A DNA stretch of 49,280 bases from Lachnospiraceae bacterium (GTDB lineage: Bacteria > Bacillota > Clostridia > Lachnospirales > Lachnospiraceae), in the NCBI GenBank assembly GCA_029338675.1, contig JAQYAV010000148.1, positions 1 to 49,280 on the forward strand, given 5' to 3'. The translations under genes and the position numbers were made by a program. Below are positions 1-49,280 of this stretch, in pieces. The notes under the pieces were generated by a model, which worked only from the letters and a program-made list of their open reading frames with translations, was not told the origin of the DNA and ran no database searches. The stretch's first letter is position 1; every line of letters starts with the position of its first letter.

Positions 1-25
1 TATTTGTTATAAAATTTATTATAAA

Positions 26-1516
26 TTACATACTTGCTTTTCGTTTCAAATCATCAAGCTTTCTTGATGTTTGTTCAATTGTATCGGTAAACACAAGCAT
101 ATTTTGCTTGATTTTCTCCATATCCTCTGTACTTTGTATTGAGCTTGAAGATATTTCTTCTGAAACACTTGATAGAACTGATATTCCATCAACAATTGTT
201 GTGTTAGCTTTAACGATAGCATTTATATGATTAGACATATCATCTACATCATTAACAAGACCTTGCATTCCTTCCTCAACATAATTAAATATGTCATGTA
301 CATTGCTAACCTTTTCTCTTTGGAGATTGATACTTGCCACAGACTGTTGCAATGCCATCTTAGTATCCTCTGTTACTTCTGTAAGTTCATCAACAATTTC
401 AGTAATCTTCTCTGTTGAACTTCTTGTTTCTTCGGCAAGCTTTCTTATCTCATCTGCAACAACTGAAAATCCCTTTCCTGCTTCCCCCGCTCTTGCAGCT
501 TCAATTGATGCATTAAGTGCCAGCAAATTAGTCTGCTCAGATATACTTAAAATAGTTGTTGTAATATCTGAAACCTTCTTAACATTACTTACCAAATCAT
601 TAACAATCTCAGATATACGATTAGTATTGTCATCTACAATAGTTGATTGCTTTGCCAGCTCGTCTGACTCGGATTTACCACTTTCAATCATCTCCCAAAG
701 TCTGTTAGTAGTTTGTCTTGTATTAATAGTGGATTTATTAGTTATTTCTATTCTCTTTTGGATTTCTGTTGTGAGCTCAGCCTGTTTAGAGGTTTCCTCA
801 GCAGTATTTTCAGAGCCCAATGAAATCTGTTCCATTGCTATAACATTACCTTCTACAGCAGAATTAATGCTGTCAAGATTACCTACAATGTCTTTAAAGA
901 GAACATTTATTTCTCCAACAATTCGCTCCACCTCTTCTGCCACTCTTACCTGCTCTGCTGCCTTTTGAGCAATTGCAGCTGTATCCTCATTACCAAATGT
1001 AATAAGCATTCTCACACTTCGTGTACCGCCATAAAAGCATATTGCAATACCAATTAGCAACACCTTAAACATTACTTTATCATCTGCTGTAAAATTCCCT
1101 GTTGCCGAAAGCATAATTCCTCTGGCTAATATAATAAGCGCCGACACAGCACAGCCATCAATAATAAGCGCCTCATTAAGATAGACTACAAAACACAAAA
1201 GTACCGGAAAGATTACTGCCATTCCAGCAACACTTTGGGTAAATGCAAATACACCGTAATTTACTGCAAACAAAAATGCAACCATTACCATAGTGCTTTT
1301 CTTTTCAATATTTTTACTTGCTATGAAAATTGACGTCAAATATGTAGCAACGTAAACTAGCGCACACATAATCTTAACAACAGTTGAAAGCGTGTCTGAC
1401 ATAAAATTCAAAATCATCAATATAATATTGACCAACAATATTGTAAACATCATAACCAACGTAGCTCTTCTATATTTGTCGCCTGTTAATTGTTGCCGCA
1501 TTACCTTATATTTCAT
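26..1516 (-). CDS. Methyl-accepting chemotaxis protein with a membrane-embedded N-terminus
   Basis: Chemoreceptor of 496 residues from the preferred start. The first ~180 residues hold about five or six hydrophobic segments with short loops and no extracellular sensor domain, so the stimulus is probably sensed in or at the membrane. The rest is the long cytoplasmic coiled-coil signalling domain; the hairpin tip is recognisable from [18 protein letters not shown] followed by [10 protein letters not shown], the region that contacts CheA and CheW. No HAMP domain is obvious between membrane part and coiled coil. The start at 1516 is chosen because GGAGG lies at the right spacing before that ATG; the longer frame to 1543 has no ribosome site. 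It is monocistronic, and ligand is unknown. Family assignment is secure. Confidence 0.93.
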
Positions 1517-1639
1517 AACAATACACCTCCACCTATTACACATAAATTATAGGAAAAGTATAACATATAATTCGTCAATTTTCTATTTATTATTGTATAT
1601 TTCATATACAAAAATGTAGAAAAATATAATATTTTGTTG

Positions 1640-3148
1640 TTACTGTTGTCTATATGTCTGCAAGAAATCTGCAAGGCTATCTGTTGCCAACTTAAGATCC
1701 TCAACTCGTGGAAGATAAACTACCCTGAAATGATCAGGCTCCTTCCAGTTGAAGCCACCACCATGAATAAGCAATATCTTCTTCTCCTTCAATAAATCCA
1801 AAGCAAACTTCTCATCATTAACAATGTTGAATTTCTTAACATCAATTTTAGGGAAAATATAAAATGCTGCCTTTGGTTTTACTGCACTAATTCCAGGAAT
1901 GTCATTTAATGCTTTGTAGATAAATTCTCTTTGATCATATATTCTTCCACCTGGAACTATATAGTTATTAACACTTTGATATCCACCAAGCGCTGTCTGA
2001 ACAATTGATTGTGCAGGAACATTGGAACATAATCTCATATTTGAAAGCATGTTTATTCCTTGAATATAATCTTTAGCAATATTTTTATTTCCACTAAATA
2101 TCATCCATCCTATTCTGTATCCTGCTATCATATGCGATTTGGACAATCCACTGAATGTTACACAGAACAAATCAGGGGCTAAAGAGGCAATTGATACATG
2201 CTCTTCCCCATCCATGACTAATCTATCATATATTTCGTCAGAGAATATCATTAATTGATGTTCTCTAGCTATGTTTACTATCTCCTGTAAAACCTCTTTG
2301 GGATACAATGCTCCTGTTGGATTATTAGGATTAATAATTACTATTGCCTTTGTGTTGCTTGTGATTTTCTTTCTTATGTCATCCATATCTGGATACCATT
2401 CTGCACTCTCATCACAGATGTAGTGTACAGGTGTACCACCTGCCAAAGTAACACAGGCAGTCCACAAAGGATAATCTGGTGAAGGAACTAATACTTCATC
2501 TCCTATATCCAAAAGTGCCGACATACTCATATTAATAAGTTCGCTTACACCGTTTCCAGTATATATATCATTTATACTTAAGTTAGGAAGATTCTTAATC
2601 TGTGCATACTGCATTATCGCTTTTCTAGCCGCAAACAGTCCTCTTGAATCTGAATATCCCTCACAATCTGTAAGCTGTCTTTGCATATCGTAAACAACTT
2701 CATCTGGTGTTCTAAATCCAAAAGGAGCTGGATTACCAATGTTTAGCTTTAGAACGTGCATGCCATTTTCTTCCATACGTGCTGCTTCATCTACAACAGG
2801 GCCTCTTACATCATATAAAACATTATCTAATTTTGTTGATTTTTTAAATTCTCTCATCTTCATATCTCCTTTTTTATTACTGGAACTATCACTATTTTGT
2901 GTATTTATATTCGTTGCTTCATATGCTTCTGGTTCGCCTTTACACAACCAATCAATATCCACTTCCAAAACATCAGCTAAAAATTCAGCAATATTTTTTC
3001 TTGGAATCGCCTTTCCGCTTACATACTGACTAACCTGACTCTTACCTAACTTTATGTTTTTCTCCGCGGCTAAACGAAGCAAATCAACCTGTTTAAGTTT
3101 CTTATCGCCCATGGATTTATTCAATCTGTCCGAAAATGTTCCCTTCAT
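1640..3148 (-). CDS. XRE-type HTH domain fused to AlaA-like aminotransferase
   Basis: A 502-residue fusion. Residues ~1-70 form an XRE/Cro-type helix-turn-helix domain (LGKSQVSQYVSGKAIPRKN). After a Ser/Asn-rich linker, residues ~98-502 form a fold-type I PLP aminotransferase of the AlaA/AlaT (glutamate-pyruvate) kind: GNPAPFGF near its start, NPNNPTG, the acidic cofactor site SDEIYDRL, and the Schiff-base lysine in SGLSKSHMIAGYRIGW. It probably makes alanine from pyruvate and glutamate and may control its own gene in response to cofactor or substrate (inference). The ribosome site AAGGAGG precedes the start at 3148. A second site, AAAAGGAG, lies inside the linker before ATGs at 2863 and 2857, so an HTH-free enzyme could be made from the same mRNA. 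It is not a MocR/GntR fusion because the HTH is XRE type. Confidence 0.9.
   Translation of the reverse strand: MKGTFSDRLNKSMGDKKLKQVDLLRLAAEKNIKLGKSQVSQYVSGKAIPRKNIAEFLADVLEVDIDWLCKGEPEAYEATNINTQNSDSSSNKKGDMKMREFKKSTKLDNVLYDVRGPVVDEAARMEENGMHVLKLNIGNPAPFGFRTPDEVVYDMQRQLTDCEGYSDSRGLFAARKAIMQYAQIKNLPNLSINDIYTGNGVSELINMSMSALLDIGDEVLVPSPDYPLWTACVTLAGGTPVHYICDESAEWYPDMDDIRKKITSNTKAIVIINPNNPTGALYPKEVLQEIVNIAREHQLMIFSDEIYDRLVMDGEEHVSIASLAPDLFCVTFSGLSKSHMIAGYRIGWMIFSGNKNIAKDYIQGINMLSNMRLCSNVPAQSIVQTALGGYQSVNNYIVPGGRIYDQREFIYKALNDIPGISAVKPKAAFYIFPKIDVKKFNIVNDEKFALDLLKEKKILLIHGGGFNWKEPDHFRVVYLPRVEDLKLATDSLADFLQTYRQQ
2857..2873 (-). promoter_or_regulatory. Internal ribosome binding site within the HTH-aminotransferase gene
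   Basis: A run of A followed by AAGGAG lies in the linker codons. The ATG of codon 98 (2857) is 8 bases after AGGAG; the ATG of codon 96 (2863) is only 2 bases away. Translation from codon 98 would give the complete aminotransferase without the DNA-binding domain. The placement exactly at the domain junction makes chance less likely, but use of the site is inferred. Confidence 0.55.
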
Positions 3149-3174
3149 ATAGCCCTCCTTATTTTAATATATGC

Positions 3175-3403
3175 AAAAGTTCATTTTTGTTCTTATATTG
3201 TAACACTTTTAAATAGTATTTCAATACAAATAAAGAAAAAAGTTCATTTTATTTTGTATTTTTATTCCAAAAAGTTCATTTTTTGATAATTTGAAGAACA
3301 TTCATTTCTGATAACCCAAAAAAAGTTCATTTTTAATGATTTCAAGAAAACTTTTCAATGATTTCAAGAAAGCTTTTCAATATTTTCAAGAAAGTTCATT
3401 TCT
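3175..3403. repeat. Array of AAAGTTCATTT boxes with ~22-bp phased half-copies
   Basis: On the plus strand the box AAAGTTCATTT occurs near 3176, 3239, 3271, 3322 and 3391, with a diverged copy (ACATTCATTT) near 3298. Between 3333 and 3403 a related unit, ATGATTTCAAGAAA plus four to six bases, repeats three times with a 22-bp period (about two helical turns). The array surrounds the promoter of the XRE-aminotransferase gene and is absent elsewhere in the window as far as I can see. It is best read as operators for that gene's own HTH domain; this is inference. Confidence 0.6.
3197..3224 (-). promoter_or_regulatory. Predicted promoter of the HTH-aminotransferase gene
   Basis: On the minus strand TTGAAA (3219-3224) and TACAAT (3197-3202) are separated by 16 bases. 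Transcription would start near 3190, about 40 bases before the start codon. One copy of the AAATGAACTTT box lies just downstream of this start and another lies 14 bases upstream of the -35 element, so occupancy of the boxes should affect this promoter. Confidence 0.6.
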
Positions 3404-3410
3404 GCAAAAG

Positions 3411-3449
3411 CAAAAAGCGTAACAAATCTTCATCTGCTACGCTTTTTAT
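3411..3449 (-). terminator. Intrinsic terminator after the second chemoreceptor gene
   Basis: AAAAAGCGTA (3412-3421) pairs with TACGCTTTTT (3438-3447) across a 16-base loop. Being A-rich on one side and T-rich on the other it could work in both directions. It lies just downstream of the chemoreceptor stop at 3460. Confidence 0.7.
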
Positions 3450-3459
3450 AGTATTTTCT

Positions 3460-5505
3460 TTATAAACGGAACTTAGAAACCAAACTAGAAATTCGTTCTA
3501 CACTCTCTAAGTTACCAGCTGCAATACTTTGTAACTTATCAGCTACAACAGTTGTACTCTCAATCTTCTTAACAATTTCTTCTACACCCACTTCATTTTG
3601 ATTAGAGGCAACCTGAATAGTTTTCATTCTCTCTGATAATTCAGAAATAAAAGTTGAGAATTCATTTGCAATTGTCTTTATCTCAGCAATTATATCCTGT
3701 AATTTTCTTGCTGACTCACGATTATTTTTAGATATTGATGAAAACTCTGCAAACTGATGCGATACTTCATTCTCAAGGAAGGATTCAATATTCTCAAAGC
3801 ATCTATTAATGTATTCAATATTTTCATTTGTATCCTTACAGATATCCTGTATGTCTACTGCAGTTTCTTTTGAATTCTTAGCTAAATTACCAATCTCTGT
3901 TGCAACAACTGCGAATCCGCTACCAGCCTCACCTGCCCTTGCAGCTTCAATTGAAGCATTGAGAGAAAGTAAATTTGTCTGATTAGTGATATTCATAATT
4001 TCTTCTGCAAGTTCATTTATCTTACCAAGAGCCTGCATATTTGATACTGCATTCTCAATCTGTTCCCTATTTGTCTTAATATTACGTTCAGAGTTTTCAA
4101 CAGACTGATTAGATGTATTCTCAATATTCACAACACTTGTATACAAATCATTACTCTTAACATAACCATCTTCCACTCTTTCCCTGATTACATCAACATC
4201 TTTGTTAATTCTTACAATATCAGATGATACACAAGAAATGGATTCGTTTGTAACATTAATGCTTGCTGCTAACTCTTCAGTTGTAGCTGAATTATCAGTT
4301 ACATATTCTGATAAGTTCTGTGCTTCATTATGCATTAAATCAGAAGATGCGTTAATCTCATCTGAACATTCTTTAAGAGTTCTTATCATCTCTGCAAAAA
4401 TATGTCTCAAATTAGTAATCTCTTTAGCTATCATACCAATTTCATTAGTTTGTTTCATATATGGCTTTAATTTATCATTATCAGTTATATCAAGCTTACC
4501 AAGTCTTACAATTTCCTCCTCTACAACGCCAAGAGGCTTAGTAACTGTATACATCATAATGTATGTAATAAGCTCAATAAGTATAAATGTAATAACGCAG
4601 AATATCAAAAGTTTAGATTTGCTTTCGTTAGCAGTTGAATAAATATCACTCTTAGGAGCTGCAAGGACTATTGCCCAGCCCTTATCCTGCATAGCTATAT
4701 ATTTTACCAAACAAGCTTCACCATTTATCTTATAGTCAAATGCAGATTGAGTATTACCACCTTTTACTTCATCAATAACTCTTAAAAGCATTGGATCTTC
4801 AACTTCTTTGGCTAATAATTCCTCATTCTCGTTAAAGATATGTGTTCCTGCTTCAACGTTAACCATGTAGAACTTAGAATTTTCAAAACCAGTTGCACTA
4901 GTCATATCAAGCACAAGCTTAAGCTGGTTGCTGAATACACCACCACCAACATAGCCAATTGGTTGTCCATTCGCATCTTTAACTATAGAATACATAGAAA
5001 GACAAAGTTCACCAGTACCAGGCGATACAATAATACCAGCATCATAAACTCCTGTTGGAGACTCTAACATAGCATTTCTAAGCTGTTCGAGTCGTTCTCC
5101 TTCTCTAAGGACCTTTCCAATAACCGCAGGTACATTATATGCCATAATCTTTGTATCCCAGTTACCAATATAAAGACCTTCCCAGTTAGGAAGAGTGCCA
5201 TAATAGTCAAGCGTAGCCTGCTGAGCTCTTTCAAACACTTCTTGATTATCTTGATTGTTTAGCATTTCTGTAACAACTGCTTCTGTTCCAAATAGCTTAA
5301 GCTTCAATTCGCTTTCCTCAACGAATTGATTAATGGTTACAGCCTGTGCATTAAGATAAGTTTCCATATTATCTAAGGCACTTTCCTTTATTCCATTGGT
5401 CATATATTTACTGACACATATATAAAGCGTTGCCAGTCCAATAAAGGTTGAAATGCCAACCACCATAGTAGTGAAAAATTTGAGTTTCATATTCTTTCCA
5501 AACAT
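3460..5505 (-). CDS. Methyl-accepting chemotaxis protein with dCache-like sensor
   Basis: Chemoreceptor of 681 residues. An N-terminal membrane helix ([20 protein letters not shown]) is followed by ~260 extracellular residues with the layout of a dCache_1 ligand-binding domain, including a [12 protein letters not shown] stretch and the closing [17 protein letters not shown] strand. A second membrane helix near residue 290 leads to a HAMP-like segment and the cytoplasmic signalling coiled coil with the tip [18 protein letters not shown]. Start 5505 is preferred because GGAGGAGG stands about 10 bases before that ATG. It has its own promoter and terminator. The dCache fold suggests a small organic ligand such as an amino acid or carboxylate, but the sequence alone does not name it. 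Confidence 0.92.
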
Positions 5506-5636
5506 ACTAACCAAGCCTCCTCCATGAGTGCAAATCACAAGCAATTACCCACGCATTCTACCAAATCCCATACATATTATGACAGATATAATGTGTAATT
5601 CCCGTAATCATTTCTGTTTTCCTAAAAAGTAATTTT

Positions 5637-5665
5637 ATTATATCATTTTTTATCATTTAAAACAA
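5637..5665 (-). promoter_or_regulatory. Predicted promoter of the dCache chemoreceptor
   Basis: TTGTTT (5660-5665) and a consensus TATAAT (5637-5642) are 17 bases apart on the minus strand, giving a leader of about 125 bases. The -35 lies directly against the terminator of the preceding nitrogen operon. I see no motility-sigma (GCCGATAA-like) element here. Confidence 0.55.
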
Positions 5666-5666
5666 T

Positions 5667-5694
5667 AAAACCGACTTTTCTTTAGTCGGTTTTG
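5667..5694 (-). terminator. Terminator of the pyrG-gltBD-glnA-ANTAR operon
   Basis: On the minus strand AAAACCGACT, loop AAAGAAA, AGTCGGTTTT followed by a T-rich tract. It starts six bases after the ANTAR gene stop codon and closes the operon. Confidence 0.85.
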
Positions 5695-5699
5695 TAAAT

Positions 5700-6245
5700 T
5701 TAGCCATATAACGATAGTATCATTTGAGCAGATTCAACCATCTTTCTGCCGAAATCCATACTATTCTTTTGAATATAACGAAAAGCTTCCTCTTCTGTAA
5801 GCCCATTTCTCTCCATGAGCATATGCTTTGCCTGGTCAACAATTTTCTGAGATTCTACATTTCTTTTCGGAGGTACTACCCGTTTCTTCTTAAGGCGTCT
5901 ATAAAATCCATCTGTAATCATACTAATAGTATTATTTAAATCATTAGCCCTAAATGGAATAATCAGCTTTACCATATTATCAGAAACTACTTCAAGGGAT
6001 TGATCTTTTGTCAAAACTATAGAGCCAAAATATTCTGGTAACATTCCAATTAACTCCGAATATCCCATATCTCTTAGTTGTTTTCCGCAAATTATTACAC
6101 CGTAATCACGATCATTAGCCACTCTTAGCACATCCGCGCCAGTATCACATATGTTTACATCAAGAAGCATTCCACTGTTTCTTACTATGCCAGCAATTCT
6201 ATTTGCATCTTCTGCCCTCGGCATCGCAACCAAAACACTGCCCAT
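5700..6245 (-). CDS. ANTAR-domain RNA-binding antiterminator with pseudo-receiver domain
   Basis: A 181-residue protein. Residues ~1-110 resemble a response-regulator receiver, but the strand that normally ends in the phosphorylated Asp reads YGVIICGKQ, with Cys in that place, so classical phosphorylation is unlikely. Residues ~115-181 form an ANTAR domain (helical bundle with VDQAKHMLMERNGLTEEEAFRYIQKNSM). ANTAR proteins such as EutV and NasT bind hairpins with six-base loops and stop transcription termination. Start 6245 is chosen because AAGGAG is 8 bases before that ATG; the GTG at 6251 is too close. It sits 18-24 bases after glnA, last in the operon, like the glnA-linked ANTAR regulators (NitR) of other clostridia. 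Candidate RNA targets are the AAAGGC-loop hairpins before pyrG, glnN, amt and dapL. How it senses nitrogen is unknown; contact with GlnA is a possibility. Confidence 0.93.
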   Translation of the reverse strand: MGSVLVAMPRAEDANRIAGIVRNSGMLLDVNICDTGADVLRVANDRDYGVIICGKQLRDMGYSELIGMLPEYFGSIVLTKDQSLEVVSDNMVKLIIPFRANDLNNTISMITDGFYRRLKKKRVVPPKRNVESQKIVDQAKHMLMERNGLTEEEAFRYIQKNSMDFGRKMVESAQMILSLYG

Positions 6246-6269
6246 ATGCACCGCTCCTTGTACACCATA

Positions 6270-7547
6270 TTAGAGTTTAACAAGATATCTGTTTATTTCC
6301 CAGTCGGAAACCTGAAGCATATAATCACGCCATTCCTGTTTCTTAAGTTTGACGTATAATTCCACAAATTCCTTTCCAAGAACTGATTTCATAAATTCAC
6401 TCTTTTCCATAAGACATATTGCATCTTTAAGATTCTCTGGCAAGTGCTTTTCACAGCCCTTTTGATGCTTCATCACCTCATCTGGATCAAGTTTTTCCTC
6501 CATTCCTCTAATTCCCGCTGCCATACACACTGCAAGGGCAAGATAAGGATTGGCTGAAGGATCAGGAAATCTCAACTCGACTTTAGTCTCGCCAAAATTT
6601 CTACGAAGCTTTACTAATGCATTTTCACCCTTTGTTGACCAATTAATTTCATTAGGTGCCTCAAAGCCTGATATTATTCTCTTATAAGAATTAACTGTTG
6701 GATTAGTTATTGCGCACATTTCTTTAGCATATTTTAGTATTCCACCAATAAAATATTTTGCCTGCTTTTTATCTGCTGTCTGGAATATATTATTACCATC
6801 CTTATCCTTAATAAAGAAATTCAAGTGCATTCCAGAGCCTGCGATATCCATCTTAGGCTTTGGCATAAATGTAGCATAAAGACCAAATCTTTTTGCAACT
6901 GAACGTACTGCAAATTTGAAGGTTGTAAGAGCATCTGCTGACTTCAAGCATTCTCCCTGTCTAAAATCTATCTCATGCTGGGCAGGAGCTTCTTCATGAT
7001 GGGAAGATTCTATTTCAAAGCCCATCTCCTCAAGGTTAAGAACCATTTCTCTTCTTGCATTTTCGCCAAAATCAACAGGACCTACATCCATATAGCCTGC
7101 TCTTTCGTGGGCAACTACAGTAGGAAGTCCATTCTCATCTGTATGGAATAAGAAAAATTCACACTCTGCATCTACAATGCTTGTATAGCCCTTCTGATTA
7201 ACCTTTTCAAGAGTATTTTTAAGTATTGTTCTTGGACTTAAGCTAAGCAAATTACCATCTGCATCACAAACATCACATATAAATTTGCCTACTCTTCCCT
7301 GCTGTGGGCGCCATGGAAGCACCACAAATGAATCAAGATCTGGATGAAGATATAATTCCTCATCATATCTGTACAAATTATCAAATAGAGCTGAACCAGC
7401 AAAGAAATACTCATTATTAAGTACTCTGTCCATCTGACATGGAGTTACTGCAACATTTTTAAGATTACCAAACATATCTACAAACTGTAATCTGATAAAC
7501 TCAATATCTTCGTCTTCAATTAACTGTAAGATTTCATCTTTACACAT
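6270..7547 (-). CDS. glnA: Glutamine synthetase type I (short, alpha-type)
   Basis: Makes glutamine from glutamate, ammonium and ATP in the cytosol. The 425-residue length and the lack of the longer adenylylated segment fit the short GSI-alpha form of Gram-positive bacteria and archaea. Visible motifs include the beta-grasp start (EFIRLQFVDMFGNLKN), ESSHHEEAPAQHEIDF and GSGMHLNFF for metal and ATP binding, and NPYLALAVCMAAGI in the catalytic barrel. AAAGGAG stands before the ATG, and only 16 bases separate it from gltD, so it is in the pyrG-gltBD-glnA operon. With the ANTAR gene immediately downstream, enzyme and regulator are made together. A second, unrelated-type glutamine synthetase (GSIII) is encoded at 37.7-39.8 kb. 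Confidence 0.97.
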   Translation of the reverse strand: MCKDEILQLIEDEDIEFIRLQFVDMFGNLKNVAVTPCQMDRVLNNEYFFAGSALFDNLYRYDEELYLHPDLDSFVVLPWRPQQGRVGKFICDVCDADGNLLSLSPRTILKNTLEKVNQKGYTSIVDAECEFFLFHTDENGLPTVVAHERAGYMDVGPVDFGENARREMVLNLEEMGFEIESSHHEEAPAQHEIDFRQGECLKSADALTTFKFAVRSVAKRFGLYATFMPKPKMDIAGSGMHLNFFIKDKDGNNIFQTADKKQAKYFIGGILKYAKEMCAITNPTVNSYKRIISGFEAPNEINWSTKGENALVKLRRNFGETKVELRFPDPSANPYLALAVCMAAGIRGMEEKLDPDEVMKHQKGCEKHLPENLKDAICLMEKSEFMKSVLGKEFVELYVKLKKQEWRDYMLQVSDWEINRYLVKL

Positions 7548-7563
7548 TATTATAAGGCTCCTT

Positions 7564-9075
7564 TCACACCAAATTTGTGTAACACATAAGTGAATAATCT
7601 ATCTGCTTCGCAGCCTCGCGGCCTTCCTTGATTGCCCATACAACTAGTGACTGTCCACGATGCATATCTCCAGCAGTAAATATTTTGTCGTCGCTTGTCT
7701 GATAACTACCCTCTTCAGTAGCTACATTTGTTCTCTCATTACATTTTACCCCAAATGCCTGTGTTACGTAAAGCTCTGAACCTAAAAATCCTGCTGCAAT
7801 TAACACAATATCTGCTTTAATTTCACTTTCTGTGCCTTTAACTGGCTCCATGTTAATTCTTCCTGTTTTTTCATCCTTCTTAGGCTCTAGCTTAATTGTT
7901 TTTAATGCTGTTAAATTTCCTTTGTTATCCTGAACAAATTCAGTCACTGTTGTCTGGAATATTCTTGGATCTTTTCCATAAACAGCAATTGCCTCCTCCT
8001 GACCATAATCAGTTTTAAGAACCTTTGGCCATTCAGGCCATGGATTACTTGCAAGTCTTTCCTTGCTTGGACATGGCATCATCTCAAGCTGAGTTACATT
8101 TTTAGCCCCTAAACGAATACTTGTTCCAACACAGTCGTTTCCTGTGTCACCACCACCAATAACTACGACCTCTTTTCCCTTAAGTGACTTAAATGAAAAA
8201 TCTGTTGCAGAAATTAATTTGGCTGAATCATAATTATAGTCAATAAGTTTTTTTGTTACCTCTGATAAGAAATCAACTGCAAAATATATTCCCTTTGCTT
8301 CACGACCTGGTGCCTTAATATCTCTTGGATTTGAAGCGCCACAGCAAAGTAAAACTCTATCGTATTTTTCCTTTAACTCCTTCGCAGTTATATCCTTACC
8401 AACATTAATATTATACTTAAATTCAATTCCTGCTTTCTCCATCAAGGCTATTCTTCTATCAATTACTGTCTTTTCAAGTTTCATGTTAGGAATACCATAT
8501 CTAAGAAGTCCACCTGCTCTGTCACTTCTTTCATACACAGTAACCTTATGTCCTCTCATATTAAGGAGCTGCGCTGCTGCCAAGCCTGAAGGACCACTTC
8601 CAACAATTGCTACTGTTTTACCTGTTCTGTTTTCAGGAATTCTTTCTTCAACTAATCCATTCTCATAAGCATATTCAATAATAGCCTTCTCATTTTCCTT
8701 TGTAGAAACTGGTTTACCTAGCAAACCACATGTACATGCTGCCTCACAAAGTGCTGGACATACTCTTGATGTAAACTCCGGAAAGCTGTGTGTTTTAGCT
8801 AATCTAATATATGCCTGTTCAAGATTTCCTCTATACACTAAATCATTTGTTTCAGGAATGAGGTTGTTCAGTGGACAACCTGATGCCATTCCTCCTATCA
8901 TTGTTCCAGCCTGGCAAAATGGAACCCCACATTCCATACATCTTCCAGCCTGACATTTTTGGTCTTTATCACTAAGTCTTTCGTGAAACTCATTAAAATT
9001 CTTTATTCTTTCTTTTGGTGAAACCGCTACAGGTTCCTTTCTTTCATATTCCATAAATCCAGTGGCTTTTCCCAT
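7564..9075 (-). CDS. gltD: Glutamate synthase small subunit
   Basis: The 503-residue NADPH-oxidising subunit passes electrons through FAD and iron-sulfur clusters to GltB. The N-terminal cysteine-rich part contains CQAGRCMECGVPFCQAG and CPALCEAACTCG; the FAD Rossmann motif is VGSGPSGLAAAQLL and the NAD(P)H motif is VIGGGDTGNDCVGT; a C-terminal TAGDMHRGQSLVVWA closes the FAD site. Start 9075 (MGKATGFMEY) is chosen because AGGAGG lies directly upstream; the upstream in-frame ATG has no ribosome site. It follows gltB by ~100 bases and precedes glnA by 16, forming the complete GS-GOGAT pathway in one transcript. Confidence 0.96.
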   Translation of the reverse strand: MGKATGFMEYERKEPVAVSPKERIKNFNEFHERLSDKDQKCQAGRCMECGVPFCQAGTMIGGMASGCPLNNLIPETNDLVYRGNLEQAYIRLAKTHSFPEFTSRVCPALCEAACTCGLLGKPVSTKENEKAIIEYAYENGLVEERIPENRTGKTVAIVGSGPSGLAAAQLLNMRGHKVTVYERSDRAGGLLRYGIPNMKLEKTVIDRRIALMEKAGIEFKYNINVGKDITAKELKEKYDRVLLCCGASNPRDIKAPGREAKGIYFAVDFLSEVTKKLIDYNYDSAKLISATDFSFKSLKGKEVVVIGGGDTGNDCVGTSIRLGAKNVTQLEMMPCPSKERLASNPWPEWPKVLKTDYGQEEAIAVYGKDPRIFQTTVTEFVQDNKGNLTALKTIKLEPKKDEKTGRINMEPVKGTESEIKADIVLIAAGFLGSELYVTQAFGVKCNERTNVATEEGSYQTSDDKIFTAGDMHRGQSLVVWAIKEGREAAKQIDYSLMCYTNLV

Positions 9076-9174
9076 GTTAATTCCTCCTTGACTAATAATC
9101 TTCGTCCTAACCAATATAGGTTTTTTTCATTGAAATCGGGTTATATTATAAGCTTCGATTTTAATGATATTACC

Positions 9175-12100
9175 TTACTTGAAGCTTTCATAAAACGCTT
9201 CGATTTGTGCTTTCTCATGATCCATACCCTGCTCCTCAAAATTAGCAGTAAGCTGCATCATCTTTTTATAATCTTCAGGAATTATCTTCTTGAATTTAGG
9301 CAAACTATTTTCAAAATCATCAAGTATTGCCTTTGCTTTTAAGGAATCTGTATATTTGTAATGTTTTTCAAGCATATCCTTAAGTATCTCTTTATCTGCT
9401 TTATTTACAATCTTCTCCATAAGAACCATTTCTTTGTTAAGATTCTTATATAAGCAGTTATTTTCATCATATACAAATGCTATTCCGCCACTCATACCTG
9501 CCGCAAAGTTCTTGCCTGTTGGTCCAAGGATAACTGCAACACCACCAGTCATGTATTCACATCCATGCTCCCCAACGCCTTCTACAACTGTCTTTGCGCC
9601 TGAATTTCTAACTGAGAATCTCTCTCCTGCCATACCTGCAATATACGCCTCACCAGAAGTTGCGCCATATAACGCAACATTTCCAACGATTATATTTTCT
9701 TCAGCATTGTATGAAGCATTCTTAGGTGCCTTTAATATAAGCTTTCCACCTGATAAGCCTTTACCAAAGTAATCATTTGAATCACCCACCAAATTAATAG
9801 TAAGTCCTGCTGAAGCAAATGCTCCAAAGCTTTGTCCACCAGCGCCCTCACAGTTTATTGTAATTGTGTCTTCAGCCAGTCCTTCGTGATGATACTTTGT
9901 TATTTCAGAACCAATTAATGTACCAAAGGTTCTATTTATGTTAGTTACCTTTGCATCAAGGCTAAGCTTTGTTCCATTCTTAATTGCTGCTTTAAGTCCC
10001 TTTACATTTGCAAGAAGCTTCTCATCTAATTCATTTTCAAGCTTGAAATCGTATACACTTTTTTCATCAAACACACAATCTTCTGTAGAATTCTGATATA
10101 ATATTTTGTCAAGTACGATTTTAGACTTGTTACCCTGTAATCCTTCTTTTTGTCTGATTAAATCAGTTCTTCCCACTAATTCCCTCACACTACGGACACC
10201 AAGCTTAGCCATATATTCTCTAAGCTCTTCAGCAACAAATTTCATAAAATTCTCAACGTATTCTGGCTTACCTATAAATTTCTTTCTAAGCTCAGGATTC
10301 TGTGTTGCAATACCCATTGGACAAGTATCGAGATTACATACTCTCATCATTACACAGCCCAAGGTTACAAGTGGTGCAGTAGCAAATCCGAACTCTTCTG
10401 CTCCAAGAATTGCTGCAATGGCAACATCCTTTCCACTCATAAGCTTTCCATCTGTTTCGATTACAACCTGCTTACGAAGTCCGTTCATAATAAGTGTCTG
10501 ATGTGTTTCTGCAAGTCCAAGCTCCCAAGGAAGTCCTGCATTGTGAATTGAACTAAGTGGAGCAGCACCTGTACCCCCATCATATCCAGATATAAGAATT
10601 ACTCCTGCTCCTGCCTTTGCAACACCTGCTGCAATTGTACCAACACCAGTTTCAGAAACTAATTTTACTGATATTCTTGCATCCTTATTTGCATTTTTTA
10701 AATCATATATCAACTGTGCCAAATCTTCGATTGAATAAATATCATGATGTGGTGGTGGAGATATAAGGCTTACACCTGGAGTAGAATGTCTTGTTTTAGC
10801 TACCCATGGATATACCTTCTTTCCAGGAAGATGTCCACCTTCACCAGGCTTTGCACCCTGAGCAAGCTTAATCTGAATCTCCTTTGCACTACACAAATAT
10901 CTACTTGTTACTCCAAATCTACCACTTGCTACCTGCTTAATTGCAGAGCTTCTATCATTCTTTGTTCCAGCAGTTTCAAGTCTTTCATCACTTTCACCAC
11001 CTTCACCACTATTTGATTTACCATGTAAATGGTTCATAGCAATTGCAAGCGCTTCATGTGCCTCCTCAGATATTGAACCATAGCTCATAGCACCTGTCTT
11101 AAATCTCTTAACAATTTCTTCAACTGGCTCAACTTCATTTATATCTATTGGATTCTCGGCATAATTAAAATCAATTAAGCTTCTAAGATATCCTGTTTCT
11201 TCTTTATCAACCATTTCAGTATATTGCTTAAACTTCTCATAGTTTCCTTCCCTAGTTGAAGTCTGAAGCATATGAATTGTCTGTGGATTGTATCTATGTT
11301 GTTCACCCTTTGCACGCATTTTATGACGTCCCATAGAATCTATTGTCTGATCAGTCTCTAATCCAAGAGGATCAAATGCAAGTGAATGCTGGTGGTCTGT
11401 CTGCTTTGCAATATCTGCTAAAGATATACCTCCAATTCTTGAGACTGTTCCTGTGAAGTACTTATCAATAACCTCTTTAGATATACCAAGTGCTTCAAAT
11501 ATTCTGCTTCCAAGATAAGACTGAATTGTTGATATTCCCATTTTTGATGCAATCTTAACAATTCCACCTATTACTGCATGATCATAGTCATCTACAGCGG
11601 CATAATAATCCTTCTCTAATAATTCTTCATCAATTAACTGCTTAATTGTTGCATGTGCAAGATATGGATTAATAGCACATGCACCATATCCCATAAGTGT
11701 TGCAAAATGGTGTACATTTCTTGGTTCAGCTGACTCTAAAATAAGTGACATTGCTGTACATTTCTTAGTCTGTACCAAATGTCTGTGAACTGCTGCAACT
11801 GCCAAAAGTGAAGGAATTGCAACATGATTTTCATCAACACCTCTATCTGAAAGAATTACTATATTAGCACCATTTTTGTATGCTCTGTCTACTTCAACAA
11901 ACAAATGCTCAATTGCTCTTTCAAGTGGTGTGCTCTTGTAATATAGCATTGATACCTTCTCAACCCTAAATTCCTTGCTATTAAGATTTGCAATCTTCAT
12001 AAGGTCAAGGTCTGTTAATATAGGATTTTCAATTTTAAGCATATGGCAATTTTCTGGTTTTTCTTCAAGTAAATTACCATTCTTGCCAAGATAAATTGTT

Positions 12101-13731
12101 GTAGCTGTAACAATTTTTTCTCTTGCAGCATCAATTGGAGGGTTAGTAACCTGTGCGAAGAGCTGCTTGAAATAGTAAAATAATGGCTGATATTCCTTTG
12201 ATAAAACAGCAATTGGAGTATCAACACCCATTGCACCAATGTGCTCTGAGCCATTTAATGCCATAGTTCTTATTTCATCCTTGTAATCCTCATATGTATA
12301 GCCAAATGCCTTTTGAAGCTTAACTAATGATTTATTATCATATGTAGGAATTTTCTCATTAGGTATTTTTACTTCCTTCAATGTAAGTAAATTACTGTCT
12401 AACCATTCTCCGTATGGCTCCTTAGAAGCATATACTTCTTTTAACTCTGTATCTGATATAATTTTGCCCTGCTTCATATCTACAAGAAGCATCTTACCTG
12501 GATGTAATCTTTCCTTCTTCAAGATATGAGTTTCATCAAGTGGCAAAACACCAACCTCTGATGAAAGAATTAATCTGCCATCATCCATAATATAGTATCT
12601 TGATGGTCTAAGACCATTTCTATCAAGAATAGCACCCATTACATCTCCATCAGAAAACAGGATTGAAGCTGGACCATCCCAAGGCTCCATCATAGTTGCA
12701 TAATACTGATAGAAATCCCTCTCCTTTTGAGAAATAGTATCGTTATGCTCCCAAGGTTCAGGAATTAAAATCATTGCTGCAAGAGCTGGCTCCATGCCAC
12801 CCATAATCATAAATTCAAGCGCATTATCTAACATTGCTGAGTCAGAGCCTTCTGCAGAAATTATTGGTAACACTTTAGCCAAATCCTCATCTGAGAAGCA
12901 ATCTGTATAAATTGTTTCCTCTCTTGCAAGCATCTTGTCTACATTACCTTTAATTGTATTTATCTCTCCATTGTGAACCACAAATCTATTAGGATGTGCT
13001 CTATGCCAGCTTGGATTTGTATTTGTTGAGAATCTTGAATGAACTAATGCCACTGCAGATTCATAAGCTTTATCCTGTAAATCATCGAAAAACAATCTAA
13101 GCTGTCCCACTAAAAACATTCCCTTATATACAATTGTTCTACAAGAAAGTGATGGTACATATGTATTTTCATTACTTTGTTCAAATACTCTTCTTATGAT
13201 ATATAGCTTTCTATCAAACTCTAAATCAGTTGTTGCCTCTGCTGGTCTTTTAACAAATGCCTGATAAATTCTTGGACAAGTCTCTAATGCACTTGCACCT
13301 AAAACGTTCTTTCTAACTGGAACCTCTCTCCAACCAATAAATGAAAGTCCTTCCTTTTGAACAATTACCTCAAACATCTTCATTGCCTGACTTCTAAGTA
13401 ATTCTTTCTCAGGGAAGAAAAACATTCCCACACCATAATTTCTTTCATTTCCTATATCAAAACCAAGCTTATCACATTCTTTTTTAAGGAATTTATGAGG
13501 TATCTGAGTCAATATACCAACACCATCTCCAGTTTTTCCTTCAGCATCCTTTCCTGCTCTATGCTCAAGATTTTCAACAATCTTTAATGCATCATCTACG
13601 ATTTGATGGCTTTTCTTACCATGAATATTTACAATTGCTCCTATACCACAGTTATCATGTTCAAACGAAGGATCATATAATCCTTTTCCCATTTTTATAT
13701 TATTTACTCTTTCAAGATTTTCATTATTCAT
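9175..13731 (-). CDS. gltB: Glutamate synthase large subunit
   Basis: The 1518-residue GOGAT large subunit. A class II glutaminase domain begins after a propeptide-like stretch of 27 residues; the nucleophile is Cys28 in DNCGIGA. The FMN/synthase domain contains GEGGESDER, GRFGVTSRYL and KPGEGGHLPG, and the 3Fe-4S cysteines are visible in CNLDTCPMGI with a preceding Cys in GCVMMRVC. The C-terminal GXGXG beta-helix is present (GAGGQSFGAF, GLSGGKL, GVAVILGPTGKNFAAGMSGG). AGGAGG precedes the ATG. It converts glutamine and 2-oxoglutarate into two glutamates. The 87-base gap after pyrG has a hairpin but no T tract, so co-transcription with pyrG is likely. Confidence 0.97.
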   Translation of the reverse strand: MNNENLERVNNIKMGKGLYDPSFEHDNCGIGAIVNIHGKKSHQIVDDALKIVENLEHRAGKDAEGKTGDGVGILTQIPHKFLKKECDKLGFDIGNERNYGVGMFFFPEKELLRSQAMKMFEVIVQKEGLSFIGWREVPVRKNVLGASALETCPRIYQAFVKRPAEATTDLEFDRKLYIIRRVFEQSNENTYVPSLSCRTIVYKGMFLVGQLRLFFDDLQDKAYESAVALVHSRFSTNTNPSWHRAHPNRFVVHNGEINTIKGNVDKMLAREETIYTDCFSDEDLAKVLPIISAEGSDSAMLDNALEFMIMGGMEPALAAMILIPEPWEHNDTISQKERDFYQYYATMMEPWDGPASILFSDGDVMGAILDRNGLRPSRYYIMDDGRLILSSEVGVLPLDETHILKKERLHPGKMLLVDMKQGKIISDTELKEVYASKEPYGEWLDSNLLTLKEVKIPNEKIPTYDNKSLVKLQKAFGYTYEDYKDEIRTMALNGSEHIGAMGVDTPIAVLSKEYQPLFYYFKQLFAQVTNPPIDAAREKIVTATTIYLGKNGNLLEEKPENCHMLKIENPILTDLDLMKIANLNSKEFRVEKVSMLYYKSTPLERAIEHLFVEVDRAYKNGANIVILSDRGVDENHVAIPSLLAVAAVHRHLVQTKKCTAMSLILESAEPRNVHHFATLMGYGACAINPYLAHATIKQLIDEELLEKDYYAAVDDYDHAVIGGIVKIASKMGISTIQSYLGSRIFEALGISKEVIDKYFTGTVSRIGGISLADIAKQTDHQHSLAFDPLGLETDQTIDSMGRHKMRAKGEQHRYNPQTIHMLQTSTREGNYEKFKQYTEMVDKEETGYLRSLIDFNYAENPIDINEVEPVEEIVKRFKTGAMSYGSISEEAHEALAIAMNHLHGKSNSGEGGESDERLETAGTKNDRSSAIKQVASGRFGVTSRYLCSAKEIQIKLAQGAKPGEGGHLPGKKVYPWVAKTRHSTPGVSLISPPPHHDIYSIEDLAQLIYDLKNANKDARISVKLVSETGVGTIAAGVAKAGAGVILISGYDGGTGAAPLSSIHNAGLPWELGLAETHQTLIMNGLRKQVVIETDGKLMSGKDVAIAAILGAEEFGFATAPLVTLGCVMMRVCNLDTCPMGIATQNPELRKKFIGKPEYVENFMKFVAEELREYMAKLGVRSVRELVGRTDLIRQKEGLQGNKSKIVLDKILYQNSTEDCVFDEKSVYDFKLENELDEKLLANVKGLKAAIKNGTKLSLDAKVTNINRTFGTLIGSEITKYHHEGLAEDTITINCEGAGGQSFGAFASAGLTINLVGDSNDYFGKGLSGGKLILKAPKNASYNAEENIIVGNVALYGATSGEAYIAGMAGERFSVRNSGAKTVVEGVGEHGCEYMTGGVAVILGPTGKNFAAGMSGGIAFVYDENNCLYKNLNKEMVLMEKIVNKADKEILKDMLEKHYKYTDSLKAKAILDDFENSLPKFKKIIPEDYKKMMQLTANFEEQGMDHEKAQIEAFYESFK

Positions 13732-13818
13732 AATGGTTCCTCCTACTAATTTATATTTTGTCCCTCACATTAACATGTGGCAGGGTGTTTATCGTCAAAA
13801 CCGATTCATTATAATCTC

Positions 13819-15417
13819 TTATATATTTTTAAGTGTTGCTTCTATCAAGCCTCTAAACAAAGGATGTGGATCATCAGGTCTTGACTTAAATTCAGGATGT
13901 GCCTGAGTTGCCACAAAAAATGGATGTTGATTTATCTCCACCATCTCAACTATTCTTCCGTCTGGAGATATACCCGAAAGCTTCATTCCATTTTCAACAA
14001 GAACCTGTCTATAATCGTTATTAACCTCATATCTATGACGATGTCTTTCTTCTATTTTTTCTTTTCCATATAGCTTAAGTGCTACTGTATCCTTTTGAAG
14101 CACACAAGGATATGCGCCAAGTCTAAGTGTTCCACCAAGATTTTCAACTTCATTTTGCTCTGGCATAAGAGTTATTACTGGATTGGTTGTTTCTGGATTA
14201 AGCTCAATGCTTGCAGCATCCTTTATATTACAAACATGTCTTGCAAATTCTACTATTGAAAGCTGCATTCCAAGACAAAGACCTAGGAATGGGATATTAT
14301 TTTCTCTGGCATATTCTATTGCCATTATCATTCCTTCAGTACCTCTTGTTCCAAATCCTCCTGGAACAATTATTCCTTGTACCTCCTTCAACTGCTCTGC
14401 CACATTCTGTGTTTCTAATTCTTCTGAATCAATCCACTTAATTTCCACCTCGGCTTTATTAGCTATACCGCCATGCTTTAGTGCCTCAACAACACTTATA
14501 TATGCATCATGTAACGCAACATATTTTCCAACCAAAGCAATCTTTACTTTACATTTTGGATTTTGAAAATCCTCAACCATCTGTTTCCATTTTGTTAAAT
14601 CAGGTTCTGGACAAGGAAGCTTCAAGCACTCTAGTACTGCTCCTGCAAGATTTTCTTCTTCCATCATAAGAGGAACCTCATACAAAGATTTCGCATCCAG
14701 ATTCTGAAGCACATGTTCTTTTTTTACATTACAAAACAGTGCTATCTTCGCCCTCATCTGATCATCCACAGGATAATCTGATCTACACACTAATATATCT
14801 GGCCAAATTCCCATACTCTGAAGACTCTTTACACTCATCTGTGTAGGCTTTGTTTTCATTTCTCCGGAAGATTTAAGATACGGAATAAGTGTTACCTGAA
14901 TCATTATTGCATTTTCTCTTCCAACCTCAGCCTGAAATTGTCTAAAGGCTTCCAAAAATGGCTGGCTTTCAATATCTCCTACAGTTCCACCTATTTCAAT
15001 AATCGAAATAGTATCTTCATCCTCTGTTTTAGCCTTATAAAATCTATCCTTTATCTCATTAGTGATATGTGGAATAACCTGTACTGTTCCACCCTGATAA
15101 TCTCCATGTCTTTCTTTATTTAATACCGACCAATATATCTTTCCTGTTGTAACGTTGGAGTTTTTATCAAGATTCTCATTAATAAATCTCTCATAATGGC
15201 CAAGATCCAAATCTGTTTCACAACCATCCTCAGTAACAAATACCTCTCCATGTTGAATAGGATTCATTGTTCCTGGGTCCATATTTATATAAGGATCAAA
15301 CTTCTGCATCGTTACATGATACCCTCTTGCCTTAAGCAATCTACCTAACGACGCTGCTGTTATTCCCTTACCTAATCCAGAAACAACACCGCCTGTAACA
15401 AAAACATACTTTACCAT
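13819..15417 (-). CDS. pyrG: CTP synthase
   Basis: A 532-residue enzyme that aminates UTP to CTP using glutamine. The N-terminal synthetase domain starts [20 protein letters not shown] (P-loop) with the product-binding region [15 protein letters not shown]; the C-terminal class I glutaminase has its Cys in GLCLGMQ and the His-Glu pair in [11 protein letters not shown]. Ribosome site GAGAGGAG precedes the ATG. It is the first gene of the gltBD-glnA-ANTAR operon, which places a glutamine consumer ahead of the assimilation genes. Its 105-base leader has a promoter and an AAAGGC-loop hairpin overlapping a terminator, so expression should depend on the ANTAR protein encoded at the end of the same operon. 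Confidence 0.97.
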
Positions 15418-15446
15418 TTTTAACTCCTCTCTTTACCAAATCAACA

Positions 15447-15504
15447 AAACAAAAAGGCGCCAAATAAGCCTGATAAATCAGGTTTATTTGACGCCTTTGT
15501 CAAA
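15447..15504 (-). promoter_or_regulatory. AAAGGC-hexaloop antiterminator overlapping a terminator (pyrG leader)
   Basis: On the minus strand TTTGAC, loop AAAGGC, GTCAAA forms a 6-bp hexaloop hairpin (15487-15504). The bases AAAGGCGTCAAA are at the same time the 5' arm of a ~21-bp terminator hairpin (15453-15498) followed by TTTTTG. The two folds exclude one another. Loop A1 and G4 fit the ANTAR target rule, and the core resembles the AGCAANGRRGCU motif described for eut genes. Antitermination by the ANTAR protein is inferred. Confidence 0.82.
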
Positions 15505-15528
15505 TCACAATCATTTATTTATGGACAA

Positions 15529-15557
15529 AGTCTACCATCTTTTACGTTCTTTGTAAA
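15529..15557 (-). promoter_or_regulatory. Predicted promoter of the pyrG operon
   Basis: TTTACA (15552-15557) and TAGACT (15529-15534) are 17 bases apart on the minus strand. Transcription would start near 15522, about 18 bases before the hexaloop hairpin. The -10 match is moderate. Confidence 0.5.
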
Positions 15558-15623
15558 CACTCTTTTGAAAATTTTTAAAGTTTTGGTAGTATTTCACTTA
15601 ATTTATTATTGTTATTTTATATT

Positions 15624-16736
15624 TTAGTTAATTTTATCATCAGAATTAACCACTTGCTCTTCCTTATTATTATCTGCATCTGGAATAGAATCTTGAGCTA
15701 CTTGGTTATACTGCTCGCTCGTATCATTAGACTTATTTTTTTTATTCTTGTTTTGACTAGCTAATTCTTTTTTTCTTAGTTTAACAAGCTTAACTATAAT
15801 AACTATTACAATTACCAGTAATATAACAACTCCAAATAAGTTTTTAATTACAAAGATCAATAGGTTTTGAAGATTACTTATGGTATCTTCATAAGCTTCT
15901 TTGCAAGCTTCCTTAAACCTATCACCAAATGTATCTACCATTTTTTCTTCTATAGCTTCTACTTCTCGAATTGTTATATCAATATACGAATATGCAACAT
16001 CTGTTTCCATGTCACCCATACTTGATTTTAAGTCTGCAATTTTTAATCTAATTGGTAACATTTTATCTTGAATTTCTCTTGATTCTTCATCCGTCTTTGC
16101 TTCCTTAATCATATTAAGGTATCTTTCATATTCTTCTTCGTATATTTCAAGTTCTGAGGATGCTGTACTATATCTCTTAGTAACATTTGTCACATCCGAG
16201 CTAAGACTTCTAACTTCACCAATAGATGAAGCATTATTCATTACAGCATCATAATTTCTTGCTGGCACTCTCACTGTAGCCCAATATATTCTTCTCTTAT
16301 TTTTGTCTGATACCTTATTTACATCGTAAGTTTCCGAAAAAATGAATCCTTCATTTTCATAAAGCATTTTTTTATACTGGGCAACTGACTTGTCAAAATC
16401 AACTGTGTCGAATTCTATATTACCCTTATAAATAAGCATTTCTTTTTTGATATTATTTGTAGGAGTAGTATTAACCTTCTCACCATCATTTGAAGCTATT
16501 TCATCAACAGACGCGTCATCATATACAGCTCCGCCAAATGAATCAGATGCCTCTTTATTATCATCTGACATATAATTAGAATCATTATATTCTTCATCAG
16601 CTGATATTTCATTGACAACATTTGATGATTTCGCATCATATGACATTTCATCATTCTTTTCAGATGTTCCACATCCAGTTAACAATAGGCTATATAAAGT
16701 CCCACAAATAATTCCAGTTATTATTTTTCTTCTCAT
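15624..16736 (-). CDS. DUF4349-family lipoprotein
   Basis: A 370-residue predicted lipoprotein: signal sequence IITGIICGTLYSLLLTGCG with a clear lipobox (LTGC). A Ser/Asp/Asn-rich linker of ~70 residues follows, then a DUF4349 domain (KKEMLIYKGNIEFDTVDF, RVPARNYDAVMNNASSIGEV) with a coiled coil around residues 185-235, and a C-terminal membrane helix (LLIFVIKNLFGVVILLVIVIVIIV) before a basic, then acidic tail. So it is anchored at both ends, with most of the chain outside. Start 16736 is preferred since GGAGG lies 8 bases before the ATG. Function of the family is not known. Confidence 0.85.
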   Translation of the reverse strand: MRRKIITGIICGTLYSLLLTGCGTSEKNDEMSYDAKSSNVVNEISADEEYNDSNYMSDDNKEASDSFGGAVYDDASVDEIASNDGEKVNTTPTNNIKKEMLIYKGNIEFDTVDFDKSVAQYKKMLYENEGFIFSETYDVNKVSDKNKRRIYWATVRVPARNYDAVMNNASSIGEVRSLSSDVTNVTKRYSTASSELEIYEEEYERYLNMIKEAKTDEESREIQDKMLPIRLKIADLKSSMGDMETDVAYSYIDITIREVEAIEEKMVDTFGDRFKEACKEAYEDTISNLQNLLIFVIKNLFGVVILLVIVIVIIVKLVKLRKKELASQNKNKKNKSNDTSEQYNQVAQDSIPDADNNKEEQVVNSDDKIN

Positions 16737-16807
16737 ATTATTTCCCTCCATAATATAATCTTTATAATATAATCTTTATACTATATATACGTTGCGATTA
16801 TATTATT

Positions 16808-16903
16808 TTATGGAAATAAAATTATTTTTTTCTTATAATAATAACCATACTTCCAAAGATTGAACATGACTATTACCAGCAAGCCTTAATGCATCACTGG
16901 CAT
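16808..16903 (-). pseudogene. Small membrane-peptide ORF broken by an in-frame stop
   Basis: A strong ribosome site (AAAGGAGA, 7 bases away) precedes ATG at 16903, but codon 6 is TAA (MPVMH, stop). The same frame then continues for 25 codons, GLLVIVMFNLWKYGYYYKKK and a few more, to a TAA at 16808. If codon 6 was once sense the product would be a 31-residue one-helix peptide with a basic tail. It may be a decayed small gene or a 5-codon leader; both are inference. Confidence 0.35.
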
Positions 16904-17020
16904 TTTTCTGTCTCCTTTATTATTTTATAGTTTTATATTTTAGTTTTTAGTTTTTCTGTTTTATCATTGTTTATATACATTATCTAGATAAATATTTATT
17001 TAAAAAGCACAAATATTATT

Positions 17021-17062
17021 AAAAAAACACATTTCCTGTAATTTTTCAAGAAATGTGTTTTA
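17021..17062 (-). terminator. Bidirectional intrinsic terminator
   Basis: AAAACACATTTC (17024-17035) pairs perfectly with GAAATGTGTTTT (17050-17061) over a 14-base loop; on the minus strand it is followed by a run of seven T. It lies ~200 bases after the stop of the charged-helix membrane protein at 17261. Confidence 0.7.
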
Positions 17063-17074
17063 ATTATTATTTTA

Positions 17075-17162
17075 ATTATTATAATTATTATAAAACATAA
17101 AAACTTTATATTTTTCTTATTATTATAATTATTATAAAACATTAAAAGTTTATATTTTTCTT
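17075..17162. repeat. Tandem duplication of a 44-bp AT-rich unit
   Basis: Two adjacent copies (17075-17118 and 17119-17162) of a unit starting ATTATTATAATTATTATAAA and ending ATATTTTTCTT differ at only two positions. No function is visible; it looks like recent slippage in an AT-rich spacer. Confidence 0.7.
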
Positions 17163-17260
17163 ATTATGTATAATGATATTTACTGTAGTAAAAAAGAGAA
17201 GAAAAAATATGTATAATAATATTTTATTATCCCCCTTATTTACTAGGGTAAATTTCAATA

Positions 17261-18424
17261 TCATTTTGTATAATCATCAAAATTAATTAATTCTATTCCG
17301 CCACTTTCTTCTGAAGCTTCTTCTGATGACTGTTCATAGCCTTCCTTTTCATCTGTATCTGATGAACTTTTTTCTAAATCATCGTTTGACTTATTATTGG
17401 CCTTATCTGAATCTTCAGAAGTATTCTCATTATCAGAAGACTTTTCATCATCAAAAATAATCTTATTATCAGATGACTTCCCATCATCATTAGACTTCTC
17501 GTCATCAAAAACAATCTTATTGTCAAAAGACTTCTCATTAATAAATGAATAAAAATCTTCTATATTAGCTTCTTCGTTATCTTCACTAAGACTACGTTTA
17601 GCTTTTTTCTTCTTGATTGAAACCACCAATAAAATAACAACAATCACTACTAACGCAGAAATACCAATAATCGCATACTTCTCAAGCTTTGCTATTCTTT
17701 CTTCTTCAGCCTGCTGTTCTTCTTGCTGTCTTCTTGCTTCCTCTTCAGCTCGCTCTTTTGCTTCCTGTTCTTCTCTAGCCTTACGCTCCTGCTCCTCTTT
17801 TTCAGCCTGTTCCTTAGCTAATCTTTCAGCCTCTTCTTTTTCAGCTTTTTCTTTAGCAGCTTTCTCTTCTTGCTCTTTTCTTTCTTTTTCTAATCTTTCC
17901 TGTTCTTCCTTCTCTGCCTTTTCTTTTTCCTCTTGTTCCTTCTCAAGTGCTGTATCAGTTCCTGCTATATATATTGGACTTGAAGCAGATACCGAATATA
18001 CCTGTGTGTCAGCAGAATCCATGGCATGAACTTCAGTGCCCTCTTCGTTCACCTTAATATATGCCTCACCACCACTTGTTGCTTCAAATATAAGCCAATA
18101 TTTCATCATTCCGCCACTAAGAGAATCACCTTCGAATATAAGTTTATTACCTTCAACCTTATCGGCACCACTTTCATATTTTAAACGATTTGCGTCAAAT
18201 AAAAGCTCTACATGATATTTTCCAACGCCACCCTCTGGCATATCCAAATAAAATCCAACTGAGAACCTCTGTCCGCTATTAACATGATAATCTGTTGAAC
18301 CAAAATGAGCTCCTACATTAAATGCGTAAGCTGTATATACCACTGTTGTAAGAACACAAAATGCTATAATAAGTGGCATAATTCGTTTCATGTTTCTTGA
18401 TAATTTTTTGTAACCGTACTTCAT
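17261..18424 (-). CDS. Membrane-anchored surface protein with cohesin-like domain and charged single helix
   Basis: A 387-residue protein. N-terminal hydrophobic segment MPLIIAFCVLTTVVYTAYAF is a signal peptide or anchor. Residues ~40-155 look like a beta-sandwich of the cohesin/carbohydrate-module kind (VNSGQRFSVGFYLDMPEGG, ELLFDANRLKYE); the match is by pattern only. Residues ~158-245 are almost pure Glu, Lys, Arg, Gln and Ala, the profile of a stable single alpha-helix rod. A membrane helix (YAIIGISALVVIVVILLVVSI) and KKKKAKR put the last ~110 residues inside the cell; these are Asp/Ser/Glu-rich with repeated NKI(I/V)FDDEKS units. Start 18424 has GGAG 8 bases upstream. Function unknown; a stalk presenting a binding domain is plausible. 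Confidence 0.8.
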   Translation of the reverse strand: MKYGYKKLSRNMKRIMPLIIAFCVLTTVVYTAYAFNVGAHFGSTDYHVNSGQRFSVGFYLDMPEGGVGKYHVELLFDANRLKYESGADKVEGNKLIFEGDSLSGGMMKYWLIFEATSGGEAYIKVNEEGTEVHAMDSADTQVYSVSASSPIYIAGTDTALEKEQEEKEKAEKEEQERLEKERKEQEEKAAKEKAEKEEAERLAKEQAEKEEQERKAREEQEAKERAEEEARRQQEEQQAEEERIAKLEKYAIIGISALVVIVVILLVVSIKKKKAKRSLSEDNEEANIEDFYSFINEKSFDNKIVFDDEKSNDDGKSSDNKIIFDDEKSSDNENTSEDSDKANNKSNDDLEKSSSDTDEKEGYEQSSEEASEESGGIELINFDDYTK

Positions 18425-18876
18425 AACCCATCTCCAAAACCTTAATTTATCTGCCGTAACAACTATGTGTATAAAACAAAATCGCAATAACTACATTGTC
18501 TATCTCTCGATTAATTATAGCAACCTTATCTACACCCAAAGTTTTACACATAATCATTTTGCTATATTAGAATATCACAATTTATGTATTTTGTCTTATA
18601 TTTACGAAAAAATATTTTTGTTTACTCGTATGTTTCGCAAATAATCACTTCATATTCTCGTAAAATCTTCATACACCAATCATTATATCATATATTACTT
18701 AAAACACAAAAATCGGTTATTTCTAAAAAAAAGCATTAAAAAATGCCAGTACTTAAACTGGCATTTTTTAATACTTTTAAAAGAGATTATGAAAAAAACT
18801 ATGTTTTTATTATAACCACTAATTATGAATAATTTATGTCTATACTTTCAACAATTTTGAAATTTTTTGTTAAAAA
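18425..18876. other. Spacer upstream of the charged-helix protein gene
   Basis: No gene supported. On the minus strand TTGTGT and TATAAT are 16 bases apart near 18690-18715 and are the best promoter candidate for the downstream membrane-protein gene, implying a ~260-base leader. A 16-codon open frame starts just after it (MKILREYEVIICETYE) without a ribosome site. A terminator at 18736-18771 closes the neighbouring 85-residue gene. Confidence 0.4.
18736..18771 (-). terminator. Terminator after the 85-residue ORF
   Basis: TTAAAAAATGCCAGT (18736-18750) pairs perfectly with ACTGGCATTTTTTAA (18757-18771) across a six-base loop, with T runs at both ends. It sits ~105 bases past the stop of the small gene at 18877 and can act in both directions. 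Confidence 0.8.
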
Positions 18877-19134
18877 CTATTTTTCGTATACTATAGTATA
18901 TACAATCTTAGTTCCGTCGAAAGTACTATGCTCTGATTCATCATACTGATTAGCATATGAGTATGTATTTACCATAATATCAATTACATTATGAGATTCA
19001 CAAAACTCATTAATAGCATTTTCTGCCGCAGCTGGATCAAAACGATCTCCACCACTTGTAATCTCACCATTGAATCCTGATGATTTTGTTAACGCTCTAC
19101 CGCCCGCAAATTTAAAAATCTTAACTGCCTTCAT
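18877..19134 (-). CDS. Small conserved-looking protein of unknown function (85 aa)
   Basis: I do not recognise this protein. It is soluble, starts with the basic MKAVKIFKFAGGRALTK, and contains GGDRFDPAAAENAINEFCESHNVIDIMVNTYSY and a strand-rich C-terminus, suggesting a compact alpha/beta fold. Good evidence that it is expressed: GGGAGG stands before the ATG, a promoter with a 17-base spacer lies ~170 bases upstream, and a strong terminator follows. Its leader is unusually long and structured (see the leader entry), which suggests RNA-level control. Confidence 0.75.
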   Translation of the reverse strand: MKAVKIFKFAGGRALTKSSGFNGEITSGGDRFDPAAAENAINEFCESHNVIDIMVNTYSYANQYDESEHSTFDGTKIVYTIVYEK

Positions 19135-19303
19135 AATATATACCTCCCATGTATGTATTGTTACCTTTAGTCATAGCAAATCTATTCCAAACCATAAGAT
19201 TATGAAATAAACTTTTCATTGTATGACATACGGCAACCCACCGATTAGATTAATATTGCAGAAACATTTCGCATTATTAACCTTCACTTTTTATCGTATA
19301 GAT
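19135..19303 (-). promoter_or_regulatory. Structured 5' leader of the 85-residue ORF
   Basis: The predicted 169-base leader contains a long hairpin (19248-19282; on RNA GGTTAATA and TGC pair with GCA and TATTAATC with one A-A mismatch, topped by a further GAAA/TTTC), then a short GC hairpin CGGT-GGGTT-GCCG (19231-19243) and a GTATG/CATAC inverted repeat. It does not match the riboswitch classes whose motifs I could test by eye (T-box, GEMM, fluoride, THF). Role unknown. Confidence 0.4.
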
Positions 19304-19309
19304 GTATTT

Positions 19310-19338
19310 ATTATACACTATATCTTTGACAAATTAAA
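19310..19338 (-). promoter_or_regulatory. Predicted promoter of the 85-residue ORF
   Basis: TTTAAT (19333-19338), 17-base spacer, TATAAT (19310-19315) on the minus strand. Start of transcription expected near 19303. Confidence 0.5.
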
Positions 19339-19460
19339 CAAAATTTCTATAAATATTACTATTTTTTTGACTTTTATGCTAAACATCAACTGATTTCTAA
19401 TAATATCTTATATTATCTACTCAATAATCTCTTATAATACGCTAATTTTTCGATTTTTTT

Positions 19461-20087
19461 CTACTCAATAACCTCTAATAAATCGCTAAATTTTTCAATT
19501 CTTGCATCACATCTATCCACGTGTCCAAACCCATACGCCGCATGAATAAATTTAGCTCCCGCATAGTATGTGCTATCACAATCTCCCTGAATATCACCAA
19601 CATAAACAGGAGCTTTTAGATTATTTCTTTCAATCATCAATTTAATGTTATCCCCTTTAGGAAGTTCATTATCTCCCCAACATAATATATCTGTAAAATA
19701 ATCCTCGAAACCATAATATTGTAAAAATGCTTCTATATAACCGCTTTGACAGTTACTAACAATACAAAGCTTATGATTTTTTGCTAATTTCTTCAAGGTT
19801 TCTTCCAATTCTGGGTATAGCACGCCCCCATGAAAGCTCAAATACTCATTCTCATATTCACCGCATTCCATCATTATTTCCATTTGACGTTTCGGTGAAA
19901 CCTCAGTAAAAAATCTAGCAGCAATTGAATCCATTGTCTGTCCCATTACACTTTTTATGTCAGCTTCTGTAAATCTTGCTTTCACCTCTCCAAGCTTATC
20001 CAAAACTGCATTCCAAGATGCTGCAACATTAGCTGCACTATCCCACAAGGTTCCATCCATATCAAAAATTATTCCGTCTACTTTCAT
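19461..20087 (-). CDS. HAD-superfamily phosphatase (phosphoglycolate phosphatase-like)
   Basis: A 208-residue HAD hydrolase. Motif I is IIFDMDGTLWD with the nucleophilic Asp and the acid/base Asp two residues on; motif II is CIVSNCQ; motif III/IV are the Lys in LPKGDNIKLM and YVGDIQGDCDS. A helical cap lies between motifs I and II (subclass I), as in phosphoglycolate and beta-phosphoglucomutase-type enzymes. Start 20087 has AAGGAG 8 bases upstream; the longer frame does not. It stands alone between long spacers. The true substrate cannot be read from sequence. Confidence 0.87.
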   Translation of the reverse strand: MKVDGIIFDMDGTLWDSAANVAASWNAVLDKLGEVKARFTEADIKSVMGQTMDSIAARFFTEVSPKRQMEIMMECGEYENEYLSFHGGVLYPELEETLKKLAKNHKLCIVSNCQSGYIEAFLQYYGFEDYFTDILCWGDNELPKGDNIKLMIERNNLKAPVYVGDIQGDCDSTYYAGAKFIHAAYGFGHVDRCDARIEKFSDLLEVIE

Positions 20088-20385
20088 ATATCTGCTCCTT
20101 ATCCAACACTTTTTCATATATCTGTGTAGTCAATTTATATCCCTTGATTTATTTATAGCATAGTTTATTTAGCCTAATCTATTACATTATTATTTTAATT
20201 CTTCAATATATTTATTCTAGTAAAGCAAATAAAATATTCCTTTCTATAGTATAGTACCAAATAATGCAAACTACACACAATATTAAAGCTTCGTTGCTTC
20301 TTGCTTCAACCACTACTGTTCTGTCTGACTATAAAAGTAAAAGCGCCCTACAGCGCTTAAACTATTTAATGTAAATATGTACGAA
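20088..20385. other. Spacer between HAD phosphatase and GlsB-like gene
   Basis: No gene supported. It holds a terminator for the downstream-ending 79-residue gene (20338-20357: AAGCGC, six-base loop, GCGCTT, then T-rich on the minus strand). A slightly GC-richer patch at 20285-20330 has no frame or fold I recognise. Confidence 0.5.
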
Positions 20386-20625
20386 TTATTTTTTGATTAC
20401 TCTAACCATATAAATTACCAGGCATGCACCTACAACTGAAACTACAAGTCCACCAATTCTATTAGATGCCGAAAATCCAATTAATCTGAAAATTACACCA
20501 CCTACGCTACCGCCTACTATTCCAAGTATTACATTATACAGACGACTTCCCTTGCTGCCCATCAATTCGCCTGCTATACAACCTGCTATACCTGCAATAA
20601 TTATGTCAATAATTAATGATATCAT
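20386..20625 (-). CDS. GlsB/YeaQ/YmgE-family small membrane protein
   Basis: A 79-residue protein of three hydrophobic segments rich in Gly: IIAGIAGCIAGELMG, YNVILGIVGGSVGGVIFRLI and IGGLVVSVVGACLVIYMV. This is the pattern of the GlsB/YeaQ/YmgE (transglycosylase-associated) family, small inner-membrane proteins linked to envelope and general stress. Length matches the family. A GGAGG site lies directly before the ATG and a GC hairpin terminator follows the stop. Exact role is unknown. Confidence 0.88.
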   Translation of the reverse strand: MISLIIDIIIAGIAGCIAGELMGSKGSRLYNVILGIVGGSVGGVIFRLIGFSASNRIGGLVVSVVGACLVIYMVRVIKK

Positions 20626-20932
20626 ACTTCTACCTCCATTAAATATATAAGCTTACACATTTTACTGCCATAAAATAATAATGCCTATTTTTTTCTTTTG
20701 TTGTAACTTCTCGAATTATAAACCTTTTGGAATGTTTTGTCTACTTTACTTAGGAACAATAATCTTATCTAATATTCCATTAAGGTACGCAATTGTAATT
20801 CCATAATTCGTCATAGGGATTTTCTTTTCCCCTTATCCTCTTTTACAGGCAAAACCACCTTTATTTCATTTAATTTTTCAGTGAACTAGGTATATATTAT
20901 CATATATTTATTATAAAATTAATAATATAGTC
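20626..20932. other. Spacer downstream of carB with a possible gene remnant
   Basis: No intact gene. On the minus strand a 28-codon open stretch ending at 20746 reads GEKKIPMTNYGITIAYLNGI and eight more residues. Its protein-like composition and the lack of a convincing ribosome site suggest the tail of a decayed gene; I cannot name the family. Confidence 0.25.
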
Positions 20933-20966
20933 AAAAAAAGTCCCTCTGCATCAGCAAAAGAACTTT
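20933..20966 (-). terminator. Terminator of the stand-alone carB
   Basis: On the minus strand AAAGTTCTTTTGC, loop TGAT, GCAGAGGGACTTT then seven T in all: a 13-bp stem with a few G-T pairs. It lies ~100 bases after the carB stop. Confidence 0.8.
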
Positions 20967-20973
20967 TTCTTTG

Positions 20974-21035
20974 TTTATATTGCTTGTAATTTTAATTACA
21001 AATTTTATTTATATTGCTTGTAATTTTAATTACAA
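20974..21035. repeat. Two exact 28-bp direct repeats, each with a palindrome, after carB
   Basis: Copies at 20974-21001 and 21008-21035, beginning TTTATATTGCTTGTAATTTT, are identical and 34 bases apart. Each contains the inverted repeat TTGTAATT-TT-AATTACAA. They lie between the carB stop (21066) and its terminator, so they would form two small hairpins in the 3' end of the mRNA. Function unknown. Confidence 0.65.
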
Positions 21036-21065
21036 TATTTATTTTAATTTGTTTGTATCACAGTA

Positions 21066-24000
21066 CTAGATTGAGTGAATCTCCTGAAGCGACTTAACTC
21101 CGATTTCACCCTCTTTAATTACTGTGTATATACCATCTGCAGTTGCCTTTGCAGCAGCCATAGTTGTGAAGTAAGGAACCTTAGCCTTAATAGCTGTCTT
21201 ACGAACATAACTATCATCAAAAAGCTTCTCTTCCTTAGTTGCTGGAGTATTAATGATAAGCTGAACCTTACCATTCATTACAGCATCAACAATGTTTGGT
21301 CTACCTTCCTGCATCTTGTTAATTCTCTCAGCCTTAACGCCATTAGCAACAAGAAGCTCATAAGTTGTTCCAGTAGCGAGGATACCAAATCCACACTCCT
21401 CAAACTTCTTAGCAACATCAACCACCTCTGGTTTATCTTTGCTGCTTACACTTATAAGAACTGTACCTTCCTTAGGAAGTCTTGTCTGAGTAGCTTCCTG
21501 AGCCTTGAAGAATGCTTCACCAACATTCTCTGAAAGTCCAAGTACCTCTCCTGTTGAACGCATTTCTGGTCCAAGTACAGGGTCAACCTCCTGGAACATG
21601 TTGAATGGGAATACAGCTTCCTTAACACCATAGTAATTAGTCTTAACTTCCTTAAGATCTGAGATTGGTGATGGCTTACCAGTAAGCTCTCTTGTCATAA
21701 TCTCAGTTGCAAGCTTAACCATCTGAACGTTACATACCTTTGATACAAGAGGTACTGTTCTAGAAGCTCTTGGGTTAGCCTCTAATACATAAACCTTTCC
21801 ATCCTCAATAGCGTACTGCATATTCATTAATCCACATACGCCCATCTCTTCTGCAATTTTACGAGTGTACTCTTTTATTGTAGCAACAAGATCTTCTGGA
21901 ATATTCTTTGAAGGAAGAATACAAGCAGAGTCTCCTGAATGAACACCTGCAAGCTCAATATGCTCCATAACAGCCGGAACAAATGCATGCTTGCCATCAG
22001 CGATTGCATCAGCCTCACACTCTGTAGCGTGACGAAGGAATCTATCAATAAGAATTGGTCTATCTGGAGTTACACCAACTGCTGCAGCCATATACTGCTT
22101 AAGTGATTCTGGCTCATTAACAACTTCCATACCACGTCCACCAAGAACGTATGAAGGACGAACCATAACTGGGTAACCAATTCTCTCAGCTATCTCTAAT
22201 GCTTCCTCAACATTAACAGCCATTCCTGCCTCTGGCATAGGAATCTCAAGCTTCTCCATCATAGCACGGAATAAATCTCTATCCTCAGCCATATCAATAA
22301 CCTCTGGAGAAGTACCTAAAATGTTTACTCCATTAGCCTTAAGGTCTGCTGCAAGGTTAAGTGGAGTCTGTCCACCAAACTGTGCGATAACACCAACTGG
22401 TTTCTCCTTGTGATAAATACTAAGAACATCTTCAAGTGTAAGTGGCTCAAAGTATAATTTATCTGAAGTATCATAGTCTGTTGATACTGTCTCTGGATTA
22501 CAGTTAACAATAATTGTCTCAAATCCAAGCTCTTTAAGTGCAAATGCTGCATGTACACAACAGTAATCAAATTCGATACCCTGTCCAATTCTGTTTGGAC
22601 CACCACCAAGAATCATAATCTTCTTCTTGTCAGAAACCTTTGTATTGTCTGGTGCACAGTAAGTTGAGTAGTAATATTCTCTATCCTGAGTACCAAATAC
22701 ATGTACTGGCTCCCAAGCTTCAACTATACCATAACCTGTTCTTGCATTTCTAATATCAGCCTCTGATACCTCAAGAAGTTTAGCAAGATATCTATCTGAG
22801 AAACCATCCTTCTTAGCAGTTTCAAGAACCTCCTTAGAAGGTACTGAACCCTTCATAGCAAGAAGTGCTTCCTCTTCCTCAACTAATTCCTTCATCTGCT
22901 GGATGAAATAGTGCTTAATCTTAGTTAAGTTAAATAATTCATCAACTGTAGCACCCTTTCTAAGTGCTTCATACATAATGAACTGTCTCTCACTTGTTGG
23001 ATAAATGAGCATCTTAAGAAGCTCATCCTTAGTCTTCTCATTGAAGTCCTTAGCAAATCCAAGACCATATCTACCAATTTCAAGACTTCTGATTGCCTTT
23101 TGGAAAGCCTCTTTATAGTTCTTACCAATACTCATTACTTCACCTACAGCACGCATCTGAGTACCAAGCTTATCCTCTGAATCCTTAAATTTCTCGAATG
23201 CCCATCTAGCAAACTTAATAACAACATAATCTCCACCTGGTACATACTTATCAAGTGTTCCACACTCACCACATGGAATCTCATCTAATGTAAGACCAGC
23301 TGCAAGCATTGCTGAAACTAACGCAATTGGGAAACCAGTTGCCTTAGAAGCAAGTGCTGAAGAACGTGAAGTTCTTGGATTAATTTCAATAACAATAATT
23401 CTATCTGAAACAGGGTCATGAGCGAACTGCACGTTAGTACCACCAATAACCTCTACTTCGTTAACAATCTTATATGCCTGCTCCTGAAGACGCTTCTGGC
23501 ACTCCTCAGAAATAGTAAGCATAGGTGCTGAACAGAATGAATCACCTGTATGAACTCCAAGCGGATCAATGTTTTCGATGAAGCATACTGTAATCATGTT
23601 GCCCTTAGCATCACGAACAACCTCAAGCTCAAGCTCTTCCCATCCAAGGATTGACTCCTCAACAAGAACCTGTCCTACTAAAGAAGCCTGAAGACCTCTT
23701 GCACATACAGTCTTAAGTTCTTCTACATTATATACAAGTCCGCCGCCAGCGCCACCCATAGTGTATGCTGGACGAAGAACAACTGGATAACCAAGCTTAT
23801 CAGCGATTGCAAGTGCTTCCTCTACAGAGTAAGCAACTTCACTTCTTGCCATCTCGATTCCAAGCTTATCCATAGTCTTCTTAAACTCAATTCTATCTTC
23901 ACCACGCTCGATAGCATCAACCTGAACACCAATAACCTTAACATTATACTTATCTAAGATACCTTCTGAAGCAAGCTCTGAACAAAGGTTAAGACCTGAC

Positions 24001-24278
24001 TGTCCGCCAAGGTTAGGAAGGATAGCATCTGGACGCTCCTTAGAAATAATCTGCTCTAATCTCTTAACATTAAGCGGCTCGATGTATGTTACATCAGCTA
24101 TACCAGGGTCTGTCATAATTGTAGCAGGATTTGAATTAACCAATACTATCTGATAACCAAGCTGTCTTAAAGCTTTACATGCCTGAGTTCCTGAATAATC
24201 AAACTCACATGCCTGTCCAATAATGATTGGACCTGAACCGATAATCAATACTTTCTTGATATCTTCTCTCTTACTCAT
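21066..24278 (-). CDS. carB: Carbamoyl-phosphate synthase large subunit, stand-alone copy
   Basis: A 1070-residue CarB with both duplicated ATP-grasp halves: GSGPIIIGQACEFDYSGTQAC and ILGGGPNRIGQGIEFDYCC begin the two halves, TMGGAGGG and VLGGRGME are glycine-rich ATP loops, [22 protein letters not shown] and EANPRASRTVPLVSKV are metal-binding ends, and a C-terminal MGS-like allosteric domain (TVLISVSSKDKPEV) follows. The sequence features GQACEFDYSG and the ELELEVVRDA region resemble the enterobacterial type more than Bacillus PyrAB. Start 24278 has AAGAGG before it. No carA lies beside it, so it must use a glutaminase subunit encoded elsewhere (perhaps the one at 45-46 kb). It is preceded by an unusual attenuator-like leader. 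Confidence 0.95.
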   Translation of the reverse strand: MSKREDIKKVLIIGSGPIIIGQACEFDYSGTQACKALRQLGYQIVLVNSNPATIMTDPGIADVTYIEPLNVKRLEQIISKERPDAILPNLGGQSGLNLCSELASEGILDKYNVKVIGVQVDAIERGEDRIEFKKTMDKLGIEMARSEVAYSVEEALAIADKLGYPVVLRPAYTMGGAGGGLVYNVEELKTVCARGLQASLVGQVLVEESILGWEELELEVVRDAKGNMITVCFIENIDPLGVHTGDSFCSAPMLTISEECQKRLQEQAYKIVNEVEVIGGTNVQFAHDPVSDRIIVIEINPRTSRSSALASKATGFPIALVSAMLAAGLTLDEIPCGECGTLDKYVPGGDYVVIKFARWAFEKFKDSEDKLGTQMRAVGEVMSIGKNYKEAFQKAIRSLEIGRYGLGFAKDFNEKTKDELLKMLIYPTSERQFIMYEALRKGATVDELFNLTKIKHYFIQQMKELVEEEEALLAMKGSVPSKEVLETAKKDGFSDRYLAKLLEVSEADIRNARTGYGIVEAWEPVHVFGTQDREYYYSTYCAPDNTKVSDKKKIMILGGGPNRIGQGIEFDYCCVHAAFALKELGFETIIVNCNPETVSTDYDTSDKLYFEPLTLEDVLSIYHKEKPVGVIAQFGGQTPLNLAADLKANGVNILGTSPEVIDMAEDRDLFRAMMEKLEIPMPEAGMAVNVEEALEIAERIGYPVMVRPSYVLGGRGMEVVNEPESLKQYMAAAVGVTPDRPILIDRFLRHATECEADAIADGKHAFVPAVMEHIELAGVHSGDSACILPSKNIPEDLVATIKEYTRKIAEEMGVCGLMNMQYAIEDGKVYVLEANPRASRTVPLVSKVCNVQMVKLATEIMTRELTGKPSPISDLKEVKTNYYGVKEAVFPFNMFQEVDPVLGPEMRSTGEVLGLSENVGEAFFKAQEATQTRLPKEGTVLISVSSKDKPEVVDVAKKFEECGFGILATGTTYELLVANGVKAERINKMQEGRPNIVDAVMNGKVQLIINTPATKEEKLFDDSYVRKTAIKAKVPYFTTMAAAKATADGIYTVIKEGEIGVKSLQEIHSI

Positions 24279-24330
24279 AATAACCTCTTTCTGTTGGATA
24301 AACCAACTCATTTTCTATTGCTATTATTGC

Positions 24331-24362
24331 AAAAAAAAAGCCAGCAAATGAATACTACTGAC
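24331..24362 (-). terminator. Attenuator terminator between leader peptide and carB
   Basis: On the minus strand GTCAGTAG, loop TATTCAT, TTGCTGGC followed by nine T. The stop codon of the leader peptide (TAG) and its last sense codon (CAG) lie within the 5' arm, so a ribosome finishing the peptide would block this hairpin. It is 53 bases upstream of the carB start. Confidence 0.7.
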
Positions 24363-24501
24363 AAAATAAAACAATAATTAAAATATTAATTGAAATCATT
24401 TTAGAAATATATGAAGAAAAATGAAAAGCACTAACTAAGGGACCTTTTGCTCCCAAAACTTCAGTAGATGATGTAGTTGATTTCTTCCACTGTGTTTTCA
24501 T
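24355..24501 (-). CDS. Putative 48-residue leader peptide of carB
   Basis: ATG at 24501 follows an excellent ribosome site (GGAGGAGC, 5-9 bases). The peptide starts MKTQWKKSTTSSTEVLGAKG, then becomes hydrophobic (SKMISINILIIVLFCQ) and stops at TAG inside the 5' arm of the terminator before carB. Codons in the second half are T-rich, giving U-rich RNA just before the terminator. This mirrors the 44-residue PyrL leader peptide of enterobacterial pyrBI, where UTP-dependent pausing couples translation to antitermination. Homology to PyrL is not claimed; the similarity is in geometry. A small membrane protein of independent function is the alternative. Confidence 0.6.
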   Translation of the reverse strand: MKTQWKKSTTSSTEVLGAKGPLVSAFHFSSYISKMISINILIIVLFCQ

Positions 24502-24512
24502 AATGCTCCTCC

Positions 24513-24565
24513 AAAAAAATGAACACCAACGCAGTTAAAATTCGCCTTTGACGAAACGTTGATGC
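24513..24565 (-). terminator. First hairpin with T-tract in the carB leader
   Basis: On the minus strand GCATCAACG (24557-24565) pairs with CGTTGGTGT (24523-24531) around a 25-base loop that holds an inner TTCG/CGAA pair; TCA and seven T follow, directly before the leader-peptide ribosome site. It could be an upstream terminator or a structure that masks or exposes the ribosome site. A separate ATGTTAG/CTAACAT hairpin precedes it (24569-24594). Confidence 0.45.
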
Positions 24566-24636
24566 AACATGTTAGTACAGTAAAAATCTAACATATTCAT
24601 GCTTCATATACGTGACTTCAAATAACCACTTGCTAC

Positions 24637-24665
24637 ATTATATATGAATTTTGAATTTTCGTAAA
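24637..24665 (-). promoter_or_regulatory. Predicted promoter of the carB leader
   Basis: TTTACG, 17 bases, TATAAT (-10 at 24637-24642) on the minus strand. Transcription would start near 24630, giving a ~130-base leader before the peptide start. Confidence 0.5.
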
Positions 24666-25101
24666 TAGTCAAATTCGCATTTTATTACATATTGTTAATA
24701 TTTCACAAGAATATATACAAATAATGCGATTCACCTATTAATGCTTACAAAAAGGCAAAAAAAATTCGACGAGCAAAGAGCGACTTGACTGTCGCTCTTG
24801 CATAAGCTAAGACCCTCCCCAGAATATACACCGCATACCCATAAAAAATCTCAACCCGCCAAATTCTTATTACATTATATTATTTCCCCAAAACAATTTC
24901 AAAGGTAAATTAACATTTAATGCATTATAAACAATATGTTGTATTTAACAAGTCATTTATATGCTATTTTGTAGACTCTTTGCATAAAAGTAAATTAATT
25001 AATGTTATTTATTTTTTTCTTGCTATGTATGAGACATAATTAGGGAACAATATGTTTCACAGTTTTTTCATAATTATTTACTCCATATTGCGTAATATTT
25101 A
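24666..25101. other. Divergent spacer with a GC-rich hairpin
   Basis: No gene supported in this 436-base region between the divergent carB leader and the lipoprotein gene. Its one clear feature is a GC-rich inverted repeat at 24773-24801 (GCAAAGAGCGAC, loop TTGACT, GTCGCTCTTGC), standing out in AT-rich DNA. On the minus strand eight T follow it after a gap of ~10 bases. It could be the end of a small RNA or an old mobile-element remnant; I cannot identify it. Confidence 0.4.
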
Positions 25102-25130
25102 TTGAATAAATCCGTTTATTGTATTAATAT
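25102..25130 (+). promoter_or_regulatory. Predicted promoter of the YD-repeat-like lipoprotein gene
   Basis: TTGAAT (25102-25107), 17 bases, TAATAT (25125-25130) on the plus strand; transcription start near 25137. This places the upstream in-frame ATG at 25102 inside the promoter and supports the start at 25171. Confidence 0.6.
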
Positions 25131-25170
25131 GTACAAGTGTTATTTTGAAAAAACTACTATGGAGGTCCAA

Positions 25171-26106
25171 ATGAAAAAGAAATTAATTATTTTATCCACT
25201 CTGGCAATTTCCACACTTGCATTATGCAACTGTGGAAAAACAGAAAATAAAGACAAAACAAGTGAAACTACTGTTGCAACAACAGTTGATGCAACAGAGC
25301 AGGCAAAGGAAACAACCAAAGCCACTACAGAAGCTAAGGCTTCTTCGGCAGATGCAGCTTCTGTACAAGTTGAAGGTATTCCTTCAATAGTTGATGCAAC
25401 TTGTTCTGATGCAGCAGTTTCTATGGAACTATATTATAATGATGGAACAAAGATAGCTGGCCGAACTGATTACTCTTATGATAAGAATCATAACAAGAAA
25501 GAAGTAATCGCATTTTGTCGTGATGGTGTTACTCCCTTCCGTCACGTTGTTTACACTTACGATGACAAAAACAACTGTATAAGTGAAATCGCTTTCAAGG
25601 AAGCCGACAAAGACAACAAGGATGCCTACGAATACGAAAAGACAAAAGAGTACAACGATGCTGGTCTTCTTATTAAAGAAACAAACAATACAAGTGGTAC
25701 TGTCACATTTAATGTTTATGAATACAATAGCGACAACAAGGTTTCTAAGGTTACCACATCAGATACTGTTACACCTTGTATAAGCTACGTGGTTTATACA
25801 TATAATTCAGATGGAAATCTTGAATCAGAAACTACATATGATGACAAAGATGTTGTAAGTCTTAAGAATGAATACATCTACCAGGATGGTCTTTTAACAA
25901 AGGTTAACATTTGCAGTGAAGACAAAATGTATGGTTATAGAGCATATGAATATAACGACAAAAAGCAAAAGATTAAAGAATCAGTTTACTTTAACGATCA
26001 GCTTGACCACTATGAAGAATTTGAATATGATAGCTTCGGAAATGTAACTAAACAAAACACTGTATATAAAGCAGATGATTTCTCAACTACACTATACTCA
26101 TATTAA
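25171..26106 (+). CDS. Secreted or lipid-anchored protein with YD-like repeats
   Basis: The only accepted gene on the plus strand, 311 residues. Signal sequence KKKLIILSTLAISTLALCNCGK is followed by a Thr/Ala-rich linker (residues ~25-65). The remainder carries about seven irregular repeats of ~25 residues with a Y-x-Y-[DN]-x-x-x-[NK] core (YTYDDKNN, YEYNSDNK, YTYNSDGN, YEYNDKKQ, YDSFGN), resembling YD/RHS-type strand repeats that build extended beta structures. The lipobox is atypical: Asn precedes the likely lipidated Cys (LCNC). Start 25171 has GGAGG upstream. It faces ddh tail to tail, sharing a terminator. Role probably in surface binding; unknown in detail. Confidence 0.8.
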   Translation: MKKKLIILSTLAISTLALCNCGKTENKDKTSETTVATTVDATEQAKETTKATTEAKASSADAASVQVEGIPSIVDATCSDAAVSMELYYNDGTKIAGRTDYSYDKNHNKKEVIAFCRDGVTPFRHVVYTYDDKNNCISEIAFKEADKDNKDAYEYEKTKEYNDAGLLIKETNNTSGTVTFNVYEYNSDNKVSKVTTSDTVTPCISYVVYTYNSDGNLESETTYDDKDVVSLKNEYIYQDGLLTKVNICSEDKMYGYRAYEYNDKKQKIKESVYFNDQLDHYEEFEYDSFGNVTKQNTVYKADDFSTTLYSY

Positions 26107-26113
26107 TAAACCA

Positions 26114-26206
26114 CAGAAAAAGAGCATGTTCATGATGTAAGCCATACTATTGTTAATTAATCTAGTTAGCAATATTTAGCATTACACTATTTACATGCTC
26201 TTTTCT
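26114..26206. terminator. Shared long-loop terminator between convergent genes
   Basis: AAAAGAGCATGT near 26119 pairs with ACATGCTCTTTT near 26193 across ~62 bases, and the loop itself can fold (ATTG/CAAT and TGTAA/TTACA). T or A tracts flank both ends, so it can end transcription of both the lipoprotein gene and ddh. Confidence 0.6.
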
Positions 26207-26271
26207 TGTTTATATATAAATAATTTTCTTACAGTGTACTACCCATTATCTAAAACCAATTGGTTTCCTAC

Positions 26272-27252
26272 TTAAAGTAAGTGTGCTCTTAATTCCTCAC
26301 CTGATACTGGGCTTAAGTATGCTGGTGCAACATCAAATACTGTCTTACATCCAGTCATTCCCTCACCATGCATACGATTGATTGCTCTTGCAAATGCAAC
26401 GATTACAGATGCTGTAAATTCTGGATTAGAGTCAAGCTTAAGATTATACTCGATTATATGCTTGTTCTCCTTATTAAGTCCAGTAACACCAGTTCTAAAT
26501 ACAAATCCACCATGTGGAATTCCTGAATGATCTCTCTGTAATTCTTCTTCAGTAATGAAGTGAACAATTGTATCATAATCTGCAAAATAGTTAGGCATAT
26601 TCTTAATTGTCTCTTCAATCTTAGCTAAATCAGCGCCTTCTTCTGGAACAACAAAGCACTCACGAAGATGCTTCTGTCTTGTTGTTAAATCAGGATTACT
26701 TCCACTTCTTACTGCTTCAAGTGCTGAATCGATTGGAATAGTATACTGTTTACCATTCTTTACCCCTTCAACTCTTCTAATTGCATCTGAATGGCCCTGA
26801 CTTACGCCTTTGCCCCAGAATGTATAATCATTTCCCTCTGGAAGAATTGCATTTGAATAAAGTCTCATAAGGGAGAACATTCCTGGATCCCATCCACAAG
26901 AAATAAGTGCAATGTTTCCATTCTCCTTTGCTACCTTATCTACGTTAGCAAAATGCTCTGGAATTCTTGCATGTGTATCAAAACTATCAATTACATTAAA
27001 GTACTTAACGTACTCTGGTGTCTGCTCTGGTAAATCAGTTGCACTTCCACCACAAAGTACTAATACATCAATGTCATCTTTATGATCTACAATCTCGCTT
27101 ACATTATATACGCCAACCCCTGGTGTATTAAGCTTAACTGATGAAGGATCTCTTCTTGTAAAAACAGAAGTAAGCTCCATATCATCGTTTTGTCTAATGG
27201 CAGCTTCAATACCGCGGCCAAGATTACCATAACCCAATATTCCTATCTTCAT
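26272..27252 (-). CDS. ddh: meso-Diaminopimelate D-dehydrogenase
   Basis: A 326-residue NADP-dependent enzyme that makes meso-diaminopimelate from tetrahydrodipicolinate and ammonium in one step, feeding lysine and peptidoglycan. N-terminal nucleotide motif is ILGYGNLGRGIEAAI; other family stretches are LCGGSATDLPEQTPEY, IDSFDTHARIPEHF, SCGWDPGMFSLMRLY and WGKGVSQGHSDAIRRVEGV. Length matches Ddh exactly when started at 27252, where AGGAGG lies upstream. The gene stands alone. The window also has dapL, a second route from the same intermediate. Confidence 0.95.
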   Translation of the reverse strand: MKIGILGYGNLGRGIEAAIRQNDDMELTSVFTRRDPSSVKLNTPGVGVYNVSEIVDHKDDIDVLVLCGGSATDLPEQTPEYVKYFNVIDSFDTHARIPEHFANVDKVAKENGNIALISCGWDPGMFSLMRLYSNAILPEGNDYTFWGKGVSQGHSDAIRRVEGVKNGKQYTIPIDSALEAVRSGSNPDLTTRQKHLRECFVVPEEGADLAKIEETIKNMPNYFADYDTIVHFITEEELQRDHSGIPHGGFVFRTGVTGLNKENKHIIEYNLKLDSNPEFTASVIVAFARAINRMHGEGMTGCKTVFDVAPAYLSPVSGEELRAHLL

Positions 27253-27385
27253 TTTTTTCCTCCTACAAATTACGTGCATATATAACAACTTTCCGTTGTT
27301 CGTATATTATAATCATTTTTTTAGCTATTATCAATTATTTTCTTTGAATTAGCCAAAATAATTTGTGAGAAAAAATTGCAATAAG

Positions 27386-28222
27386 CTAACATCCTAGATT
27401 ATATTTTAATCTTATTTTATCCGCTAATAATGCTATAAATTCTGAATTACTTGGTTTTCCCTTTGCAAAGCTTATTCCTTTTCCAAATAATTCTTCAATT
27501 AATTCATCGCTGCCTCTATCCCAAGCTACCTCTATGGCATGTCTTACTGAACGTTCCACCCTACTTGTTGTGCTATTATATTTCTTGGCTATATCAGGAT
27601 ATAAAATTTTTGTAATTCCATCTAATACCTCCATATCCTTAACTGCCATAATAATTGCTGTTCTAATGTACTGATAGCCCTTTAAATTGGCTGGTATCCC
27701 TATTTTTCTAAGCATATATGTCACGTCTGTTTCTAGCTTTTTATCCAAGCAAGAGCCAATTGTTTCAGTAGCAATTTCTTCATTGTCTATGCCACTTCCT
27801 AGATTAGCTTCTGTAAGATTATCATTTAACCCAACTTCATCTAAATGCTTTATGTAAACTTTCTTTATTCTATTTAAAACAGTTTCCTTATCAAAAGGTT
27901 TAAGCATATAATACTCAGCCCCAAGTGCAAATGCATCTGATGTAAGATTTTTATGGTCAAAAGAAGAGACAACAATAAATGCTGGATTTTTTATTGTTGC
28001 ATCTGCATTTACATATTCCATAACTGCAATTCCATCTAATTCTGGCATAAGTAAATCTAACAAAACTACATCTGGCTGCTTTTCTTTTATTAGCGTAATC
28101 AACCTTTTTCCATCAAGAGCACGACCAACTACCTCCAATTCGTTGTCACTATTTACTATTTCAACTAGCATCCTTAAAGTTATTTCGTTGTCGTCAGCAA
28201 TGGCAACCTTTAGTTTATTCAT
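27386..28222 (-). CDS. spo0A: Sporulation master regulator Spo0A
   Basis: A 278-residue response regulator. The receiver has the acidic pair in IADDNE, the phosphorylated Asp in VVLLDLLMPELDG and the conserved Lys in YMLKPFDKE. After a ~40-residue linker the C-terminal Spo0A-specific DNA-binding domain carries the hallmark KYNSTTSRVERSVRHAIEVAWDRG. GAGG precedes the start at 28222. It differs from the family signature by Ser for Ala in SRVERSVRHA. spoIVB, the usual neighbour in many Firmicutes, is not adjacent. Its promoter region carries two 0A-box-like sequences. Confidence 0.95.
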   Translation of the reverse strand: MNKLKVAIADDNEITLRMLVEIVNSDNELEVVGRALDGKRLITLIKEKQPDVVLLDLLMPELDGIAVMEYVNADATIKNPAFIVVSSFDHKNLTSDAFALGAEYYMLKPFDKETVLNRIKKVYIKHLDEVGLNDNLTEANLGSGIDNEEIATETIGSCLDKKLETDVTYMLRKIGIPANLKGYQYIRTAIIMAVKDMEVLDGITKILYPDIAKKYNSTTSRVERSVRHAIEVAWDRGSDELIEELFGKGISFAKGKPSNSEFIALLADKIRLKYNLGC

Positions 28223-28265
28223 AACAAATTCCTCATTTATATGTAAAACCACAATTTACAGTTTT

Positions 28266-28320
28266 ATTATACTAGTGACAATTATATTATCAATAAATAG
28301 TTTTCAACAAATATCGACAT
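28266..28320 (-). promoter_or_regulatory. spo0A promoter with two 0A-box-like sites
   Basis: On the minus strand TTGATA (28288-28293), 16 bases, TATAAT (28266-28271). Upstream lie TTTGTTGAA (28303-28311), one base from the 0A box TTTGTCGAA, and TGTCGA (28314-28319). Their position just before the -35 fits autoregulation by Spo0A; this is inferred. Confidence 0.5.
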
Positions 28321-28347
28321 TTTTTGATTTTAATTTATTTTTTCTAA

Positions 28348-28980
28348 CTAATTGCTTTTAATTACTTCGTATATTTTGTGTGCCAGCTTTTTGTGTTCCG
28401 ACGGCATAAGGTGTAACGAATCTTCTAAAGAAGGCATTACAGCTTTAGCTGCATCGACAAATATACAACCTTGCCTATTAGCAACCTCTTCATAATATTT
28501 TGCAAATTTCTTAGATTCTATCACTGATTTCTCATCAAAATCATTGCCAAATGGAGACTGACATATCCCTTCTCCAATATATGGAGGAGAAATTAAAATT
28601 ATTTTTGGAAGCTTCACATTCTTTGAATCGGAAAAATCCTTCACTTCTTCAACTAATGTCTCTGCTCCTTTTGCAACCTCCTTTGCACCTACTCCAAACT
28701 GAAACTTTAAATCATTTGTTCCAAGCATCATAACAAAATAATCTATAGGTTTATGGGAATTAAGACAAGGCTTAAGATATGTTAACCCATTTTTCCACAC
28801 ATCACTTGGAACCTCCAAAATAGTGGTCCTGCCATTACAGCCTTCCTCAATAACCTCATAATCAGCACCTAACAGGTCCTTCAAAATTCCAGTCCACCTT
28901 ATACCCTTACTCCATCTTTCCCCATCAACCGGACTATATCCATAGGTATTCGAATCACCATAACATAAAACTGTCTGCAT
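28348..28980 (-). CDS. SGNH/GDSL-family hydrolase (esterase)
   Basis: A 210-residue cytosolic SGNH hydrolase. Block I is CYGDSNTYGY with the nucleophilic Ser; block II has the Gly in EEGCNGRTT; block III is LGTNDLK with the oxyanion Asn; block V gives the Asp-His pair in EDSLHLMPSEH. There is no signal peptide. The closest general type is the short arylesterase/acyl-CoA thioesterase-like group. GAGGAAG precedes the ATG. Substrate unknown. Confidence 0.9.
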   Translation of the reverse strand: MQTVLCYGDSNTYGYSPVDGERWSKGIRWTGILKDLLGADYEVIEEGCNGRTTILEVPSDVWKNGLTYLKPCLNSHKPIDYFVMMLGTNDLKFQFGVGAKEVAKGAETLVEEVKDFSDSKNVKLPKIILISPPYIGEGICQSPFGNDFDEKSVIESKKFAKYYEEVANRQGCIFVDAAKAVMPSLEDSLHLMPSEHKKLAHKIYEVIKSN

Positions 28981-29078
28981 AATATCTTCCTCTCAAAAAC
29001 CTTGAGCTTTTTTACTCATCTTTTCATAGTGCACTTTACACTATCAAACTTTGGCTTACGTATTTGTTTTTCGAATAA

Positions 29079-29729
29079 TTATGGTTCCACTTCACTAGTG
29101 TTTCCACATTTTGGGCACGTAACCATAAGTTTTCCTTTGTTGCCAGGAATTCTGCTTCTTTGTCCGCAATTGTTACATTCAATTAGAATAAATTCCTGTT
29201 CGTTTTTATTTTTGTTTTGTTTTTTTGTTTTTGATTTTTTACTTTTGACGTAGTTGTCCTCTGCATTTTTGTTAAATCCATTTTTAAGTGCTTCTAATGG
29301 AGTTTGGCGAAGCAGCCCAAGCTTATATCTAGATGACATATATCTGAAAATGCTATAAACGCAAAATACTATTCCTAGTAAACCTAGTGGAATATAAGAT
29401 GGATTTAGCAAAAACTGTGCAACACTAAGTAAGATTACAATAACACTAAAGGTTGCTGTCCATTTTATCACAAGGATTTTACCCATTTCAGATAATTTAT
29501 TATTTAAGCCACTTAGCCACACCCTTCTTTGTAGCTTGCTTCCCATAGACGAGAATACCAAGAAGGCAATATATGGTATACATGTAAATACAATTGCCAA
29601 TGCTGCTATAGCCTTAAATATTAAGCATAATACTAGAATAATTACAAGTATAACTGCTCCAATAGCAAGTTTAATCCTCCACATGGTCTGTTTGTAGTTA
29701 TCCTGATTTTCGTCATCATTAAACATCAT
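29079..29729 (-). CDS. Membrane protein with C-terminal zinc ribbon
   Basis: A 216-residue protein with about four membrane helices in two pairs (KLAIGAVILVIILVLCLIF, AALAIVFTCIPYIAFLVF, TATFSVIVILLSVAQFLL, LGLLGIVFCVYSIFRYM), a basic Lys/Asn-rich linker and a C-terminal zinc ribbon (CNNCGQRSRIP then CPKCGNTSEVEP). The ribbon lies in the cytoplasm and could bind nucleic acid or protein. AAAGGAG places the start at codon 3 of the longest frame (29729). I do not recognise a named family. Confidence 0.75.
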   Translation of the reverse strand: MMFNDDENQDNYKQTMWRIKLAIGAVILVIILVLCLIFKAIAALAIVFTCIPYIAFLVFSSMGSKLQRRVWLSGLNNKLSEMGKILVIKWTATFSVIVILLSVAQFLLNPSYIPLGLLGIVFCVYSIFRYMSSRYKLGLLRQTPLEALKNGFNKNAEDNYVKSKKSKTKKQNKNKNEQEFILIECNNCGQRSRIPGNKGKLMVTCPKCGNTSEVEP

Positions 29730-29880
29730 TTCCATCTCCTTTGTAAATCATAATTCACTTTCGAGAAATATAACACAATTCATAACAAAAAACAAATAAT
29801 ACAATTATTTATACTTTATTTTTCTTAACACGCATTATTAATCTCGCCGACTAAAGCCAACTAACTTATAGCCGCTTATA

Positions 29881-30972
29881 TCAATATAATATTCCATCAT
29901 AGTAGTTAAGCATAAGACGAACAACTTCTGAATAATTTGGAGTAACACCATAGTAATCCATGTAGGTTTCAGTGAATTTTTTATCTAACTTTTCAACTAC
30001 TTCTGTAGATATAAATTCCTTCTTACTTTCTATTTCTGCAAGTGCATTCTTTGTGTAGATTATGGCATCCTTCCAAACCCTGTTATCGCATTTTTCTAAT
30101 GCTTTCTTATTTTTCACAGTCGCTATATCATCTTCCAAATAATATAATACTGAAATATACCCTGCATATTGTACCTCTTTGTTATCACTTCCAATGCATG
30201 CCAGATAAGAAATAAAGTTGGCTTCATCCTCATACATATAGCCTTTTAGGTGAGCTAGTTCATGGGCTATTGTCGATGGCAAAAATGTAGGAGACAGATA
30301 TTTTATGTAATTCGCCTCCAGTGAAAACGGAAAATAAACTCCAATTGTTCCTGTCTGATTCATGAAAAATGAATTCATTATTCTTTTAGCATTTGGATAG
30401 TATCCTTTTAATCTTGGATACTGCTTCGAAAGCTTTCTAAGTGCCTGTTTAACCTCTTCCTGCACATTGTCTGGTAAGCACACAAGACCATCTTCATCTC
30501 GTTTTACTTCCTTATATAATTCGTTGCATTCACTAACAACATAGTTATACACTGTTATTATTTCTTCTTCGCTGTAGCTTTTCTTCGCTGGTCTTTCAAA
30601 TGTAATTCTCGAACAATTATAAGGTATTGAACAGTTAAATGTCATTAGTAAGCAGGTAATTAATATCAATGTGAAAAACACTTTATAATATCCTTTGCAA
30701 AAGCTCTTATATGCTTCTTTTTTTATAAATATTAGTAAAATACTAAATATCATAGCCATAAGCACAACTATTATCATTGCTATTATCATTAATTCCCCGA
30801 CTGACACAGGAAATAAACCCATAAGCCTCCCATATGTATTAGCCCAAATTCTATATATATGATCTGTATAGAAATCACAAAATAGTCTTATCCTTGCTAA
30901 TATATTAAACACCACTATAATAATTATGCTGATTATTACAAATAACCTATATGCTGATATTTTTTTCTTCAT
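29881..30972 (-). CDS. DUF3810-family membrane metalloprotease-like protein
   Basis: A 363-residue protein with three N-terminal membrane helices (to residue ~110), then a soluble domain containing STIAHELAHLKGYMYEDEANFISYLAC: HExxH followed by a glutamate, the arrangement of a zincin-like metalloprotease. This combination is the DUF3810 family. FPFSLEANYIKYLSPTFLPS just before the motif is also typical. A GAGGTACTT stretch precedes the ATG. Substrate and partners are unknown; neighbours give no clue. Confidence 0.87.
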   Translation of the reverse strand: MKKKISAYRLFVIISIIIIVVFNILARIRLFCDFYTDHIYRIWANTYGRLMGLFPVSVGELMIIAMIIVVLMAMIFSILLIFIKKEAYKSFCKGYYKVFFTLILITCLLMTFNCSIPYNCSRITFERPAKKSYSEEEIITVYNYVVSECNELYKEVKRDEDGLVCLPDNVQEEVKQALRKLSKQYPRLKGYYPNAKRIMNSFFMNQTGTIGVYFPFSLEANYIKYLSPTFLPSTIAHELAHLKGYMYEDEANFISYLACIGSDNKEVQYAGYISVLYYLEDDIATVKNKKALEKCDNRVWKDAIIYTKNALAEIESKKEFISTEVVEKLDKKFTETYMDYYGVTPNYSEVVRLMLNYYDGILY

Positions 30973-31266
30973 AAGTACCTCTCATATATGTTTTTAATAT
31001 CTAATAGCAAAATCATATCATTACATCATATTATTGTGAATATATTTTCTAATTTCATTTGATTTTTATAATTTAATTTTCGTTTTTGTACCATACTCCT
31101 ATCCAAAGCCTCTCTTTCATAATATGAGAATTATTTATAAAAATTGTAGAAATCTATTATCAGTTTTACATTCATGTAGCCACTTGTTATATTTTGTATG
31201 TAAGATATTATCAAATGCGAAATGTATTAATAAAATGTACTTGCCAAAGACAAAAAAGAAACAAAA
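30973..31266. other. Spacer upstream of the DUF3810 gene
   Basis: AT-rich, no gene or RNA supported. It should hold the promoter of the DUF3810 gene, but no clear -35/-10 pair stands out. The right part runs into the terminator of the repeat-protein gene. Confidence 0.4.
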
Positions 31267-31310
31267 GGTGGAGAATCACTTAACCAAAGTGTTTCTCCAC
31301 CTCTTGTTTT
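31261..31310 (-). terminator. Terminator of the QPNNQGMNGF-repeat protein gene
   Basis: GGTGGAGAA-T-CACTT (31267-31281) pairs with AAGTG-T-TTCTCCACC (31287-31301) around AACCA; one mismatch. T-rich on both outer sides, about 80 bases past the stop at 31381. Confidence 0.8.
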
Positions 31311-31380
31311 ATTACAACTCTTTATCTTATACGAGCGATATTGTACCACACCTTACGATGTAAAAAAAGTAAATTCTCGC

Positions 31381-32925
31381 TTACTTATCATAATTTTCTA
31401 TTTTAATTTCTTCTAATTTTCCATCTGAAAAATCGAATTTAATATTATTTGCATAAATATCGCTTGATACAGCATAAGTTCTTGTAGCATAACCAGATGA
31501 GCCATCGTATGAATCAGTAGGCTGTTCTCCCATTAAATTAACAACCTCATCAATAGTCATTCCAAATGTAACACCATTTGTTAACGAAAAATCTTTAGAG
31601 AATGTATACAAGCTAGACTTTTCAATTGAAATGCTCAAAATCTCACAATCCTTTGCTGCCTTTGCATCAGTTGTAGCATTCTTAAAGCTTACATTCACTG
31701 TATCTCCTGCTGAATTTTCAGCTGCAACAGATACAGTATAAGAATTTGCAGGAACTGACTCATTTGCATATGCTGATAAATCAAATCCCCATGCTTCAAC
31801 ATCTGAGTACTTTAATGGCCATGAATATGTTTTTCCATCTAAGTTAAACTTTAAGTCTCTCCAGTTACCGTTTGCAGTTGGAGCAGGAGTATCATTATTC
31901 TGTGCCTCTGTAGTTGCTTCTGTAGTTGCCTCTGTTGTTGCCTCTGTAGTTGCTTCTGTTGTTGCTTCTGTTGTTGCCTCTGTTGTTATAATATCTTCTG
32001 TAGTTGTTGCTTCCTCAGTTGTTTCTGTAACAGCTTGTGTTGTTATATCACTTCCAGAATCATCTAAAATCTGTAAGTCATCATTTGTAATATAATACCA
32101 TTTACTAGACATTTTAACGAGGACAAAATTAATCTTACCTCTAGATACATACTGCACACCATCTAATGAATATGAAATATCACACTCCAAACTAACATCA
32201 GCAGCTTCCTTTAGCATCATTGCATTAATACCCTTAAAGTTATATTTGCTCTTAATACCATCTAATTCTGAGCTTGAATAATTCTTTGTTACTGTAACCT
32301 TAGTGTTAGAAATCTTTGTGCCCCTTTCTTTTCTAACTGTAGCGTTACTATCAAAATATTGTCCAAAAGAATCTTTGTTAGAAGTAGTAGGTGGTAACAA
32401 ATCTAAATATTCATCTTTGTTGTTATTATTCATAGAATCTACATACTTATCAATTACTGCTTCAATCGAACTTGCACCGCCTTTATTAAAGTAAACCATA
32501 GTTATTGCAAATGCAAGTACTACAAGCAATGCTATAACTCCAACTACAATACCAACAATTAGCGGAGCCTTGGATTTTTTCTTTGGTGGCTTATATCCAT
32601 TTTTTCCCTGATTATTCTGCTGACCAAATCCGTTCATTCCCTGATTATTTGGCTGATTAAATCCGTTCATTCCCTGATTATTTGGCTGACTAAATCCGTT
32701 CATTCCCTGATTATTCTGCGGTTGACTAAATCCGTTCATTCCCTGATTATTTGGCTGACTAAATCCGTTCATTCCCTGATTATTTGGCTGACCAAATCCG
32801 TTCATTCCTTGATTATTTGGCTGACTAAATCCGTTCATTCCTTGATTATTCTGCGGTTGACCAAGTCCGTTCATTCCATCATTATTTGGAACATTTCCTC
32901 CAAAGTTATTTTGATTATTATCCAT
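31381..32925 (-). CDS. Membrane protein with QPNNQGMNGF repeats and extracytoplasmic domains
   Basis: A 514-residue protein. Residues ~18-110 are about nine copies of a ~10-11-residue unit (QPNNQGMNGF and variants), a flexible cytoplasmic tail. KKKSKAPL precedes one membrane helix (IVGIVVGVIALLVVLAFAITMVYF). Outside follow a DUF4878/NTF2-like domain (EAVIDKYVDSMNNNNKDEYLDLLPP), a Thr-rich TTEA linker of seven tandem units, and a C-terminal domain with DGKTYSWPLKYSDVEAWGFD and a Gly-Met-Thr repeat-like turn, both common in Lachnospiraceae envelope proteins. AGGAGG precedes the ATG. Function not known; the order tail-helix-sensor suggests envelope monitoring. Confidence 0.8.
   Translation of the reverse strand: MDNNQNNFGGNVPNNDGMNGLGQPQNNQGMNGFSQPNNQGMNGFGQPNNQGMNGFSQPNNQGMNGFSQPQNNQGMNGFSQPNNQGMNGFNQPNNQGMNGFGQQNNQGKNGYKPPKKKSKAPLIVGIVVGVIALLVVLAFAITMVYFNKGGASSIEAVIDKYVDSMNNNNKDEYLDLLPPTTSNKDSFGQYFDSNATVRKERGTKISNTKVTVTKNYSSSELDGIKSKYNFKGINAMMLKEAADVSLECDISYSLDGVQYVSRGKINFVLVKMSSKWYYITNDDLQILDDSGSDITTQAVTETTEEATTTEDIITTEATTEATTEATTEATTEATTEATTEAQNNDTPAPTANGNWRDLKFNLDGKTYSWPLKYSDVEAWGFDLSAYANESVPANSYTVSVAAENSAGDTVNVSFKNATTDAKAAKDCEILSISIEKSSLYTFSKDFSLTNGVTFGMTIDEVVNLMGEQPTDSYDGSSGYATRTYAVSSDIYANNIKFDFSDGKLEEIKIENYDK
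32630..32880. repeat. In-frame tandem repeats of 30-33 bp
   Basis: About eight units containing the plus-strand core CCGTTCATTCCCTGATTATT with slight variants. They encode the QPNNQGMNGF-type repeats. Near identity at DNA level suggests recent expansion; copy number may vary between strains. Confidence 0.8.
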
Positions 32926-33056
32926 TTTGTTCTCCTCCTAAATAAAATACTTATTTATGTTCAAATATTCCTTGGCAAACTTGCTACTAGATACGCATCA
33001 GTTATTACCTGCAGCTTCCTTTGCACATCCCAACAATCTGCCAGAAACTTTATGAA

Positions 33057-34169
33057 TTATTTGTTGTCCTCTGTATCATCTAGCGATTTAACAATTGCTT
33101 TCTTCTGTAACATTGTAAATATAAATCCTAGTACAAAGGATAATGCCATTGAAACTAAAAACATTGCAAAACCAGGACCATAATATGCAACACAGGTTAA
33201 GAAGCTAGGAAAAGCGAATGACGTACACCTTGTTCCTGCAAATCCTGCTATAGCACCTCCCACTGCACCTGACAAGCACGCTGCAATCATAGGTCTTAAC
33301 AATGGAACATTTACACCAAATAATGCTGGTTCCGTAACCCCTAAAGCTGCTGTAAATGAAGCCTGATATGCCAAACGTTTCTTCTCTTTGTTCTTCTTAT
33401 ACATAAGTCCTACTGCAAGTGCTGCACCAGCCTGACCATAAACAGCACCTCCTACAAGAGGCATTATTACGTCATATCCATAATTAGCAACGTTACTTAT
33501 GCTAACTGGAACTACACTCCAATGTGCTCCTATAACAACCATCGGTTGCATGAAAAAGCCCATAAATGCACCTGCTACAACAGCATTCCATTCATATATT
33601 GCAAAGAATATTTTTGTTAAAATATCTCCAATCCAAGATCCCATTGGTCCAAATAATAAAAATGTTATCGGAAGGACGATTATGCAACATATTATTGGCT
33701 TAGTAAAGCCTCTAATGGCCTCTGGTATATATTTATCACAAGGCTTCTCAACAAAATGTAATAAGCCTATTGCAAGCAAAACCGGTATTACGCTCGAGTG
33801 ATAAATCGTAGACGGAATAGTAAGTCCTAAGAAATCTATTGTCTGACCATTCTCCAATGAAGCTGTTATGTCTGGATAAAGCATCGCAAACGGTATCAAC
33901 AGTGATAAAAATGGATCTGTTTTCCACTGCTTGGCGGCTGTAATCGCCAAAAGGCAAGGAAGAAAATAAAAGAATCCATCTGATACAGCATAAAACAATC
34001 TGTATACTCCACTTGTTTCAGATAATACTCCAAAGGTTGCCAGCAATACTACAACACTTTTCATAATACTTGTTGCAGTTAATAGATTAAGTATGGGGAA
34101 AAATATTCCTGATATTTGCTCCATTACTTTTTTGAATACGCTTTTGTTATTATCGACTTTGATATTCAT
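33057..34169 (-). CDS. PTS EIIC permease domain, orphan
   Basis: A 370-residue membrane protein of the glucose/sucrose/beta-glucoside PTS family EIIC type. Recognisable stretches are SVFKKVMEQISGIFFPILN at the N-terminus, MVVIGAHWSVVPV and the conserved LGVTEPALFGVNVPLLRPM. About ten hydrophobic segments. It has neither the phosphorylated Cys domain (EIIB) nor EIIA, and neither is encoded nearby, so it must borrow EIIB from elsewhere or work differently. AAGGAT precedes the ATG. Substrate unknown. Confidence 0.88.
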   Translation of the reverse strand: MNIKVDNNKSVFKKVMEQISGIFFPILNLLTATSIMKSVVVLLATFGVLSETSGVYRLFYAVSDGFFYFLPCLLAITAAKQWKTDPFLSLLIPFAMLYPDITASLENGQTIDFLGLTIPSTIYHSSVIPVLLAIGLLHFVEKPCDKYIPEAIRGFTKPIICCIIVLPITFLLFGPMGSWIGDILTKIFFAIYEWNAVVAGAFMGFFMQPMVVIGAHWSVVPVSISNVANYGYDVIMPLVGGAVYGQAGAALAVGLMYKKNKEKKRLAYQASFTAALGVTEPALFGVNVPLLRPMIAACLSGAVGGAIAGFAGTRCTSFAFPSFLTCVAYYGPGFAMFLVSMALSFVLGFIFTMLQKKAIVKSLDDTEDNK

Positions 34170-34504
34170 TGTTATCCTTACTCTTTTCGTATTATTTCTC
34201 TATAAACAATTATAAGGTATGAATAATTTATCGTCAAAATTAATTTTACATATTTTACTGGCAAAACCATATTTGCGTTTTTCCTTATCTATTTATAATA
34301 CTATTGCATTGGTACTAAAGTTTCATTTTTTTAAAATTTTTTTAAATATTGTAATCTGTTTCTGTTTGGTAAGTAGGAAATCTTTAAAAAAACAAAAATC
34401 ACTGACAAAATGCCGGTGACTCTTGTTTTGTTGAACACTATTTCTAGCGAGTAAAAGTAATATTAAAATAAGCAATATTAATTTGTAGCTATAGATATTA
34501 TCAT
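34170..34504. other. Spacer between SDR gene and PTS permease gene
   Basis: No gene supported. It contains the terminator of the SDR gene at about 34390-34428 (on the minus strand AGTCAC pairs with GTGATT, then TTTGTTTTTTT). The rest is AT-rich without recognisable structure. Confidence 0.5.
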
Positions 34505-35524
34505 TTATCTACTTAAAATTCTTTTTTTAGCCGCCTCTAATTCTTCTATTACTAAGTCACACCATCTGTCAAATTTTTCATCCTCAATCTGACATTCCTT
34601 GTGTTCTCTAATATAGTCTAGAACCATTTTAATGCCTTCCTCTGCGCGAGTTTTTGCAACAAAACCAGGAACTGCATTCTTAAGCTTAGTATTATCAAAT
34701 ACAACTGTATTAGATTTATCTCCAATTAATCCGCCCTTAAAATCATAATCACTTGCTGCATCAAGGAATTCTGAAGAAACGTAATAAGGCTTAAATTCAA
34801 CTCCAAGGTAATCTGCAATTATCTTATATATCTGGTTCCATGTAAGAGATTCATCACTTGTAATCTGGAATGCTTCTCCTATTGCATGTGGATTTCCCAT
34901 TAGTCCAATAAAGCCTTCTGCAAAATCCTCGTTATATGTAATAGTCCATAGACTAGTTCCATCTCCATGAATTATTACTGGCTTTCCTTCCATCATTCTC
35001 TTAATTACCTGATAGCTTCCGTTATCCCCATGAACACCAAGTGGAACGGAACGAAGATCATAAGTGTGACTTGGTCTAATTATTGTAACTGGAAATCCAT
35101 TTTCTCTGTACATTTTGAGCAAGAATTCCTCCGAGGCAATCTTGTTTCTTGAATACTCCCAATATGGATTAGCAAGTGTAGTTGCCTCTGTAATTCTATA
35201 ATCCTTAACTGGCTTATGATATGCCGAAGCCGAGCTAATATACATATATTGTTTTGTCTTACCTGCAAATAATCTGTAATCTCTTTCTACCTGTTCAACT
35301 GTAAAGCCTATAAAATCGCATACAACGTCAAAGCTTAAATCCTTAATAAGCTCCTTAACAGCCTCTTCATCATTTATGTCTTTCTTAAGCCATTTTACTT
35401 CTCCAGCTATTACATCATTTCTGTTTCCTCTGTTAAGCAAATATAAATCCACATTTTTTTCAGCAAGCTTTCTAGAAATAGCAGTGCTAATTGTACCTGT
35501 TCCACCTATGAATAAAACCTTCAT
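34505..35524 (-). CDS. NAD-dependent epimerase/dehydratase-family protein (extended SDR)
   Basis: A 339-residue extended short-chain dehydrogenase. Rossmann motif is LFIGGTGTISTAISRKL; substrate-side motifs are YISSASAYHK (catalytic Ser region) and EYSRNKIASEEFL, where the YxxxK pair reads Y-S-R-N-K; TIIRPSHTYD follows. GTISTA with no further Gly resembles the CSP41/RNA-binding-like subgroup of SDRs, so function may be sugar-nucleotide modification or RNA-related. Start 35524 has GGAGG 8 bases upstream; the longer frame lacks one. It is transcribed alone. Confidence 0.85.
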   Translation of the reverse strand: MKVLFIGGTGTISTAISRKLAEKNVDLYLLNRGNRNDVIAGEVKWLKKDINDEEAVKELIKDLSFDVVCDFIGFTVEQVERDYRLFAGKTKQYMYISSASAYHKPVKDYRITEATTLANPYWEYSRNKIASEEFLLKMYRENGFPVTIIRPSHTYDLRSVPLGVHGDNGSYQVIKRMMEGKPVIIHGDGTSLWTITYNEDFAEGFIGLMGNPHAIGEAFQITSDESLTWNQIYKIIADYLGVEFKPYYVSSEFLDAASDYDFKGGLIGDKSNTVVFDNTKLKNAVPGFVAKTRAEEGIKMVLDYIREHKECQIEDEKFDRWCDLVIEELEAAKKRILSR

Positions 35525-35822
35525 GCCATATACCTCCAATTTTCTACTAAATTTCACACGAACCATAAGCGATTAATTTATTTATGTATTTATGAATTTA
35601 TTTCCTTTCATACATTAATATTAAATGTATTCGCCTATTTTTTGTTTGATTAATTCTATCATAACAATTTTCGTAAATAATCTTTTGAGGCTATATAGTG
35701 CATTTTCATCCAATTTTTCAATGGTTTTATTCAGCTAAACAATACAACTAGCACTCTATTTTCTCTTTATTATATAATTTTAGTAATTTTTATATTATTC
35801 CATATATTTTATATTATGTACC
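35525..35822. other. Spacer between amt and the SDR gene
   Basis: AT-rich, no gene or clear RNA. AGTGC near 35696 and GCACT near 35751 could pair as a long-loop hairpin after amt, but no strong T tract follows, so the amt terminator is not securely identified. Confidence 0.35.
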
Positions 35823-37568
35823 CTATTCTACATCCTGAAGTGCTTCAAAATCCTCTTCTCCTGTACGAATCTTAACAACCTTCTCAACTGGATATACAAA
35901 TATCTTTCCATCTCCAATATGTCCTGTGTATAGAGCCTTCTTTGCAGCCTCAATAACACTGTCTACTGGAATCTTACTTACTACTACTTCAACCTTTACT
36001 TTAGGAAGAAGTGTTACATCCATCTCAACTCCACGATACATCTCGCCAGCACCCTTTTGTACACCACAGCCCATAACCTGTGTTACTGTCATACCTGTTA
36101 CCCCAAGTGTATTCATTGCCTTCTTAAGCACATCGTATCTTGCAAGCTTTGCAATAATAACAACCTTGTACATTCCTGTATCTGGAATCTGCATCTTTGT
36201 AACCTGAACTGCAGCCTCCTTTACTACGTTTGATGCTGCATCATAATCCTCTGTTCCCAAGCTACTATTTTCATTTACCTCCATAGTCATTGTATTAGCA
36301 ATATCCATAATACTAAAGCCTGCGTATGCAGATGGAAGACCATGTTCAGTTACATCAAGACCAGCAATTTCATCCTCTTCACTTGCACGAATACCAAATA
36401 TTGCTTTAATTACAAGGAATGCAATTGTAATTGTAACGGCTGTCCAAAGTGCTACTGTTGCAAAACCAAGAAGCTGTAATCCTAACTGGTCAAAACCTCC
36501 ACCATAGAATAAACCATTTATACTATCATTTCCTGGAACTGTTGTTGTTGCAAAAAAGCCAACAGCTATTGTTCCCCAAATACCATTTAAGCAGTGAACT
36601 GCTACTGCACCTACTGGATCATCGATGTGAAGAACATAATCAAGTAACCAAACACCAAATACTACTAATAAACCTGCTACTAAACCAATAACTATTGCTC
36701 CCAAGCCATCAACAACATCACAACCTGCTGTAATTGCTACAAGACCTGCAAGGGAAGCATTAAGACACATTGATACATCTGGTTTACCATATTTTACCCA
36801 AGTAAAAATCATACAAATTACTGTTGCTACTGCTGGTGCAATTGTAGTTGTAAGGAAAATACTTCCTAACTGCTCTATTGAAGTTGCTGCTGCACCATTA
36901 AATCCATACCAGCCAAACCATAAGATAAATACGCCTAATGCACCAATTGGAATATTATGTCCTGGGAAAGCATTTACCTTTGTTACTTTGCCATTTTTGT
37001 CTTTTACAAACTTACCAATACGAGGTCCAAGTATTGCCGCACCAATAAGTGCTGAAATACCACCTACCATATGAATTGCACATGAACCTGCAAAATCATG
37101 GAATCCTTTTTGAGCTAACCAGCCATTTCCCCAAATCCAATGTGCTTCAATTGGATATATAAGTGCTGAAATAACTCCTGAATAAATACAATACGATAAG
37201 AATTTTGTTCTCTCAGCCATTGCACCTGATACTATAGTTGCTGTTGTTGCACAGAAAACCAAGTTAAATACGAAATTTGACCAATCAAAATTCTCATATG
37301 CTGTAAAAAGGTCGAAACCTGGTTTACCAATAAATCCAAATAAATCTTCACCAAACAATAGTCCAAAGCCTATTAAAATAAATACAACTGTACCTATACA
37401 AAAATCCATAAGATTTTTCATTATAATGTTACCTGTATTCTTTGCTCTGGTAAAACCTGCCTCTACCATGGCAAATCCTGCCTGCATCCAGAATACTAAT
37501 GCAGCTCCTATTAGAAACCACACTCCAAATACACTTCCATTTATTGCATCAAATATTTCCTTTGTCAT
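35823..37568 (-). CDS. amt: Ammonium transporter fused to a PII signalling domain
   Basis: A 581-residue fusion. Residues ~1-405 are an Amt/Mep channel with eleven hydrophobic segments (FWMQAGFAMVEAGFTRAKN, DFAGSCAIHMVGGISALIGA with the pore His, VAVHCLNGIWGTIAVG with the second pore His). A linker of ~60 residues leads to a PII/GlnK domain (residues ~465-575: MYKVVIIAKLARYDVLKKAM, T-loop QKGAGEMYRGVEM, LPKVKVEVVV, GDGKIFVYPVEKVVKIRTGE). In free GlnK the T-loop Tyr51 is uridylylated; here Met stands at that site, so control should be by ligand binding only. The PII domain probably gates the pore in response to ADP/ATP and 2-oxoglutarate. Start 37568 is supported by GGGAG. It follows glnN by 126 bases with an AAAGGC-loop terminator between. 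Confidence 0.95.
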   Translation of the reverse strand: MTKEIFDAINGSVFGVWFLIGAALVFWMQAGFAMVEAGFTRAKNTGNIIMKNLMDFCIGTVVFILIGFGLLFGEDLFGFIGKPGFDLFTAYENFDWSNFVFNLVFCATTATIVSGAMAERTKFLSYCIYSGVISALIYPIEAHWIWGNGWLAQKGFHDFAGSCAIHMVGGISALIGAAILGPRIGKFVKDKNGKVTKVNAFPGHNIPIGALGVFILWFGWYGFNGAAATSIEQLGSIFLTTTIAPAVATVICMIFTWVKYGKPDVSMCLNASLAGLVAITAGCDVVDGLGAIVIGLVAGLLVVFGVWLLDYVLHIDDPVGAVAVHCLNGIWGTIAVGFFATTTVPGNDSINGLFYGGGFDQLGLQLLGFATVALWTAVTITIAFLVIKAIFGIRASEEDEIAGLDVTEHGLPSAYAGFSIMDIANTMTMEVNENSSLGTEDYDAASNVVKEAAVQVTKMQIPDTGMYKVVIIAKLARYDVLKKAMNTLGVTGMTVTQVMGCGVQKGAGEMYRGVEMDVTLLPKVKVEVVVSKIPVDSVIEAAKKALYTGHIGDGKIFVYPVEKVVKIRTGEEDFEALQDVE

Positions 37569-37628
37569 AAACATCTCTCCCTTCGATTTTACAAATCACA
37601 TTATCTTCTGCCATAAATTTATGCTATT

Positions 37629-37669
37629 AAAATAGGCGCGTCTTCTTAATAGAAAACGCGCCTTTGCGT
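37629..37669 (-). promoter_or_regulatory. AAAGGC-hexaloop antiterminator overlapping a terminator (glnN-amt spacer)
   Basis: ACGC, loop AAAGGC, GCGT (37656-37669) overlaps the 5' arm of a terminator (37635-37662: GGCGCGTTTTCT, loop ATTA, AGAAGACGCGCC, then TATTTT on the minus strand). There is no promoter-like pair between the glnN stop and this site, so it acts on read-through from glnN and decides whether amt is transcribed. Confidence 0.8.
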
Positions 37670-37694
37670 AAAATCAGCTAATTTATTTTATTGT

Positions 37695-39788
37695 TTATAC
37701 GTAGAATAACATCTTTGTATAGCTTGGATATGGCATTAACTCTTCAGGAATCACTTCCTCTGCCTCGTCTGCAATTGTTCTAATTGCTGCCATATCAGCC
37801 AATATCTCTGTCTGATAGAACTTAGCCATATCTAAGCTATCCTCCATAGCTTCTGCCTTCTTTCTATCAGCTACAAGCTTATCATTTAAGTCATCTAATT
37901 TCTCATACCAAGCACTTAATTTATCAATAAGCTTAAGCTCTGATTTACATGAAATACTATCTGAAACCTGTTTTTTCTTAGCTGCAATATCAGTAATCTG
38001 ATCTAAATATTTCATTAATGTTGGCATAAACTCATGTGTTAACATATCTGACAAAGTTTTTGCTTCAATATGAATTGTCTTTGAATAATTCTCAAGTAAG
38101 ATTTCATATCTTGAATTAATTTCGCTCTCTGTAAATATTCCATGAGATACAAACAAGTCAACATTCTTCTTCTCAATAAATGAAGGTAATACATCTGGAG
38201 TTGATTTGTAGTTATATAAGCCTCTCTTCTCTGCCTCTGCAACCCACTCATCTGTGTATCCGTTTCCGTTAAAGATTACTCTCTTATGCTCAATAATTGT
38301 TTTCTTGATTAACTCATGAACTGCCTTATCCATATCTTCCTTAGCTACATTCTGAAGTTCCTTTGAGAACTGGGCAAGCACCTCTGATACTGCTGTGTTA
38401 AGAACAACATTTGGACCCGATACAGAAAGTGAAGAACCAAGTGCTCTAAACTCAAATTTATTTCCAGTAAATGCAAATGGTGAAGTTCTGTTTCTATCAG
38501 TTGTATCCTTCATAAAGTGAGGCAAAACCTTTGCTCCTGTTTCCATTGCTACAGACTGCTGTTTTCCAAAGAATGTATCATTTTCAATTGAATCAAGTAC
38601 TGCTGTAAGCTCATCTCCAAGGAAGATAGAAACAATTGCTGGTGGTGCTTCATTTGCACCTAATCTATGATCATTTCCTGCACTTGCAACTGATAATCTA
38701 AGCAAATCAGCGTAATCATCAACTGCCTTAATTATTGCTACAAGGAATACTAAAAATTGTGTATTCTCTGCTGGTGTCTTACCTGGATCAAGTAAATTAA
38801 CTCCTGTATTAGTAGTCATTGACCAGTTGTTGTGCTTACCTGAACCATTAATTCCATCAAATGGCTTCTCATGTAATAAGCATACAAAATTATGTTTATC
38901 AGCTACTTTCTTCATAATCTCCATAGTAAGCTGATTGTGATCAACAGCAACATTAGTTGTATCAAATACTGGTGCTAACTCATGCTGACAAGGAGCAACC
39001 TCATTATGCTTTGTCTTAGCTGGAATTCCTAATTTCCATAACTCTTCATCCAAATCATGCATATATGCTGCAACTCTTGGCTTTAATGTTCCGAAATAAT
39101 GATCCTCCATTTCCTGTCCCTTTGGAGGCATGGCACCAAGTAATGTTCTTCCTGTAAAGATTAAATCTCTTCTCTTCTTGTAATCCTCTTTATCGATTAA
39201 GAAGTATTCCTGCTCAGGACCAACAGTTGTTGTTACACTCTCAACATCATTATTTCCAAGGATACTAAGTATCTTTGTTGCTTCCTTATCAAGTGCTTCC
39301 ATTGATCTAAGCAATGGTGTCTTCTTATCAAGTGCTTCACCACTGTAGGAACAAAATGCTGTAGGAATACATAGTGTTCCGTCTTTAATAAATGCTGGTG
39401 AAGTAGGATCCCATGCTGTATATCCTCTTGCTTCAAATGTTGCTCTAAGTCCTCCTGAAGGAAAGCTTGAAGCATCTGGCTCACCCTTTACAAGCTCTTT
39501 TCCTGAGAATTCCATTATGATGTCGCCATCTCCAACTGGATTAATAAAGCTGTCATGCTTTTCAGCTGTAAATCCTGTCATTGGCTGGAACCAATGTGTA
39601 AAATGTGTTGCTCCATTTTCAATAGCCCATTCCTTCATTGCTACAGCAACAGCATTTGCAACATCAAGCTCAAGATGAGTGTTTTTATCAATTGTTTTTC
39701 TAAGTGCCTTATAAATATCCTTTGGGAGCTTATCCCTCATAATTTTATCATTAAATACTAAACTTCCATATATTTGTGGTATTGACAT
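37695..39788 (-). CDS. glnN: Glutamine synthetase type III
   Basis: A 697-residue GSIII, unrelated in detail to the 425-residue GlnA but with the same reaction. Features of the type: N-terminal FTHWFQPMTG and VGPEQEYFLIDKEDY, the metal-binding KHNEVAPCQHELAPVFD, GSGKHNNWSMTTNTG in the active site, NEAPPAIVSIFLGDEL, and RTSPFAFTGNKFEFRALGSS near the Arg substrate site, followed by a long C-terminal helical region. Length is typical. AAAGGAG precedes the ATG. It has its own promoter and hexaloop/terminator leader and is followed by amt, a pair suited to nitrogen scarcity. Confidence 0.96.
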   Translation of the reverse strand: MSIPQIYGSLVFNDKIMRDKLPKDIYKALRKTIDKNTHLELDVANAVAVAMKEWAIENGATHFTHWFQPMTGFTAEKHDSFINPVGDGDIIMEFSGKELVKGEPDASSFPSGGLRATFEARGYTAWDPTSPAFIKDGTLCIPTAFCSYSGEALDKKTPLLRSMEALDKEATKILSILGNNDVESVTTTVGPEQEYFLIDKEDYKKRRDLIFTGRTLLGAMPPKGQEMEDHYFGTLKPRVAAYMHDLDEELWKLGIPAKTKHNEVAPCQHELAPVFDTTNVAVDHNQLTMEIMKKVADKHNFVCLLHEKPFDGINGSGKHNNWSMTTNTGVNLLDPGKTPAENTQFLVFLVAIIKAVDDYADLLRLSVASAGNDHRLGANEAPPAIVSIFLGDELTAVLDSIENDTFFGKQQSVAMETGAKVLPHFMKDTTDRNRTSPFAFTGNKFEFRALGSSLSVSGPNVVLNTAVSEVLAQFSKELQNVAKEDMDKAVHELIKKTIIEHKRVIFNGNGYTDEWVAEAEKRGLYNYKSTPDVLPSFIEKKNVDLFVSHGIFTESEINSRYEILLENYSKTIHIEAKTLSDMLTHEFMPTLMKYLDQITDIAAKKKQVSDSISCKSELKLIDKLSAWYEKLDDLNDKLVADRKKAEAMEDSLDMAKFYQTEILADMAAIRTIADEAEEVIPEELMPYPSYTKMLFYV

Positions 39789-39881
39789 ATTATTTATCTC
39801 CTTTCAAAATTGGATTCTTTCTCGTCTTTTTTGTACTCCGAAAAGGTTGCGCAGGTCTTTTTGAAATACAACTAGATAAAC

Positions 39882-39924
39882 AAAAAAAGCGCCTTGGAAC
39901 CTTAGTTCCAAAGCGCCTTTGCTT
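39882..39924 (-). promoter_or_regulatory. AAAGGC-hexaloop antiterminator overlapping a terminator (glnN leader)
   Basis: AAGC, loop AAAGGC, GCTT (39911-39924) shares bases with the 5' arm of a perfect-looking terminator (39885-39920: GCGCTTTGGAAC, loop TAAG, GTTCCAAGGCGC, then seven T, minus strand). The core AGCAAAGGCGCT differs at one base from the AGCAANGRRGCU motif known for EutV targets. Confidence 0.85.
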
Positions 39925-39935
39925 CTATGTCTGTA

Positions 39936-39964
39936 ACTATATCACTACAATTTTTTATTGTCAA
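39936..39964 (-). promoter_or_regulatory. Predicted promoter of glnN
   Basis: Consensus TTGACA (39959-39964), 17 bases, TATAGT (39936-39941). Transcription would start near 39929, only about five bases before the hexaloop hairpin. The -35 nearly abuts the stop of the preceding gene (39973). Confidence 0.75.
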
Positions 39965-39972
39965 CAACTTTT

Positions 39973-40947
39973 TTAATTTTTTTTATAAACAGGATCACCC
40001 TGGTATGGTGCAAGGGTTCTTTTATCTGTTTCATTTATCGAAACTATTCGTTCCTTCCCCTTTGATACTTTGCCAATTATACGTCCATTTATATGACCTT
40101 TAGCAAGACTATCCACTACAGCTTTTCCATTTTTAGCAATAATAAGCATAGCTCCTGTTCCATCAATCAAATAAGGATTCACATCTAGATATTCGCAGAT
40201 TTCAATTGTTTCCTGCTTGATGTCAAGCTTATTAAAGTCGACTAAAAGTCCTTTATCCATCCATCTTCCAAGCTGCCAAAGTGCCGTGAAAACGCCACCA
40301 CTAGAGACATCATGCATATAGCATATATTTTGGCTTGCCCTATCTAAAAGCTGTTCTTTGAGCAATAGAACCACCTCATAATTGCAGCATTTATGAATAT
40401 CATACAAGGTACTGTCTATATAGCTTTTGGAAAATCTTTCCGAAAGAGCTTCCCTATGTTTACTACATAAAATATTAGTCCCAAGCATTCCTACCGACTT
40501 AGTCATAACAATATCATAGCCTTCTTCAATTTGCTTTTTATTAGGGCAAAATAAATCCTCTTTTCCAAACATATTCACTGTAAAATGTGCACTATTATAT
40601 TCTTTTGACACCTCACTGTGGCCGCCAACAATCTGAATGCCATATTGCTTAGCCATTTCATTAAAAGCACTCATGTATTTTTTAATATGGGACTCCTTCA
40701 CAGTGCAGGGTAAACACAAAAGAAGTCTTGCACCTTTGGGATTTGCCCCTGAACATAGAAAGTTATTCAATGCCTTAATAAATGCTATTTGCGGTGTATT
40801 GCCATATCCATCCGCTGTAATAACCCCACCAAGATTAGCAAAATCATTTCCAACAGCAGCTCCTGTTCTAAGCTCATTGTTATTCTTTGTTATGCTACTT
40901 GCTATAGCGCTATCTAAATATCTTTCTGCCAAGCTTCCTTGTTCCAT
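39973..40947 (-). CDS. AIR synthase/HypE/ThiL-superfamily (PurM-like) ATP-binding protein
   Basis: A 324-residue PurM-like protein. TGAAVGNDFANLGGVITADGYG near the N-terminus is the glycine/aspartate ATP-binding region of the superfamily; KALNNFLCSGANPKGARLLL, VGGHSEVSKEYNSAHF, YDIVMTKSVGMLGT and CYMHDVSSGGVFTALWQL match the central and C-terminal parts. It is closest in outline to the HypE/AIR-synthase-related proteins, but the HypE C-terminal Cys tail is missing (ends PYQGDPVYKKN). The start at 40947 (AAAGG 8 bases upstream) is preferred over a TTG at 40968. It is last in the dapL-purF-carAB operon, 36 bases after the methyltransferase. Substrate unknown. Confidence 0.75.
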   Translation of the reverse strand: MEQGSLAERYLDSAIASSITKNNNELRTGAAVGNDFANLGGVITADGYGNTPQIAFIKALNNFLCSGANPKGARLLLCLPCTVKESHIKKYMSAFNEMAKQYGIQIVGGHSEVSKEYNSAHFTVNMFGKEDLFCPNKKQIEEGYDIVMTKSVGMLGTNILCSKHREALSERFSKSYIDSTLYDIHKCCNYEVVLLLKEQLLDRASQNICYMHDVSSGGVFTALWQLGRWMDKGLLVDFNKLDIKQETIEICEYLDVNPYLIDGTGAMLIIAKNGKAVVDSLAKGHINGRIIGKVSKGKERIVSINETDKRTLAPYQGDPVYKKN

Positions 40948-40983
40948 CGTAGTAACCTTTCTTGCCAATTCTAAAAGCGTAAT

Positions 40984-41799
40984 CTATTCCATAGGCTTTC
41001 TTAAAATATCAACAGTGTGAGCACCTGCTCCAATTATATCCATTCTCTCACAAGTTGCCATCTGATAATTCACTACCTGTTCAAAATCTTCCTCGCTCAA
41101 TTTATTTACAAATGGTCGAATATAATTCACAGGTCCATCTGGAGAAATAATTTTCTCTCGTATAACCCCTGTTGTTTTGTTGAAATAATCAATGTCCTCA
41201 AGTCTAACAAAATCATATAAGCTATCCTTGTTAGGCATGGTATGAAAATCCTCTGAAAGCATATTATTATCAATACACTCACGTAATTTATTTTCTTGAA
41301 TTGCATACATTACAAAAGCGTACTCATTCATAATATAAGCTACTAAAATGTATCCATTGGGCTTAGTAACACGCTTTGCCTCTGATAAAGCCTTTATCTT
41401 TTCCTCAGCGGTCATTAAGTGATACATTGGGCCAAACAAAAGTGTTAAATCATAGGTATTGTCCTGCAATTTCTTTAAGTTAAGCGCATTTCCCTGTAAG
41501 GCATTAACTTTACTATTTTTCTTCTTAAGTATGCCAAGATTATATTTTACAAGTTCAACTGCAGTAACATCATAGCCCTCCTCACATAACGGCACGCTAT
41601 ACCTTCCTGTTCCTGCGCCTATATCAAGAAGCTTTAACTCACTACAACTAGAAATAGAATTTTCCTTCATGAGAGTATCCAATGCCTGATGAATATATTT
41701 CATTGTAACTCTATATTCTACCTGACCATGTCGTGTATTAAGTCTTTTTTCCTCATTAAATTTGTTATAGTACTTTTCTATATTATTCATTAAATTCAT
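40984..41799 (-). CDS. SAM-dependent methyltransferase (class I)
   Basis: A 271-residue class I methyltransferase. Motif I is LLDIGAGTGRYSVPLCEEGYDVTAVE with the acidic ribose-binding Glu at its end; post-motif regions are NALQGNALNL and DLTLLFGPMYHL, and RVTKPNGYILVAYI is the strand before the final beta hairpin. It belongs to the Methyltransf_11/25 group; substrate unknown. Only 18 bases separate it from carB, so it is transcribed with the carbamoyl-phosphate genes, though the function of that link is not clear. Confidence 0.87.
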   Translation of the reverse strand: MNLMNNIEKYYNKFNEEKRLNTRHGQVEYRVTMKYIHQALDTLMKENSISSCSELKLLDIGAGTGRYSVPLCEEGYDVTAVELVKYNLGILKKKNSKVNALQGNALNLKKLQDNTYDLTLLFGPMYHLMTAEEKIKALSEAKRVTKPNGYILVAYIMNEYAFVMYAIQENKLRECIDNNMLSEDFHTMPNKDSLYDFVRLEDIDYFNKTTGVIREKIISPDGPVNYIRPFVNKLSEEDFEQVVNYQMATCERMDIIGAGAHTVDILRKPME

Positions 41800-41817
41800 T
41801 CCAATCTTACAAATATA

Positions 41818-44800
41818 TTAGAATATCTCTGCTACACTTATTGTTTGTTCCTCAAGTACATCTAATAATACCTTTACAGTATCAAGAGATGTAAATGTAG
41901 TTACGTTATTTTCAATTGCACATCTTCTAATAGCAACACCATCTACATAATGTACCCCTGACAATATTGCACGTGTATTAATCATATAGCTTACGTATCC
42001 TGCTCTAAGTGTTTCTAATACCTCTTCACTTCCCTCACTAAGCTTTCTACGTATTCTAGTTCTAATTCCATGTTCTTTAAGAAACTCTGCAGTACCAACT
42101 GTTGCTTCAATATTGAAGCCCATATCATAGAATCTCTTAATAAGTGGAAGTGCCTCTTCCTTATCCTCATCAGCAAGGGTTACAAGTACTGTTCCATAAC
42201 TACGAAGCTTGATTCCTGATGCCACAAGAGCCTTGTACATGGCACGATGAAGCTTACAGTCATAGCCAATTGCCTCACCTGTTGATTTCATTTCTGGTGA
42301 TAAATATGCATCCATTCCCTTTAATTTAGAGAATGAGAATGCTGGTGCTTTTACATACCATTTGTCTCGTTCCTCTGGATATAAGTCAAGTAAACCTTGC
42401 TCCTTAAGACTTACACCAAGTATGGCAAGGGTTGCTATATCTGCAAGGGAATAGCCTGTTGCCTTAGACAAAAATGGTACTGTTCTAGACGATCTTGGAT
42501 TAACCTCAATAATATATACGTCTTCATTTTCATCAACAATAAACTGAATATTAAATAAACCAATAATTCCTATTCCAAGACCAAGCTTTTTAGTATATCT
42601 AAGTATTGTTCCCTTAACCTTATTTGAGATACTAAATGGTGGATATACACTCATAGAATCTCCTGAATGTACACCTGTTCTTTCAACAAGCTCCATAATA
42701 CCAGGGATAAATACATCCCTTCCATCACAGATTGCATCAACCTCTACTTCTTTACCTTTAATGTATCTATCAACCAATACTGGCTTATCCTCATCTACTT
42801 CAACGGCAGTCTTTAGATAATGTCTCATATCTGCTTCTTTAGAAACTATCTGCATGGCTCTACCGCCTAACACAAAGCTTGGACGAACCAATACTGGATA
42901 ACCGATTTCGGCCGCTGCCTTAACTCCGTCTTCAATATTAGTTACTGCAACACCCTTTGGTTGTGGAATATCTAAATCAAGTAAAAGCTTTTCAAAGGAA
43001 TCTCTATTCTCTGCCTTATCAATAGCTGCACAGTCTGTACCAATGATATTAACTCCGTATTCTCTTAATGGATCAGCAAGATTAATAGCAGTCTGACCGC
43101 CAAGTATTGCAATAACACCCTCTGGCTTTTCCATCTCAATTATATTCATTACATCTTCAACACAAAGAGGCTCAAAATAAAGCTTATCTGAAGTAGTATA
43201 ATCAGTTGAAACTGTTTCAGGGTTATTATTTATTATTATTGCCTCATAGCCTTCTGCTTTAATTGTCTGAACAGCATGCACAGTTGAATAGTCAAACTCT
43301 ACACCCTGACCTATTCTTATTGGACCTGAGCCTAGAACTATTACTTTCTTTTTGTCAGAGATAATTGACTCATTTTCCTCTTCATAAGTTGAATAAAAAT
43401 ATGGTATATAGCTTTCAAACTCTGACGCACAAGTATCAATCATCTTATATACAGGGAACATATTATTTGCTTTTCTAAGATCAAATATCTCCCTTTGGGT
43501 CTTTTTCCACTGTCTTGCAATTTCTCTATCTGAAAAGCCTAATCTCTTTGCCTTATACAATACATCAAGGCTGCCAATATTATTAGCAAGCTCATTTTCC
43601 ATAGAAATTATATTTCCAAGTTTTCTTAAGAAGAATAAATCTATGCCTGTTTCAAGGTGTACATTCTCGTAGCTTTCACCTCTTCTAAGTAACTCAGCAA
43701 CAGCATATATTCTGTCATCTGTACCTGTTTTTATATACTTGTTCAAGGAAGCATTATCTTCTTCGTCAAATTTGTTATGATGTAAATGAAATACACCTAT
43801 CTCAAGGGATCTAATTGCTTTAAGTAAGCTCTCCTCGAAGGTTCTTCCTACACTCATTACTTCTCCTGTAGCCTTCATCTGAGTTCCAAGAGAATTATTT
43901 GCATCATTAAATTTGTCAAATGGGAATCTAGGCATTTTACAAACAACATAATCAAGTGCTGGTTCAAAGCTTGCAAGAGTATTAGCCAAATTAATTTCAT
44001 CTAGTCTAAGGCCAACGCTTATCTTTGCTGAAACTCTGGCAATTGGATATCCACTTGCCTTTGATGCAAGAGCTGACGATCTTGAAACTCTAGGATTAAC
44101 CTCTATCAAATAATACTGGAAGGACTTAGGATCTAAGGCAAACTGAACATTACATCCACCCTTTATATCAAGTGCACGTATTATTTTAAGTGCGCTATCT
44201 CTAAGCATGTGGTATTCCTTATTAGTTAAAGTCTGAGATGGACATACAACAATAGAATCTCCTGTATGAATTCCAACAGGGTCAAGATTTTCCATATTAC
44301 ATATTGTTATTGCTGTGTCATTTGCATCACGCATTACTTCGTATTCTATTTCTTTGTAGCCCTTTACACTCTTTTCTATAAGTACTTGATGTACAGGCGA
44401 AAGGACTAATGCATTTTTAAGTATTTCATGAAGCTCCTCATCATCTGAAGCGAAACCTCCACCTGTTCCTCCTAGGGTAAATGCAGGTCTTACAACAACA
44501 GGGAAGCCTATTTCATGGGCTGCTGATATACCTTCCTCCATACTCTCTGCAATAAGTGAAGGAAGAACTGGCTCACCTAAAGAAAGGCAGAGTTCCTTAA
44601 ATAATTCCCTATCCTCTGCTCTATTAATACTATCTATATCTGTTCCAAGAAGCTCAACATTACACTCCTTTAATACACCCTTTCTAGCTAACTGCATTGC
44701 AAGATTAAGTCCAGTCTGTCCACCTATTCCTGGTAAGATAGCATCTGGTCTTTCCATTCTTATTATCTTTGCAACAAATTCAAGTGTGAGCGGCTCCATA

Positions 44801-44994
44801 TAGACCTTATCTGCAATTGTCTGATCTGTCATTATTGTGGCTGGGTTAGAGTTACAAAGAATAACCTCATAGCCTTCTTCTCTAAGGGCAAGACATGCCT
44901 GTGTTCCTGCATAATCAAATTCTGCAGCCTGTCCAATTACAATTGGACCTGAACCAATTACTAATACTTTATGAATATCTGTACGCTTTGGCAT
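41818..44994 (-). CDS. carB: Carbamoyl-phosphate synthase large subunit, PyrAB-like copy
   Basis: A 1058-residue CarB adjacent to its glutaminase subunit. The opening [38 protein letters not shown], and [19 protein letters not shown] closely follow Bacillus PyrAB wording, unlike the other copy at 21-24 kb. Two ATP-grasp halves ([40 protein letters not shown]) and a C-terminal MGS-like regulatory domain are complete. A GGAGG site sits in the end of carA, and the genes are one base apart, so translation is probably coupled. It supplies carbamoyl phosphate for pyrimidines and arginine using glutamine nitrogen delivered by CarA. Confidence 0.95.
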
Positions 44995-44995
44995 A

Positions 44996-46093
44996 TTACT
45001 TATCCTCCTTCCAAGCTTTCATCATATCAATAAATCCGTCAAACAAATATGCACTATCCTGTGGTCCTGGTGCACTCTCTGGATGGTACTGTACCGAAGA
45101 AACAAAGTCTGCTTTCGCTCTTACTCCTTCAACAGTATTATCCAGCAAATTCATATGTGTAATCTCAAGACCTGTTCCATTTACACTATGAGAATCAACA
45201 GCGTAGGAATGATTTTGAGATGTTATCTCTATCTTATCTGTCAATAAGTTCTTAACTGGATGATTTCCGCCTCTATGACCAAACTTAAGCTTATATGTCT
45301 TGGCGCCATAAGCAAGGGAAATAATTTGATGACCTAAGCATATTCCAAATATTGGACATTTTCCAATTAAATTCTTTATTGTGGAAATAGTTGCAGTTAC
45401 ATCTGTTGGATCTCCAGGTCCGTTTGATACAAATACGCCATCTGGTTTATAAGATAAAATCTCTTCTGCAGTTGTATCAAATGGAACTACTGTTACATAG
45501 CAACCCTTATCAACCATCATTCTTACGATATTAGCCTTCATTCCACAATCAATAGCCACTACATGATATGAACTATTTGCTTTATCTCCTGCAGTATAGC
45601 TTTCCTTAACTGTTACTCTCGAAACCGCATCCTTTGGTGGATTGTAATCCTTAAGTAGCTTAACTGCCTCTTCAGTTCCAATATCATTTCTTGTAATCAA
45701 TGCCTTACAGCTACCATACTCTCTTATATGTCTTGCAAGCTTTCTTGTATCCACATCAGAAATACCAACAATGCCATACTTCTTCATTATATCCTGCAAG
45801 GAATTCTTACTTCTAAAATTAGAAGGCTCATCATTGTAATCTCTCACAACAAAGCCTGACATTGTAGGAGTTTTTGTTTCGTAATCATCATCATTTATTC
45901 CATAATTACCAATAAGAGGATAAGTCATAACTACCGCCTGGTCAGTATATGAAGGATCAGACATTATTTCCTGATAACCTACCATAGAAGTATTAAACAC
46001 AAGCTCTACAACTGCATCCTTTTCAGCACCGAAGCCTTTTCCAACAAAGCAGGCTCCATCCTCTAATATAAGTTTGCATACATTTTGCTCCAT
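44996..46093 (-). CDS. carA: Carbamoyl-phosphate synthase small (glutaminase) subunit
   Basis: A 365-residue subunit. The N-terminal CarA-specific domain begins [22 protein letters not shown] and contains [21 protein letters not shown]; the C-terminal class I glutaminase has the Cys in FGICLGHQI and the His-Glu pair in [11 protein letters not shown]. Start 46093 matches the usual family N-terminus; a start at 46141 would overlap purF and add 16 residues without family support. It is third in the dapL-purF-carA-carB operon. Confidence 0.95.
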
Positions 46094-46140
46094 AATGCGT
46101 CTCTCACTTTCTTTACAATTAATCCATAAATGAACTGCCA

Positions 46141-47526
46141 CTATTGCACTGGATAGTTATTGTCAAAACATGCTTTACATATTGGCAAATCGCCTGTCAT
46201 ACATGTAAAATCTGATATATCCATATAACCTAAGGAATCTGCACCAATTGATTTGCATATTTCTTCCATCGACATATTATTTGCAATAAGCTGCGAATTA
46301 TCTGGTACATCAGTACCATAATAACACGGATATAGGAAAGGTGGCGAGCTAATTCTTACATGAACTTCTTTTGCACCACTTTTTCTAAGCATATGAATTA
46401 AATTTGCAATGGTTGTTCCTCTTACAATTGAATCATCTATTAATACTACTCTTTTGTCTTTAACAACACTTTCAAGAACATTTAGTTTTGCTCTTACTGC
46501 ACTTGTTCTCTCTTTTTGCGTTGGTTTAATAAAGGTTCTTCCCACGTAACTATTTTTATGAAATGCTATTTCAAAAGGTATTCCCGTTTCCTTCGCATAG
46601 CCAACTGCTGCCACCAATCCCGAATCTGGAACCCCTGTAACAACATCTGCCTCTACAGGATATCTTCTTGCAAGTGCTCTTCCACCTTCAATTCTTGCGT
46701 CATATACATTAATCCCATCAAGCTTTGAGTCAAGTCTTGAAAAATAAATATATTCAAATATACAGTGTGCTCTTTTTTCTGTTTTTAAATGATAATCTAT
46801 ATGTATTCCGGCCTCTGTAATGGTTAAAATCTCACCTGGCTCAATATCTCTAATGAACTCACCGCCAACAGAATCTATGGCACAGCTCTCTGATGCAACA
46901 ATATAGCTATCGCCAAGCTTACCAAGGCAAAGGGGCTTTATTCCAAGAGGATCTCTTACTGCAACAAGCTTTCTAGGGCTTAGTACTAAAAGTGCATATC
47001 CCCCTTTTATTTTTTGTGCAGTACTATAGACAGCTTCTTCAATGGAATCAAGAGACACTCTTTCTTTGGCAATTCTATATGCAATAGTCTCAGAATCAGA
47101 GCTTCCATTAAATACTGCACCTTCCATCTGGAGTTCTAATCTTAATTCATCTGCATTTGTAATATTTCCGTTATGTGCTAGTGCAAGTGTTCCCTTTAAA
47201 TAATTAAGCACAATCGGCTGTGCGTTTGCCACACAGCTAGCACCCGCAGTAGAATATCTTACATGTCCTATTCCAATATTGCCATGAAGCTTTTCAATAA
47301 TATCCTGATGAAAAACCTCACTTACTAAACCCATATCCTTATGAGAGCATATATTTCCTATAGGTCCTTTTGTATCACAAACAACAATTCCTGCCGACTC
47401 CTGACCTCTGTGCTGAAGCGCCAAAAGTCCCTGATATATTGTCTGTGAAACATCATCTGTATCACAGCCTCCCCATATTCCAAATACACCGCACTCCTCA
47501 TGCACGTGATCATTTAACTCAATCAT
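46141..47526 (-). CDS. purF: Amidophosphoribosyltransferase
   Basis: First step of purine synthesis: PRPP plus glutamine to phosphoribosylamine. The 461-residue protein has an 11-residue propeptide ending HEE before the class II glutaminase nucleophile Cys (CGVFGIW). The PRPP loop is VVLIDDSIVRGTT, and the four iron-sulfur cysteines of the Bacillus-type enzyme can be placed (HCIFEYIYF, YPCYYGTDVP, and CKACFD with two). AGGAG precedes the ATG. It lies outside any purine cluster and next to carAB, joined by their common use of glutamine. Confidence 0.96.
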   Translation of the reverse strand: MIELNDHVHEECGVFGIWGGCDTDDVSQTIYQGLLALQHRGQESAGIVVCDTKGPIGNICSHKDMGLVSEVFHQDIIEKLHGNIGIGHVRYSTAGASCVANAQPIVLNYLKGTLALAHNGNITNADELRLELQMEGAVFNGSSDSETIAYRIAKERVSLDSIEEAVYSTAQKIKGGYALLVLSPRKLVAVRDPLGIKPLCLGKLGDSYIVASESCAIDSVGGEFIRDIEPGEILTITEAGIHIDYHLKTEKRAHCIFEYIYFSRLDSKLDGINVYDARIEGGRALARRYPVEADVVTGVPDSGLVAAVGYAKETGIPFEIAFHKNSYVGRTFIKPTQKERTSAVRAKLNVLESVVKDKRVVLIDDSIVRGTTIANLIHMLRKSGAKEVHVRISSPPFLYPCYYGTDVPDNSQLIANNMSMEEICKSIGADSLGYMDISDFTCMTGDLPICKACFDNNYPVQ

Positions 47527-47589
47527 TTTTTTCCTCCATATAAATAAAACATCAGCATAATAAAACTTTTTTACACACTCTTATATAAT

Positions 47590-48807
47590 TTACAGTGCCT
47601 TTATTCTATCAATTGCTCTTACTGTGTTTTCATATGTTCCAAATGCAGTAAGTCTGAAGTATCCTTCTCCACTTGGACCAAAGCCTGAGCCTGGAGTTCC
47701 TACAACATTTGCCTTTTCTAATAAGTAATCAAAGAAATCCCATGAAGTCATATTATCAGGTGTCTTAAGCCAAATATATGGTGCATTAACACCACCTGAT
47801 ACTTTATAACCAGCATTCTTCAAGCCTTCAAATATATATTTTGCATTATTCATATAATAAGCAATCTGCGCCTTTGTCTGTTTCTTTCCTTCCTCTGAAT
47901 ATACTGCATCCCCAGCGGCCTGAACAATATAAGGTGCGCCATTATATTTTGTTCCATGTCTTCTTGCCCAAAGTGCATTAAGCATTACTCCGTCTTCACT
48001 TACCAACTGCTTAGGAATAACCGTAAAGCCAAGTCTTGTACCTGTAAAGCCTGCATTTTTAGAAAAGCTTCTAAGCTCTATAGCGCATGTTTTAGCCCCA
48101 TCACATTCATAGATTGTATGTGGCACATTATCTTCACTTATATATGCCTCATATGCGGCATCATATATAATTACTGCCTTGTTCTCGTTTGCATAATCAA
48201 CCCATTTTTGGAGCTGCTCCTTAGTAATAGTAGCACCTGTTGGATTATTAGGGAAGCAAAGATATATTATATCTGGTGTTTCCTTTGGAAACTCAGGTGC
48301 AAAATTATTCTCTTCTTTACATGGCATGTATATTACATTGCTCCACAAGCCTGTTGCAGAATCGTATGTGCCTGTTCTTCCTGCCATAACATTAGAATCA
48401 ACATAAACTGGATAAACAGGATCACATACAGCAATCTTATTATCAAGTGAAAAAATCTCCTGAATATTTCCAGAATCACATTTTGCTCCATCACTTACAA
48501 ATATTTCATCTATATCTATGTTTACGCCTCTACTCTTATAGTCATTTTTTGCAATTGAGCTTCTCAAAAATTCATAGCCAAGATCAGGTGCATACCCCTT
48601 AAAGGTTTCCTGAACTCCCATCTCGCTCACTGCCTCATGAAGTCTGTCAATAATTGCAGGGGCAAGTGGTTGTGTAACATCACCAATACCAAGTCTAATA
48701 ATCTCCTTTTCAGGATTAGCAGCCTGATACTCTCTAACCTTTTTTCCGATAGTAGAAAATAAATAACTTCCTGGTAACTTCAAATAATTCTCATTCGCCT
48801 TAAACAT
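47590..48807 (-). CDS. dapL: LL-diaminopimelate aminotransferase
   Basis: A 405-residue fold-type I PLP enzyme that makes LL-diaminopimelate directly from tetrahydrodipicolinate with glutamate as amino donor. The N-terminus [22 protein letters not shown] and [10 protein letters not shown] are hallmarks of DapL; the cofactor region contains [17 protein letters not shown] and the Schiff-base Lys in [22 protein letters not shown] precedes the ATG. It leads the purF-carAB operon and so sits directly behind the strong promoter and hexaloop leader, tying lysine/cell-wall precursor supply to nitrogen state. Confidence 0.95.
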
Positions 48808-48828
48808 AACATTCCTCCATACTCACAT

Positions 48829-48872
48829 AAAAAAAGAGGCACTTTGGACCTTGTCCAAAGCGCCTTTGCTTT
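48829..48872 (-). promoter_or_regulatory. AAAGGC-hexaloop antiterminator overlapping a terminator (dapL leader)
   Basis: AAAGC, loop AAAGGC, GCTTT (48857-48872) overlaps the 5' arm of the terminator (48838-48864: GGCGCTTTGGAC, loop AAG, GTCCAAAGTGCC, then CTCTTTTTTT on the minus strand). It controls the dapL-purF-carA-carB-methyltransferase-AIRS operon. Confidence 0.85.
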
Positions 48873-48881
48873 TTCACACAC

Positions 48882-48910
48882 ATTATAATCTTGTATATCT
48901 AAAAAGTCAA
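48882..48910 (-). promoter_or_regulatory. Predicted promoter of the dapL operon
   Basis: TTGACT (48905-48910), 17 bases, TATAAT (48882-48887), the best promoter in the window. Transcription is expected near 48875, three bases before the hexaloop hairpin. Confidence 0.8.
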
Positions 48911-48989
48911 CTAGGATTTATATTAAATTAATCTTCTAGTATATTGTCATAATAATCCTTTGTTTTTTCTTCTATTATTCCGTAAAATT

Positions 48990-49139
48990 TTACCAACTAT
49001 TCGTCACCTTCAGGGAGTGGTTTAATAATCTTCTTATTTTAATCATGTCATCAGAAGCCTTAAATATGCCAAGCAATTTGTCTGGTATAATCTCAAAGCT
49101 TAAAATTCCAATAGACATTAATGCTCCTGCTATAACCAT
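48990..49139 (-). pseudogene. Host ORF remnant cut by the TnpB element
   Basis: A frame running from the end of the mobile element (ATG at 49139) to TAA at 48990. The product begins hydrophobic (VIAGALMSIGILSFEIIPDK) and ends polar (KASDDMIKIRRLLNHSLKV plus four residues). No ribosome site precedes the ATG, which lies at the element boundary, so it looks like the 3' part of a membrane-protein gene truncated by insertion. The family is not recognisable; a transporter helix is possible. Confidence 0.4.
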
Positions 49140-49140
49140 A

Positions 49141-49240
49141 GTGAACTACATCGGCAATTGAATTACCGAGCATCTGATGTGCGAGGCTTCGCCTCGTAGA
49201 TTCAGTGGTGCGTCCATGACACCTCTACTGCTACCTTATT
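49141..49240 (-). ncRNA. Omega-RNA / right end of an IS200/IS605-type TnpB element
   Basis: Overlapping and following the tnpB stop on the minus strand is a GC-richer region with the layout of a TnpB guide RNA scaffold: GGTAGCAGTAGAGGTG and CGCACCACTGAATCT can pair, followed by a perfect hairpin CGAGGC-GAA-GCCTCG (49182-49196), then TCGGTAATTCAATTGCCGA (49152-49170) and a terminal GATGTAGTTCAC. The bases just past 49141 (TATGGTTATAGCAGG on the minus strand) would be the guide. Assignment rests on general resemblance to known elements. Confidence 0.6.
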
Positions 49241-49280
49241 CGGTTACACAGCTACTTTTAATATTCTTGTATTCGCTAGT
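49236..49280 (-). CDS. tnpB: TnpB C-terminal fragment (cut by window edge)
   Basis: Fourteen codons, TSEYKNIKSSCVTE, ending in TAA at 49236, open to the window edge. Identification as TnpB depends on the omega-RNA-like sequence overlapping and following the stop, the usual order in IS200/IS605 and IS1341-type elements, rather than on the short peptide. TnpB is an RNA-guided nuclease, the ancestor of Cas12. Confidence 0.5.
   Translation of the reverse strand, partial: TSEYKNIKSSCVTE

Follow-up and report, generated by a model that had tools for sequence, protein, structure and literature searches.

The window, a 49,280-nucleotide stretch of DNA from a Lachnospiraceae bacterium, carries a run of consecutive minus-strand genes separated by short gaps: pyrG (CTP synthase, 13819–15417; PF06418, E = 3.6e-127), gltB and gltD (glutamate synthase large and small subunits, 9175–13731 and 7564–9114; open reading frames named from their sequence), glnA (glutamine synthetase type I, 6270–7547; PF00120, E = 8e-103) and, with glnA directly upstream of it, a gene for an ANTAR regulator (5700–6245). 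A terminator-like site 3′ of the ANTAR gene (5693–5667, minus strand) closes the run, which we presume to be an operon with pyrG as its first gene. The same strand carries glnN (glutamine synthetase type III, 37695–39788; PF12437, E = 1.1e-81), amt (an ammonium transporter with a fused PII domain, 35823–37574; PF00909, E = 2.9e-122; PF00543, E = 2.6e-23) and dapL (LL-diaminopimelate aminotransferase, 47590–48807; TIGR03542, 606 bits against a cut-off of 365). Downstream of dapL lie purF, carA and carB (41818–47526; open reading frames likewise named from their sequence), which are probably co-transcribed with it.

One device stands before pyrG, glnN, amt and dapL, always on the minus strand: a hairpin with the loop AAAGGC whose 3′ arm sits inside the 5′ arm of an intrinsic terminator with a T tract. 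Each hairpin is a predicted single hexaloop antiterminator. At pyrG (15486–15505; ATTTGAC.AAAGGC.GTCAAAT) the terminator spans 15452–15498 and a promoter-like TTTACA-17-TAGACT lies at 15529–15557 (9/12). The glnN hairpin (39910–39925; GAAGC.AAAGGC.GCTTT) overlaps a terminator at 39884–39920, with TTGACA-17-TATAGT (39936–39964; 11/12) 10 nt ahead of it; the dapL-purF-carAB hairpin (48857–48872; AAAGC.AAAGGC.GCTTT) overlaps one at 48831–48867, with TTGACT-17-TATAAT (48882–48910; 11/12) 9 nt ahead. The amt hairpin (37656–37669; ACGC.AAAGGC.GCGT; terminator 37629–37665), situated between glnN and amt, has only a weak promoter-like sequence of its own (8/12) and is therefore perhaps an internal attenuator. 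Across the four leaders, folding energies were −3.8 to −5.2 kcal/mol for the hexaloop hairpin versus −21.4 to −27.0 kcal/mol for the terminator.

The sequence-only reading had described this device at these four genes, and all four hairpins and terminators were found. It also rightly noted that the core lies one base away from AGCAANGRRGCU, the motif quoted in PMC3369931. The window holds four AAAGGC devices, compared with a mean of 0.03 and a maximum of 1 in 60 dinucleotide shuffles. The looser class with A1 and G4 in the loop numbers six, against a mean of 1.88 and a maximum of 4 in 25 shuffles; the two devices beyond the AAAGGC set thus look chance-like. The pyrG leader is real, as claimed, but pyrG is not an isolated target, since the leader heads the pyrG-gltB-gltD-glnA-ANTAR run. 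Rfam gave no match to the window at gathering score; with 20 loci at E 0.01 it returned one tRNA and one Clostridiales-1 match that fell short of its gathering score; neither coincides with a site.

The ANTAR gene is the only one in the whole 2.85 Mb genome (sole match at E 0.001). Its 181-residue product comprises a degenerate receiver, a helical linker and a C-terminal ANTAR domain (PF03861, E = 2.7e-19; 69.1 bits against a curated cut-off of 27.3), and its structural model (mean pLDDT 89.4) has RNA-bound EutV (6ww6) as the top PDB fold match. Among the RNA-contact residues of EutV, K149 (=K140), E160 (=E151) and M172 (=M163) are invariant in 34 of 34 sequences, and Y164 is H, F or Y; when mapped by hand, R142→Q, K147→Q, R168→Q, N173→D and R175→G are changed in the window protein. 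Taking as the mark of a phosphorylatable, EutV-type receiver an Asp ending strand 3 and a Lys before the conserved Pro, we found no Asp at window positions 53–56 and no Lys at 96 in any of the 34 sequences. The signal is therefore more likely to come from a ligand or partner protein that reports glutamine or ammonium status than from a kinase. Because the ANTAR gene lies inside one of the controlled runs, it is probably autoregulated.

To describe the device with no assumption about its loop, we searched 303 terminators in 53 sequences and obtained 67 overlapping hexaloop hairpins. A1 and G4 occurred together in 38 (next class, 7), and 19 were exactly AAAGGC. Removal of a second copy of the window pyrG site (L002) and four poor sites (L011, L015, L025 and L051) from the 38 left 33 (set A2), in which the paired percentage is circular because sites were chosen by stem. 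Model R1 was built on 18 compact sites of the 33, with long-terminator sites excluded; R2 is a hairpin-only model. That A1/G4 loops occur in 100 of 100 matches to R1 (set A4) is circular too, as R1 was built on such loops, and the loop-blind count (38/67) is the figure free of that assumption. Two of the 100 matches, L069 among them, had no closing pair. A further set, A5, combined 70 of 76 filtered A4 hairpins with 12 further sites.

In the own genome, R1 recovered the glnN (E = 2.2e-6), dapL (E = 3.3e-6) and amt (E = 2.3e-4) sites and missed pyrG, probably because the pyrG terminator is long; R2 recovered that site (E = 0.97), and one search pattern matched pyrG alone of the window sites. 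Beyond these four, our searches found no further convincing device in the 2.85 Mb. We rejected C45:21079 (a plain terminator in which the hexaloop closing pair is missing), C54:24029 (within a coding frame, no terminator seen), the other R2 matches C96, C132, C69 and C126 (by eye, no overlapping terminator) and, from a separate search, C16, C61 and C128 (by eye, no terminator hairpin). C163:5468 has a hexaloop-like hairpin and terminator 3′ of an upstream gene, at least 150 nt before an apparent ATP-synthase cluster, and is probably a plain terminator; C41:67446, an R1 match at E 8.5, was left out of the inspected matches. An AAAGGC at 24550 before carB was excluded for its hexaloop stem of merely 2 bp, and a leader peptide in the stretch before carB was dropped as stops were seen in the one frame translated.

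Relatives bear out the earlier claim that stems covary while the loop is kept. Over 100 sites, the hexaloop hairpin had 92 two-sided cells compared with 33 in shuffles and the terminator 215 compared with 46, so that both competing helices, which share one arm, covary. One of five hairpin measures, the number of pairs with two-sided change, was not above shuffles (4 versus 3.2; reached by 184 of 500). Absence of conserved loop or pairing in relatives had been named as grounds for abandoning the idea; both proved to be conserved. This pattern also bears on whether the inverted repeat is a repressor's DNA operator and the RNA hairpin incidental. Dyad symmetry and a place right behind the −10 box would suit a repressor, but here it is the asymmetric 6-nt centre that is conserved, whereas the arms change and still pair, opposite to what an operator would show. 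Moreover, G-U pairs account for 30 of 458 paired hairpin cells and spoil the symmetry at the DNA level, the shared arm covaries with the distant arm of the terminator as well, and sites are missing where the gene for the RNA-binding ANTAR protein is missing. We regard a DNA operator as most improbable.

Known ANTAR antiterminators require two hexaloop hairpins, P1 and P2. In contrast to eut, nas and ami leaders, the present ones, judged from their sequence, lack the P1 recruitment hairpin, a real novelty that the first reading overlooked. Upstream A1..G4 hexaloops of the P1 type occurred in 10 of 100 R1 matches with a stem of at least 3 (9.9 in mononucleotide shuffles) and in 4 with a stem of at least 4 (3.6 in shuffles). 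A promoter-like sequence of at least 10/12 was present in 72 of the 100 upstream regions (2.6 in mononucleotide shuffles); in 64 of these 72 the −10 box ends 10–19 nt ahead of the loop, leaving no transcribed room for P1. In 52 of 67 sites the first base of the hairpin falls between +2 and +6 relative to the predicted start of transcription, which places P2 about 4 nt from that start in a leader about 47 nt long.

Could these nevertheless be ordinary two-hairpin leaders, with P1 further upstream or too weak to detect? According to published work P1 is obligatory for EutV in vivo, so by the EutV model a single hexaloop should not suffice, which counts against our reading. Candidate P1 hexaloops exist at 2 of 27 class-level sites outside the family, L163 (AATGGA, 6-bp stem) and L185 (AGTGTT, 4-bp stem), where the promoter-like sequence lies further upstream than the candidate. 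At glnN, a weak upstream A1..G4 hairpin (39952–39935) overlaps the promoter itself. Given the chance-level frequency of upstream hexaloops and the position of the −10 box, we consider hidden P1 hairpins unlikely.

Presence of sites followed that of the ANTAR gene, the only gene with which site tracking was compared. Sites occurred in 21 of 21 genomes with and 1 of 10 without ANTAR in the genus (P = 5e-7), in 106 of 131 and 1 of 19 in the family (P = 1e-10), and in 71 of 145 and 13 of 146 in the class (P = 1e-14); these P values overstate the association because related genomes are not independent. The ANTAR-less exceptions were incomplete assemblies in the genus (G445, 71% complete) and the family (G137, 81% complete). 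A permissive ANTAR search in the 13 class genomes gave nothing over the cut-off, and three of them have strong sites (G265, G435 and G418). Conversely, 25 of 131 ANTAR-positive family genomes had no R1 match; in 20 of these the region upstream of the ANTAR gene was inspected, and the device was present in 5 and absent from 15. The three strong sites would fit true attenuators read by another factor, with the ANTAR gene merely co-travelling with nitrogen genes. However, sites and ANTAR are jointly absent inside one genus and the A1..G4 loop rule is the published ANTAR rule, making another reader very unlikely, if slightly less so than a DNA operator.

Genes behind the sites in relatives include glnA-ANTAR, which the site frequently heads, as well as glnN, amt, gltB, purF, carA, pyrG, asnB, aspS-gatCA and dapL/dapF. 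Most make or use glutamine, with dapL/dapF in addition, in line with the proposal that the regulon joins ammonium uptake and assimilation to glutamine users and DapL.

The nearest known systems share parts of this arrangement. NitR, which lies beside glnA in solventogenic Clostridium, likewise combines an ANTAR-type antiterminator with nitrogen genes, and in Clostridium tertium one locus (L047) shows the order glnA-ANTAR with a single hexaloop, AATGGC, ahead of glnA. PMC4676874 mentions a nitR antiterminator. An RNA element of this kind was not seen described for NitR, whereas here the element is defined and the gene set wider. With EutV and the eut leaders of Enterococcus faecalis, the system has in common the C-terminal ANTAR domain and fold, the A1/G4 hexaloop and a P2 3′ arm overlapping the terminator; eut requires P1, P2 and a phosphorylated receiver (PMC3369931 and PMC8934654), whereas each leader in the window has a single hairpin where the RNA is predicted to begin, and the receiver lacks the phosphorylation residues. 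AmiR of Pseudomonas (1qo0; PMC3369936) also has a non-phosphorylated pseudo-receiver but differs in being controlled by amide-binding AmiC. Dual-hairpin ANTAR regulons, for example in Desulfotomaculum, include ammonium transporters, PII and glutamate/glutamine synthesis genes and were found by a two-hairpin model (PMC3369931); the present leaders lack P1 and bring in amidotransferases, aspS-gatCA and dapL/dapF. As to the suggestion that ANTAR control of nucleotide and lysine synthesis is new, control of nitrogen genes was already published, and what goes beyond it is only the range of targets (amidotransferases, Asp-tRNA amidation, DapL/DapF).

The single ANTAR gene, the four sites, their conservation and covariation, joint presence and absence, and the glutamine-linked genes support the antitermination regulon first proposed from the sequence. 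Very probably, each of the four leaders works as an attenuator whose reader is the local NitR-like ANTAR protein, which would act by antitermination through a single 5′-terminal hexaloop. The promoter would start an RNA in which one hexaloop (A1, G4) hairpin can form from the first ~20 nt, its 3′ arm doubling as the 5′ arm of the strong terminator immediately after it. If active ANTAR protein is absent, the terminator would win and transcription would halt ~47 nt from the predicted start. Active regulator, which we infer binds the RNA and activates, would hold the hexaloop hairpin so that the terminator is unable to close, and RNA polymerase would read through into the presumed operons, reaching the glutamine-making glnA, glnN, gltBD and amt, the glutamine-consuming pyrG, purF and carAB, and dapL.

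We also think it fairly likely that one hexaloop at the 5′ end is enough, promoter proximity replacing P1, and that an ANTAR protein with a pseudo-receiver governs glutamine economy globally in Lachnospiraceae and many other Clostridia. If so, the hairpin has to be captured by the regulator before more than about 30–45 nt have been transcribed, perhaps already near the initiating polymerase, and the economy spans uptake, synthesis and the glutamine-spending amidotransferases, including Asp-tRNA amidation. The leaders appear to be natural single-hexaloop antiterminators; being numerous and fixed in place at the RNA 5′ end, they make single-hexaloop antitermination directly testable. They also provide a search model for sites that would not suit a two-hairpin model and define a candidate glutamine-economy regulon for Lachnospiraceae and other Clostridia. 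It appears that such gut bacteria switch on the genes that make and use glutamine through a very short RNA element at the beginning of each transcript and one regulator, a simpler arrangement than the two-hairpin switch of this protein family.

The window does carry four hairpins on its minus strand, before pyrG, glnN, amt and dapL, as the sequence-only reading had claimed. In all of them a C-G pair closes the loop AAAGGC, whose first base is A and whose fourth is G (A1 and G4), and the hairpin's 3' arm doubles as the opening portion of the 5' arm of an intrinsic terminator that runs into T residues. Shuffled windows held a mean of 0.03 AAAGGC devices (60 shuffles) versus the 4 observed. Since the terminators fold far more strongly (-21.4 to -27.0 kcal/mol) than the hexaloop hairpins (-3.8 to -5.2 kcal/mol), some aid would be required for the hexaloop form to prevail. 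The genes behind the leaders are all on the minus strand: pyrG, gltB, gltD, glnA and the ANTAR gene (5700-6245) follow the pyrG leader in one row with short gaps, with a terminator-like site after the ANTAR gene (5693-5667, minus strand), and dapL, purF, carA and carB follow the dapL leader. The consecutive glnN and amt have one device each. The amt product has a fused PII domain; the amt leader, which lacks a strong promoter (8/12 matches), begins 25 nt past the glnN stop codon and is possibly an internal attenuator. Upstream of the first carB (21066-24311) is a terminator-like structure without a proper hexaloop stem (24311-24600, containing CAAAGGCG), possibly a different kind of attenuator. 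At 31381-32925, the encoded protein bears repeats of an NNQGMNGF(S/G)QP-like segment close to the N-terminus.

A protein search with the regulator gave 50 loci, labelled mostly as Lachnospiraceae or unclassified Clostridiales. In 53 sequences (the window plus 52 loci, of which two came from the window's own contig), 303 terminators were found, 67 overlapping some hexaloop hairpin; in this count, for which no loop was assumed, A1 and G4 occurred in 38 of the 67 overlaps and the next class numbered 7. A covariance model of hairpin plus terminator (R1) was built from 18 sites and run on genomes. Among 100 R1 matches from 91 sources, which are related sequences, we counted 215 two-sided covariation cells in the terminator versus 46 in shuffles, and 92 versus 33 in the hairpin, while hairpin pairs with two-sided change were not in excess (4 versus 3.2). 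Because pairing of the hairpin's 5' arm does not enter the R1 score, which takes that arm as sequence only, the hairpin covariation is not built in. The stem had at least four pairs in 93 of the 100 matches. The proposed conservation of loop and pairing in relatives held up in this search, with hairpin and terminator both covarying; the sites gave no Rfam match.

Published ANTAR leaders are defined by two hairpins, P1 upstream and P2 downstream (PMC3369931, PMC8164766). An upstream A1..G4 hexaloop (stem of at least three pairs) accompanied 10 of the 100 R1 matches versus 9.9 in mononucleotide shuffles. Promoter-like sequence (at least 10/12) was present in 72 of the 100 versus 2.6 in shuffles, and at 64 of these 72 strong-promoter sites only 10-19 nt separate the end of the -10 box from the loop, too few to accommodate P1. 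With the start assumed 7 nt past the -10 box, the hairpin would begin at a median of about +4 of the predicted RNA, with 52 of 67 sites falling between +2 and +6, and the leader would end a median of 47 nt from the predicted start (range 40-59, 67 sites).

Outside the family, 15 of 27 class-level sites had promoter-like sequence (at least 10/12) whose -10 box stops 10-24 nt short of the loop; at the rest the promoter was weaker or more distant, or there was no hairpin (locus L173). Five of the 27 had an upstream A1..G4 hexaloop of at least four pairs: at L163 and L185 it could be P1, at L187 and L191 it is part of a second complete hexaloop-terminator unit, and at L183 it lies inside the promoter. 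The single form, with P2 only, is thus the rule in the family and common outside it, and the class probably has two-hairpin forms as well. Two complete units in tandem before one gene were seen at L156 (4001-4107, minus strand), L169 (about 1501-1610, plus strand), L187 and L191 (upstream of position 300); these are serial attenuators and not P1/P2 pairs.

That ANTAR proteins control nitrogen genes is already known (PMC3369931), as is a nitR antiterminator in Clostridium (PMC4676874), and PMC8934654 states the extent of single-hexaloop use as open. Our literature search, with most subscription papers outside its reach, turned up nothing published on ANTAR antiterminators with a single hexaloop, and no paper naming both 'ANTAR domain' and Lachnospiraceae. 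Judged by sequence, the leaders appear to be a variant form of ANTAR antitermination outside the dual-hexaloop RNA family, to which they were not assigned because P1 was looked for and not found.

We propose that the hexaloop hairpin would fold in the nascent RNA on leaving polymerase and that active ANTAR protein would hold it, blocking the terminator; otherwise termination would occur ~47 nt from the start. For EutV, the Enterococcus faecalis regulator of eut leaders, P1 is indispensable in vivo, and its role is explained as recruitment (PMC8934654). In the leaders studied here, that role may fall to the fixed place of the hairpin at the predicted 5' end. An AlphaFold2 model of the regulator (alignment of 34 sequences) had a mean pLDDT of 89.4, and its best PDB match was EutV bound to RNA. 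Of the EutV contact residues, three are identical in all 34 sequences, Y164 (EutV numbering) is H, F or Y, and others differ. Neither the phosphorylated Asp nor the conserved Lys of receivers is present in any of the 34; a pseudo-receiver that is not phosphorylated is described for AmiR (PMC3369936). A kinase is thus an unlikely input.

The window's ANTAR gene is the sole one found in its own genome (2.85 Mb, 99.97% complete). Pattern and model searches of that genome, each with limits, found no convincing site beyond the four, and a divergent fifth is possible. All four lie within 33 kb (window 15486-48872); clustering on one contig also occurs in several relatives (for example, genomes G002, G011 and G128). 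Among 31 genomes of the genus (own included), 21 had ANTAR and 22 had sites (E 0.05 or better): 21/21 with ANTAR versus 1/10 without, the exception (G445) being 71% complete. Among 150 of the family (own included), ANTAR was found in 131 and sites (E 0.01) in 107, that is, 106/131 versus 1/19 (exception G137, 81% complete). Across 291 genomes of the class, 145 had ANTAR (143 over the cut-off) and 84 had sites (71/145 versus 13/146). Fisher p values for the association (genus 5e-7, family 1e-10, class 1e-14) are overstated because genomes share ancestry. Against the association, three of the 13 ANTAR-less class genomes with sites have strong ones (L163 in G265, L168 in G435, L183 in G418), and a permissive search gave no ANTAR match over the cut-off either in these 13 or in G137. 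In the family, 25 of the 131 ANTAR-positive genomes had no R1 match; among 20 of these inspected ahead of the ANTAR gene, 5 had a promoter-proximal single hexaloop and 15 had none.

First genes were examined at 122 sites, a few stretches being counted repeatedly (for example, L156, L126, L142 and L120 on both strands): glnA 32, glnN 30, amt 13, purF 6, gltB 6, pyrG 4, carA 2 and dapL 1, with no reading frame at 2 and no match to window proteins at 26. Pfam assigned those 26, less one 39-residue fragment left out of the scan, to circularly permuted ATP-grasp (6), AspRS (5), asparagine synthase (4) and PPDK_N (2). Single cases were diaminopimelate epimerase (then dapL), glutamate dehydrogenase, FAD oxidoreductase, NAGidase, amidohydrolase, a transposase before purF, YefM before YoeB, and a family-less frame before a solute-binding protein. 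In both loci tested, GatC and an amidase-family (GatA-like) protein come after AspRS. Six sites (L078, L106, L124, L138, L145 and L160) head the ATP-grasp protein, which suggests a connection with glutamine economy. Behind two sites are PEP-synthase-like PPDK_N proteins of 856-885 aa (L102:473-3040 and L147:1350-4004). In 8 loci of the survey dapL comes directly after glnA-ANTAR. In Clostridium, nitR lies beside glnA. A few sites, among them those of NAGidase, YefM/YoeB and FAD oxidoreductase, fall outside the glutamine theme. From this downstream gene set, the theme common to the sites is the making and spending of glutamine, and DapL/DapF recur alongside it.
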